Assembly: GCA_012064415.1 (NCBI GenBank)
Contig: SSNU01000064.1
Span: 429,327 to 493,326 of the forward strand
Reading direction: 5' to 3'
DNA length: 64,000 bases
DNA from: Gyrodactylus bullatarudis
Lineage: Eukaryota; Platyhelminthes; Monogenea; Gyrodactylidea; Gyrodactylidae
A model generated the notes under the pieces. It was not told the origin of the DNA. It worked only from the letters and a program-made list of their open reading frames with translations, and did no database searches. Shown here piece after piece: positions 1 through 64,000 of this stretch (within the stretch, counting starts at the first letter, position 1; each line of letters opens with the position of its first letter). A program made the translations under genes and the position numbers.

Positions 1-793
1 AACCAGAGATGACTCTGCATTTGTTAGAAGCAATTCAAGCTTTGTTACCAAGTCGTTCTTTCCAGTGGAATGTAAAAAAGGAGTCATGATATCTGGAAAA
101 TAAATATTTTGATAAAAAATGAAAGGGCATAATTTACAGATGTCAATCAATAATAATTGCAAATCGACTTTCAGTAAAAATATTAACTTATGCACATCGA
201 ATAAATGATAATATAGACTTACACAAAAGCTTTTCAGTATTTGCTCTTATCATAATATCAAGTGAGTAAGCATGATTAGGATTTGCCTCAAACGCAGAAG
301 TAGCAATATCAACGAGAGGTCTGTACAGACGAGGTACCTCAATTCGATAGGTTACAATCGTTTTAAGGAATATTTCAACGTAATAAGGTCTCTTCTGGGG
401 TGGTAAATTTCTAGAATGATTATAAAAAAGTACAATAATTTTAAATATTTACAATTTCGATTCAGAGATTAGCTTATAAACTGAATGTATTATATTGAAG
501 TAATATTTGTCAGTGTCTTGCATGAAAACTGATACGAGACCGAGCCAAACTTGAAGAGAATCGTTCTTTAACTTTAATGCATGATTCAAATGACGAAGGG
601 ACTCATCATAATTTCTCAATTTTTCATGGGAAGCAGACAAAAGAATGAGAAAATTCAAGTTTTTTTCTTCTGAATTATCAACTTTCTAGAAATAATACAT
701 GATAGAACTCACATTCAATACTTCAATGGCTCCTTCATAGTTTTGAGCAGTAAAAAAATTCTTTGCCGACTTGATACAATCTTTTATATTCAT
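1..793 (-). CDS. SKIC3: SKI complex subunit SKIC3/TTC37, N-terminal part (runs off window)
   Basis: Tetratricopeptide scaffold of the cytoplasmic SKI complex, which feeds mRNA to the exosome. Four exons join in frame on the minus strand: 713-793 (ATG at 791-793), 453-685, 223-410 and 1-92, with GT-AG introns of 27, 42 and 130 nt. The N-terminus (MNIKDCIKSAKNFF...) aligns by eye with the start of human TTC37: a lysine-rich helix, then TPR pairs with the motif ...DSLQVWLGLVSVF at about residues 60-75. The 27-nt intron 1 (686-712) contains an in-frame stop, so it must be spliced. The gene continues past base 1. It is head-to-head with PRMT5, 240 bp between start codons. Identification rests on recalled family similarity; another TPR protein is possible but less likely. 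Confidence 0.72.
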
Positions 794-1033
794 AATTTGA
801 ACGTAAAAATCGAAATTTGATAGTATTAATTATTATATTTCAATAAGAAGACGAATTGAAAGAAAATTTAAGTGTTATTGTATTTCAATAAGATGTATCA
901 GATGTAAATTTCTTGAAATATTGGATAGCTAAAACAAAAAATGTTAAATTGATGTGAGAGTTTTAAAAATATTTTTGGCAATTCTTTGTAATTCACGTTT
1001 ATATAACAGTTATTCTATTCAATCTTGTGAATA
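794..1033. promoter_or_regulatory. Shared divergent promoter interval SKIC3 / PRMT5
   Basis: 240 bp separate the two divergent start codons. The interval must hold both 5' UTRs and promoters. I see no clear TATA or initiator motif, only AT-rich sequence, so the call is positional. Confidence 0.5.
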
Positions 1034-4000
1034 ATGGCTAAAAACCTTTGTGGATTACAACTTTCTGATGATAGTCCATTCCCTACAGAATTAGAATTCG
1101 CCTATGAAATGGGGTAATCGATTTTTCACTGACATATTTCTAGATTTTCCTTTGTTGGTAAACATTTATTTCTCCCCAATTCATCTGGAACTATATCTGA
1201 ACTCCCTACTATTAATACTAAGCAAATAATTGGTAAAGATGGTGAATCTTGTTCAAATGCTATTGTTGGACATGTTCCTGATTCGATTGATGTTGATTCC
1301 AGTGTTACTGATGTAAAACAAAAATCAGAGGTGGCTCTTTTACTCAATCTGAGATATGCTGGATATTTATCTTTACCTGCCATAACTTATTGTATCAGAA
1401 GTGGGAATGTTTCCAATTTAGCCAGACTTGTAGTTACCTTCATTGGACAAGAGCACAGTTATAGTAGAGTAAGTTTTTAAATATATCAAATTAAATTATT
1501 TTAACCTAATCTATAAATACAGTTTTGGTTCTTGTTTCCTTTCGGCAATAATACCACTGAAAATCCCCAAAAATCTGATTTATGCTTTAAAAGTATACTT
1601 GACGTCCAAGCTGACCCCAAAGATGTCTGGTCTTGGTGGATTTCTCTATCAGCCCTAACATATGATGTTCATGAGAATATATCTGCTGGTTTAGTTTTGT
1701 GTGAAAATTTGCCCAGTGATCCTCATATCATTGATAATTGGCTGAGTGCACCTGTTGCCTGTCTCTATATACCAACCTGTTTATTTTCAAAGAATTCAAA
1801 AGGATATCCTGTATTATCTAAGGCCCATCAATCTATCATTAAGAGATTTTTCAATCTTAAAGTTCAAGTTGTTCTCACTGGTCCATGTCATGACGAGAGA
1901 GGCTATGTGATTTACAGACAATATATTTATTGGCTCCACAAAAATAGAGAAACTGCCGAGTTATCCCTTGCAGAATACTCAAAAGGCCATGAAGATACTC
2001 TTCAGGAGCAATTACAACCTCTGAAGGATCACCTGAGTTCATCTACTTATGAAATTTTCGAAATGGACCCATACAAGTACAAGGCATATGAGAATGCAAT
2101 TGCCAATGCCTTGGAAGACAGAGCCAATGGCAAGTCACGTGTTCCCGTTCCATCACCCTCTTCAAAAACTTCTAATGGAGAATATAAGCCAACATTTGCA
2201 CCAAATACTCAGGATAAAAGTGAGACTATTCGATTCTATTCTTAAAAGAGTACAGAATTCAACTGGTCAAAATTTTAAATTGATTGAAAATTGATAAAAC
2301 TCATCTTTTCATTAAATTTCTAACATTTGCTATAATTTTTTGTCCAATAACTGAATCAACCATTTCATAGATAATAAATCCCCAAAGAGCAAAGAAGATT
2401 CAGTCATTCCAAAGGAAAAACAAGTAGTAATGGTCTTGGGTGCTGGTCGAGGACCCCTTGTCCAAGCCACTCTGGAAGCCTCCAAGAGAACGAAGGTTCC
2501 TGTCAAAGTTTATGTTGTTGAGAAAAATCCAAGTGCAGTATTAACACTTAAAGTAAGCTCACAGATGCACTCTTGAACGTCGTGCGTACAGTACACATTC
2601 GTGAGATTCTTTTTTTCAAGTTTTCACAAATGTTTTTTTGAATTTTAGGAAAAGGTTCTCAATGAATGGAGTAAAGATGATGTGGTCTTACTTTCTGGCG
2701 ATATGAGAGACCAAAAACCCAATGAAATGGCCGATATATTTGTGAGTGAACTTTTGGGTTCATTTGGAGATAACGAATTGTCACCAGAATGTCTCGACGG
2801 AGCTCAAAATTATCTAAAAGGTGAGTAATATCCTAAGATTTGATAAATTAAATCGTTCGAATATATATAGTTAGTATTTAATTATAATTATGAGAATCCG
2901 GTATAAATTGAAGAAGATAAATGCATATCTGCGATAGTTTCATGTTTTTTTTCAAATTAATGAATCATTTTGGAGTTTAGCTCTTAAAGGGAGGATGGCG
3001 TATAGCAAAATAGAGAAACCCTTCCCTTGTCAGAGATTGTATGTTGATTCGGAAGTATGAGCACTTTTACAGAAAAGAGATGCTGCAGCAGCTATTCTTC
3101 TCACCCTTAAAGTATGCATATTTGTCATTTGTTAAGGGTTTTTAAGGGAACCAAGACACGCGCGGAGAAATCAATCTAATTTGCAAAGAAATACTTGTTT
3201 TAATTTTTGGAATAGAAATTTACTTTTATTTAGGCACACAAAACATTAGAGCATAATCAATTACAATATTTTGATAATCGCCTATAGAATTAAATAAACA
3301 GCATGTACTCAACAACACTATAGATATAGAATCATTCAATATCACAAAGGAATAAAAAAATATTTGCAATTAGTTTTAGTCCCTAGCTGGTTTTAAGGGT
3401 TCTTATTGAAAATTCGAATAATCTTGTTCATAAATTTAGACGATGGAATTAGTATTCCTTGCTCGTATACAAGCTATCTGAGTCCTATACAATCCTCGAA
3501 AATCTTTAATGAAATGAGTAAACAAACGGGAAATATTGGTCTGCGAATTTATAAGCCAAGGGAAACTCCCTATGTTGCCTGCTTAACGAGTGCTAGAAAG
3601 TTGGCAGGACCTCTGAATTGTTTCACATTTGTACATCCAAAGAAGAACCTCAATGAATCCAATGCTCGTCATGTTCAGCTAACATTCCCAATCAAATACG
3701 ATGGCATTTGCCATGGATTCGCAGGCTACTTTCATTCCGTTCTCTATGGTGACATAACAATGAGTAAATTTATTATCTTGAGTATTTCGCTTTAGAAATT
3801 TATTTATTTTTGTTTCATCCAAGGCATTCATCCTCAACATCATAGTCCAGGCATGTTCAGTTGGTTCCCTCTTTACTTTCCCATTGAAAATCCCATTTAT
3901 CTAAAGCGTGGAGATAATCTGACCATTGATCTTTGGCGTGTCATCAACAGGAAAGAAGTCTGGTATGAATGGGCAATTACTTCACCTGTTGTTACCAAAA

Positions 4001-4041
4001 TTCACAATGCTTATGGTAAAGCTTATACAATTGGCATGTAA
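1034..4041 (+). CDS. PRMT5: Protein arginine N-methyltransferase 5
   Basis: Type II arginine methyltransferase that makes symmetric dimethylarginine on histones and Sm proteins. Seven exons join in frame: 1034-1113, 1144-1468, 1523-2219, 2371-2552, 2649-2820, 3440-3763, 3824-4041, giving 665 aa (human 637). The N-terminal TIM-barrel, SAM-binding VLGAGRGP loop (about residues 390-397), the double-E loop [15 protein letters not shown] (Glu462, Glu471) and the C-terminal [10 protein letters not shown] beta-barrel segment are all present. The Phe linked to symmetric dimethylation specificity is kept (YEIFEMDP, Phe314). Introns are 30, 54, 151, 96, 619 and 60 nt; the 30-nt intron carries an in-frame stop. 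An AATAAA lies at 4072-4077, just past the stop. The catalytic residues are intact, so it should be active. Confidence 0.95.
2981..3111 (+). pseudogene. Exon-like segment inside PRMT5 intron 5, one stop codon
   Basis: A segment bounded by an acceptor-like tttag (before 2981) and a donor-like GTATGC (from 3112) reads as protein with one [17 protein letters not shown]... then, after the stop, [14 protein letters not shown]. Codon use looks protein-like compared with the AT-rich intron around it. It is not part of PRMT5, whose exons 5 and 6 join in phase without it. I do not recognise the family. It may be a decayed exon of an inserted gene or a poison exon. Confidence 0.35.
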
Positions 4042-4995
4042 ATTGTACACAACATATTCGATGTTTGATGAAATAAAATTATTTTTTAATATTCAAAAGA
4101 CATTTTCTCATCAATAGCTTTGCTTGACTTTTTGAACACAGATTGGGTTCGTATAGAATAATAAAGAATTTCTCTTTGACCCATACATTTTTGTATATAA
4201 TGGAAAAATTCGGAACTGAAACTCTCTTGTCTAATATGCCTAGTCGTGTCCTTGTTCAGACGATCATTCGATTTTGCAGACAAATTTCTAATTTTTCTAC
4301 CCATTGCAAAACAGTCACTTGGGAATTTATAGATTAGCAGAGTCTTCTCCTCCGGCTAGAGCAAATCAGTATAAATCAAACTAAACAATCTCTTTTTTTA
4401 ATTTAGATTTTAATCTTGATTTTTGAGTTTTGTTCTAATGTCATCACTATTGTATGGAGAACTGATAATTTTTAAGGTAAACCATTTTCCAAAAAAAAAA
4501 ACTTGAATTCTAAATTTCATTCTGCAGTTAACTACTATGAAAGAAAAAGTGTAAAAATAAACATTCGAATCGAAAAATCTTTGGTTAAGAAATGTTTGAA
4601 TGATTATTCCCTCAAGATATAAAAAAATATATTCGAGACAATGTTTCAGCTAAGATTTCAGGAAATTTCCATATATAATAAGTGAGAAATTGATCTTCTA
4701 AGCTGGCCGATTTTGGAAAAATAATTTTAAAATTCATGGACATACTCATGAGTAGAGGGTCGAAAATGTTTTGATGAAATAGTCAAACTTGTATAAAATT
4801 TTTGGGACTTTTACTGTAGATTCGAGTTTATTTTCTTCTCCAACTTTTGGGATGATAAATGCCATTTTAAAGGGACACATACTTTAGAAAAGTATTATTC
4901 TCATGATACAGAAAAATTGGATGCTAAAATATATAAAAAAATCTACTTGGCTCTCATTCTTGTGAAACTATGGCAACAAACCATATTTCTAGGAG
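4042..4995. other. PRMT5 downstream region, decayed repeats
   Basis: No supportable gene. 4140-4290 is a diverged copy of a repeat seen again at about 60890-61020 (listed separately). 4620-4830 contains a decayed stretch resembling the ends of the 4998-6062 foldback, including tactcatgagta. The remainder is AT-rich without recognisable content. Confidence 0.5.
4140..4290. repeat. Diverged interspersed repeat (copy 1)
   Basis: Shares ordered blocks with 60880-61020: ttctcttt(g/c)a..ccatacat, then tttttgtata..a(a/c)gg, cttgtctaa(t/g)atgcctag and gatcattcg/gatcgttcg. The small open frames over it are therefore not genes. The family is unknown. Confidence 0.45.
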
Positions 4996-4997
4996 TA

Positions 4998-6062
4998 CAC
5001 TAAACTTCCTAGAAAATGTATTATCCGAAAAATAATCGATCGAAATATTTCTACCTGATTACTCATGAGTACGACCATTAATTTTCAAAAATATTTTTAG
5101 AACCTCGTGTGTTCTGAAGCGCCAAATAAGGCTTGAACTTCACAATAAAATTATAAAAATTTGTATTTTGGCTAATATCGCTATGCTCTTGCCTCTAAAC
5201 CTTTTTCCATTAATCTAGCTCCATTAATAAGCGAAATATATTTTTTTCGTTCTACATCAATAAAAATAACTCCATCCGATGCAGAATGAAAAGTTGTTTC
5301 ACTTGCCTAAATTTTATGCATCAATATCATAATCGGTGAAAACTAGACGAGTTCAAAGTTGATATGATCGGGATATTTGTTTTCGAATGAAAATCGATAA
5401 AATTCCATTTTTAATCTGACTTTAGTTATGGACCCCCGTTTTTTCTTACCGATGACGTCATATCATGTAAGCTTTGCCATGTTGGGAGACCCCCGTTCTT
5501 ATTCTAATAATGAAGGATGTTGAATAATTATAATGTTGGCAGATCCCTATCCTTACAATAAGAACGGGGGTCTCCCAACATGGCAAAGCTTACATGATAT
5601 GACGTCATCGGTAAGAAAAAACGGGGGTCCATAACTAAAGTCAGATTAAAAATGGAATTTTATCGATTTTCATTCGAAAACAAATATCCCGATCATATCA
5701 ACTTTGAACTCGTCTAGTTTTCACCGATTATGATATTGATGCATAAAATTTAGGCAAGTGAAACAACTTTTCATTCTGCATCGGATGGAGTTATTTTTAT
5801 TGATGTAGAACGAAAAAAATATATTTCGCTTATTAATGGAGCTAGATTAATGGAAAAAGGTTTAGAGGCAAGAGCATAGCGATATTAGCCAAAATACAAA
5901 TTTTTATAATTTTATTGTGAAGTTCAAGCCTTATTTGGCGCTTCAGAACACACGAGGTTCTAAAAATATTTTTGAAAATTAATGGTCGTACTCATGAGTA
6001 ATCAGGTAGAAATATTTCGATCGATTATTTTTCGGATAATACATTTTCTAGGAAGTTTAGTG
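4998..6062. repeat. 1,065-bp foldback element with 506-bp arms and TA target duplication
   Basis: Left arm 4998-5503 and right arm 5557-6062 are reverse complements of equal length (506 bp) with no mismatch noticed by eye, around a 53-bp loop. The ends are CACTAAACTTCC/GGAAGTTTAGTG flanked by TA (4996-4997 and 6063-6064), the target duplication of Tc1/mariner elements. There is no transposase inside. A related, non-palindromic end recurs at 53380. Equal arms imply very recent formation. A transcript through it would form a long RNA hairpin. Confidence 0.9.
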
Positions 6063-6064
6063 TA

Positions 6065-7404
6065 GTTGAATATTCCTCTGTTATTAAAAAGAGGAATCAA
6101 ATTTTATTTAGATAATCAATCCACGATATTCTTGAGACAGATCAGAGATTTTTGTTCAAAAATACAAAAAAACTGTTATTTTTATTAAAACTTTATTTTC
6201 ATCTACAATCAATTTTTAAAATCACGACATTCTATAGAGAACTAATCAAAGAAAAATAAAAAAACTGTCAGTTAATATTCTCCAAACACTCATTGTTGAT
6301 TGATTTGTATAAACAAGAGCAAAATTTGTAATTTTCAACTACTGTACCGTACGCAAAAAATGGACAAGTTCTTCTCTATTATTTTCTGTTAAATTATCGT
6401 ATAGTCAAGTTTTTTTTTCGATTTAGGGTTTGCCATACAAGACGTTATTGATTCTCTGAGCAGATGTATTAAATTGTAGAATCTTTCTGGATTTTTAGTT
6501 GAGAAAACCATTTTGATTGGTTTCCTTCTTCGACAATGAATTAATTCTCAACAATATCGACAATATACAATGTATGTTATACAGCTATTCTCGATGTATT
6601 TGGGAATTTATAATTTTTACAAAAAGGTATCAAAATTTTTCAAAAATCGATGCAAAGACAAGTTAAGGTAATCCAAAAAATTAAAAAATAATGATAAAGA
6701 TCAAGCCTACTCAAAATTTAAAATGTCTTCTAATTTTTTCAAAAAACCATTTATCTGAATCTATTTTTCATAATGTAAGAAATTTTTCGATGCCGGTCTC
6801 TAATACAAAATAACATCGGTTATAAGTAGGGCCTCAAAAATAGTACCAAATAAAATTAAAAATTTTATCTCATGAGCTGAAAATTAAGTAGAGAAAAAGT
6901 ACTTTATAGAAAATTCAAGGTATTTTGAGTAAAAAATAGTATTTTATCGTGAATTCTTGCAAAATTTCTGATTTAAATTTTTTTTCACGATAGAAAACGA
7001 CTGTTCAACTGTTATAGCGCATATATTTTACAAAAAACTCCTTTTAGTTCAGATTTTAAATTCCAAAAGTACTATTTTCTAACATGGTTCAAAGCTTTGA
7101 TCTAGCTACTTACATGAATCTAGCTCATATAAGATTTTGATTCGTTGTTTACTAGTTGAGGAATGCTATATTCTGAGATTTGATTTATAAAAAAGTACAA
7201 AAAAGTACCGTCGAAACAAATAGTACCAGCTATCTTAAAGATAGGATTAGATAAGCAGATTTTTTCTTCAGATTATCAATATCAGCCAGTCCTTTGTCAG
7301 AAAAAGGCAGTTTTATGAATGAAAAAATGCATTTTTTCAGGCAAAATTTTGGGAAAAAGGCAAATAAAAATTTTCGTTTAAATTAAATACATTTTACCGG
7401 TGAA
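6065..7404. other. AT-rich intergenic DNA, nothing recognised
   Basis: Both strands lack a credible open frame, RNA gene or clear repeat terminus. It shares loose similarity with other AT-rich non-coding stretches. Confidence 0.5.
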
Positions 7405-7690
7405 GTATTGCAATTTGCACGGTATGGATACGAACTAGTTCAATTTTTCAATTCACTAATATCGTTCTCTGGCCTTAACCCCCTCTGGGTCCGGAGATTT
7501 GCTTTTTTAGTCAAAAAATTCACAGACTCTTATTCTCCCTCTAATGATAATAACTATTCCTTGACAAATAATAAATATAACCCTAACTATTTACTTTCTA
7601 TTTATAACTTTATCTATACTAAATATGAATTATCTGATTGTGATGACTTGACCAATCTTAAATTGGTCATAATAAACGGATGTATGGACA
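7405..7690 (+). mobile_element. LINE fragment: C-terminal end of reverse transcriptase ORF
   Basis: Translation shows FNSLISFSGLNPLWVRR and, further on, LSDCDDLTNLK. Both match the end of the LINE reading frame at 47160-47360 (SISGLDPLWLRR ... LSDCDNLYDLK) and the fragment at 11500-11620. This is the thumb/C-terminal region of a CR1/jockey-like LINE polyprotein, truncated on both sides and without a function of its own. Confidence 0.7.
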
Positions 7691-7699
7691 AAAAAGGCA

Positions 7700-8884
7700 A
7701 AAATGGACATTTTATTGCCCTAGTCATAAGCCTATTTCACTCTTTTCACAGAAAAGTTCTCTGGCCCCTTGAAAAAAAGACAGCGTAATAAATACTTTTC
7801 ATGGGTGATTGATTTTGATTCTTGAAGCAATTAAATTTTAAAACGATTGCAATAGGAAAGAAAATAGTCTTTAATTGAAAGACATTTATTAACTGAAAAA
7901 AATTTTGGATTCGGTATGACATCTCTAGTTCAATGGGGGCTGCGGCCTCTGGAAAAAAAGTCAAATTTCAATCTCTTGAGCAGTTTTTCGGAATTCTTTT
8001 ATTCCCAGAATCAAAATTTCTCATACAATAATAAAACAAATTCATGAGGGTAAACTAAATCACACAATGAGAGCAAAGTGAGTCAAAAAAAGACACTGTG
8101 AGAATATGTGAAATTGGATCCAAGAAATTCATTCACGATGAAAAGTCCCTTTCACAAAGGGTGAAAGACAAAACTTTAAAATCCAATTACTTACTCGACA
8201 AATTGGATTGAGTTATGATGGTAATCTTATACCCAGATTTCATTTGTAGAACTTAAATTCAAATATACATTTACTTGAAAGTAGTTATATGAAATATATT
8301 TATAAGATATACAGTAGTTTATATTATTAATACAATTTATTATTAACAACCATATGATGATAATGATGACGATATAATGTTCAAATTATTAAACACTAAT
8401 CAAACACTTGGTAAAGATACTATCACTAAACTTTGAAATGTTAAATGAAATGAAAATGGGTTTCGACTAAGTTATTATGGTTGCCTAATCTATTCGAATA
8501 TATATGTATTCACCAGAGTATTAGAAAACTTTGCCAAGGTTTCAGTGATATCATGATATGCAAGACTTTTGGTAGTGATCTCTTTGGTTGACATGAATAC
8601 TGTCTTATGACGGAATATTTGCGTATTCCTCTCACTGTCAGAGCTGTATTTTAGGAATGATTTTACAAGTTACTAAGGAACTCGAGAATGAAAAAGTATT
8701 TTTGACCTTTGAACTGAAAATTATGTCTATTTCAAATTCTCAAGGATCAAAAGTAGTCAATCGAACTAAATATGGTCATCAATGAGATTTGAGAATCTCC
8801 GCTTTGTTGCCTGAATCTTCTTGAATAATTACAATGTTTTTAGACAATAAACCAACTAGATAAGTGTGGTAACTAGTAAATACT
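7700..8884. other. Intergenic DNA, nothing recognised
   Basis: No open frame with protein-like composition and no recognisable repeat boundaries. Confidence 0.4.
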
Positions 8885-9338
8885 AGGCTAGGGTGAAATT
8901 TTTAACCTCATATCAGGACCAACTTTTCTGATAGAACTATCAATTCTAAGCATTATTTTGTATTGAAGCATGTGTCGAAAATGATTCTCCATTATAATGG
9001 ACACACTTATGTCATTCAGTTTTAAAAATCCAAAATTTCTTAAAACGCCGCTCAATTTTCAATGAATTTTTACTACGCAATCACTAAAATCCAGAATATC
9101 TTGACCATTTGATGAGTTTCTTAATTTTTATCTTCAAAAATAGTAATCTTGTTATCAAAAGGGGCTTTCGTTATTTTGTCATACCCATGGGAGATTGTGG
9201 GAAAAATGGGCAACGACACAATGAAGAATGACTGTCACGCCTTAAATATAAGCAAAACATGATCTGAGTACTAAAATTTATCAGAAAAGTAAGTCCTCCC
9301 GTGAGTTGTTCAGAGAAAAAAAAATTTCACCCTAGCCT
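8885..9338. repeat. MITE-like element with ~19-bp perfect terminal inverted repeats
   Basis: Left end AGGCTAGGGTGAAATTTTT (8885-8903) is the reverse complement of the right end (9320-9338). Subterminal blocks also pair: GGACCAACTTTTCTGATA near the left and its near-complement near 9280-9298. It is about 454 bp and has no coding capacity. I could not fix the target duplication. Confidence 0.65.
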
Positions 9339-9910
9339 TGTAATTACTATGTCCATATGAACTCTAATTTGATGGAGATTGTCTTCTCACACCTAGATGA
9401 TAGAATTTAGATAAGCAGGTGTCAAGTCCATAAGAGAGTCAAATAATATTCAACTCACGATGGCAGATGTAGACTAGGGTCTTCAATAATTTAATAAGCC
9501 AGAACCCCCGTTCATCTCCTATTACTCAACACTCCCATGAATCAGGATATCTCCATATAAACTGTAGCTTATTTTCTCTAAATTGATTTTACTTAGTAGT
9601 TCCTTAGTAAATTGAATGCAAGTTGATAATGGTATATCAGAGAGTGTTATTCAAATATTATTTATCATAAAGAATCAGTATCAACTATCACACGCGAAAA
9701 ATAAAAATGATAATAAAGTCTCTTACACTTTTCGAAAATTTCTCACCTAAATGATAAACAAGCAAATTGATCAGTTCAACAGTGAGATTTATGAAAACCT
9801 GAATCTCTAGAATTGATCTCCGAAAATCTTTCCAAAATTACTAAGATTGCCTATCGACTTGACAAAATTAATCTAGTAATTTTGGAAAATTTCGTCTAGT
9901 CTAAAGTGTA

Positions 9911-12900
9911 CTACTGTATGTAAAATCAAAAAATTACTCACAAGTCCTCGATGAATACAGACTGGGAAGGATTTAAGAGGATATTCATGACTTTTTGATA
10001 ACATTTTCTTGGCTAACACATCAAATTCAAGGGTAATGTGAGATATTTTTATTGAAACGTCGAATTTTAACTCTGCAACAATATTCGATTTTTTCGTGGG
10101 ACTACGTTTCCTTTCTGTTAGGCAACTCCTTGTTGATAATAGGTCTAATTCGTCTTTATCTGCATACCAGCCAAAGATCAGTGGTTGCCAAGAAGCTAAA
10201 AACTATCAAGAAGAAAGGAATTCTAGGAATTAAAAAAAAACCTGTGCAAATTCCAATAGCTATTCTTACATTTGAATTTTTATTCTCATCCATTGGTTTA
10301 CAGGCAAGGGGCTTAATTTCATTAAGAAAATCATCTGAAAATACATATTGTCTACACGTGGGTATAGGTGTTAGTAACATTTTTGGATTATCTAATTTGA
10401 TCAAAACCCTATAATTTTTCGTATCGTAATCTGTCAGCATTTTATTGGGATTCTGTTGATATTTGGAGAGAAAATCCTCTAGAATAGTTTCTCTGGCCTC
10501 TCTTGATATCATCAACTTTACCAGGAAACCGAGACTTCTATCACTTATCTTAATAATCTCCATATCAAGATTGAACATGCATAATTCCTGTATGGAGAGT
10601 AGGACTTCTCGACCAAATGGCATTTTTATAAAACATTTCTCAGCCTGATCTCCGAGGGATACCTTGAGAGGTTGAGTTAAACTTAGCTTCTCATCTGAAT
10701 ACGCAATACAAGCTCGGTTATCTCTCATGTTCAACCAGGATATACTTGGATCAAGTTTATCATCGTTAGTATCGTGATAGATCAGGTTGATTTCGATATC
10801 TTGTTTCTTTGTTATTGGCATAGCTAATTCATTGATTTTGTATTTCAAGTTCAAACTTCGTTTACTGTTAAGGGCAACAAGAACCTTTTGATCTGTCTCG
10901 AAGAGTACTAGATGAAAGAATATATGAATAAAACATAATTTTGAACCAAATGGTTCTTCAGGGAGCTTTTCAGCATAGATTGACTATAACGTTGTCATTC
11001 GTCTATCTGTACAAAAGAGGGTTATAATAACACACTGTCTTGAAAAATTTTAGCGTTGAGTATTCGAGAAGTATTCGAATTTATGTTTTATCGAATTTTA
11101 GTCTCTAAAATGTTTATGATATTAGCTCGCATTATAATTCTAAAAGGATAGAAATGATCTGCAAACAATTCTCTACAACCCCTTGCCTCAAACTTTTGAG
11201 CTACCTTTTCTTGTTAAGAAGCCATGCTTGATAGTATCACTCAATTTTTAAAAATTTGAAATCTCTTTTTGAATCTATTAGAGCTGGCGTAGGGAATTTT
11301 TCTTAATTTTCCTTGAAATGTGTAAAAATGGCTGAAATTGATGAATCTGCTGTGAAAATTAGAGAAAAACCAAAAACGGTGAAAAGTTCGGCGTTTTTAA
11401 AATTTTATTTTTTAAGATATGAATGAATTTTATAACTGCTAGCTGATCAAAGGGAAAAATCATAATCACTATAACTATCAACTATCCTTATTTTTTATCA
11501 ATTGGAGTCATTTTTTGAATTTCTCAGATAATAATCATCAGAGAATAAGGCTCCGAGAAATTTTTGACTAAAAAAACATCTCCGGACCCAGAGAGGGTTA
11601 AGACCTGAGACCGAGATTAGTGCATTATACGTGTCGATATGAGGAAATAGAGAATGTAAAAGCCTATATTGAACACGTTCAATAGTTAGGCACTGAGATT
11701 GATTTAAATTAGGTAAAAGAGGGAAAATATAGTCAAAAAGTGGAAAACCAATGATTTGTAAGCTTTTAGTCTTGCATCACTGGATTTAGATAATTTCTTA
11801 ATTGTATGAATAATGTTAATAATTCTAGGGAGATTTGGAAAGTGGATTTAATTTTAAACTAGACGATATACTGAAACCTAGGTCAGAAGTTAAGGAGACA
11901 ATTTCTCCAGAAAGTAGAAGCGATTCTATGAGGATTCCAGGGAGACCGGATGGGAGCATTATTTTGGATTTATCTCTATTAATATAGAGCCCCATCGTCT
12001 CAAGGGAATCTTTAAGAAGCAAGAAGTTATGATTTATTTTAATAATGTCTAATGCAATATTTATTTTGAAGATGAATTTTAGATCATTGTTATATTTTAA
12101 AAGGACACCCTCCTGATAGACCGATACAAGCGAGAAGACAACATAGTCAGGTAGCAAGAGAACAACATCATAGTCAATAAATTCACATTTTTACTTACAT
12201 TTTTCATCATTGGTACATATAATTCCAGGGAGGAGGAAATTGAGCAAATCTGGATCTGCCCAAGATTCACGATCAAGCACTAAATTGAGGTCGAGGGATT
12301 TAAGGAATATTATCAAAGGATGAGCAGGTCTCAGGCTTTGCTCTTCCTTCTCAAGGTAAATGTTTATTTGAATATTCTCAGGTAGATAGAACCCGAATTT
12401 CTGTAAAAATGAAAAAGTAATTGCTGAAAATCCTGACGAGCTTCTTCAAAAATATTTATTTGATTTTCCATTGAATTATTACGAGGATTAGACGACAAGT
12501 GGAAATTTAGTTCTAAGGCCAGATCTCGCCAGACTCTTACACCTGCTTTATATTCATACCTAAAAACAAAAAAGATTTAAAATCTTCCCTCCATTCAAAT
12601 AAACCCCATTTTAGTTTTGAACCTATCAGATGTATTTAATCTATTTTGTTTTAAGGAATGAATATCAAGCTGGTGTAAGAGCCTAAAGAGATCCGGTGAA
12701 CTAGAAGCTTTAAAAGTAAATTTCCACTTGTCTTCTAATCCTCATAATAATTCAATAGAAAAAGAAATTGTTTAACTAGAGGTTTAATCGATCAGTTCTA
12801 TTCAAGCTTGGGTGATTTCACTTGAATACATGTGAAAAAGAAAACATAAGCTTGTAGGTGTGAGACAATTAAAATTTACAATCTGCTCAAAATCTCTCAA

Positions 12901-15900
12901 TGTGAAAGTAAACTCTATTAGAAGCTATTGGAAAACTAACTATAAGACAAGAATCATCAAGATCTCAAAGATTTCTAGAAAAACCAATTCAAAAGGCACA
13001 CGTGCAAATTGGAGACATTAAAAATTTTGAGGTGGTGCGGTTTTTTAATATTTTTACACTTTGAGTTGACAATTTTTGTTGATTTCAAAGTGTGAGAAGG
13101 ATCATCATTAAACAAGGAAAACAAAAATGGTCCTTGATGTTTTAGAAAACACCCCATTATCGTGCAAAAGTCTACATCACATTTTCAGACCATTTTTACT
13201 GCTTGAAAATTGATTAATAAGGATTAGGGAGAGTCAAATTTTTTTATTTTTTCGAACAATGTTTCGGCTGCAATATATATTTCTAGTTAAACTTTGTAAG
13301 TATAGGTGCTGCACTATTCATTAGTTAGCAAAACCCTACGGTTACGCCACAGTATAAAGAAGTAATTGGAGTTGCATGGGATGTTGGACGAGTGGATTGA
13401 GCATTGGTCTACATTGCGAGAGGTCCGAGATTGTAGCATACTGATGAGTCCAGAAAAAGGAGTCATGTCTACCATATTAAATTATTTCTAAATGCTTTGT
13501 AAGTTTCTTTCGTACCAGTCTCGGTGGGATCCATTAGTAAGCTGTAACATTCAGCGACATGGGCTAGTCCATTACCAAATAAGACGTTCCTGTGGGATAT
13601 ACGACCTAAGCACCTTTCAAACCTATTTATATATATTTAAAATTGCATTCAAACGGCTCAAAATTTAGATTCTAACCGATTGTAGTAGATAAATTCTTGA
13701 AAATAGTTGGCGCTAATTCAAAAATCGGTATTTTAAATTGCGATTTGGGATATCCAAGCAAAATTTTAAATATATGGTTTAATAGGAACGTTTTTACGTT
13801 GAAAAATTCTCATTAAAATGAGCAATGCACATCTGGTGTTTGCCTATCTCTCTATTAAGGATGATACAAGATGAGTTTAAATTGAATATTATTAATTGGT
13901 TTCTTGTACTTTCGATTCTTTTAACACCTTGAAATCGAAAAAAATTACATTAGCTACTACTTATAAAATATTAATTTTGAACCAAGTAGTTCTTCAGGGA
14001 GCTGTTCGGCATAGATTGTCTATAAATATAGAAATATTGTGTGAGTCCTAACTGTTTTTATCAGGGTAATCTAAATGTTTTTTATTCTAATCTTTATTTT
14101 AATTTTCCTTCAAGTGATGAATTATATTATCAGAGTTATTACTCTAATAATTCTGATTATTGTAACAATCACTATAATTTTAAAAAACTTTGCTCTTTAA
14201 GAAATACTACACCCTTTTCTCCTCTTTCTAAAGACAGACCAATACAAACCAGAAGACAACATAGTCAGGCAGCAAGCGAAAAACGTTATAGACAACTTAT
14301 AAAATAGCTGATAGCTGTAAAATTTTTTGATATTAATGCGATTATGATCAAGGTTAGGATTTACAACATCAATCGTTCTAGAAAATCTGGAAGAAGATGC
14401 CAGAATTTCGTACCATATAGAAGAACATATTTTCAGCTTGTAGAGTTCTTGATAAGACGAAGCTTTGCAAATGTTGGAATCGAGGTAAACTTAGATCAGC
14501 TCAGTCAGTTCAAATTAAAGTTTTTATTTACCTTTTCAACATGACCATTAGATAGCAATAACCAAACACATTCTTGCGGCTAATATAAAGAATACTTTTG
14601 AATCCTTGGAAAAAAGATCCATTAAAATTATCGCAGAGGTATTGGAAGTAAGCTCAAATGTTTAATGTATTTACAATATTTTCTATAGAGTATTGCTTTT
14701 AAGAATGCTGAAGGAGAAAAATAGAATTCTTGATAAGGTCTGGGTCCGTAAAACAATCAGAAAATGGATAGTTTATAGAGCCTGAAAGACACGAATAGAA
14801 CCTTTCATATTCAGGTGTCATTAAAAAAAGTACTCACATCTGCAAGGAGAATTATCTGATTGTTTCCTGGATTGATGGTGAGGCGACCCTTTGGTAGGTC
14901 ATTGTTTAATGTCTTGAAGAGACATTTATCAATTGAATAATTCTCCAAATTTTCTGGATAACTCTCCTTTGAGAGCTCTTTCGCAATCATCAGGGAGTCT
15001 TCTATAGAATTTAAGAGTAAAATTTATAAAAATTCCTCATTACACCTTTGAGAGAGAATAAATATTTTTAAAGTTTAAACAAGACATCAGAAACAACATC
15101 AATATAAAGTGGTTCATAATAGAATGAAGAATCAATATTTCAGTTCATACTTGTCAAATTTATTATTATTTTATAGCTTATCACCTCTTGATTTTGAGAT
15201 CCAAATATGCAATTAACCCTTTCGGTGCCGAGACTATTTCACAATTTTTATAAAAACCAAGATTTAGCTATGAAGATACCAAGTTATTTGGGCTTCAATT
15301 TAAACTTTAATTGATCCAGAAACCTATCAAACTGGTAGAGTTATGAAGGTTCAAAAAAATTGGAAAATGGACATAAATGTCCATTGGCACCGAAAGGGTT
15401 AAATGTATTCTTTGTAACTGATTTTTAATATCATTATAATTAGTTAGTTGTGCAAACGTTGAGAGCATAATAAGTAAAAAAGGATGCCGAAAGTGTGGGG
15501 AATAAGCGCTTACACGGGTAATACTGCAGTTAGAGATCATGTGAAGTTCTTTGACAAAAAATCTTCCCCTTCAAACTTTTACATTCTTTATAGACAAAAC
15601 GGAAGAAATGTCAACGCCTTAAAGACTGCTGAAGCCTTTTTTTATTAAAAGAGAAAATCCAATTCTTTGCAAACAAAAGAAACTGGTTAAACCTTTAGGA
15701 CTTACTTGGCCAAATACGATCAGTAGAAACAGAGAATTACAAACAAACAGTCAACCAGTAGAAACAAGGAAGAGAAATAGAAAATGGGATATTGTACAAA
15801 CAATAATAAAATCACAAAATACTTCAGTTCAAACCAATAATCAAAAGAAATTAGTCCAGAATCAATTTATATTTATTATTTGAAATAATTTAATTCCTTT

Positions 15901-18900
15901 TTTGAAAAACCTTTTCACAAAGTGTATGATAATGAACTCATTTATCTGTAATCATGAATATATGCATATTTTGTACTATATCATAGATGAATACCTTTTA
16001 TGTAACATTTATATTCCAATGGTACTCTCACCCTAGGGTGGGAATACCAATTAACATACATAACATCCAGAAAACAATTGAAGATGTGATAATATACAGA
16101 TTACCCCGCCCCCTAAACACCTGAAGAGAGCCAATCAGATCAAGTTTAATTTTTCTTTGTATTTTGTATTTATCTGGCATGTAAGAGGCTGATGAGTATG
16201 CCTGAAATAAAGCGCTTATTCCTCACACTTTCGGCATTCTTTTTTACTTAAATTTATTCTATTCGGGTTTTAGAATCCTGGCTAAAATATGCCTTTAAAG
16301 AATTTTTGTGGTCCCGATAATTGTTATAGCAAAAATCTTGAAATTTGTCTCATCCTCTTCACGGTTATTTTAATTAAAAATTGAAAAAAATACTTGTTTT
16401 TTATATCTTTTGCATGTTCTTGGTCAAACTGACAAGAACTCAAATAGAACGTAGCGTAATTGAAACAGGGGTATATGTTAAGCATTTGTTACTTTTTAAA
16501 CCATGTTAGTTTTTTTATCTTAGTTAGTATAATAAGGAATTCAAGTTTTGAGATAAAAACAAGAAATGAAATAAATAAATGTAGCCTTGAACATCCTTGG
16601 AGTACATTTGATTTGTCAAAGCCAGTTCAAGATTATAACTTACCATAGGATGCTTAATAAAGGATCAGAATGAGAAATGTACTTTTAAATGAAAGAGCTA
16701 AATGAAAATTATTAAATCAAAGTAGACCCTCGACTATGTTTGTCGGTCATTTTTCAAATAAACAACACTCAAGTTGTCTTATTTTCTCAAATGTAGGATT
16801 TATTATTTAGTTGAATCAGTAAACTTTTTTAAGATTGGAACTCACTGAGAGGGCTGAGGTAAGCCAATGAACTCGAATGGTCTATCTGAAGATTCGATGG
16901 ACATTTATTTTCCGACATTGAGTTGGCCCGTTTTATTCCAGTTCGAATCTTGATGAAAAATTTATCTTTTACAATATTCCTATATAATTTCTCTATCAGA
17001 AACAAATTTAAATTTAATTTCGATACCCAGAAACTAATGAATTAATAAGCATCTGTAAAGATCAGAGTCTTGAAAATAGTATACCAAATATTAAGCTGAT
17101 TGATATGAAGTTTTTATTGATTTGAAAGTGGGAAAGTGATCAAAAATTGATTTTCAGGATCAAGATTAGATAAAACTGAATAGCACCGTCAAATTATCGA
17201 ATTCTTTATGAAAAATCGAGATTTCTGTAAAAATCATAGATTCCCAACTTTATGTTACAGAGAATCTGGAAATTCCATATAAATGTGAAATTATTGAATG
17301 CGAGCCATGAAAAACAATTCTCTGGGACTTTAAGGGTTAATCGATGTACATGTGGAAAAAGATACGTACGACATCGGTAAAGTTGATTCGTTCTCTAAAC
17401 GTCATTTCATTATTTTTCAAGGCTCTGGATTCACTGTCACTTTTTTTAGCTGACTTTGGGAATAATCTTGTCGAATCACTGGAATTGTAACTATTGGGAG
17501 ATTTGATTTTTTGAACAAAACTAGAAATCTTTGCACTCAGGTTGTTAAACCTCTCCTCTGTATTCAGACCAGTTGACTGGAGATTACCATCATCATTGTA
17601 TTCATCTTCAGAGGAATTCAGATCAATGCTACACAAATCCTTGAGATCATTTGATCTTGATTGAATCCTTTCGATGAATTCATCTCTTGTGTTTTGTTCG
17701 TATTCCCCATCCAAGTAACTTTGTGACCAGTCATGATTGTTTGGCGAACGACCGACTATTGTTAGGCTTAAGGGATTAAATTATTAAGATATTTGGTAGG
17801 AGCAAACTGCTTTCTGAAAATTAAAAGACTCAAGATATTAGTGTAATTAGTTTGTCCTGAAGAAGATTTAACTATCACTGGTTGAAATTTCATTAAAATC
17901 GGTTGGGTAGTTTAGGCGTCTATAGGCTCACAAAATCGACTTTTGTTTATTAATTATATAGATTATGATAAATTTGAATTACCTAACATTGACTGGAAAC
18001 TGGAGATTAGACTTGATATCCAAGAGGATCATTTGTCTATTGAAGATTTTTTTGGGTAGATCTTTACAAATAGCATCATTACGTGATAACAATTTGATCG
18101 TTTCTATATGATAAACTGGAGATATAGACTTTATCATGAATGGGGCATTTATTTCGGCCATTTTCAAGGCTTCATTCCACCAGAAATCTGATTTAACAAC
18201 GGAAGCTTTGTCGAATGTCTTAAAAATAGTTGAAATAATCTCCTCTGAATCATTTGTATCCATGGAGTTGTAAACTGTAGATAAAATTGAAAACGATCGA
18301 CAGCATAACAGTAAAGCAGTTCTCAGATATCTTGACAATGTATGAAAATATTTATTACTTTGGTACGCTAATGTACTTTTTTTGCATTGTATCTTTTTAA
18401 AATTTATTCGATAAGAGCTCATACTTATAGAGGGGATTCTTGAGATTTTGAATTTGTTTTGGTATCTTTTTTAATTTCAGTAATCTTTAACAGAAATATC
18501 TCAAGAATTGAGCTTTTATTCCAGGGTAACTTACCGCTTGTTTGAATCCTCCATTAGAAACCGACACTCGGCTAATTTCAAGTATACAGCTGTTGTCAAA
18601 ATGTCCCAGCTATCATCCAACAAAGTTGATAAAACATTTTCATATTGAAATTCAGCGGCCTTGAAGTCTCCACATTGACTAATTATTTGAGTTATAAGTT
18701 AATAAGAATAAATTCATAATTTTGAACCAGAAAAATTAAAATAAATGAGTTATTACTAAAATTATACTCAATTCGAAAAAGAGAAGTTTCCCTCTTCTTG
18801 GAAAAATATTTTTAATGAGAAAAACTCACTGCTTAAACTCAGCAAAAGTGCAGATCATTTGAGCAGCTTCTCGGTTCCTCTTCATTCCTTTGAGAAATCC

Positions 18901-21900
18901 AATAGAAAGAGTGATGATCTCATCGAATAAAACTTTGTAATCTCTTTCAGATTCCAGGGCAGTCTTGAGACTGGCAATTACTTTGGAGAAAATCTCGCTA
19001 GTCTTTAGGCATTTGATGATTTTATCAAAACTTTTGCTACACTCCTTTGTGACAATTTTCACTCCCTTATACCTTGGCCATAAGCAGAGATTAATGCCCA
19101 ACTTTTTCAAAGAATCAACTGCCTGCAACCATAATAGGAGAGCGTATCTTTGAATTTCCAGTCTTTTTTTAAAAGAAAATTCATCTAAAATTTTGAGTAT
19201 TATTCAAAAGTATTAACCTTCATCTTGACAAGGATCTGGAACAAGAATGACCAGTTTAGATAAATCGCAGAATACGCTATCGGACTTGACACTGATCTTG
19301 TCTTGAAGGAAAAATTTCAATTTAGTAAAATAGAAATCAAAAATTTTCTAAAATCTCTATCGTTTGTATAGGCCGGGAATCAGGAAATAATTTTCCATCA
19401 GTTCATCTTGTAAGATGGATTTTTTCACAGTCTTCAAAAAATGAGTATATATTTGAGTGTATTACTCTATAAAACTTGTCTAGTATAAAGCAGACAGGCA
19501 TTATTTATCAATATTCTGGGAGTAAAATACAATAAAAACTAGTTAAGTACTTAATGCTTTTAAACTTTATTTTGTTTCAATCTTCTCTTTAAATTTATTA
19601 CAAAGTATCCAAGGAAAACGATCACTACAAAGATTTTCTTTAATTTAAAAACTTATTTTAGTGACTAGAGAATGAAGTAGATGAATTAACAAAAATCTTG
19701 AATTCTTCAGTAGTCGCACTAACCATTTCAAGCCCGAATAAAATAAAAAGTGCGCAAAAATTGAGTTATCAAAGATAATAAATTGAACAAGGAAAGGGGG
19801 GACTGTGTTCATGATTGTTAGCATGTTTTTTTCTTCATTCCATGTATAAGCCCCCCTCCCCTTCTGGATGGTATATTGGGTGTATTATGGTGTAAATTAA
19901 AACCTTGATATCTTCCTTAGAAAAAATCGTAGAAAAAAAATGAGAACAGATTTAGAATCAGCATGGAATTTCTGATCAGCACATACTAAATTTTATCATA
20001 TTAAACAAATGCATAACAAAATTATTATAAAATGCTCAAATTTTTGAGCTTTGACGCTGATTTTTTACTCAAAAAAATCTGTTAACCATACTCTGATAAA
20101 ACTATTTAGAAAGAAGAGTTATTTAGCTACATTTTGGTGTATCATATGACACATATATGTCTTTTATACCGCCACCAGATCACTGAGATTAAAAAAACTC
20201 GGATCAAAACTTCAGATCCAATTTTTGTCGAGATTCCCAAATCAATCGAAAAACGGTTTATACCATTGAATTCAGCGCATCAGAATCTATAAGATATCAA
20301 AAAATCAAAATAATACAAAAAATTCACCTCAAATTTGTCGAACAGTGTAATAAATAGACTAAGACGATTCCAAGAAAGCTTGGGGAAAAATAAAAAGGGG
20401 CAATTCTTTAATTTAACCACAAAATGTAATCGTTATCAAACTCAAGGCTAATTAGAACTTGATTCGAAATCTCCAAAGACATGCAAGAGATATTAAAGAT
20501 AATTGATTGAAATTACCAGAATTTGATTCATCTCCATCCACATCGTCGCATTCGTTGATGACTGATTCTTCTGATAAGTCAGCATTGTTCAGTCGATCTT
20601 CAATCTCGTCGGAAAAGTCAAGACCATTTGATAGACGTCTCGGATAATCGGGTATTTTGTTTACAATGTAGCTCATACGATGAATATATTTTTCTCCAAC
20701 CTGTAATTAATTATAATTTTTGACTCATTTTATTGGATTTTTTCTATTCTTTTAGATACTTAGAATTTATCTTTTTGAGCTATAAGTAGTTATCATTTTG
20801 TTTTTCAAAATCATTTTGGTTTCAAGGTTTAATAAATTTTGAATGGTTTTTCAGATTTGGACTAATAGGAATACAAAGGTTTGTGGATAAAATTGAAGAG
20901 AGTTCAGAGTACAAGCGCGTCTCATCCCACTAAAGAATGTATTTGACTATCTCAGTTACGAAACTTCAGGAAGAAACTTTGGAAAAAGATTGGTTATACA
21001 ATTCTAAACAATTAATTTAAAATTTTTTTCTTCAAAAATAAAATTCACAATGAATTACTACATCCTGAGAGCTATTACTTATTCTCTTAGTCAGAAAACA
21101 TTCACTAACATTTGTAAAATTTGTTTCATCTCCTTCGTCCATCGATTTTCCCATGCCGAGGAAAGATCTCCGGTAGAACCTCAGGGCCTCTAGGATTTGC
21201 ATGGAAACGAGGAATACCCAGCAGAAGAATAATCTCTCATCAACTTTGATCTGGAAATAAATTTTTTTAATTGACAGTTGACATGTAGTTTAGGTTTTTA
21301 AAGAATTTCCATTAGACTTTTTATTAGAGTATCGTGAAATCTTACACATCAAAAAAATGTTTACAAACGATCAATGACAAATCATGTCAATGTAGTATCG
21401 TGATAAGTTGAGATTGCACAATCTTACTTGTAGATTAATCATCATTTATAAGAAGAACACACAAAAATGGAGAAAATATAAAAACTCACCTTGAGTAGTT
21501 TCACGTGCATAATAGCAAAGTGGACAGAATCCCATCCGAAGGAAAGAATTTGTGTTTGATCAAATAGAACACAGTCTGTATCTTCGGTAAAGTCTCCAAA
21601 TGAGTGTTCATCGTCAAAGTGTTTCTTTTGGATCCATATTGCTCGTATAATTTTTGATGCAAAGTATGAATATAAATCCAATAAATTGCCTTCATTGTTG
21701 AATATCCTAATGGATTTTCGATGAAATACATCATGCGAAGAGTAGTCGAGATTAGGCGGAAATATTATCAGGGAAGGTTCCAAGATATTCTCCGTGTTCA
21801 TTGTCAACTCATTCAACCAAACGGGAATTTTATCTGAATAATCAAGAGATTTTATCAATGCATGTATTTTATTTACTATGATGTATTGACCAGTTGAGCA

Positions 21901-22808
21901 GTTAGAAGAGAGTTTCTTCAGAAAACTAACCTTTACTTTGTAAAATGGACTGGATTGATTCATAGACAATTTTTAAAAATTCTGAATAAACTCGTTTAGT
22001 TTCGTCATAAATTGTAAAAGCAGATAGGAGCTCAGCAAATTCTTCAGCAAGAAGTAGGAAATCTTTAAAATCAAAATGAGGATCAGTTATGTTCTCTGAA
22101 AGAGTTTTAAAATCTTGATTGTACCCCTCAATCATGCGAGTGAAGGTTTCAATAATTGAACTTCGAACTCGAATCAATAAAGAATTCCATTTTTCGTTAA
22201 CAGTTGATGAATCGTTACTGTTTGGATCAGGTAATTCGATTATATATCTGATAATTTTTATTAAATAAGTGAAGCTGACCTATCGGATTTTAGTTTACAA
22301 TCTGATTTAATTCGATCAATTACAGACTTTTTCATGTTGAATTTTGGAAATTTGGAATACTCATTGCAAATGATTATAATTAAAAATTCTCTATTCTTGT
22401 CTTTGGCCAAGGTTTCCAACCAAGTTTTCAATAATGGTTTGGCTATTTGATAATGATCCAGGTTCTTTACAAAAAAATCAATTAAATTATTTAATTTACA
22501 TCATCTATAATGAAGGCTGAAAGGAAAACATTCTGTGCTGATCTATCAAGTGAATATCCAGTATACTCATTGGATAAATTTCTCCATGAGATGTCCTTAA
22601 AATTAGAAATTCTGAATTGATCTTTCTCAATAGGAATGTTGATAGGATATGATTTCTTATTCAGGGTATTATACCAAGTTACACGTTGAAGTTTCAAGTT
22701 CTTCAGGCAGTATTTATCAAATTTGTTTACCGTTTCATCATTTCCACCCACTTTTATTTAAAAAAATGATATATTACCACTAATGAAAATAGGAGAATTC
22801 AGCTGCAT
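9911..22808 (-). CDS. TRAPPC10: TRAPP II complex subunit TRAPPC10 (Trs130-like), ~20 exons
   Basis: Subunit of the TRAPP II tether and Rab exchange factor at the Golgi. Exons (minus): 22778-22808, 22500-22750, 22280-22464, 21931-22247, 21490-21833, 21110-21250, 20517-20700, 19218-19301, 18830-19118, 18535-18678, 17983-18330, 17370-17766, 16846-16948, 14838-15001, 14365-14489, 12199-12400, 10270-10907, 9942-10202, with a stop after a 28-nt intron near 9911. About 1,400 aa (human 1,259). Family landmarks: KWNSLLIRVR...SFTRM-type segment (exon 4), LLDLYSYFASKI (exon 5), FFCWVFLVSMQILEAL (exon 6), CGDFKAAEFQYENVL (exon 10), LYKLKICSSIWYE (exon 15). Introns of 27, 35, 32 and 28 nt occur. The join of exons 14 and 15 is one base out of phase in my model, and an exon near 12422-12561 is uncertain, so the C-terminal third needs transcript support. 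Confidence 0.85.
10938..11000. repeat. Short duplicated segment (partner 13974-14030)
   Basis: ttttgaacca...ggttcttcagggagc and cagcatagattg recur in direct orientation at 13974-14030. Both copies lie in TRAPPC10 introns. The family is unknown; it may be a LINE 3' tail. Confidence 0.5.
11500..12165 (-). mobile_element. Decayed LINE reverse-transcriptase fragment
   Basis: It lies in the same orientation as the host gene, in a TRAPPC10 intron. It reads LLKYNNDLKFIF, the palm YADD box with both key positions altered (YNND), then LETMGLYINRDKSKI and, near 11560-11620, SVSGLNPLWVRR. These match the LINE pieces at 47340-47900 and 7405-7690 in order. The polymerase is inactive by loss of the catalytic Asp and by truncation. 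Confidence 0.65.
12655..12766 (+). pseudogene. Inverted, decayed copy of the TRAPPC10 segment at 12440-12560
   Basis: The plus strand reads tgaatatcaagctggtgtaa... then aatttccacttgtcttctaa. On the minus strand 12560-12470 reads tgaatataaagcaggtgtaa... and aatttccacttgtcgtctaa. The two copies are roughly 80% alike by eye, about 100 bp apart and head-to-head. The copy has stops, so it is a local inverted duplication and not an exon. Confidence 0.6.
13376..13620 (+). mobile_element. tRNA-derived SINE-like element (family A)
   Basis: A pol III-like A box (TGGACGAGTGG, 13385-13395) and a weak B box (GGTCCGAGATTG, 13422-13433) lie 26 bp apart, followed by a non-tRNA body ending in ctgtgggatatacgacctaa near 13610. 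The same tail recurs at 33885-33935. A CTGATGAGTCC motif follows the B box (see findings). No intact tRNA cloverleaf is present. Confidence 0.5.
15217..15398. mobile_element. 182-bp piggyBac-type MITE
   Basis: Perfect 13-bp terminal inverted repeats (CCCTTTCGGTGCC ... GGCACCGAAAGGG) are flanked on both sides by TTAA (15213-15216 and 15399-15402), the signature target site of piggyBac transposases. It is non-coding and must be mobilised in trans. Confidence 0.85.
15471..16252 (+). mobile_element. Penelope-like element 3' fragment (end of GIY-YIG endonuclease) with inverted termini
   Basis: The plus strand reads NFYILYRQNGRNVNALKTAE then AFFIKRENPILCKQ, like the end of the GIY-YIG nuclease of Penelope-like elements (...E-x-x-x-I-x-x-x-P). 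The first 40 bp (15471-15510) are the reverse complement of 16211-16250 with two mismatches. The right end holds a hammerhead-like core (16189-16228). It is strongly truncated, since the reverse transcriptase is missing, and it sits in a TRAPPC10 intron. Confidence 0.65.
16181..16228 (+). ncRNA. Hammerhead-ribozyme-like motif at Penelope terminus (copy 1)
   Basis: CTGATGA (16189-16195) is followed by an 8-nt spacer, GAAA (16204-16207), a self-complementary stem III (TAAAGC/GCTTA), TT, then CCTC, which pairs with GAGG just before CTGATGA (stem I). The order equals that of a hammerhead open on stem I. Stem II is not formed in the usual way. A second copy at 28848-28890 keeps the layout with covarying stems. 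Catalysis is not shown. Confidence 0.5.
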
Positions 22809-22894
22809 TAATTAAAAATACGCTGTTATTGTATAAATTTAAACAACTGCGTTTAGTGCGTTTGTTTTAATATATTTGCACTTTTTTGAAATTA

Positions 22895-22949
22895 AAACTT
22901 CAGAAGTAACTTGAAGACTTCAAGTTGAAGTTACTAACTTCTGAAGTTT
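22895..22949. repeat. 55-bp nested palindrome upstream of TRAPPC10
   Basis: AAACTTCAGAAGT pairs with ACTTCTGAAGTTT at the other end, and inside it AACTTGAA/TTCAAGTT forms a second stem. It lies about 90 bp upstream of the TRAPPC10 start and could be a promoter element or a cruciform. Confidence 0.5.
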
Positions 22950-23416
22950 ATCTTTTTTAACTTTAAGACTTGATGATTGATATAATTCGTTTAAAAGTTA
23001 TAATTACATATCTTGTTTGAATAAATATATTCTAAATTAGAATTTCTAATTTTAAGAATCAATAAAACTATTACTAACTTGGCTGTATCAAAAAACTATT
23101 TTATTGAACAAGTCTTGTTATTTAGGTAAATCTGAAAATATCTCAGTGAGAACCAAGAAGAAATTTAAATTTTGACTATCACAGTTCAGACGATTGATAT
23201 TGAAACTCTATTTAGATCTAAACTAATGGAGGTTGTAATTATTATTGTAGTTATTGATTAATAAGAGTTTGTAGAATAAAAGAATGTTTATTAAATAATT
23301 GTTAATAAATATAAAAAAATTATCTCTGAGATTTTAATGTTAGATATTATAATTGTACATTTAAATAAAGAAATTAAAAATGATATATTTGATATGGTCG
23401 AATTCGATAGAATGTG

Positions 23417-25580
23417 TTAAAAATTAACCAATTTCGATCGAAAATCTTCTGAAGAATCTGCTGAATGTTCAATTTTGTATCCATTCCAAGCCAGGCTTGA
23501 TACAGAACCTTTCCATTCCTTTTTGCTTATCTAAAAGATTGAAATAAAAATAAATAAAGTATATTTTCATTTAGAAACCTTACAATAGAATAGTTATCCA
23601 AATAAAGCTTCTCAAGAGTTGCTAGAACATTATCATCAATTTGATTTTCAATGAATATTGGTGATGAATAATCTGTGTTGTTCATAGCCTTTTCGTTATT
23701 TTGAACAAGTGTATTAGTTCTTGGAGCTTTTACTCCTTGATTGAGAGGCCAACATTCTTTTAGATAGGCCAAGGACATTCCATTCTTAAAAATAGATTCT
23801 GAAGTAGGATCAAGTGTCGAGCCACATTCTTTCCCTTGAAGGATGAACATTGTATTGATCAGTGACTAAATTACAAAGAATATTAATCAATCAATAAATA
23901 TGGATTTGCGCATTAATTTTATTAGTAAAAATGATTCACCTGAGATAGGTCAGCTAGGCCAAATATTCCACCAATAGAGCCTATTGTACCTCTTACACCG
24001 CACTTTCTATCCTTGGTACGGTAATAAATAGAACCAGATGGAATAAGAGGTTTGGACATTGGACCACGTTCAATACTTGTTTCAGTTCCATTTATGTCAT
24101 TGAGAAAAAGAGATAGGGCACTATTCAAAAATTGACCAGTTCCTTTAACCTTTTGTTTCGATCCAAATGGTTTACCCATGTAACTATGTGCTGAAACTGT
24201 GAATCTATAAGGATCAGTCGTCATAATCATCGAATCTCCTATATTTGACCATTGATTCATCTTAAGATAAGAGAAATAATTACTACATTTATGGAGTATT
24301 TCTTAAACTTGGTATTTATATTATGTATTTAAGTAATTATTGGAAATTACTGATACGGTGCATTCTAAAAGTTTTTTTAAAATTGATTTTTAGAAACTCG
24401 AACAATAATTATTATAAGAAATGATTAACAAAGATCTTACTGGATCATTGTCGAAATCAATTTGTCCATAGGTTTTGTCAGGCAAAACTTGAGAATCTCT
24501 AATTTTATCCAAGAATTTCGTAAAAGTAAAATTCATAAAAACCTCTTCATTAATATTTGCATTATTTTCTTGGTTGGTTAATTTTGTCATGGCAATTTGA
24601 GCAATTTTGTAAGATTCGAGAAGTCTATGATATAGAATTCCAGTGTCATTCTTTGTAAATTTTCTATTGATGGAATTAAATGAAAAATATTGATCGAGTA
24701 CTGTCATTACTAGATTATTATGTATTCCACCGAGCCAAGGAGTCGGAAAAGCTTCAAAGACATAACCAAAATGATTGTACGTGTAAGGTTTGGGTTCAGA
24801 ACTCTTGTAGGAAAGAGTGTCATTGACTATAGAGGATGAGTTTGTAAGCTCTACTAATGAGTTCATAATATTAGTGTTGAAAATGAATTTCTCGTCATTA
24901 GCAATGGCACTTAGAAAGCTACTCAGTTCCTCATTTTTAGTTTGTATCCCACCTTTTAGGGCTTCTTTCTCGATGGAAATTTGCAAGTCATTGGAAATAT
25001 CAAAACCATCTTTAGCAATAATGATCAATTCTTCAAATAATTTGCTCCATTTTAAGGCTCCGAAACGAGAATGAATTTCTTTTAACGAAGTCACAATTCC
25101 TGACACACCATAGTCACTAGATGAGGAGGTTTCTGAAGGAGTGTAGCAAGAAAAATCAAATAAATGCGAAGTTTGGTTATCCCTATCATGTATAATCATC
25201 GAACCACATCCGAATGCACTTGTCGTATCAGGACGAGTGACCATTTGGCAAAAAAACGAAAAGATTGCTGCATCAATCGCGTTTCCTTTTCCATTTTTCA
25301 TTAAATCTGCAGCCCTAAGGGAACAATAATGATGGTCTGTGTATGCTGAGCCGTGGAGTTGAACTTCATGAACTCCTATGATTAATGTTATGATTAATGC
25401 AATAGTTGTTGCGACAGAGAATACCACAACAGAGAGTAATACTAGGTTAAATCCTTCAATAACATGCCCCTTAATTACAAGCTGGCGTTTAAGCTTAACT
25501 GATGGACGTGTACCAACTTCTGATGTTGCATCAAGTTGGTCATCATCAACTAAAACTGCGTTATCTTTGGAGGTTGTCAT
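23417..25580 (-). CDS. GGT7: Gamma-glutamyltransferase 7-like type II membrane protein, nucleophile lost
   Basis: Four exons (24441-25580, 23940-24260, 23584-23865, 23417-23530) give 618 aa. A short cytoplasmic N-terminus is followed by one hydrophobic segment (about residues 45-70), then the extracellular GGT fold: DHHYCSLRAADLM, RSLG-like large subunit, and YMGKPFGS and GSIGG of the small subunit. The autoprocessing/catalytic Thr box (T-S/A-H-L-S-V in active GGTs), placed by its fixed distance from PFGS, is GDSMIMT here, with Asp at the Thr position. The overall pattern is closest to GGT7, itself divergent at this site. I infer it is neither self-cleaving nor a peptidase. Start codons of GGT7 and ACSS3 diverge with 717 bp between. 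Confidence 0.85.
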
Positions 25581-26297
25581 TAATTCATTTGTTCATAAAA
25601 GTGCAAATTCTAAAACAAAATTCAAAATGAGCCGCACGCAAAACTTGTTATACTAACACCAAAATATTGATTTAATTTTAAATTTCAATATTGAATTATT
25701 CAATTTGAATATAATATTCAGAATATTTCTTTAATCTATAACAGATTATTTAATAATGTAGTAATTTTTCTAACTTAAATAATTTAATGATAAATACTAG
25801 TTAGTAGTAAAGGGGAAACACAATGATGCGTTAACATATTTTAGTTTATTCTAATCAAAAATTTTTAATTTTTAATATAATTTAACTACTACAATAGTAA
25901 GTAACTAGTTTAGCTCCGACCTACCGTAACTTCTTAATAGGTTTCTTAGTGCTCCTTTGTACAGAAAGTCCATTGATACGACTACCCTTAAATTTTTCCT
26001 CAACTACTTGACACATGATTAGATCAGGAACTACTAATAATCTAGACTTCAATCTCTTAATGTAGTAACCTCAAAGTTCAATTGATTAAATTTCATGATC
26101 TACATTTTATACATTAGTAGTATCTTAATAACTTGGTAACGTGAAAAACAGAATATCTTTACAGTCAATAGAATGACACAGTGTGTATTAATTTTACATT
26201 GTGTTTTCCATATTCTTTCATGAAAACGATTCGTTTAAACTGAAATATATTTGCACCATAAAAAGCAAGATGAAATTATTTCTCTGGTCAAATCAAT
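25581..26297. promoter_or_regulatory. Divergent intergenic region GGT7-like / ACSS3
   Basis: 717 bp of AT-rich sequence between two divergent start codons with no open frame or repeat boundary. It must contain both promoters; I see no decisive motif. Confidence 0.4.
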
Positions 26298-29200
26298 ATG
26301 AGCGTGATAAAGAAAGGTTTTATACTTTCAAGATCACCAAAACTCTACACGAGGCTATACTCCCACTTTGAAAAGGAATACAAAAGATCAGTAGAAGATC
26401 CTCAAGGATTTTGGGCTGAAGCAGCAGAATCCTTGATCTGGGAAAAGAAATGGGACAACGTTTTGAATATGAAAAATGGTTACGACCGGGAATGGTTCCA
26501 AGGGGCAAAAATAAATGTTAGCTACAACTGCCTGGATCGTCATGTAGCTGAAGGTCGTGGAGATTGCCTAGCTGTTATTTATGATGACCCTGTAAATAAG
26601 ATATCCCACAAGTTTACCTATTCTCAATTATTACATCAGGTTGAGAGAATGACAAGTCTACTGATACGAAAGTGTAATCTGAGGAAAAAGGACCGGGTTG
26701 TAATCTATATGCCCATGATGACGGAATGTCTAATTGCCATGATGGCATGTGCCAGAGCTGGACTCATTCATTGTGTAGTTTTTGGCGGATTTTCCGGTAA
26801 TCAACTTGCTCTCAGGATTAAACATTGTCAGGTGAATAAAAAAATAATTTTAAATTTACTCCACTACGTTGATATTCATAAGCCCCTGGATATTTTAAAC
26901 TTATACCTAATTAACACCCCTTCACTATTGGATCTAAAACCCTGATTTTGATCGGTCACTTACAAGTAGACCTACATAAAACAGGGTTTTTTAGAGTGTC
27001 TTTGAAGGGAAACTTTAGTGTTCTTATGAAAAAGAACCTTGTCTACAATTCTCTAAAACCTCTCTGAACTTCGCAATAAAGCTAAAAAAAACTCAATTTT
27101 TTATCCTTAAAAACGCGAATTAGACGGAAACCTGTATTAATTAATCGAACTGGGGTGGACTCTGGCCAATGAGTTTCGGTTCCGACTGTAAATAGTTTAT
27201 CTAGCTGGAAAATGAAGAAGAGCTGATTGATAAAATAAACCTGAACTTGGTGACAATATGAAATTTGATCGAAAGAAACATTAATTAATTTTATTAACTC
27301 GTTAATTATTTCTGATTCAGCAAAAAATTAGTTTGTATAATAAAATTGATTAAAGCTTGGTTATTCTGAGTCATTAGTCATCAAAAGGTTTCAACAGTAC
27401 CGTACGACATGCTCATCTAGCACAAAATACTATTTATATAATATATTTTCATGATCTCATACCGATCAAAATCGTCCAATCAGATTTTAGATAATAAATT
27501 ATAATCAAAAGAATAGAATAATAGATCTAAATTTTCATCAGATTTAATTTAACTTCCTTCTTCAGCCTAAAAGCTGAGTCCAACACTAATCAATGTTCAC
27601 TTCACCAACATTTCCATTAAATGTATCTTTATCGCCAATTTGAAACTTTCATGAAACATTTTTGAGCTTTTTAAACCCCTTCTAAATTGATCCTACTATT
27701 ATTGAGAAAATACTTTAGATCGTGGCAAAGAGGTCTTAGCTGGTTTGTAGGCATCAGTATTGATTCATTTATAAATTCATAAAATACATTCCCCTAGAAG
27801 GAAATTTAGAAAGACCTGTTCCATGAGATCGGATTATAATTAGATGACTATCAGTTTAAGGGTACAGTCAAGAGTCCTGTATTTGATTAATTTATAAGGA
27901 GAATGAATGATGTTGTCTCATAAGATGGAAATAATAAAGAATTTTTAAAAATCATAATCACTTAATTTAGCATATAAATTTATATTCTTAGGCAAATACA
28001 ATAATGACAGTGAACTATGATCAGAGGGGTGATAAATTCATCGATTATATTCGTGAAACGGAGGAAGCCCTAAATTCTCCAGATAATCCAATTGAAAATT
28101 GCATTGTTCTCAATCGAAAAGGATCCAAAGAGGTTAGTTCATTTCACCCCATTTTACTCTCTTTATTTTCCTATAAAGCTTGTACCTATGAGAATTCATA
28201 CACTACGTTGCTCTTGTCGATGGAATCCTTTGCGTTGCTAGTGAACATTTTCTGTGTTTGGAAGGTAATTCTGAGATTTCCGTTTGGGTACGTTTGGGTG
28301 AAGACTTCATCAATTATTTTTGGAAAATTGTTGCGATTTTATCCCCTTTGAATGATAGGCTTAAGTAAGCAGTTTCTCCTTCTTGCTCTTTGGGCTTCCT
28401 TCTTGGGGTGTAGAGTTTTGATAACCTATCGTTTATCAAATTTATAGGGTAGTCATTTGAAACGAAAATGGCAGTTAATTTTTCCAATTCTTCTTCCCAT
28501 GCTGATTCTGAAACTATTCTGCGGGTTCTTTTCGCCAGAGCTGTTATTAATCCTCGTTTCACCTTCATTGGTACAAATGAATTGAAGTTGAGCATTTTTC
28601 CAGTGAATGTGTTCTTACGGTATATGCCTCTTTTCACTGAGCCATCCGGATTCTTTGATAAGTTAACATCTAGAAAGGGAAGGTTGTTCTCGGTTTCTCT
28701 CTCCATCGTTTAACACCAATTTTAACAATATGAAAAACTACACTGTGCTCACCTGGTAACAGGCTTGAGCCAGTTGTAATGTAACATAATATTTTAACCA
28801 ATAACCTTTTGTTGTCCATTTTTCTAAAAACTTATATATATAGCATGTATCACACTGATGAGTATGCCAGAAATAAAGGCCTTATTTGTGAAAACCTTGG
28901 CATCGCTTTCTTCTTTTCTCTGCAAAAATGGAAAATTTATCGATATCTCAGCTCGAAACCGATAACTCAGCACTTTTCAACTGATATTTTGTATTTTTTC
29001 GCTCTTAAATTAAATTTGCGAAAATCATATTATTAGTATATGCGAAATTTCTGATTTTTTGAAAAACGATCTAAAAAGGCAAACTCTCAAGAAAAATTTT
29101 TTTTAATGGAAAAACATTTTGAATTTCGTATAGAACTCCATTCCTTTGAAGTTCAAAATTTAAACTATTAGATAAATTTTTTTTGATTTCAAGGTATTAA

Positions 29201-32200
29201 TGGATTCAAAAGTTATTTTTCAGGATCCCCAGTAGACGAAGAAACCAATTGATAAAATTCAATTTTTGAAATAACCATCAATTTGAACTGATATTGTATC
29301 CTTATTTATTGAATTTCTAGCTGTAACTTTCGCACGATAATGGGGTGTCTTCTAAAAAATCAAGAACCATTTTTGTTTTTCTTGTCTAGTGATTATCCTG
29401 AAAATAACGTTTGATCCTTCACACACCTTGAAATGATCAAAAATTTTCAACTCAAGATTAAAAAAATGGAAAAATTGCGTCAAAATTAAAACTTTTCCCG
29501 AAATTTTTTTCAAATTTTTCTTTTCAAACTGGTGAAAGTGTTACTTTTGATATTGTTTCTGAAAAATCTCTATAAAAAATGAAAAAATCATAAATACCCA
29601 AACTCATCGAGAATAGCTTTATAAGAAGCTAAGTAATATCGAATGCTTCTCAATAAGAAGTTCTTAAGAAAATATTGTACACTGAAGAATATTCATTCGA
29701 CATTGAACTAAAATGCTTCATGTCGAAAATAGGGTTCCGCTACCACAATTGAAATATTTATATTGCTCTCAGAGTTCATCTTTTGCACGATAGTTAGGGT
29801 TATATTGACTTACTTGTTATAATTCTAATTTACACGGGTAGTGATTTGAAGAAAAAATTTATAAGATCTGGAATAAAATTTTGTGCTGATTTCATATCTG
29901 CTTTCAGAATTTCGCTAGCGTTAATATTTTGGCCGCTATGGCCAAAAAACCAAGTATTGCTAATTTTGAGTATCTCAATGGTTTTAATTGATATTATTGG
30001 TATGAAAACATAGGAATCCGAAATTGATTTTATCCCCATTTAAAAGAACGTAAAATTTCGCGTTGATTGATGGGTAATACGCGAATTAGCACTCTCGCAA
30101 AGCTTTTAAAAACGCGCGTCAAGTTAGAAAAATTTGAAAAATCCTTAAAAAAATACATACTTTTCGAGTGTTTTTCTTCTTTTTTGACGTGTAGATTTAA
30201 CAAAATTTGAAATTTTAAAAAGCATTCCAATGTAAAATTTAATTTTCTTTCGAATGGTACCCTTTTTTATTAGCGTAGGATCAGTCGTTTGGAGGTTATC
30301 AAGCTTTTTCCAAGCCAGAATTTTTATCAATTTTCATTTCTGAATTCTCATTTGTTTAATCATATTGATGAATGAAAGCATGAATTAGACGAGATTCTTT
30401 TATTGGTGGAAATTTTCCTTTAGATTTTTGTAGAATATATTGCGTTTAAGAATTAATTTCAAAAAATGATGCTCTCTTTTGTAAATATAAAAATATTGAA
30501 TAAAAATTTAGACACTTATTCTGGGTATTTTATGAGCCAGCAGTAGTCACTCAGACAATGGTCCATGTTATCTTGTGAATATCTTTCTTCAATAAATTTC
30601 AGAGTTTGGTGAATTTCCTCACCTTGCTCATCAGAAATAGTTCCAAGGGGAACTTGATGAAAGAAATCATAATGATAACGAAGAAAACAAATGAGAATTC
30701 AGAAATGAAAATTGATAAAAATTCTGGCTTGGAAAAAGCTTGATAACCTCCAAACGACTGATCCTACGCTAATAAAAAAGGGTACCATTCGAAAGAAAAT
30801 TAAATTTTACATTGGAATGCTTTTTAAAATTTCAAATTTTGTTAAATCTACACGTCAAAAAAGAAGAAAAACACTCGAAAAGTATGTATTTTTTTAAGGA
30901 TTTTTCAAATTTTTCTAACTTGACGCGCGTTTTTAAAAGCTTTGCGAGAGTGCTAATTCGCGTATTACCCATCAATCAACGCGAAATTTTACGTTCTTTT
31001 AAATGGGGATAAAATCAATTTCGGATTCCTATGTTTTCATACCAATAATATCAATTAAAACCATTGAGATACTCAAAATTAGCAATACTTGGTTTTTTGG
31101 CCATAGCGGCCAAAATATTAACGCTAGCGAAATTCTGAAAGCAGATATGAAATCAGCACAAAATTTTATTCCAGATAAATTAAACCTGATCAAGTTCGTA
31201 CGACCCCACCCCCACCTGTGTTTATTATTAAATACGATGTAGTTATCAAGAGAGATTTTTAACTCTACAGCTCTAGCTAAACTCCATTAAATAAATTATA
31301 ATTAATTAATTAATAATTCAAATATATAGTAGAGAAACTATCTACACCTAGTTAATATGAAGATGGGAATTTATGATTTTTACAAGATTCTTAATTTTTT
31401 CATCAAGAAATCGAATTTGATCAAGGCTTTTTTGGAATCTAGATCATGAGGCCCTCTTTCACGATACGGGGAAAAAATTTAGAAAAAATCAATTTTTAAG
31501 GAAAATACGGCAAATTTGAAATCTTGAAGTCGCGCCAGAATCGCATTTTTTTCAACTTTGAGTTGAAAATCTTTGCTGATTTCAATGTGAGAGAGTGATC
31601 AAAAGTTGATTTTTAGGATCATAGAAATTAAATATGCTGAATCTGGTTTTGAGAATCGTCTCATAATCGTGTTGAAATTTTATTTTTTGATTATTTTCCC
31701 TACTTGAAAGAAGATGAAATTTGATACTTCAAGATCCCTGAAGAATGACGAATCTATCAAAATTTGTATGATGATAATCGGTTTTTTTCTAATTGTGATC
31801 CTAAAAATCAACTTTTGATCACTCTCTCACATTGAAATCAGCAAAGATTTTCAACTCAAAGTTGAAAAAAATGCGATTCTGGCGCGACTTCAAGATTTCA
31901 AATTTGCCGTATTTTCCTTAAAAATTGATTTTTTCTAAATTTTTTCCCCGTATCGTGAAAGAGGGCCTCATGATCTAGATTCCAAAAAAGCCTTGATCAA
32001 ATTCGATTTCTTGATGAAAAAATTAAGAATCTTGTAAAAATCATAAATTCCCATCTTCATATTAACTAGGTGTAGTTGATATCAAGTTGAAAATTTATTC
32101 AGGAACACAAGAATCATGAAGATTTTCTAGAATCTAATGGCAATCTAAAAGAATTTCTTTTTTTAAGTATCGTCTGTCGAAAAACTCCAATGTTAAATTC

Positions 32201-35200
32201 TATGACTGGAGTGAAGAGCTTGAATCAAATAAACCACATGAAGGAGTAACAATGCTGGCTACAGATCCCCTCTATATTTTGCATACATCAGGAACAACAG
32301 GTAACTTGTTCTGGTTTTCTTTGCTTTCCTATACATGACTCAATTCTGTTATAAACCATAATAAAAAGTTGTTAAAAATCTTCGAGTTAAGATGAAAAAT
32401 TTCTGTAAAATTACTCATTCGACATGGAAATGAATCCAGTTATGTTCGGCTTCCTCTATCAAAAATTTTGATGCTTGTTTGATTTTTTGTTTTCAATTAT
32501 TATCAATTCCAGGATCTCCAAAGGGAGTTGTTCGAACAATCGGAGACTATGCAGTGGCTCTAAACTGGTCAATGAAAAATATTTACGATTGCAATAGATC
32601 GACCAGTCCAAATGAGCAAACGCAACCTTGGTGGGCAGCAAGTGATTTTGGTTGGGTTGTCGGTCACTCCTACATTGCCTATGGTCCTTTATTATCTGGC
32701 ATTCCCACAATAATCTATCAGGTACTTATTTTTTATTAATTTTCTGAGATTTAAAACACAAAGATCTAAATAATCAGAATTGGAATTTTTTAACTGATGA
32801 CTATGTAAGTTTTCCCATGGTTTTCTAATTGGCCAAAGATCTTCGAAATAAAATTGGAATCGAACTTTATCGAGTGAACTGATTGCTTTTCATTGGGGAT
32901 GGTTAGAAAAATATATTTATTTTTGTATAAAATCGTAAAAATGGCTTATATGTAAACTTAATTGACATAAAGATGAGAATTTACTTTTTTAACAAAAAAC
33001 TCAATATTTTTCACAGGAAAGTCAGGAAATAATAAATTTATTTTTCGAATTCCATGATAAATGAGCCAATAAGTTGTGGAAATAAAAAAAATTTCTAAAA
33101 AAATTTAATCTGACCAAAATTAGACCGTTTTTCGAATTTTGAAACTGCCCCGGATTTCCACTTTTTCAACTTTTGAGCTCAAAATTTTTATCGATTTCAA
33201 ACATTTGAAGCAGTTAAATGCAAATATTCAAGATCAACATTAAACAATTAGAATTCGAATTCTGTAGCAGAAATTCGTAATTATTGTGATAAATCGAAAA
33301 TTTTGAAGTCATTGATTATCCCGATATGGAATGATCCAGAATTTAAAACTTTTTCTTGAAAACAGTAGAATCCTTTCTTCCTCCATGGCCCAATTCGAAT
33401 TCTAATTGTCTAATGTTGATCTTGAATATCTGCATTTAACTGCTTCAAATGTTTGAAATCGATAAAAATTTTGAGCTCAAAAGTTGAAAAAGTGGAAATC
33501 CGGGGCAGTTTCAAAATTCGAAAAACGGTCTAATTTTGGTCAGATTAAATTTTTTTAGAAATTTTTTTTATTTCCACAACTTATTGGCTCATTTATCATG
33601 GAATTCGAAAAATAAATTTATTATTTCCTGACTTTCCTGTGAAAAATATTGAGTTTTTTGTTAAAAAAGTAAATTCTCATCTTCATGTCAACTAGCTTTA
33701 TGTGGTTTCCGAATCATCATTCTCAATATCTTCCTTAGATCACCGCTCCTTTTCCGCTTACATTCAAATATTTTCGAGTCCTTATAATGTTTATGCACCA
33801 GATTAAATGTCTTAACATGTCGAGCAGTAATCTTCATTAAAAAAAGAAATTAATTTGTATGAAAAATAGTAATTTAACAGATTACAAATGGTACGAAATA
33901 AACCTGTGGGATATATCAACTAAGTACCCAGAACGAAATAATTCTAGATAATCTTTGTAAGTACTGTAATGTTTACTATTTTGATTTGAATTTTAATATG
34001 CATTCCATTGCACGATTCTTCAAGCCTCCGATTCTTTGGAAAATTTGTTTGTCTGTATAAACATATAAACTGCAAGCAAAGTGTGATCATTGCTAGTATG
34101 TGAATGTCTAAAAATCCGGTAATTTCTACGTTGGAATTAAAAAGCAGGCTTACTTAAAATTTTTCAATGATATATGTGTTTCTGACACTTATTCATTTAA
34201 AGATTATCTAAGAATCTATTATCGACGCCCACGAAATACAAGTAATTTCAATAAAAACATTTTATTCGCGCAACTTTCAAAGTTAAAATGACATAGTTTA
34301 TTGACAACACCAATCGCATGAAAACTAAATGAAACTTTTATTTAAATGAATTTATATTTCAGACTAAGACTAAATTTTATTCCACTTACTCGTTTAGAAA
34401 TTTATTTTCAAGGTCTCCAAAATAATAATAATAATGGATCATTTGATCTCAAAATATAATAATAATCTTAAATTTACTTCGTCATCTTGATCTGTTTTTG
34501 TCTTCAATTCCGTTGAAAAATGGAATGATTCTTGGTTACGGTATATGCGAAGACTATTTCCAGAAAAGCTTTACATTAATTTTTGGAGTCATACTGCAAT
34601 GATAGTATAAGATAATTTCGTCAAAAATGGTATCTAGAATATCGTTTTTTAAATGCTCTTTCATTTGAAATGTCAAGTCGATTACAATTACTTTGGGATT
34701 CTTTGGTCTGGGCATTGAGATGTGAATTATTACTAAATTAAAAAATAAATTGTCAACATTATATTATAAATAATTATTTAACCCTCTCGGTCCCATGGCC
34801 AAAATCTAATGATTTCTCAAATTTATTTCTTGTAATCCTACTAGACCCCTTGTGATCAAGGTTATTTCTATCATTTTTTTGATAGATGACTTCTTCATGC
34901 ACTCTTTATACGTCCGATCGGGACTTAAAAGGTTAGAAAAAATCCTAATCTACTTGTAAGCGACAAAATTTCAAGCATACATTTATTACTTGTCAATGAT
35001 AAGTTATCATGAAAAATTTGAAAACAATTTTATATCAGAAGGATTTCTTACAATGTGCACAGAAATAATAACTCATTACACCTAGTAATAATTCAATAAA
35101 ATTCAGGCGAGGTCGTATAAGACCTCCGGGACCGAGAAGGTTAAAATTCAGTTTTATTATTGGATTGTAAAACGACTGAAGGCTTATGCTATTAAGAGAT

Positions 35201-38060
35201 ATATCACTGGATATTAATCTTTTTATTCTTTATTTAAATTTACAAGAGTTCAAACTACAGTTAGTTGTACTCTATCACAAGATCCCGCCTACTTCTATCC
35301 GAAAATATCACCTTTGCTCTTCAAGAGGTTTCACGATCCTCCTTACAACCATTCATCCATTGAGACATAGATTTCAGCTCAAATTTGCTGTTTTTAAAAT
35401 CCTGAAGATATTTCAGATTATTCATTAATAATAATTTCATTTCATGTACCAACTATTTTATTGACTATTGTATTACAAATAAATAAGAAGCTTATGCATA
35501 TATATTCTAAGGGCAAGTCAGTTGATACACCAGATAGCAGCCAATACTTTCGAGTGCTAAAGGAGTACTCTATCGGTTCATGCTTTGTGACACCATCAGC
35601 TTTAAAGTCAATTCGTCAAGTAGATGAGAATCTCGATCAAAGTTCAAAGTATTTGAACTACCTTGATTCTAGCCTGAAGCACATGTTCATAGCTGGTGAG
35701 CATTGTGATAAGGAAACATTTATGTGGATTCGACATGCATTATCACCTAAAATTACAATATCAGACCATTGGTGGCAGACAGAGAGTGGTTGGCCAATAA
35801 CAGCCCCTTGCATGGGAATGTATTCGAATGAAGAGAAAATTTGTGTCCCAATTGGATCTACTGGAAAAGCAGTTCCAGGTATTTCAATTACTGTGAGTTT
35901 ACTCATAAGGGAATATCAGAATTATTAATGATTCTTAAAAAGAAATGATAACGGTTTAGATCAAGTTTAAAGAATTGAATCTGACCAAAATTAGGGTATT
36001 TTTTGAATTACAAAAATGACCCAAATTTCCGAATCATGCAACTTCGTGATAATCGAAAATTTCAAATGATTTGATTTTTCACAATAATGACAAATTTCTG
36101 TGAACTTCTTTAGGTGACTTCTAATTCTTGGTCTAATGATGCTCCAAAAATCTTTTTTTGGAAAATTCTGACCGAAATGAAATTTTTATAGCTTAATAAA
36201 TTAGCTTTTAGTATTTAAATTGGATTCTCTATCATCTATGATTCAGACAAGCGATATTAAAATTTCATCTACCTCTAATCAGCACTTAATCGCTTCAATT
36301 TTCTGAATTCAACAAAAGTTTTGAGCAATATCGAAATTTCGCAATATCGTTTCTTCTAAAAGTTGGGTGAGATGTTCGATCACATCAGGTCTGCAACCGT
36401 ATATATTAGACATTTTAATGACTAGATGTATGATTTAAAATTCTAAGGGTCCAAATAAAAGACTGCTCGCCTATGATTGGTTGTTCCAAACTAGAAAATA
36501 TATCATTCCTATTGGTTTGAATAGTTGAAACAAAAGGATCAGTAATCACATAAGTAAACACACATTTCTTGAAATTAAATATCATTCTTTCTATACAGTC
36601 TTTGGACATAGGAAATACAAAGGAAAATAGCCAGTCAAATTTGATAAATGATCAGTCGGAGGCTGTGAATAGAATCTTGATCAAGTTACCCTTACCACCT
36701 GGTTTCGCGTCAACTTTGTGGCAGGAGAGTGAAAAATTCCATGATTTGTACTTTAAAAATTATCCTGGATTCTATGATACAATGGATATAGGGTATCTGG
36801 ATGAAAATAAAAATGTATTCATAATTTCAAGATCAGATGATGTCATCAATGTTTCTGGTCATAGACTTTGCACTGGGTCAATTGAAGAGGCCTGCTTATC
36901 AGTCCATGAAGTTGTTGAATGTGCTGTTATAGCCATACCAAACGAGTTAAAAGGTGGATAATTTTTTATTCTTTTAAACTTTAATTTTATTTAACCCTCA
37001 ACACTGATAACGAATTTCCAGTTTTTTCAACCAACTTTTAGTTTAATGAACATTTTTAGACCCTGAAAATGACTAACTTTTGTTATCACAAGGGATTACT
37101 TCATGGAGATCATATTTTCGATAAAAGTTTCTTTAAATTTTTTTATTTGATCTCTGTGAGTGGATTTTAAAAAACGTTTATTATATTTTCTTGAAAAGGA
37201 GTCATCTATGAACTTCTCAATGAATTATAGTAGATGAATAAGTCATAATTCGTTCGAAAGAATATTAGTTCAGCTAATTTAGTTCATCTCTAAGAACAGT
37301 GGTTAAAAAATTATTTTTAGATTCCTTGAAACAAAATTATAACTTGAGAAAGTAACCACTCCATAGATGACCCGCTGAGGTGTTAAGGGTTTATGGAGGC
37401 AAAAATTTTATCTGACAAGAGAAAATTTTTTTTTTCTGGATTCATTATGATTGAAAAATTGTTTAGGGCTTTCAGGTAGGTGACAATCTACTGAACATGT
37501 GAACAATAGAAAAATTATTGCAAAAATTAATTTCAATGTTACAGTCATTGAACAGAATGCATAATATTCTGAAGTATTTCAAGGTTGGTTGAATCGGTTG
37601 TCGATGCTTGAAATTCAATCCATTTCTACATTGAGCTTATCAATCAAAATATTGGACAAATGTTAATGGTAAAACTTTTGATTGATTGTTTTTTTATCTC
37701 TTCTATATTTTATACTTAGGCCAAGAGCCGTTGGCGTTAGTTGTACTACACAATAATGTTGACAAAACAAAATATGAAAGTGCAAAAGATTCAGTTAAAC
37801 TTAAAGTCAGGGAGCAGATTGGACCTGTTGCCGCTCTCAGTAGAGTTTGTATAGTACCCAGTTTACCAAAAACTCGATCAGGGAAGATAAGTCGACTTAG
37901 CCTGTTGAATATGGCATCAGGGAAGGACATTCAGGTAATTTGATAACCTAAATGAAAATTTTAGATACCTGCCACAATTGAAAATCCAGCTGTTTACAAC
38001 GATATCTATGAGGAGTTGAAGCGATCTGGTCTCAATCCCACTAAGCCTGAGCTAAAGTAG
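26298..38060 (+). CDS. ACSS3: Acyl-CoA synthetase short-chain family member 3 (mitochondrial)
   Basis: ANL-superfamily ligase that activates propionate/acetate to the acyl-CoA via an acyl-AMP. Eight exons join in phase: 26298-26831, 27992-28132, 32168-32300, 32513-32721, 35512-35892, 36599-36953, 37720-37934, 37965-38060 (687 aa; human 686). Core motifs: P-loop HTSGTTGSPKG (split by an intron), ASDFGWVVGHSYI, DHWWQTESGWPI, GYLDENKNVFIISRSDD and the A10 catalytic Lys in KTRSGKISR. The Arg-rich N-terminus fits a mitochondrial presequence. Introns range from 30 nt (37935-37964, with an in-frame TGA) to about 4 kb. The long ones hold a Penelope fragment, three foldbacks and piggyBac MITEs. Catalytic motifs are intact. 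Confidence 0.95.
28150..28715 (-). mobile_element. Penelope-like reverse transcriptase fragment (thumb to linker)
   Basis: The minus strand reads NNLPFLDVNLSKNPDGSV, YRKNTFTGKMLNFNS, VKRGLITALAKRTRRI, then YLSLSFKGDKI and, after a frame change near 28314, DKSNVVYEFS. These are ordered Penelope-like RT thumb and linker motifs. Both ends are truncated and the frame is broken. It starts 18 bp after ACSS3 exon 2, antisense to the gene. Confidence 0.85.
28848..28890 (+). ncRNA. Hammerhead-ribozyme-like motif (copy 2)
   Basis: CTGATGA (28855-28861), an 8-nt spacer, GAAA, stem III TAAAGG/CCTTA, TT, then TGTG, which pairs with CACA directly before CTGATGA. The layout is the same as at 16181-16228, but both stems differ by compensating changes. 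It lies next to the Penelope fragment at 28150-28715, on the opposite strand. Confidence 0.5.
29866..31176. repeat. Foldback element, ~491-bp arms, 328-bp loop
   Basis: 29866-30357 and 30686-31176 are near-perfect reverse complements; arm lengths differ by one base by my count. The same apparent open frames appear on opposite strands of the two arms, so they are by-products of the inversion. It lies in ACSS3 intron 2. I did not find clear target duplications. Confidence 0.85.
31342..32075. repeat. Foldback element, 280-bp arms, 174-bp loop
   Basis: 31342-31621 and 31796-32075 are reverse complements of equal length with no mismatch noticed. The termini (CTACACCTAGTTAATATGAA) resemble those of the next foldback. 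The right end lies 92 bp upstream of ACSS3 exon 3. Confidence 0.88.
32962..33691. repeat. Foldback element, 300-bp arms, 130-bp loop
   Basis: 32962-33261 and 33392-33691 are reverse complements with a couple of mismatches (for example near the outer tip and close to 33240). The outer ends (TTGACATRAAGATGAGAATT) are related to those at 31342. A heavily decayed relative covers about 35960-36360. Confidence 0.85.
33885..33935 (+). repeat. Tail of SINE-like family A
   Basis: cctgtgggatatatcaacta matches the tail of the element at 13376-13620 (cctgtgggatatacgaccta), with related flanking bases. The body is missing. Confidence 0.4.
34782..35140. mobile_element. 359-bp piggyBac-type MITE in ACSS3 intron 4
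   Basis: Ends CCCTCTCGGTCCC and GGGACCGAGAAGG match as 12/13 inverted repeats and are flanked by TTAA at 34778-34781 and 35141-35144. It is non-coding. The termini resemble the 15217-15398 element (CCCTYTCGGT). Confidence 0.8.
35950..36365. repeat. Decayed foldback relative in ACSS3 intron 5
   Basis: gaatctgaccaaaattagggt near the left end matches a block inside the 32962-33691 arms (taatctgaccaaaattagac). A degenerate inverted counterpart follows. It is much older than the intact hairpins. Confidence 0.4.
36995..37390. mobile_element. Older piggyBac-type MITE in ACSS3 intron 6
   Basis: The left end TTAA-CCCTCAACAC pairs with the right end GTGTTAAGGG-TTTA (9/10). The right half (attcgaaagaatatt ... 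atgacccgctg) matches 53690-53820, defining a family. One target duplication is mutated. Confidence 0.6.
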
Positions 38061-38370
38061 AAGTTTCTTTGCTTCATACAATAATTATAATTATTTATAT
38101 TTTTGAATAAAACTGTACACTTTAGAAGTAAAAGACTGCCTTTTCAAAATTTTTGCAAGGGGAAGAGATGCCAATCTGTGTAAGAACAAAAGTAACAAAT
38201 GCTTCTTTTTTAAGACTGGTAGGTACAAAATAATTTGAAAATGATTGTAAAAAAAATTTTACAATAATAATAGTAATTGAATAATTAATTGGATAAAATA
38301 GTTTTTTGCAATTCATAGCTCATTAAAAAAATTGTTCATCCAATAAATAGCAAAGTTATCAATTTAATAA

Positions 38371-40054
38371 TCAGTTCATTGAAAGGGGTCGGGGTGCCTC
38401 AGACTGGTCAGTAGTCTTTTGTTGAATCATATTCAAGTACTCTTCTTTTTTGTGTGCTCTTCTATATTTCTTGATGTAGAGCTTAACAAAATTTCCTATT
38501 TTCTCTGATTCTATACGTTTAATACCACTTCTGGAAATCTTTGTGACAGATTTCTTCATTATTTCCATGTAATCATCTTTGGTAATCTTTTTCGCTACAA
38601 AAGCAGGTTTAAGATAGCTTTTAACTTCCAAAGCAATGCGATCTTGCCATTCACGATTGGTTGCAAAGTCAGATCGGTTGAAAAGTTGTGCGATTGCTTT
38701 CCAATCAACATTTTGGCTGTTACCTTTGGAAGTTTGAGCTGAATGAGGAGAGAAAATTAATTATTTATTCAAATTCAAGAATGAACAACTTACAAGTTTC
38801 ATGTGTAGACTGACTATTCTTGAAAATAGAAGTGTTGTTGATGCTGGTATCTGTTCTGGATTTGTTTTCGTTGCAAGGTATTAAATTGCTGGCTGCATTA
38901 TTTAAGAGGCTACTTATCTTTTTCAGGGGAGACATTTCATTTTCGTCATTGTCATAGTCAATGTCGTCAGTATGATCTCTGTTGTTATGGTTATTATTAT
39001 GGTTCAAGTTATCATTATCAATGCACATATCATCAGACTTGGCTGTAGTATTATTGGGACACGAGGAAAATTCAGGAAGAGAGGATAAACCAGCCTGTGA
39101 AATAAGTGTCTGAAGAATGTTAGGCTTGGGAAGGGAAGCTTTTGGAGGAATCTCTTCAATCTTGGATGGCGGTGGGGGAGGCGGCTGATTCTGCATAGAG
39201 ATTATAGCTGAGAGAGGAGGAGGAGGTGGTGGTGGCACAGTTGGATCAAATATGGCAGGCAACATGGGATCTTTGATGATAGGAAGTGGTGGCGGGAAAC
39301 CAGGTCGATTTACAAAAGGAATTCCAATTGGAGGCTGATTAATAGGCCAAGAAATAGGAGGTGGCTGTTGAATTGTTGGTGCTGGTATTGGCATCATAGC
39401 TTGATGGATAAATGGATCAGGGATTGATGGTGGACGCCTGTCGTAACTCTTATCAAGGTCATAATTCTTCCCGCCAAACATATTATTGTTACTGTTATTG
39501 CTTCTCGGAGTGTCAAAACGAGAATTAGGACGACTATTAAATCTGTCTCGACTCGAGGGTGAATTATGCATAAATGAGGAATTAATAGGAGTTGAGGATT
39601 TCCTATCTTTAATGGAATGACGATCATGACTTCTGGAGCGCCTATGGCTTCTAGAACGTGATCGATTACGATTATAGCTTCTAGAGCCACTTTTCTCTCG
39701 ATCATATCTTCTCTTATGACTACTATGGTGGCTTTTACGTTTATGAGAACGTCTTCTGCGTGAATGTGATCTCGACCTGGACCTATTTCTATGACGAGAT
39801 TTTGATCTACGCGAAGAACGTCGTCGTCTCCTTCGTTCTCGACTATTGGATCTTGATGTTTTTTTGTGGGAACGAGAATTGGAGTTTTTTGAGTCACTAC
39901 TCGGAGAAACATTTGGATTAATTTCTGAATAAAGTTGAACAGATATATCCTCTTCTTTCGACAACTTTATCTCATCCTTTACTGGGGTTCCTTCGTCATC
40001 GGTAGCCACATCCATATCCTGTTCAGTAGGATGAGATGGACTATAATTATCCAT
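38371..40054 (-). CDS. SR-rich nuclear protein with SCAF1/PHRF1-type C-terminal domain
   Basis: Two exons (38794-40054, 38371-38738; 55-nt intron) encode 542 aa. Acidic N-terminus, a long RS/RR domain (about residues 60-150), proline-rich tracts (residues 200-300, including PPPPPPP runs), an Asn/Asp-rich stretch, then a C-terminal alpha-helical segment (SYLKPAFVAKKITKDDYMEI ... NFVKLYIKKYRR). That segment resembles the end of SCAF1, SCAF11 and PHRF1. No RING or PHD finger is present, so it is shorter than those. Probable role: linking pre-mRNA splicing to RNA polymerase II. It is head-to-head with the splicing factor PHF5A, 103 bp between starts. The exact orthologue is uncertain. Confidence 0.75.
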
Positions 40055-40157
40055 CCTTAAAAGTTAATTATAAAAATTTAAAATTAATATCTGAGCTAAA
40101 CAAGCTTTAATTAGTTTTTGTTTCATTGTTGTTCTAAGTGGTTCATTCAAAAATTTT
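40055..40157. promoter_or_regulatory. 103-bp bidirectional promoter, SR-protein / PHF5A
   Basis: Start codons of two divergent splicing-related genes are only 103 bp apart, so both 5' UTRs and the core promoter must lie here. No TATA box is evident. Confidence 0.55.
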
Positions 40158-40661
40158 ATGGCAAAGCATCATCCAGATTTAGTATTTTGTCGTAAGCAGG
40201 CTGGTGTTGCCATTGGTAGGCTCTGCGAAAAGTGTGACGGTAAATGTGCGATATGTGACTCTTATGTGAGGCCTTGTACTTTAGTTAGAATTTGTGATGA
40301 GTGTAATTATGGATCATATCAAGGTCGCTGTGTCATTTGTGGAGGTCCTGGTATCTCTGACGCTTATTATTGCAAGACTTGTGTAACCCTTGAGAAAGAT
40401 GTGAGTTCAACTTTATTTTTATTATTAACTTGCTTGACATAATAAATACTTAGTGATATAATGGTAAGAAAATATTTCCATAGACAACTTTTTAAACTAA
40501 TTTCTGTAGGTAACTCTAACACTTCACTTGACTAAAATCAATTCATTCTAATAAATATAATATTCTTATAGAGAGATGGATGTCCCAAAATTGTAAACCT
40601 TGGAAGTTCAAAAACGGATTTGTTTTACGAACGAAAGAAATACGGTTTCAAAAAGACATAA
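40158..40661 (+). CDS. PHF5A: PHD finger-like protein 5A (SF3b subunit)
   Basis: Core SF3b subunit that folds as a zinc knot and contacts the intron branch point with SF3B1. Two exons (40158-40400, 40572-40661) give 110 aa, the exact family length. The sequence is nearly invariant: [20 protein letters not shown], the CxxC pairs ([25 protein letters not shown]) and the C-terminal [10 protein letters not shown]. It converges with TMEM231, stop codons 39 bp apart. Its presence is notable beside the ultra-short introns, since SF3b must recognise branch points within them. Confidence 0.98.
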
Positions 40662-40700
40662 TATTCCCAATTATTTTGAATTGATAAAGAATTTTTTTAT

Positions 40701-41527
40701 TTAACAGCAAATATATTTTTTAACATGCTTAAAGTGTCTTCTTGCTACAAATGCTCCATAATTTCTTATTGATAATCCAAAAAACACTAAAAAGGCCATA
40801 AATTGCACGAATGCCATTTTCATTGTATACCAGTAATTCGCTTGAAATATCAGTGCAGATTTTTGAAATTCAAAATTAAATTTTAGCTTCAGATAATCTT
40901 GTTCCAGCCTTCCTGTCTTTATGGTCCACGTTTCTAACGTTGAGAAAAAATCTTCAATATTGAATAAATTATATGAAACTTACTATGATTATCAACTAAA
41001 AGACTTTCAAGATTTATTTGATCGGTACATTTTGGAAAATATTCATTCTTAAAGAGATCTCTTTGTGTTTCTGACACGGAGAACTGAACTTGCATGTCGC
41101 CAATATCTTCATCTTCAATTCCAACGTATATTATCATAGTCCGCGTGAAATTGTAATCTTTATCAAAAGTTATATTCGCGAAAATAATTCCATCTAATTG
41201 CGTAATGATCTCAGACTGATCAGTAGGTAAATTTAATTCCAATGTGAATCCTGATTCATAAGCACTGTAACTAAAAAACAATGGATTGGTTGTTGAACAT
41301 GATGAAAAAATTTCTTCTACAGTTGTTGACTTCTGAACAACGACATCTTTGATTTCATTAAGATATATTCTCCGGAAGTTATTTTCTACTTCGATATAAT
41401 AATCGTTCAAAATATAAGGGACAATAAAGCTTGAAATAATTATTATCAAACCAAGACTGATATTGAAAAAACCTGGAAATGTGTCTGGACGAGGTTTATA
41501 TTTGCAACTAACATTCAGAGCAAACAT
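40701..41527 (-). CDS. TMEM231: Transmembrane protein 231 (ciliary transition zone)
   Basis: Component of the B9/MKS complex that gates membrane proteins into cilia. Two exons (40984-41527, 40701-40933; 50-nt intron) give 258 aa. One transmembrane helix near residues 20-40, a luminal domain with N-glycosylation sequons, and a second helix near the C-terminus (MAFVQFMAFLVFFGLSI). The C-terminal pattern F-x-x-x-YW-x-x-x-K-x-A-x-VQ matches TMEM231. Primary sequence is divergent, as usual for this protein. Its presence implies a ciliated animal. Confidence 0.75.
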
Positions 41528-41732
41528 GGGCTGAGATTCATGTAAATGATTTATTTAATAGATATTTTTTATTATTTATTAAATAAAATTTATTATAAAT
41601 TTATAATATTTATTTTATAAAATTTTTTGAAAATGTACTCAAACTTTGAGTTGAACTAAAAGAACAAAAACTATTTAATATTTGTATTTAAACAGGTTAA
41701 TTATTCGAAAAATTAATATTTTTGTCAATCCT

Positions 41733-42534
41733 ATGACGATTAAAAACAATTTGCTCTTCTACATAATAAGGAATTTATCATGCCAACATAGATTAAAGCA
41801 AGAAAATTATATGAAAAATGATGTATGCTTTATTGTGAACGAAACAGACCAAACATTGGGAGAAGAAAGTAAAAAAGTAATACCAAATTATCATGTAGGA
41901 TGTGCATACTGTTAGCTTAGCTAATCCATACGGGAAACTTCATAGAGCCTTCTCTCTTTTTTACTTTATTCGGGATGAATCCAACTTTAAGCTTCTTTTA
42001 CAAAGACGCTCTGGATTCAAGTTAACGTTTCCTGGATTATGGTCAAACACCTGTTGCAGTCATCCAATAAAAAACTATTCCAATGAAGCTCTTGAAGACA
42101 AAATCGTTTCCTCAAAGTATGCTGCTCAACGTAAAATCAAACACGAACTAGGAATTGATAATGGTTACATTGAAATTGAAAAAATTCGGTTTTTCACCAA
42201 GTTGGACAATTTTTTTAACTTATTCAGAATAATTTATAGAGCTAAGAATTCTGTTGAATACAGCCCTTATGCAGAAAATGAGCTAGATTACATTCTTCTA
42301 TATCCAGCTGATAATATCTCTGGTAGAGTTATTGTTAATCCTAACGAACAAGAAGTTTCAGATTATAAGTTTGCAGACTGGTCCGAGACTCTGGATTTGT
42401 ATGATCAAATGACACCATGGATGAAACTGATTATCGATAGAGGCTTACTAAAAGATTTGTGGAATTATTCTGAATCAAACTTTTGTCAAAATTCCATGAA
42501 GTATAATCCAGATAAAATATATAAATTTTTATAA
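41733..42534 (+). CDS. IDI1: Isopentenyl-diphosphate delta-isomerase (type I)
   Basis: Nudix-fold enzyme interconverting IPP and DMAPP. It reads in frame only if 22 nt (41877-41898, GT...AG) are removed: then ...GEESKK joins DVHTVSLANPYGKLHRAF, matching the family pattern TKKxxH...LHRAF with both metal-binding histidines. The product is about 259 aa. Catalytic Cys in NTCCSHP, Nudix AAQRKIKHELGI, the acidic ENELDYILL and the TPWMK tryptophan are present. If the 22 nt are not an intron, the gene is a pseudogene with a frameshift. All else looks functional. The ATG at 41733 gives an Arg/Lys-bearing leader that could be a targeting sequence. Confidence 0.88.
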
Positions 42535-42568
42535 AAATCTATGTACTTTTATCTAAGAAGACGTTCCT

Positions 42569-44494
42569 ATGTTGATTTTTCTTCAAGTATTGATTAATCA
42601 TTCTTTTTAGACTCTCAATACTTCAATTAAGCAAGAATCAGGCAGTAGTGTCAGTCAGTCAGCTCATTCCAATCTCTTGGTTACCAACTACAAAACTGAA
42701 GGAACATCCCAATCAAAAGTTCTATTGGATGATCTATTGAACAAACTAAATAATATCCAGCCAACTGTAAGTTAAAATACATTGAAATGATTTAAATTAA
42801 ACTATTAATAAATAATTCGAATCTATTGGATTAGAGTCGATCAAAATATATTAATTTTTATGATAAAACCTATGAAATTTGAGTCAATATCATAATGTGT
42901 CCAGATATAATTAATTTCAACACTAAAGCTTTTAGTTTACTGGGAAATTTTTTATTTAGGTTCCAGACAAGGTTGGTGTTTCCATACTTGAAAATTCAGG
43001 TCTTCGTCTAGATCAAAATGATCCCAGACTTGCTAGATTAATGACTTTTGGCGCTCAAAAATACATGACAGATCTCATTAAAGATTGTATGACCCAGCAT
43101 AAACTGAATGCGGGTCAATCAAGTGGTCTTTTGAATACAGGTTCTAGTGTATCTCAAAACACTACGAGTAATACTGCTGCTTCAAATCAAAATGGCAACA
43201 ACAATACCACCAATCCACCTCCAACTGATCCAGCAAAGAATGCCACTGATCAGAATACAAACTCTGCATCAGCCCTTACGAACGCTCTCCAATCACGTAT
43301 GTCCAAAGAAACATTGTCCATTTAACTAGACCAAGTTATGATAAAATTCACTTTGATTTGAGTAAATTCTCAATTGGTCAAGTTGTAACCTGAAATCAGT
43401 AAAACTATAGAGTATTTTCTAAAACAAACCATAATTATTCTCCGCAAGGAATTTGTTTCTAATTTCTTGAGTGGTCAATTTTCAGTATGTTTTTATTACT
43501 TGGAAAACAGCTAATATAGTTTCATCAAACTGGCTTCTTAGCCTGTTTACTATTCCCATTTGATAAAATTCCGGCGCATTGGCTGAGGAATTCAGTACAA
43601 TTACAATTATCTTAAGAGACAAATTTTAGACTGAAAGTTGACCATATTATTATGTCCGATCACGGTTCAAGTCGATCAACTGGAAGGATGTCCATTGGGA
43701 CATTAAAGTACTCCGCCGCAAAACATTCATGATTTTTGTCCATACCATAGTAAAGTATTAGTTACAGGTTAGTATATCATGTCCTTGGTTAGAGGTAGTT
43801 GTTAAAAAAACTACTTTTGTATTATTATTTTTTTGCTAGAAAATGGTTCTATATTGTGAAAAAAATGATTGAAATTTGTACAAAATAGACCAAAATATAT
43901 ATCTAGCTTAAATTGTTCAAATCTTGGTGTTAGTTTTTTATTAATATGAGATTAAAGAGAAATAAGTCTGAAAATCCTATTTAAAATCATTCTGGTAACA
44001 ACTCAATAGTGTAGATCAGGATATAAAAGTTTTATTTTTGATCTTATATGCTATATATTTTGAGTTGAGATAATTGCAAATTGATAGTAAGAAATCTATC
44101 TATTATTAAAACTTTAATTAGACGTTAAAGATTTTTTTATTTATTATAATAAATGTTGAATGTTATTTGATATTGAAATTAGGCCAAAGAAGGAAGAACA
44201 GTAAGTCCTAACATAAAACATGAATTTCCCCCTCTTTTTCCATATATAAACTACTATCATCCAGAAAAAAAGTTAAATAAATAAATTTTAAAAATACACA
44301 CAGGATATCGCTCATATTGGACATAATTTTAAATTTCAGCTGTGAAAATTGGAAATAATGTCGCTCCGAAAGATAAAAAGGCGTCTTCAGCCAACAATAA
44401 TCAAACAAACTCTATGACTCTAACTATAGAAGACTTAACAAAGGCCCTTCGTGAACGAGGTATCAATATTGCTCCCCCACCATACTACAAATAG
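42569..44494 (+). CDS. TAF10: TFIID/SAGA subunit TAF10
   Basis: Histone-fold subunit of TFIID and SAGA. Secure exons: 42611-42766, 42960-43296, 44340-44494. The histone fold LLDDLLNKLNNI ... RLARLMTFGAQKYMTDL is in exons 1-2. A Ser/Asn/Thr/Pro-rich loop follows, and the end LTIEDLTKALRERGI matches the family C-terminus. The first secure exon has no ATG. Either ATG 42569 joins it through a 24-nt intron (42587-42610, in phase), or the acceptor at 42609-42610 receives a spliced leader. It begins only 34 bp after the IDI1 stop, as in an operon. Confidence 0.85.
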
Positions 44495-44729
44495 CAAATA
44501 TTTACCTTCTGTATTTTATATTGATCTTAACATATACACATAATTTGTACATTTGATTGTTTTTTAGTAATAATAATAGTTATTGTAATTATACATTAAT
44601 TGATATGATTAATGGTTCCAGAATCATGCATTGAAACATTTTGAATTAAACAAATACAATAATACCCTAATCAAGCTAGATAAATATAATCTTCACTGAT
44701 TGGTCGAAAAATAATTTGTGAGTCATTTA

Positions 44730-44820
44730 TATGGTATTGGTTAGCCAATCAAAAGCGTTGATATTTATGATAGGTGACAAAATCGTACACACAAACACAC
44801 TTTAACACTATATAAAACTT
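44730..44820 (+). promoter_or_regulatory. CCAAT and TATA boxes upstream of the intronless TAF10 copy
   Basis: ATTGG (44736-44740) and CCAAT (44745-44749), then TATAAAA (44811-44817), lie 160-240 bp before ATG 44978. Spacing between CCAAT and TATA (about 65 bp) fits a pol II core promoter. It suggests the copy is expressed. Confidence 0.45.
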
Positions 44821-44977
44821 AAAATGTTTTTCATGCTTATCAGTTGCTACACAGATCAAGAACCCCTAGTTACCGGCATAGTGACAATTATTGTGTGTTA
44901 GATTTCTCTAATTAGAATTTCAAAAAATCAATTCAGTTTAGAAATTTTCTATATTTCACAATTCGTGATCAAAAATC

Positions 44978-45379
44978 ATGAATAATAAGACAAGGCTGGG
45001 ATCCATTGGTCAGAAATGTTTAAATCCGCCCGTGAAAAAGAGTGTCCCATATGTAGTTGAAAATCCTAGTAAAATTATCTTGAATGATCTTTTGAGTAAA
45101 ATCAACAACATAGAAGCGACAATCCCCGACAAAATTAGCGTCCGACTTCTCCAAGGTTGCGGTCTACGTTTAGAAGATGACAACGATCTAAGACTTCCAA
45201 GATTTCTCACTCTGGCCGCACAAAAATATATAACCGATGTTATGAAAGAATGCATGAATCAGCACAAAATAAACAACCCAAGCGAAGATGAAAAGACATC
45301 GCTAACACTGAGAGCTGCTGACCTACAATCTGCTCTGCGGGAGAAGGGCATTCGTATTTCAACTCCAGAAATGTATTAG
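44978..45379 (+). CDS. Intronless TAF10 paralogue
   Basis: 133-aa intact frame. LNDLLSKINNIEATIPDK, LRLPRFLTLAAQKYITD and SALREKGIRI align along TAF10, with no intron at the two sites where TAF10 is split (after ...NNIQPT and within the loop). The low-complexity loop of the parent is missing. Many substitutions yet no stop suggest selection. The N-terminus (MNNKTRLGSIGQK) does not match the parent. Likely an old retrogene, unusual in lying 480 bp downstream of its source in the same orientation. Confidence 0.8.
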   Translation: MNNKTRLGSIGQKCLNPPVKKSVPYVVENPSKIILNDLLSKINNIEATIPDKISVRLLQGCGLRLEDDNDLRLPRFLTLAAQKYITDVMKECMNQHKINNPSEDEKTSLTLRAADLQSALREKGIRISTPEMY

Positions 45380-46945
45380 AAAACTATTCTTATTCCTTGT
45401 CAAAGAAAAGAAATTATTATTTTCCTTAAAACTTGGTCTTTTCCTTACTTTCATAGAATATTCAAGAATGAGGGGGTTGAATCTTTCTTCTAGACTAACT
45501 TTTCTAAACAGATATCCAGGTGAAAACAAATATGAAACGAGTTTTATAATTTACTTTGAAAATTCACCTCCATGTGCTATCTTTCTGTCATTAAACTAGA
45601 TATATATTTATGTCACAACGATCGATTTCCACCTGGCTAATTCGAATGAATCAATAGGATTTCTGATAATAATAATTATAATTTCATTAATAATTATAGA
45701 TCTACTCATGGCTCTAAAATTAAATCTTATCTGGGAGATTTGAGTTGAAATTTATCCCCTAATTAATCAGCTAATAAATTTAATTTAATCGTTGGACATG
45801 AATCTCCTGATGAAGTAGGAACATTTGATCATGTAAAGTTCAATATGTTATGTTAGGAGTTCTTGCTTTGCATAGAAATATTACTAGACCAGAATATCCA
45901 CTAAATTTATTCCTGTAAAGATTATTTTTGTATTTTCATTGATTTTATTTTTATATGAAAAATCTATTTAAATATTTTTTAAATTGATAAGTGATAACCA
46001 TCAGAAGTAGACGAAATTTTAAAATTGCTCGGGAAAAATGAATTTTGATAGAAAATTGAATAAAAACTTTAAAATCAATAAATATCAAGCGCTAAAATTT
46101 CCTTTTCCATTTCCTCTTGTAATTTATGCCATACACAAAAAAGTTATTTGTCTTAAATTAAGTGTTGACATGATAAATAAGAACTCACACATTTTTTTGT
46201 TAGAAATATAATCTGTATTAAATAGAGTAATTAATATGTACAATGAAAGATATAAGAAATAAATAAAAATGTTAATCTAGTTTTCTTGATCAGAAAATTA
46301 AAAGTTTCAGTCCATTTAAATTCTTTCAGAACTACCAGTAAAGATTTACCTCTAATTTATTATTTATAAAATTTTTGATGCGAAAAATTGAAAAAAAACA
46401 ATGAAACAATATTATTTAAGTCAACAACGTTACCCTACAATATTTTTTTCTCTACTTTTGGCTTGTGGTATATAGTTACTAACATTGAGGGTCAAGTCTA
46501 AAACTGATAAACATTGTTTATTCAAGTAAGTATAATTTGTAGTCAGTTTCTGTGGGAGTTTTTTTCGATACCTTGGTTACCAAATTTTTCATAAACCTAC
46601 ACAACTTTTTTTTCATTATTTCTTAAATTGAGATCTATTCGATTTTTTCGATTTGGACGAAATTTTGAGAGAAAGCCTTAGGATGAATAGAAAATAGAGA
46701 TTTTCGAAATATCCAAAAATATTCCAAAGATTTTCGCAAAGTAGAATAATTTGAAAATTTTAAAGAATTGAAATTTCAGGTTTGTTAAAAAATTTTTTTT
46801 TTGAAATTGCAACATTATATTAAGTAAATTGATATAAATATGTACAGAGAAATCATAGATGTTCAAAATATAGTTAAAAAAAAAATAATAAAATCCAGAA
46901 GCAAGACGAGACATCCTGGGTTTCTGCGATAGGCACATCCTCTTA
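45380..46945. other. AT-rich intergenic DNA, nothing recognised
   Basis: No credible frame on either strand and no repeat termini that I could define. Confidence 0.4.
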
Positions 46946-46949
46946 AGGT

Positions 46950-47940
46950 CCTTCAGCAGAATTAGTCTCTAATACACACTGAATAGAAATTGATTGCAAA
47001 GTGTGCTACGACAACAAGCCAGGTGCTAAATCAATTCAAACTTTTATCTCACAGTCAGAGATTTAACTTTATAAAATGTAAAAGGTCTCAAAAAAGGGGA
47101 CCTATTCAGACAAATGTAAATTAGAGTAAAGAAGAGACAAAGAGTAATCCAGTTTAGTTCTTCCATTTTAGATCATAGAGGTTATCACAATCCGAGAGAC
47201 TAAATTTAGAGTCTAAACATCTAAATTGATTAAGGAGAGTGGTCCGAGTAGGCTGTATAACGGAGGGATAACATTTACGGCTTGGTTCGGAGAAAGAGGC
47301 GAAATTTTTAATAATGAAAGCCGATCTTCTCAACCATAAGGGATCAAGTCCAGAGATAGAGATTAGTGAATTTTAGAAATCAATATTGGGAAAACAGGAA
47401 TGAAGAAATCTGTATTGGATCCTTTCAATGGTTAGCGAATTAGAGTTATTGATATGAGGAAGGAGAGGGGAAAGGTAATCCAAATGAGGAAGAACAAATT
47501 TTTTATAACATAAGGTTTTCAGACCAATGGAAGAGGAGAATCTATCAATTACATAGATTACGAAGTTAATCAGACTTATTTTAGACAAACGAGCAATTTT
47601 TAGGGAAGAATCCAATTCAAAACCTAGATCAATAGTAGTGTTGACGAATTCACCAGGAAGGTGAAGGTTAGAGAGAAAGATATCAGGGAGACCATTGGGA
47701 AAAGGAGTTTACACTTAGATCTATTGATTTCCAGGTCCATTTTAGAAAGAAAATTTTTGAAAGAATCAAAATAATTATTAATTTCTATAATGTCGAGAGA
47801 GTTGTTCACATTATAGATAATTTTAATATCATCCGCGTATTTAAAAATCTTACCTATGTTGTAGGAATTTGGATATCCGACATGCATAAATTAAAAAGCA
47901 AAGGACCAGATCACTCTGGTTTCTTTCTACTTAATGCTTT
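46950..47940 (-). mobile_element. LINE, 3' half (RT palm to C-terminus), sense on minus strand
   Basis: From 47940 downward: SGPLLFNLCMSDI, then KYADDIKIIYNV (the RT catalytic box), LEINRSKCKLLFP, KKFVLPHLDYLSPL, ERIQYRFLHSCF, SISGLDPLWLRR and LSDCDNLYDLK near 47160. These are ordered CR1/jockey-type RT and thumb motifs, with several frame changes. Together with 48140-49725 it forms one element whose 5' part is inverted. Confidence 0.85.
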
Positions 47941-48139
47941 TTTTTGTTAGAAAAAAATCTTGTATTGAATTGAAAATATAAATAAAAATTATAACGAAAT
48001 CTGCTTGTACAAATAGAAATAAAATACAATAATTACAATGGATAGATTGATCAGTACAATTATGAAATGTTAAAATGTTAAGTCATAAAATAAGGTAAAG
48101 GCTGCCGAGTTGTAAATATTTGAGCAATAGGAAAGCCTG

Positions 48140-49725
48140 GAAACTAGAGTGGCTCGATCATTATTAGCCAAAAATACATTCCTTAATATAAAAAATGTTC
48201 TTACTAAGCCCTCAAAATTTTTCATTACCGAAACCTGGCTCAAACCGTTTGTTTCCGATTCCATTTTACATATACCTGATTATCTATTTCTTAGGGCTGA
48301 TAGACTTGGTGCTACTGGTGGTGTCGGTATCTATATTCACTCTTCGATAAAAATCTATTCATGCTCAGTTTATAATGCTCCTTTTTAACACATACATATT
48401 AAAGTTAATCTAAAAGGCTCCCAACATACTTTTATTCTCATCTACAGACCTCCATTAGGGAGTAATTATTACATCCCTGATGATATTTTATTTGAACATA
48501 TTTACTCTAAAGTAGACACTCAAATAAAAAACCTCTCTATCCTTGGCGATTTCAACTTCCCCGCCGAAAACAATTTTCCTATTATTCCTATCATTTTCGA
48601 TAAATTATTAGTAACCCTCAACTTAAACCAAATTGTATCTCAGCCTACTAGGCATAACAATATTATCGATCTTATCTTTACAAATGTTTTTCACAATTCA
48701 TCAGCTCATGCTGTACCCTTCTCCGACCACAATATTATTTTCTTTAATTTCTTCATATCCAATCACTCTAAATACTATCTAAAACCCAAGAAGGTTGTGG
48801 ACATCAAAAAGCTTAATTGCCTCGTTCAAAAATTCTCTGCTTCAATCTTTGAAAATAACGAGTTCAACTTCCAATTCTTTTACGCTTTAATTACCAAAGC
48901 TTCAAGGACTACCATCAATTCCAGAAAATTTTTTAATAGCTCCTCAAAATTAGACTTCATTTCATTGAAATATTTCGAAGCCTGTGTTATGCATGACCTC
49001 AAATCCAATCCCCAAAAGGGTTGGTCCAAATTTCGAAAAATTTTGAATATTAACAAAAATTCATCCATAAAAAATTTTACGCAACTATCTGACCAGTACT
49101 GCTGTACTGAAATCAATAATTTTTTCATCAACTCTTTTAATGAATTTGAAAATATTAACCCTATTATAATGAATTCTCCCACCTCCCCTTGCATTACTCT
49201 CTCCGATCTGGACTATATATTTTCCAACTGTAAAACATTAACAGATTGGACATTCATTACAACTCATTCTATCTATTAACTAAACTCTCTCCCTCTTTCC
49301 TGATTTTGTTATGTAATTTCCTCAATTACTGTATCTCCAATTGTTTCATCCCTGATGACTGGTTAATTGTCAAAATCACCCCAATCCCTAAAACTAAGAA
49401 TTATTCTTCCCTCTGCGATCTTAGGCCAATATCCTCATTGAATATCTTTCTTGCGATTCTTGATCGCTTTCTCACTGATGAAGTTTCTAACAGTTTACCT
49501 AAACCGTTTCCTGACAAATCTCAACATGGCTTTTTACCTGGGAAAAATACGTCAAGTAACATATAGGCTTTCATGGACTATTCCATTCCCGTTTTAAAAT
49601 CGGATTACTACATCATCAATTACTTAATCTTAAATCATGGAGTAAAATTCTGTTCAGAGTAATCGCAAATTATTTAAGTCTAATAGGGATAGGAAATATC
49701 AAAATAGATGTGATAGCACAAGGTT
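48140..49725 (+). mobile_element. LINE, 5' half (endonuclease and RT fingers), inverted relative to 3' half
   Basis: APE-type endonuclease (FITETWLKPFVSDSILHIPD, RADRLGATGGVGIYI, LILSILGDFN-like NLSILGDFNFPAE, FSDHNIIFF), a linker, then RT blocks (CFIPDDWLIVKITPIPK, LRPISSL, QHGFLPGKNTS, LLHHQLLNLKSWSKI, NYLSLIGIG). Frameshifts occur at 48386 and around 49230 and 49566. The coding order stops just before the PQGS block, which begins the opposite-strand half at 47940. Confidence 0.85.
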
Positions 49726-50394
49726 GACGCTGAAATTGGCTAACTTTTAAATCTCAAGAGATGAATTCAAGCTGTTCAAATTTTTAAATCCTACGGATAT
49801 GGTTTCTCGTTAAAAGGTTTCTTCATATTTTTTCTGCGATCTAGTGGAGTGGTTTTTCAAAAAAACGTTCTTTTTAATGAAGAGTATGAGTATAATCCAA
49901 CTTGCTACGAATATGTTGCATTATAGATTGGGATAAATACGAAAATAATAGGTAGGGTGAGTAAAATGGTCAAAAACAATAGGTGTCAGATGAAGTATAA
50001 TAGGTGATATTCGAGGTATTTCCAAAAACAATGGGAATATGATCAGCATTAATATCCGGGGTAGAGAAGTATTTATACATAATGGGATATACCGATATAT
50101 TTTGTCAAATACACAAACCACCCAGTTCTCTTAATTGTACAATAATTATTTTTCTTGATATTTCATCAGTGATTATGTACATCCTTCGGTTAGCGAAATA
50201 AAATTCACAAACATAGCAAAATTTTTCTTTATCATTACGGCATTGAAAGACACGAAGATCCATTTTTGTTAAATGAATTCAATTACAATATAACATATTT
50301 TAAAATCCTGTTGAATACTGTAATTGGTTAAGGTTTGGTCGAATACAACCAATGAGAAAATATCTGGATGGGGAAAAGGGTGTGTAGACATATA
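49726..50394. other. Between LINE and Tc1 element, nothing recognised
   Basis: AT-rich, with a locally repeated caaaaacaatrgg motif near 49970-50030. No gene is supportable. Confidence 0.35.
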
Positions 50395-51938
50395 TAGTGG
50401 TAGAAAAAATAAAAGTATTCACTAGAAATTGTCTCTAAATCACTTATTAAAAGTTATTGAAAATGGAAAGATGACCCATTCGATAGAGAATATTCGTTTC
50501 TATCAGAAATTACTTTTACTCGTACAAAGAGTTCATTCATATTTTCATAAATACAAATTTACAATATTTCATTAAATTTCAAAACGAAAAATTAAAAGTA
50601 TTCACTTTTATTTTGTAAAATCTCCCCTACCAAGTACAACATTTAAGCACCTTTTTGACATGGAATCATACAAATTTTCTATTATTTCTTTTGGGATTGA
50701 TTTCCACTCTTCATTGATTCTTTGAACTAGTTCTTGCCTATTTGAATATACTCTCCCTTGGGAATAGACTTTTTGAGATAAAATTCCCCACAAGTTTTCA
50801 ATCGGATTCAAGTCGGGGCTCCTAGCTGGCCATGACAAAATCTGTATCTCATTATCATCAAACCATGTTCTAGTTGATGCTGATCGATGACAGGGAGCAT
50901 TATCTTGCTGGAATATCATCTCGCACTTATGAATTTCCTCCTTAAAGGGTAATAGCTGATCCTCAAGCAATTTCTGATATGAATTTGAATTAAGCTTCTC
51001 ATCAATAACGACAAGATTTCCAGTTCCTTGCTTTGTGATAAACCCCCAAACCATTACATTGCCTCCACCAAATCCTCGTTTGATTTTAGTAGGTCTAGGT
51101 AGAGACTTGTCAATCCAACAAGAAGAAAGGCCATCAGGTCCATCCAAATTGAATTTTTTCTCATCTGAAAACATGATTTTACTCCAATCTTGGTTTTGGA
51201 CAATTTTATCATGAGCCCACTGGTATCTCGATTCCCTATCCTTGATACTTAGATTAGGAACCCTTTTTGGTCTTCCCCAATAGATATTAGGATTAGTATT
51301 CAAATAATTTTGAACTGTTCTAATGCTGACATTCAATTTAAGCTCAGCTTTTATTTGAGAAGCTGTTGCTTTTTTCTTGATGGCTAGATTGACAATTTTT
51401 TTAATCAGGCAATTGGGTATGGATCTCTTTCGGCCTCGCTTTTTCGGATTTAGCTTCTTTTGTTTGACTGAAAACAAATTATTAACAGTTCTACATGAGC
51501 ATCCGATTATTTTAGCTATCTTCCGATTGCTTGAGCCATCTTGTTTTAATTTGTTGACAAAATCTCTATCACAGCCTCTCAGCTTCGAAAATTTCAATTT
51601 TTTAACGAACATTTTTGAACTATGTTTAGTTTATTGGCGATAATATATTTGAATGTACTGTGTAAGAGATATAATGAAAATTCAGAATTCAAAGTCTAAT
51701 TCTAACTGGGAAAAAAGGTGATTGAAACTGAATACTTTTAATTTTTCGTTTTGAAATTTAATGAAATATTGTAAATTTGTATTTATGAAAATATGAATGA
51801 ACTCTTTGTACGAGTAAAAGTAATTTCTGATAGAAACGAATATTCTCTATCGAATGGGTCATCTTTCCATTTTCAATAACTTTTAATAAGTGATTTAGAG
51901 ACAATTTCTAGTGAATACTTTTATTTTTTCTACCACTA
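50395..51938. mobile_element. Complete Tc1-like transposon with IR/DR termini
   Basis: 210-bp terminal inverted repeats (50395-50604 and 51729-51938) look identical by eye and are flanked by TA duplications (50393-50394 and 51939-51940). Each repeat carries the block aaaagtattcac twice, at its outer tip (near 50407) and inner edge (near 50593): an IR/DR arrangement like Sleeping Beauty, where transposase binds both. Total 1,544 bp with one intact transposase gene. Identical ends and an open frame point to a recent, possibly active copy. Confidence 0.93.
50608..51612 (-). CDS. Tc1-family DD34E transposase, intact
   Basis: 334 aa, uninterrupted. Two N-terminal helix-turn-helix units (about residues 10-45 and 68-105) are separated by an AT-hook-like RGRKRS, as in paired-like Tc1 DNA-binding domains. 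Catalytic triad: Asp150 (MFSDEKKF), Asp237 (FQQDNAP) and Glu272 (PIENLWG), with 34 residues between the last two, hence DD34E. The stop codon lies four bases inside the left inverted repeat. The enzyme cuts and pastes at TA sites. All catalytic residues are present. Confidence 0.95.
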   Translation of the reverse strand: MFVKKLKFSKLRGCDRDFVNKLKQDGSSNRKIAKIIGCSCRTVNNLFSVKQKKLNPKKRGRKRSIPNCLIKKIVNLAIKKKATASQIKAELKLNVSIRTVQNYLNTNPNIYWGRPKRVPNLSIKDRESRYQWAHDKIVQNQDWSKIMFSDEKKFNLDGPDGLSSCWIDKSLPRPTKIKRGFGGGNVMVWGFITKQGTGNLVVIDEKLNSNSYQKLLEDQLLPFKEEIHKCEMIFQQDNAPCHRSASTRTWFDDNEIQILSWPARSPDLNPIENLWGILSQKVYSQGRVYSNRQELVQRINEEWKSIPKEIIENLYDSMSKRCLNVVLGRGDFTK

Positions 51939-51940
51939 TA

Positions 51941-52854
51941 CATACGTTTAAGAAAAAAAATAATGAAATGAAATTTTTTAAGAAAAAAAACTTTGAAAAA
52001 CAATAAAATAGACACTTAAAAAACTTTAACTCGATATCAAAATTAAGTTTTTTTATAAATATACAAATCCCTGTTAGTGTCTATACTGATTTAATCATTT
52101 ATTATAAATCCTTCAGTTTTATACGAAATTATTGTGCTAATCAAAATGAACCAAATCAGAATCGAGAAAAAATAAATCGAGAAAAATTGAGTGAAATCAC
52201 TTATGAAAGAACCTGGAATAACATCTGAATCAGAAAAGATAAATGGTCATGCAAGGTATCATTGGATAGAGAAACAAATTTTACATTCTTTCCCCCATTA
52301 GAATTTGAGATTTTATCAAAATAAGATAGCCTGTTGAAGGGTAAAAACAAAAAAGTGCATGGCATTTTTCGCTAATTTTTTTTTTCAACTTTACGACCAA
52401 TTTTGAGGATGATCCATTCCAAAAGCACGTTTGAACTTATGAGCATCATATAGAAATTTTTACGCTCTTTCAAATGTTATCAAATTTTACTCTAAAATGT
52501 CTAAGGATCAAGTCGAAAAATTGATTTATTCAAGTCCCGATTATGAACATTGTGCTATTTCTGTTTTTCGCGAATTGCGCAAAAACTGAGCAACTTATGA
52601 AATTTTTGAAAGCAGATTCAGAATCTGCGTAAAATTTTACACTATAATCAGTTTGTCGCAAAAATTTATCGCAACCCCCCAACCACCCGTGTAATTAACT
52701 TCTATATATGTGGTGACGCAGCGTCACGTTTGTCCGGTATATTTTATTTACTCAGCGTTTAAGATAAAAGGGGGAGAAGTAAGCAAATCTCATGATGTGT
52801 GATTTCCAAAAAAGGGGTCTCTAGTAGTTTTTATGTTGAAAGACCTCATATGGA
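51941..52854. other. Non-coding stretch with a short perfect palindrome
   Basis: No gene seen. GTGACGC-A-GCGTCAC at 52713-52727 is a perfect 7-bp-arm palindrome and stands out in AT-rich DNA. It may be a repeat terminus or a factor site. Confidence 0.4.
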
Positions 52855-53016
52855 TTTTTTTTTGAAATCGAACATTTTTATTTATATACAGAATTAGACT
52901 AATGATAGTACAAATAAGAGAACAGGGAAATAGTGTTCAATGTGCCCGGTGTGGGACCGAGAATAAGAGGGTCCTAATGAGAAGTGAGAGAGATACCACT
53001 ACGCCACACCGGGCAT
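52855..53016 (-). mobile_element. tRNA-derived SINE (family B, copy 1)
   Basis: On the minus strand a tRNA-like head has an exact A box (TGGCGTAGTGG) and 12-bp complementary ends (TGCCCGGTGTGG / CCACACCGGGCA); then comes an AT-rich tail ending in an A-run (T-run at 52855-52863 on plus). The B box is deleted here but intact in the copy at 61535-61690. No anticodon loop is preserved. Confidence 0.75.
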
Positions 53017-53034
53017 GACAAGACTTAAATTTAA

Positions 53035-53380
53035 AATTTTTTACAAAAGCGGTCTCGTCTTTGAATCTTCATGTATCTCAGATGAAACAATATCTTAGCC
53101 TAAAATTTGAGGGAACCAGATAATTTTTTATTCGGTATCGAATGGTGCTAACGAAAATAAATTAACTTTGTTTTGGCTAAAGAAAAATGAATAAAAATTG
53201 GCATGACAATACATTTTGAAAAGAATAAGCCAATGCTGAAAAATAACTTATTTATGACCAAACAAAATTTCATCTAGTTCCTAAAAAAATATAAATTTCA
53301 TGCTCCTACTCATAAGTAATGAAGCAAAATAGTCATTATCGACCGGTTTAACTCTCATACATTTTTTAGGAAGTTTAGTG
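53035..53380. repeat. TA-flanked MITE related to the 4998-6062 foldback
   Basis: The right end aggaagtttagtg (TA at 53381-53382) and the preceding 300 bp align with the right arm of 4998-6062 (tactcat(g/a)agtaat, then the terminal block). No inverted arm is present, so it represents a single-arm relative. The left limit is approximate. Confidence 0.55.
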
Positions 53381-53394
53381 TACAAACACCACCA

Positions 53395-53560
53395 CCAGTA
53401 GCATCAAGTCTTTCGGCCGTAAGTAATAGAATATCAACTAAGAATTGGGTTTAACAGATTTGGCATAAGTTGTTTTGGAAACACAATCTTGACCGGAAAC
53501 ATATTTCACACAACCGATAGGTAGAGGAGGTTAAGCAGAACTGAATCTTGAGTTAGATGA
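53395..53560 (-). mobile_element. LINE endonuclease remnant
   Basis: The minus strand reads ILLLTAERLDATGGGV, matching LFLRADRLGATGGVGI of the LINE at 48290-48330. Upstream is frame-broken. It abuts the end of the 53380 MITE. Confidence 0.45.
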
Positions 53561-53636
53561 AATTGGCTTAATGAAATTTAAGATAGACGATTTATTGTCT
53601 GCTTTAAAATATTTTAGCTTGATAATTCATAGTTAA

Positions 53637-53824
53637 CCATTTAGAACCCGTTAAAATGCAGCGATCGCCTAAAACTGTTGATTTAGAGGTCGTATATATA
53701 TTCGAAAGAATATTCGTTTTACTTTCAGAAAACTGGCTAATAAATTATTTTTAGTTTCTTTTTGACAGAATTATGGCTTGACAAAGTTTCCTGTCGCATA
53801 TATGACCCGCTGGGACTTGAAGGG
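53637..53824. mobile_element. Older piggyBac-type MITE, family of 36995-37390
   Basis: Left TTAA-CC at 53633; right end acccgctgggacttgaaggg followed by CTAA. The internal block attcgaaagaatattcg and ctaataaattatttttag matches the ACSS3 intron 6 copy. Confidence 0.5.
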
Positions 53825-54680
53825 CTAAGATCATAGAGATTGTTTTGGATATCCAAAAGTATCTGAAAGTAGACAATAAAATTGTTCCTGAGATGAATTC
53901 TTGCAAGGGTGAAGTGATTAAACATTTTAACCAACTTTCAGAGCAAACTAACTTGGGTTTATCCGCTATTATTTCTGAGAAGAGGTATAAGAATCAGAGA
54001 AATTTTTCAATACTCAGAGTGGCCCCTTACTGCATTTTAAGAGTTTTATATTTTGAAATAATTGAGTGTAAAGTTGAATGAATAAGAAAAATACAGGAAA
54101 GAATATCTTTTAAGAAAAAGTTTTAAGCGTGAGGGGAGACACTTTTACAATACACATTCTCTCTATGCCCTCATCTTGAAACTAGTTCCAGTTCCTCGTT
54201 TGAAAACTATAGAAAGATAAGGCAGATGTAAAGGCAGTTTCTATTCACTGCTAAAGAGGATTCAATCAATTTTCCCACTCATATTTGTAATTGAGCGGTA
54301 CTAGAGCACTGTTTTTCTTCTTAAGGAATAGCTTAACTCAAAAAAATTATAAAAATAGCTTACATATCCATATTTTAAAAGGTTCAAATGTTTGTGGATT
54401 CTGATTCAGAGATTAAAATATTTGTTAAATAAGAAATGCAAAGCATACACGAAATATTCTGCTTATTACAAGAGTTCAAATCTCGGCTAAATCAAATTAG
54501 TTTTCAGAAAATTTCTGACTCCTAAGTATTCTATGCAAAGATTTTAGCCTGGATAAAATATTACCAAGTTAATCACTAAATTTTAGGTAGAAAAGCGGTA
54601 CTCTAACTGTAGTAGTTACTATACGAAGATTAATAATAATAATAATATTTATTAAACAATACATGTGTTATCTATATAAA
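53825..54680. other. Non-coding stretch, microsatellite
   Basis: A 78-codon open frame at 53845-54081 lacks recognisable similarity and I do not support it. A short (AAT)n tract lies near 54630-54650. Confidence 0.35.
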
Positions 54681-55420
54681 TGTTACAGGGAAAATGGGAA
54701 ATCAGTGAGTGGACAGAAATCACTAGTGAAAGTGGGAAATGAATTAAATTTTTCCGATTTTCTGGTTCACTGGTTTTTCCCTGAAATCATATATCAAGAG
54801 TATTATCTATTCCAGATATATGCGTGAATGGTTTATTCATGTCATAGACTGTATTACATGTACAAGGGGGATTTCATTTCACAGTATTTATCTCTTTGGT
54901 ACTGAAGTTCTGAATAATTTAGTTTGTTAAAATTTAATTTCAGGTAATCTCTAGTTTCATAAACAATGTTATATTGATTTCATAATATTTACTAAGGTAA
55001 TTTTTTAAAAAGTTAGTCAATGGTTGTCTTTACGAGATAAAATTAAAGAATTTTAAATGTTTGAAAATACAACTCTTGATACACTCGCTCAGTCATATTT
55101 TTAAAAACTAATTTATTTAAAACTACTCTCTCTTTAGCCCTATGTAGATAAGAATACCTAATCTAAGAGTCCTTGGACCAACCAAATATATTAATAAAAT
55201 AGAATAAAATCCCCCCTTTTACGTGTAATACACAGTCTATGACATGAATAAACCATTCACGCATATATCTGGAATAGATAATACTCTTGATATATGATTT
55301 CAGGGAAAAACCAGTGAACCAGAAAATCGGAAAAATTTAATTCATTTCCCATTTTCACTGGTTTCCCACTTTCACTAGTGATTTCTGTCCACTCACTGAT
55401 TTCCCATTTTCACTGTAACA
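54681..55420. repeat. Foldback/MITE with TGTTACAG ends and internal subrepeats
   Basis: Arms 54681-54876 and 55204-55420 are inverted copies. The right arm has one extra ~21-bp unit. Both contain tandem variants of CAGTGAAAATGGGAAA, ending outward in TGTTACAG / CTGTAACA. A ~330-bp AT-rich centre has no coding capacity. Confidence 0.75.
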
Positions 55421-55455
55421 TAAACATTAAATAGATTCTTCAGTTTTGTGGAAAT

Positions 55456-55725
55456 TTATAAATTATAAAGTTTTTTAAATTCTTTTTTAAATTCATCATT
55501 ATCAAGAGTTTTCATCTTATGATTAAGTTTTTTAAATATGTTTTTGGCTTTGTTGAAAATTGATAGCTTTTTTAGATTGCTATATTCAGGAACATTGGAG
55601 CGTAGGCCTTGACGATTGGAGTTAGCCAGGGGTGAGAGTTTGATTAGGGTAATTGTTTTGAGTTTTCTTCTTAGCCACAAGGAGTTCTTCGTGGATTTCA
55701 TTTCAGTTTGGTATGTTGATGACAA
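55456..55725 (-). CDS. Lysine-rich open frame, unknown, doubtful
   Basis: 89 codons with a basic composition (LWLRRKLKTITLIKLSPLA). No family recognised, no splice context, next to a MITE. It could be a LINE-derived piece. Low support. Confidence 0.15.
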   Translation of the reverse strand: MSSTYQTEMKSTKNSLWLRRKLKTITLIKLSPLANSNRQGLRSNVPEYSNLKKLSIFNKAKNIFKKLNHKMKTLDNDEFKKEFKKLYNL

Positions 55726-57986
55726 AAGGCGAGTAATCTCGACTTGAATTGGAAAAATAAAGTTTATTATTCATGTTTTGCTGCGTCAATAAATTTTTTT
55801 GTTCGAAGTTTTTTTGGTGTAAAGTTCTATTTTAGAGTACAAAATTAGGGGTTTCCTAATCATCAATATTTTCTAATTGATAAGTCGTATTTATTTATTA
55901 AGAATTTTTTCTCATAAATTAGGTCATGTATTGTAGAACTGGAAATGTCTGGTCATCCAGATGATTAATTAGAATAAGCAAATCAAAAAATAAAAGAGAA
56001 GGCCTTCAATTGGCAACAGTTTAATTGGGGAGGAATACACTTTATTTCCAGTTTTCCTGATCATATTCCGTAGTATTTGTTTCGAAGGATTAGAATGCTA
56101 ATAGCCCTTTCAATCGTAATTACATTATATGCCTATTCAGGAGAGGAAAGAAGAATACTGCTAAATTTTTTTCTACTGGATGAATTCCTTCTCCTGTCTA
56201 AAGAGGGCTCTCAGTGTGTATTAATGGGAAGATGATACACGTTGTACTGCTATACCACATCAATGTTCTTCTTTCAAATTCACTAATACACTGAAGACAC
56301 CCTCAAAACTAGCAAAAGACACATGTGTGCATAAGAATTTCTGGTTTTTTAAAGGAGGAAAGATTATTTGCAGAATAAGAGAGGTACATCACAATCCAGA
56401 GGTTGTAGTTAGTCGTCTAAAATGCGCATTTTGCATTCCCTATAAATAAGGGAGGAAGCCCATAGTGAATTTGATCTAGATGAAAAATTTCCAAAGTAAC
56501 GTGAGAGGAGAAATTCTTAGAGCATGAGATTCTGGTTCAAATGAACAAAAGACCTTCTACTGGAATGTACAAATTTCTAGACAAAACGTACTCGGTGGGA
56601 GTTTTTTTGTACATTTGAACGAATTAACGTCAAATAAGGCTATTCCTATTGCTATCCATCTTTTGACCATGTGAGTTAATGACAATTCATAAATTTTACC
56701 ATCATTGTAGCCTTCTTTCAACCAGTTATTGCTTCTCAGTTCTGATTATGAAATTATGTCAATCTTGTAGTTTAATTTCAACATTAATTGGTTTTTCATA
56801 TTTTTATTTCGGTTTACTTGTAAGTAGGTTTCTTTTGGTAATTTGCGATAAAGTATAAAAATAATACATGAAATCGAAAATATTATTAAATCTAACCATC
56901 TGATCATTAGTCAATGCTTCATTAATTTCTTCGGCTCCTAAAGCTTTCTTATTCTACGACTGCTGGAAAATGCCGAGGGGATTTATTGACTGATTTTAAA
57001 GTGATCAAGTTTACTGAACGTTAGTCTAATGAAAGCAGAAAAATTTCGTCGTTCTAAAATTATCATTTTTTGATTCACAAAGCCTGAACTTGAATATTTA
57101 ATAAAATAACGGGATCTCTATTCTAATATGAGATCATTGTTCGTACATTGAATTGAGTCGCAGGCATTAGATTTTGATACATGGCTGCAATATATAGAGG
57201 ATGTCTTTTGAGCTTGGCATAAGATTGTAAAATTATCTAAAATCAATTACAGACATATTTCGTATATACTGTAGTAGTTATTCGAAGAAAAAATAAAAAT
57301 CAAAAATGTCTACTTTGATATTTTGCAGGAAAAACTCGATAGAAAAATAAACACTGATAATTTGAAGTGTAAAATAAATTTCGAAAAATACACTCCATTG
57401 AAATCGTTTCATTGGAGGATTCTAATCTTAAAATTCCCCAAAGCAAAGAAAAAGGTGGCATTAGATAGCATTCATAAAGTGAGACTTAGACTTTATTGCT
57501 GAGAAAACCTTTGCATTGAATGAATTAATTTATTGATAATTTCCAAATGTACATAAAATTTTTCTAGCATAGTCTCATCCAACTGTCTCATACGACAAAG
57601 AGAGAAAACTAGCCTTTAAAATCCCATTTTTCATATCTATAGTATGATTGAATGAAATGCAAGCTCAAATCTGCGTTCATTTTACTTTCTCTCAGGATAT
57701 ATAAAACATAGGAGAATTCTCAATACTCAATACAATATAATAACAATACTGTTCTATGCGTGTGGTACGAGTAAAAGTTACTCAGGGAAAAGTAGACAGA
57801 CACACTGATAGCTCAGTATTAAAATAATCATAAAATTAGAATATACAATTTCAGGGAGGGAGAAATATGATAGTTTTTCAAATTTATGGAATTATTGCGG
57901 AAGATTTTTATCATTATCGGTCTCCAAAATTCAACTTTTCTGGTTCAAATGTGAATACCACAAAGAGCCAGGAATATATGATCAGA
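55726..57986. other. Intergenic DNA downstream of TEX2, nothing recognised
   Basis: 2.3 kb without a credible frame, RNA gene or defined repeat. Confidence 0.4.
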
Positions 57987-60900
57987 TCAGTTATTTTTAT
58001 GATTGGCTGATGCAGTGGCATATGGTGAAGGTCCCGAGTCAATTTGATCACTGACTAAGAGAGGAACACGAAAATCTAACATATTTGGTAGAACTGCAAC
58101 CCTTTCAAATTCATGAGTCAGTTTATTTTCAATCCACTCAAGTATTCTTGAAACAGATATATTCATAACTCCAATCTGAGGTTTTGCTTTCAACTTTAAC
58201 TGGGGACATGGCCGGAAACCGAACCAAAGGCGATCTGACGGTGGCGGTGGAAGATTCAGGACAATTGTACCACTTAATTGAAATACCTGGTAAAAAAAGG
58301 AAGAAGATTAAGTTTAAATCAGCAGAGATTTTATTGATCTGAATAAAACATTTGGATAACATTAAAATTTTTGAAACATACATCAACACGCATTTTAAGA
58401 GGTGTCTTTGACATGTAGTCGATACCCTTGAGAATAACCTTGTTCTGAACCAAAGTTGATTTTGCAAATTTGTCAACCAGTCGATATATTGCTTTCTTTG
58501 TTTGTTTTTGGGATCCACTAAAGATGAAATTTGAGTAAAATTAATCAAGTAACTGACTAATTGATATTTTGGATAAGTATTGTCATCATATTTCAAGTAA
58601 CTATGGGAAAGAAATCAATAAAACTTTCTCGAATTTGTCTGATCCAGTCTGTGGAGAGAGGAACGAAAGAAAATCCTACTTGCAATCACTTGAACTCAAG
58701 ATCTCTAATTCCATCTTTCAAGGAGAATTTTTTTCAAATTCAAGTTCAACTCAAATAAAATCGTACTAAAAGATTTATAATTACAATTATAGTTAAGAAC
58801 TAGTTTAATCCATTCAATAATGCTTTGTGCAAATACAAATAAAGCGGAGAAACTGATGAAATCTGGGTTGTGCTTAGAAAATTATTTAGCAATTGAAAAG
58901 AAAAGAAGAAACAAAACCAAAATCCCCTTATTGAAATGCTTGAAAGAGCTTGGAAATTTTCTCCTACCGGTAATCAATCTCATTAGTGAGAGATTCGATT
59001 AATTTGAGAATGTGATTCTGAATACTATAGAAACAAATTTGGTTAGTTCAGACGAATTCATTCATACATAATGTAAGAAGCATACTTTTCCAGAACCTGT
59101 TGAGAATTGTTGGTCTTGTCCTCTTCTGCTTGAGATTCGTCCTCAGCATCTGGTGTACTTTTGACCTCTGTATTCTAAGAGGAGAATATATTTTAAAAAT
59201 TAAGATTAAAGATTTTATTTAGACAATTAAAGTCCCTCAGTGATAGTTCAATCACACGTCATTTTAACAACTCATTATTATTCATTCAAGCCTCAGAAAA
59301 TACCTAGTTTACCAGCCATTCGATAGAAAATTTATTAATCTCCTGAAATAGATCTCGGCTCTATCATTCGTCAAACTCGCGCTAATTTAAAGAGAGTTGA
59401 TTTTTTTCAAAAAATTAATTCTTGTTTAAAACGTTTATTTTGAAAACCTACTTCCCAGGGTCATAGATAAAAAATAAGATAACTTTTATCGAGGAATCAT
59501 ACCTATAGCTTCTGAACCAAAAATAATTGCGTTAAAACAACTGTAGATTCGTAATCAGCTTATTCAAAAAAAATTCTCTGGGACTTTAAAGGTTAAATAT
59601 TATTTTTAATTGCGAAGCAAATTTGAACTTTGAATCCACAAAAAATCTATATGGAGACTAGTTTCTCTAAAATTATATTTGGAAGTATAAAGAGAACTTC
59701 TTTTCTCTATTGAATAGACCACTTGATAATGAACTATATTGTATATATATTGCTATTAGTAGTGGGAAAATATAAAAGATAGTCCAAACTATTTTTTAGC
59801 CGTAATGGATATGACTCTTATGACCAAGGCTACTTCAATTCATAAGGAAGCTGAAGATGTTCAAGAAAAAACAAGGCTATATCGATTGATTGAGACAAGG
59901 AAAGAAAAAAATTTGCCAGAAATAAATTAAACATTGATATCGTTCAGAATAGGAATTTTATTTATTTAGAAGGATTTAGAAAAATCTCAGGTCAAAGGAC
60001 ATTGGATAGGATTGTGTAAATGTTTTATTGATTAGTAAATGAACTGTATAATCAAAGTTCATTCAATAGTTGTTAATTATAGGTATAATTAAACTTCTAA
60101 ATCTCCTAAGCTACAAAAACAGAGTTCATTAGAACTTGACAGAATGAATTATTAAACTACAAGAAAACCAATGGTCTGAGAAACTACGAATAGCATAGTA
60201 TAGAAAGTTATTCTTTTGGTACTAAATATTCATATTTAGACATCACGATAAGAATATTTTGTTTAAATATTAAATTCAAAGTGCAGACAATAATAAATCT
60301 ATTGTAGTCAATAACATCAAAATTTGAATGCTTGTACTATATATGATAATAAATTTAATAAATACCCAAAATAAATAAAGTTTTTAAAACTCATCAAGCT
60401 TCAAATTGTTAAAATACTACCAGAATTTAACTAAGACGATAAGTAGATAAGCGTTTAATTATAGTATTCAAGTAACAATAACTATTACTAATAAGTAGTA
60501 GACTCTTCACTCAAGTAGTGTGTTGATTGTGACACACAATTTGTGCAGCCCTTAAAGTCTCTTATTTTTATCACATATCATTATATCTACTCATTATTTA
60601 GGAAATTAAAAGAAGATATAATAGAGGTAATATACTTTAAAAATTATAAAAGTTAAGAGTTAATTCAAGATAATAATTTACAAATTATGAAAGAAATAGT
60701 AAGAGTTAGAGAAAATAAGAATAAAATGTAAGCTGAAAAACAACAAAACTCTCAAATAAATAACAAAATTGGAGAGAAAAGTGAAAAAGCTCACACTGGT
60801 CAAGTTAGTTGAAGATTATAGAAATAGTTTTTCTGAACGCATAGATTAGGTTTATTTAGGTTAATGATAAATTTTTCTTTCATCCATACATCTATGCTGT

Positions 60901-63342
60901 CGTCACTAGGATTTTTGTATAAAACGGAGAAATTAGAAATTGAAGCTGCATGTCTTTCTTGTCTAAGATGCCTAGTAACCGAAGTATCTTTCTTAAGATG
61001 ATCGTTCGCTCTTGTACAATTTTCAGTTGTATGTCATTATAATATAACTAATTATTCATTCAAGGCTGAGATTTACTACACATTCGACAGTAAGTCTCCT
61101 GAAATACACAAGGAAATCAGCTAAATCATTCGTGCTATACAAATTCAGAGAAAGTTGTCTTTTTTGAAAATCTACTTCCCACAGTCATAGATAAAGAGTA
61201 AGATTTATCGAGTAACCAAACCTGTAGGATTTAAAAATGCAACCCTATCTGCTAAAGCTTCAAATTTTGATCAATAACTCCTGAACTAAAGACAGTAATT
61301 TTTGGGAATTATCTAGAGTATTAATAGCAAACGGAAAGACTGTATTTAGGGTGATTGAAAATATTGAACATAATCATTTACAGGTGAAAGTCCTGTAAAG
61401 TGAGAAGAGATAAATAAAAATCCAACTCTTCCCCGTTTAGGACAAATTTCACTCAAATATCATTGGTTCCCTGTAAGGACCAATCAGAATCGAGGATTGC
61501 TCATGGGGAAACATTTTTTTTTGTTAGACATGGATGTTTTTTTTCTTTGAAATCGAACATTTTTATTTGTATACAGAATTATAAAGATTAATGATTGTAC
61601 AAATAAGAGATCAGAGAAAGAGGGTTTAATGTGACCGGTGTGGGAGGGTTTGAACCTGGGACCGAGGATGTTATTTCTTATCCTGCTCTACAATAAGGCC
61701 TAAGAACGCTAAGAAATGAGTTTTTCTGATATTTGATTTCAATAGATATGAGAATATCATTTTTCTCTATCATATGATATAATTCTTTTCGGGAAATAAC
61801 TTCTAATAAAATAAAAAAATTGATAAAATATTGGAGTAAAACTCATACCATTAGAAAGCTGAGGAAAAACTGATTCATCCTATAAATTTACAATGCTCAG
61901 CGGATCATTACAAGGAATTCATAGGTGTTAAAAGTTCTGTCGTGCTCATTTTCAATTTTGAAATTAAAATTCAATCTTTAAACCTCAATCTGACAAAAAG
62001 TCATGATGATTCATTCTTTCACAATATGTCTAGTGTAGATTTTAACATGGGCATTGATGCCCCTCCCTCATATCCGTATCCACACAGTCATGTAATAAGT
62101 AATATGTGTAGAAAGGGAAAATTTAGCATTAACATACAGACAATCATTTCACACAACATGTGATGGGGTACTTTAGTTCAGATCCGCTTTGCTATTTTTA
62201 TTAAGTTAGTTACACCTTACACAAAATTTCTGCAGCATAGCATGAAATTGGACTAATAATACTGTAGTACAATAAAAATTCCCCATGTGAAAATGATTGC
62301 TAAACAAAACTGGGGATGATCATTAATCTAGTGTTGTAATCACTTTTAGTTATCTTGGAATAGAAAACATTCACATTCTGCTACTGTGGATATGTCAAAT
62401 GCAGGGATATAATTTTAGTTATCGTAGTAGTAGTTAAAGTTAATTAATTCCAAATCAAGAGAGAATTCATAGAATTCCAGTTCCGCAATAAGCAATTAAA
62501 AAATGCAATAACAACCAATGATTTGATGGGGTGCGGGGGATTCTTTCAAAACTAACAGCATAAGATGAAAAAGAAAAATATAATAGCAAAATCTTTGTTT
62601 TAGAATGGAAATACATAATGCAATAGGGTCAGCTGATTTAGCAAAGATTAACATTTTATTGCAAGAGTGTGTTAGTTACTGACAAATTCTTGGAGATACT
62701 GAACTTACTGTTGAATTGTTTTCAATTTCTTCAAAAGTGTCCATATCATTTGTTGTATCAGAGTCGGTGGTGGTTTCAGCTGAGTCTTCCTCATCAGATA
62801 GGAACACTGCCTTTTTCATACGATTCTTGTTTGTTTTCTTTACAGTGTGTTTAATTTCATCAGAAAAGTCTTGGTCATCTTCGTCATCTGAAAAATAATT
62901 TTATTATCTCGATCTTCAAGAGTGTATTCAGAACATACTAGCTTCTTTTTTCATTTCTTTTGATTTCATTAGATTTATTTTTGTTTCGAGCATAAGTGTG
63001 AAACAACCGGCATATACAAACTCCAATTCAAACCATACTCCATGAGTATCGACAAAAGGTTTTGCAGCTTTTCTAATTACAGGAATATCGTTGCCTAATT
63101 CCACGTTAACAACAGTCAGAGGATCAATGAACGGTGGTACTTTGATCTTGTTTAATTTGTTCTGAATTCTCTGTTTAACTTTTTCGAGCCAGTGATCTTC
63201 ACGGAAGAAATCCCAGAAGATTCTTCCAATAAGAGCATTTAACCAGGCCATTTGGTCATCACAAAAGACATTTCTAATGTTCAACTGAATAGCGAAGCTA
63301 CTCTTTAACAGCCAATCAGCTGGCATACATTTGGCCATGTAT
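57987..63342 (-). CDS. TEX2: TEX2-like ER lipid-transfer protein, C-terminal part with SMP domain
   Basis: SMP-domain protein of ER contact sites that moves lipids. Exons (minus): 62939-63342, 62709-62887, 59086-59174, 58382-58517, 57987-58286; all junction phases agree. The first gives WLNALIGRIFWDFFREDHWL ... PPFIDPLTVVNVELGNDIP of the SMP fold. The next two encode an acidic, disordered linker (DDEDDQDFSDE, TEVKSTPDAEDES). The last two finish the SMP barrel (KKAIYRLVDKFAKSTL; LPPPPSDRLWFGF; FERVAVLPNML). The acidic insert in the middle of the domain is also seen in TEX2. N-terminal exons lie beyond the window or upstream of 63342. The 3.5-kb third intron carries a SINE and older repeats. 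Confidence 0.88.
59225..59592. repeat. TTAA-type repeat with related partner at 17300-17336
   Basis: The right end tctctgggactttaaagg followed by TTAA matches 17319-17340 (tctctgggactttaaggg-TTAA). The interior (aaacctacttccca..gtcatagataaa) recurs at 61160-61210. A piggyBac-like family is likely. The left limit is approximate. Confidence 0.45.
60880..61310. repeat. Diverged repeat, partner of 4140-4290 and 59290-59520
   Basis: The first part matches 4140-4290; the second (tttgaaaatctacttcccac, then cagtcatagataaa) matches 59440-59475. It is a composite or a longer family seen in pieces. Confidence 0.45.
61535..61690 (-). mobile_element. tRNA-derived SINE (family B, copy 2)
   Basis: Same tail and A-run as 52855-53016. 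The B box is intact (minus: GGTTCAAACCC, plus 61645-61656). The A-box half is degraded. It lies in a TEX2 intron, in the same orientation as the gene. Confidence 0.65.
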
Positions 63343-64000
63343 CTAATGAAGTGAATATTGAGTGATACAAGAACTTTATTAAATACTTCTAGACTAGTCT
63401 TTGCAATAAAAAAAGAGGTATTTGCAAAATTAGTCTATAGAACCATTCATTTAATCAGATTTAGTTTAAACTTTTCCATACCTGTGAGTATTTAATTTTC
63501 ACATTTAGTTTTAGTATTTAGAATATAGTCAAAAAAAAATCTTTTATAGTTAAAATCTAGTATGGTTTTCAAAAATAGTAAGTTAAATTTTGACGTTCAG
63601 AACTTTAAGCTTTCGAGCAGCAATTGATGCGGCCAAGAAGTAATCATTAAATTTTGGACAAAATTCTTGTAGTGCAGTGTTTTAGAAAGTAGACCTTGTT
63701 TAAAACTTTTCGGGAGTCATCAAGCAAAATTCATAAATAGCATGAAATGGATGAAGACTAAGGATATCTTTGAGCGCTGAGTTTGCAGATTTCATGAAAA
63801 CTGACCCAATTTTTAAAAGGTGTGTTCAAGGATCCGAAGAGAAATTATGAGATTTTTGTATTTATAAATATACTATTTTTGATTAGATTTACTAGATTTG
63901 AACTATAAAAGATTTTTTTTGACTAAATTCTAAATACTAAAACTAAATGTGAGCAAATGTAGACTAGTTCTGAACAAAAAAAGAATTAAAAATAGACTAA
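63343..64000. other. TEX2 upstream/intron sequence at window end
   Basis: No exon could be joined in phase to 63342. The rest is AT-rich without recognisable content. Confidence 0.35.

Follow-up and report, generated by a model that had tools for sequence, protein, structure and literature searches.

A class of predicted 22–35 nt GT-AG introns in a gyrodactylid flatworm

Very short introns have already been described in flatworms and dicyemids, and the introns considered here are a clear further case of this known oddity. For Opisthorchis felineus, intron length peaks were reported at 37 and 90 nt (PMC6530080); for tapeworms, at ∼36 and 73 nt, the same report naming Gyrodactylus salaris, a close relative of our host, as having the two-peak pattern (PMC5036155). 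Dicyemid introns were reported to average 26.2 nt in a set of 16, with a genome-wide median of 27 bp (PMC2222250, PMC6543705). Tiny introns are on record in protists as well: 15 nt in Stentor (PMC9505925), ∼25 nt in Paramecium (PMC5014332) and 23 nt in Trichomonas (PMC12316389). Human introns with a short donor-to-branch distance were reported to depend on Smu1/RED, the human B complex being estimated to need ∼52 nt between donor and branch (PMC6692369); those with truncated pyrimidine tracts were reported to depend on SPF45 instead of U2AF (PMC8363638).

Judged against these accounts, the introns described below share with flatworm micro-introns the combination of a very short class with long introns and a second short class; however, the very short class has a mean of 29.1 nt and a maximum of 35 nt, unlike the published peaks near 36–37 nt, and the second class lies at ∼51–75 nt. 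As published averages differ by species, we read the departure from 36–37 nt as variation and do not use that peak to delimit the class. Clustering towards the 5′-end (here in CCT and proteasome genes) is in common with O. felineus, whose micro-introns were described as nearer to consensus splice sites (PMC6530080), whereas the donors seen here are no stronger; in Taenia the shortest class was reported towards the 3′-end (PMC5036155). Dicyemid mesozoans offer animal introns of equal size, but in the published data short introns are their norm, while here they form one class beside introns of 51–75 nt and of kilobases. GT-AG introns <35 nt are also reported for ciliates and other protists, lineages unrelated to the flatworm. 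In Stentor the U2 branch-binding motif was described as unchanged, as it is here; unlike here, introns were near-uniform, with the branch A mostly at a fixed position (PMC9505925). The human introns dependent on Smu1/RED or SPF45 pose the same physical problem; those reported were at least 56 nt long, with a sensitive donor-to-branch peak at 50–70 nt, compared with ∼9–21 nt here (PMC6692369, PMC8363638).

The window, a 64-kb stretch of DNA, comes from a genome of 77.3 Mb, and by COX1 the host is a gyrodactylid flatworm: the gene is 89% identical to a Gyrodactylus cluster, and the named matches among the 120 listed of 7996 were flatworms. Scans of the window with Rfam (at the gathering threshold) and for tRNAs gave no matches.

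A preliminary description of this DNA had proposed very short introns across unrelated genes, and we could gather 36 such putative introns in the window and at further loci (22–35 nt, mean 29.1, SD 2.7). Their GT..AG ends were imposed by the gene finder, thus GT-AG in 36/36 holds by construction; a TAF10 candidate and the interval 9914–9941 were kept out of the set. In 22 of the 36, homology runs through the join. Nine joins were gapless in alignments with solved homologues: IDI1 (22 nt), CCT3 (23 nt), CDC37 (28 nt), WBP4 (27 nt), CCT4 (29 and 33 nt), CCT6 (31 and 30 nt) and PSMB1 (29 nt); the 31 nt join of WBP4 had weaker support from a solved homologue. Matches to NCBIfam or Pfam span 12 further joins: CCT1 (29 nt), CCT2 (28 nt), CCT8 (32 nt), PSMA7 (31 nt), PSMA6 (30 nt), PSMB6 (29 and 32 nt), PSMB5 (26 nt), TRAPPC10 (27, 35 and 32 nt) and a kinesin (31 nt). 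No homology spans the join in the other 14: SKIC3 (26 and 27 nt), PRMT5, ACSS3, DCTN1, TRAPPC10 (33 nt), WBP4 (28 and 32 nt), an RRM protein (31 nt), CCT2 (29 nt), a kinesin (27 nt), PSMA4, PSMB7 and PSMA3. Family assignment was checked by profile or structure match for part of the named genes; the names SKIC3, ACSS3, DCTN1 and TAF10, and several of the proteasome and kinesin names, are presumed ones, in part taken from the preliminary description. Judged from the DNA, the minimum intron length would lie below the ∼40 nt above which that description was prepared to give up its claim.

Seven of its introns had been listed with coordinates. GT..AG ends and lengths proved exact in 7/7; homology through the join is present for three, all in TRAPPC10, stops and coding flanks alone speak for three more (SKIC3, PRMT5 and ACSS3), and one is unsupported. 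The three TRAPPC10 micro-introns lie on the minus strand at 22751..22777 (27 nt, the first join), 22465..22499 (35 nt) and 22248..22279 (32 nt, with an unusual donor, GTCAGC), and the match to Pfam TRAPPC10_1st (PF23036) passes through all of them. The spliced protein scored 98.1 bits with this profile; with the exon beyond the 27-nt intron added the score rose to 103.3 bits and the start of the match moved from profile position 15 to 5. Pfam was used in place of a PDB search, in which TRAPPC10 gave a single weak match, seemingly unrelated. The gene finder predicted one more micro-intron in the TRAPPC10 gene region, absent from the earlier list (33 nt, 19185..19217, minus strand). The 28-nt intron proposed for TRAPPC10 at 9914..9941 (minus strand) found no support: the unspliced frame stays open for 22 codons and nothing supports coding beyond.

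The micro-intron at 686..712 (27 nt, minus strand, GTGAGT..TTTCTAG) belongs to a TPR protein, named SKIC3 in the preliminary description; it would bring an in-frame TAG if retained, and the spliced product has weak TPR matches. In PRMT5, the 30-nt intron at 1114..1143 (plus strand) contains two in-frame stops; its join falls at residue 27, outside both the PDB alignment (from residue 50) and the Pfam match (from residue 61). Two introns of the second short class follow on the same strand, 54 nt at 1469..1522 (gene model, join spanned by the PDB alignment) and 60 nt at 3764..3823 (PDB alignment without a gap at the join). The ACSS3-type acyl-CoA synthetase has near its 3′-end a 30-nt micro-intron (37935..37964, plus strand) with coding flanks and an in-frame TGA if retained; the join, at residue 645, is past the Pfam domains, AMP-binding_C ending at residue 628. 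The gene model places this intron alongside introns of 1160, 2790 and 4035 nt (the latter at 28133..32167, plus strand), thus the coexistence of kilobase and tiny introns that had been proposed is borne out. The 22-nt intron announced for IDI1 could be located at 41877..41898 (plus strand). It is frame-shifting, and its removal gives an alignment with 2icj gapless at the join, with a one-residue gap ∼9 residues past it; the 22-nt splice scored 106.9 bits versus 94.1 bits for a 52-nt alternative, the other frame-keeping choice found (12.8 bits better). The IDI1 donor adjoins an A run. From a reading of the sequence alone, the TAF10 candidate of 24 nt is probably at 42587..42610 (plus strand).

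The two intron modes of the preliminary description hold; in addition, we saw two short modes, 22–35 and 51–75 nt, while introns >200 nt outnumber any other size group in the gene models. Among 31 introns of CCT and proteasome genes, 18 were ≤35 nt, none was 36–50 nt, 11 were 51–75 nt and two were longer. If the 29 introns ≤75 nt were spread log-uniformly, such an empty zone would have a chance of ∼7e-5, a value to be read with the zone having been defined after the data were seen and the introns coming from few gene families. Six CCT loci had been chosen for split matches or matches through stops and are therefore biased towards short introns; 14 proteasome genes were fetched as a test, and their 12 accepted introns comprised nine of 26–32 nt and three of 55–68 nt, with 0/12 at 36–50 nt (chance ∼0.02, computed by hand). 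In these two families micro-introns are biased to the 5′-end: 15 of 18 fall in the first 20% of the protein, versus 2 of 13 longer introns.

Splice sites of the micro-introns resemble those of longer introns in donor and acceptor make-up beyond GT/AG. GTRA donors were found in 30/36 and YAG acceptors in 28/36, and T makes up 54% of the nine bases preceding NAG; GTRAGT donors were no more frequent (10/36) than in longer introns (8/26 and 24/72). A YTNAY-type adenosine 7–16 nt before the intron end is present in 28/36, implying a donor-to-branch distance of 9–21 nt. The median distance of these candidate branch adenosines to the intron end is 12 nt; where an intron had several candidates the script chose that nearest 12 nt, and over all 45 candidates the median is also 12 nt. 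As the motif is weakly above shuffles (28 observed versus 24.6 ± 2.7 expected), branch positions are treated as inferred.

We consider it very probable, judging by sequence features, that these are ordinary U2-type GT-AG introns, a flatworm micro-intron class centred here at ∼29 nt and spliced by the standard spliceosome. A typical member has a GTRA-like donor, a T-rich interior and a YAG or AAG end, in most cases with a candidate branch adenosine ∼12 nt from that end; the standard spliceosome would most likely remove it whole. The compressed stretch would then be the one from donor to branch (∼9–21 nt), not from branch to acceptor. The DNA itself shows the lengths, frames, protein matches and splice-site make-up, the two length modes and, in two gene families, the 5′ bias; splicing itself, the branch positions and the factors are what we infer. 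In human, dependence is on Smu1/RED for short donor-to-branch distances and on SPF45 for truncated pyrimidine tracts; the RED domain is present in the worm, as are those of SF3B1 and SF1 (domain matches alone).

It is very improbable that the short gaps stem from errors of assembly or base calling, or are insertions of coding sequence mistaken for introns. Gene-finder miscalls did occur: a 20-nt call in PSMB1 was corrected to 29 nt (131.9 versus 127.7 bits; gapless at the join with 6epc), a 20-nt call in PSMA1 to 68 nt (161.3 versus 156.8 bits), and a 42-nt call in PSMA6 turned out to be coding (155 versus 132.7 bits); the A run beside the IDI1 donor points the same way. These miscalls were first noticed by comparison with human sequences. 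However, the number of cases, their narrow length range and the gapless protein matches argue against errors, as do donors that stayed consensus-like beyond GT in a run requiring GT and AG alone. That dinucleotide-only gene finder gave 11 introns ≤35 nt with GT..AG, compared with 1–5 (mean 3.1) for ten decoy pairs. Removal by some route free of the spliceosome (e.g. a tRNA-type ligase pathway) or bypass of the reading frame at translation has small size in its favour and nothing else, and with donor and acceptor make-up like that of longer introns it is hardly credible. The earlier idea of a U2/SF3b altered to tolerate almost no branch-to-acceptor spacing we find improbable as well. The total length leaves little room, and in the 22-nt IDI1 intron no YTNAY motif was seen by eye; yet the candidate adenosines in 28/36 speak against near-zero spacing, and no change appeared in the parts looked at: two of the three U2 loci carry an intact branch-recognition sequence GUGUAGUA (the 5′-end of the third locus is degenerate), the SF3B1 domain is there, and the SF3b subunit PHF5A, whose first coding exon (40158..40400, plus strand) is of ordinary sequence, is full length (Pfam PHF5 1–104 of 104; the whole protein scores 165.3 bits).

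One could speculate that the spliceosome has two discrete geometries, cross-intron at ≥51 nt and compact or cross-exon at ≤35 nt, with 36–50 nt nearly forbidden; we regard this as possible, though rather unlikely. The empty zone in CCT and proteasome genes favours it, and so do the dinucleotide-only run, where GT..AG fell below the decoys at 36–50 nt (2 versus a mean of 4.6), the human B-complex estimate and the two peaks reported in other flatworms. Against it stands a well-supported 42-nt kinesin intron, whose removal raised the Pfam score from 359.5 to 379.5 bits. The dinucleotide-only run also gave introns of 37 nt (85526–85562) and 46 nt (10196–10241), which under splice-site models would become 31 nt (WBP4) and 67 nt (10203–10269). 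The few families and the post hoc zone weaken the argument, and selection on length could produce two modes with one machine. A stricter form, in which intron length is quantised (22–35 or ≥51 nt, the range between them almost empty) because introns with a donor-to-branch distance of ∼10–20 nt go through another, compact geometry with otherwise ordinary U2, SF3b and RED, we hold to be unlikely; if true, it would mean a geometry outside the human minimum. On the preferred reading of ordinary introns, an animal with kilobase introns appears to remove introns of 22–33 nt, below the ∼50 nt that human needs from donor to branch, and gyrodactylids would be a practical system for spliceosome assembly with donor and branch 10–20 nt apart.

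Pattern counts over the whole genome showed no excess: 138 matches versus 284 for the reversed-pattern control, and 790 versus 2080 for a second pattern. With the first pattern, the 24–30 nt bins were mildly raised (28 versus ∼20 expected from the 35–50 bins; 89 distinct among the 100 listed of 138). These counts decide nothing and we claim no genome-wide number of micro-introns.

Genes of this kind would be broken up or cut short by gene finders and aligners whose minimum intron length is set higher. BUSCO scores near 56–63% were reported for the G. kobayashii, G. bullatarudis and G. salaris assemblies (PMC12677651); a link between these scores and micro-introns is a guess on our part. Among our own calls, 50-nt introns in CCT8 and CCT4 became 32 and 29 nt after retraining of the splice-site model, with homology alignments agreeing. 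We dropped predicted introns of 275 nt at locus L044 (joining an apparent other gene) and 125 nt at L045 (C-terminus without homology), a call of 16 nt on big- and two on L025- (26 and 49 nt), which runs antisense to CCT1, and terminal calls of 20 and 34 nt in L030.

All seven introns to which the preliminary description had assigned coordinates have GT and AG ends and the lengths claimed for them. Those checked there had been said to contain stops or to shift the frame; when all seven are examined, this holds for six. Retention of 686-712 (TPR protein), 1114-1143 (PRMT5), 22751-22777 (TRAPPC10) or 37935-37964 (ACSS3) leads to in-frame stops, and retention of 22465-22499 or 22248-22279 (both TRAPPC10) to a frame shift. 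The exception is the 28-nt intron 9914-9941, likewise attributed to TRAPPC10; as one frame stays open over 22 codons in the unspliced sequence, this intron was dropped. The three other TRAPPC10 introns are backed by the Pfam family TRAPPC10_1st, matched by the spliced gene with 98.1 bits; once the exon on the far side of the 27-nt intron is included, the match becomes longer and reaches 103.3 bits. The introns of PRMT5, ACSS3 and the TPR protein are supported by stops and coding flanks, but their joins lie outside every protein alignment made.

The 22-nt intron proposed for IDI1 was placed at 41877-41898; with it removed, the alignment to human IDI1 scores 106.9 bits and is gapless at the join, with a gap of one residue slightly further on. 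The sole other frame-keeping GT..AG choice found, 52 nt long, was rejected: it scores 94.1 bits (12.8 bits less) and leaves a 9-residue gap. The possible TAF10 intron at 42587-42610 is a candidate. Two TAF10-like reading frames are adjacent in the window (42611-44494 and 44978-45379); the second, a predicted single exon, looks as if it were a retrocopy.

Across the window and other loci, a small sample of genes yielded 36 micro-introns of 22-35 nt (mean 29.1, SD 2.7; 11 of 36 lengths are multiples of three), GT and AG ends being a search requirement for all. Homology runs through the join in 22 of the 36, while the other 14 are supported by coding potential, stops or frame shift alone. Donors are GTRA in 30/36, and they are not stronger than donors of longer introns; the introns end in YAG (28) or AAG (8), and their 3' ends are T-rich (54% T versus 56% and 58% in longer introns). 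A YTNAY-type adenosine lies 7-25 nt from the intron end in 28/36 micro-introns, compared with 24.6 +/- 2.7 in shuffles; sequence evidence for a branch motif is thus weak. The notion of almost no branch-to-acceptor spacing was not borne out: there is room for normal spacing, the median distance to the intron end over all 45 candidate branch adenosines being 12 nt. The donor-to-branch distance, taken from these candidates, would then be 9-21 nt.

A genome search for CCT chaperonins gave 14 matches in nine genes; we took the six genes with matches split or running through stops, a choice that makes the sample favour short introns. Alignments to solved subunits are gapless at the introns of CCT3 (23 nt; the alignment starts five residues ahead of the join), CCT4 (29 and 33 nt) and CCT6 (31 and 30 nt), and CCT1, CCT2 and CCT8 match NCBIfam equivalogs nearly end to end, in one stretch each. 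CDC37 (28 nt) and WBP4 (27 nt), in the stretch of C424, the contig that holds the window, are gapless at the join. Three chaperonin-type genes on other contigs (C404, C468 and C443) match nearly the whole domain with no stop, their first exons lying outside the reading; in six intron-bearing relatives the micro-introns are all near the 5' end.

For the proteasome, a prediction was noted before the genes were seen: new introns were expected to measure either 22-35 nt or 50 nt and more. All 14 proteasome genes found in the genome were taken; nine have introns, four have none in the stretch read, and one (in L044, a stretch from elsewhere in the genome) is left out of both counts. Three calls of the gene finder were corrected and two longer predicted introns discarded, which left 12 accepted introns: nine measure 26-32 nt, the other three 55, 62 and 68 nt, and none falls at 36-50 nt. 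Together with the six CCT genes there are 31 introns, 18 of up to 35 nt, none of 36-50 nt, 11 of 51-75 nt and two above. Of the 18 micro-introns, 15 lie in the first fifth of the protein, against 2 of the 13 longer ones (p = 0.0006, one-sided Mann-Whitney test, positions entered by hand). The gap at 36-50 nt is not absolute: one kinesin gene has introns of 31 and 42 nt, and with the latter removed the gene scores 379.5 bits in Pfam instead of 359.5. A predicted kinesin gene (4374-6879 of L029, a further stretch of this genome) has nine consecutive introns of 53-72 nt, with no micro-intron among them; intron length classes may be sorted by gene.

A simple gene finder with a three-periodic coding model and a nearly flat intron-length preference (minimum 15 nt) was applied to 199 kb of C424, window included. 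With GT and AG as the sole requirement it already returned introns 26-31 nt long, and several of them had GTAAG-like donors although the search did not call for these; introns of 37 and 46 nt, both moved by later models, were returned too. For a control, the CCT and kinesin loci were added to these sequences and ten decoy dinucleotide pairs were used instead of GT..AG, the coding model having been trained on GT..AG models; introns of up to 35 nt numbered 11 with GT..AG versus 1-5 (mean 3.1) with decoys, those of 36-50 nt 2 versus a mean of 4.6, and those of 51-80 nt 19 versus a mean of 9.7. Genome-wide pattern counts were uninformative, with no excess over reversed controls: AGGTRAGT + 8-38 bases + TTTYAG had 138 matches (control 284), and GTAAGT + 13-19 bases + TTYAG had 790 (control 2080). 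Among the 100 matches listed of the 138, 89 were distinct, and 28 of these fell into the bins for 24-30 nt, against ∼20 predicted from the bins for 35-50 nt. At window-relative 82826-84893 of C424, on the minus strand, a predicted gene contains very long runs of acidic residues (D/E) and has consecutive introns of 56, 73 and 59 nt.

Short introns have been reported in other flatworms, in dicyemids and in protists. Opisthorchis felineus has intron peaks at 37 and 90 nt, its micro-introns (<75 nt) making up about one-third of annotated introns and being more often 5' (PMC6530080); tapeworms peak around 36 and 73 nt, a two-peak feature that G. salaris reportedly shares (PMC5036155). Dicyemid introns average 26.2 nt (n=16; PMC2222250), the genome-wide median being 27 (PMC6543705), and introns of 23 nt in Trichomonas and 15 nt in Stentor are described (PMC12316389). 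Therefore the micro-introns seen here belong to an already known kind; that the gyrodactylid ones are a further case of it, at its short end, is well supported. The literature searched, available in part, gave no stated peak length for gyrodactylid micro-introns, and we do not claim its absence from print.

Changes in U2 or SF3b, envisaged in the preliminary description, did not appear in the components inspected. Three U2 snRNA loci scored above the cut-off and two keep the branch-recognition stretch GUGUAGUA; PHF5A, whose gene the window carries, is full length (165.3 bits), and SF3B1, SF1-HH and RED_N domains are present in the genome. At this level of sequence and domain matches, nothing among U2, PHF5A, SF3B1, SF1-HH and RED_N points to a rebuilt spliceosome. 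The simplest reading is that micro-introns are probably removed whole by the standard spliceosome, the compressed part being the donor-to-branch distance. This would be the hard part, because human data ask for ∼50 nt there: such a distance is reportedly required, with a minimum of 52 nt estimated for the B complex to accommodate, and Smu1/RED become essential once it is short (PMC6692369). At truncated pyrimidine tracts SPF45 is reported to act in place of U2AF (PMC8363638). Smu1/RED and SPF45 would be candidate aids for these micro-introns. The third U2 locus (1501-1688 of L007, a stretch from elsewhere in the genome) has a degenerate 5' end and branch-recognition stretch and a better kept 3' half; it is either a U2 variant or a pseudogene.

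The genome comprises 77.3 Mb in 471 contigs, and GC of the window is ∼31%. COX1, on the mitochondrial contig C13, reads through TGA 12 times. Among the best 120 of 7996 matches to its translation in the flatworm code, a Gyrodactylus albolacustris cluster comes first (89% identity), followed by Macrogyrodactylus, Cichlidarus and Paragyrodactylus (83-84%) and then by further flatworms. These matches place the animal among the gyrodactylids (Monogenea, Neodermata). A perfect inverted repeat at 4996-6064 of the window has two arms of 512 nt, 100% complementary and separated by 45 nt; it could be a mobile element or else an artefact of assembly. At 50608-51630 (minus strand) lies a long reading frame named from its appearance as a Tc1/mariner-like transposase; a second copy on C424, at window-relative 76197-77134, is identical where shown.
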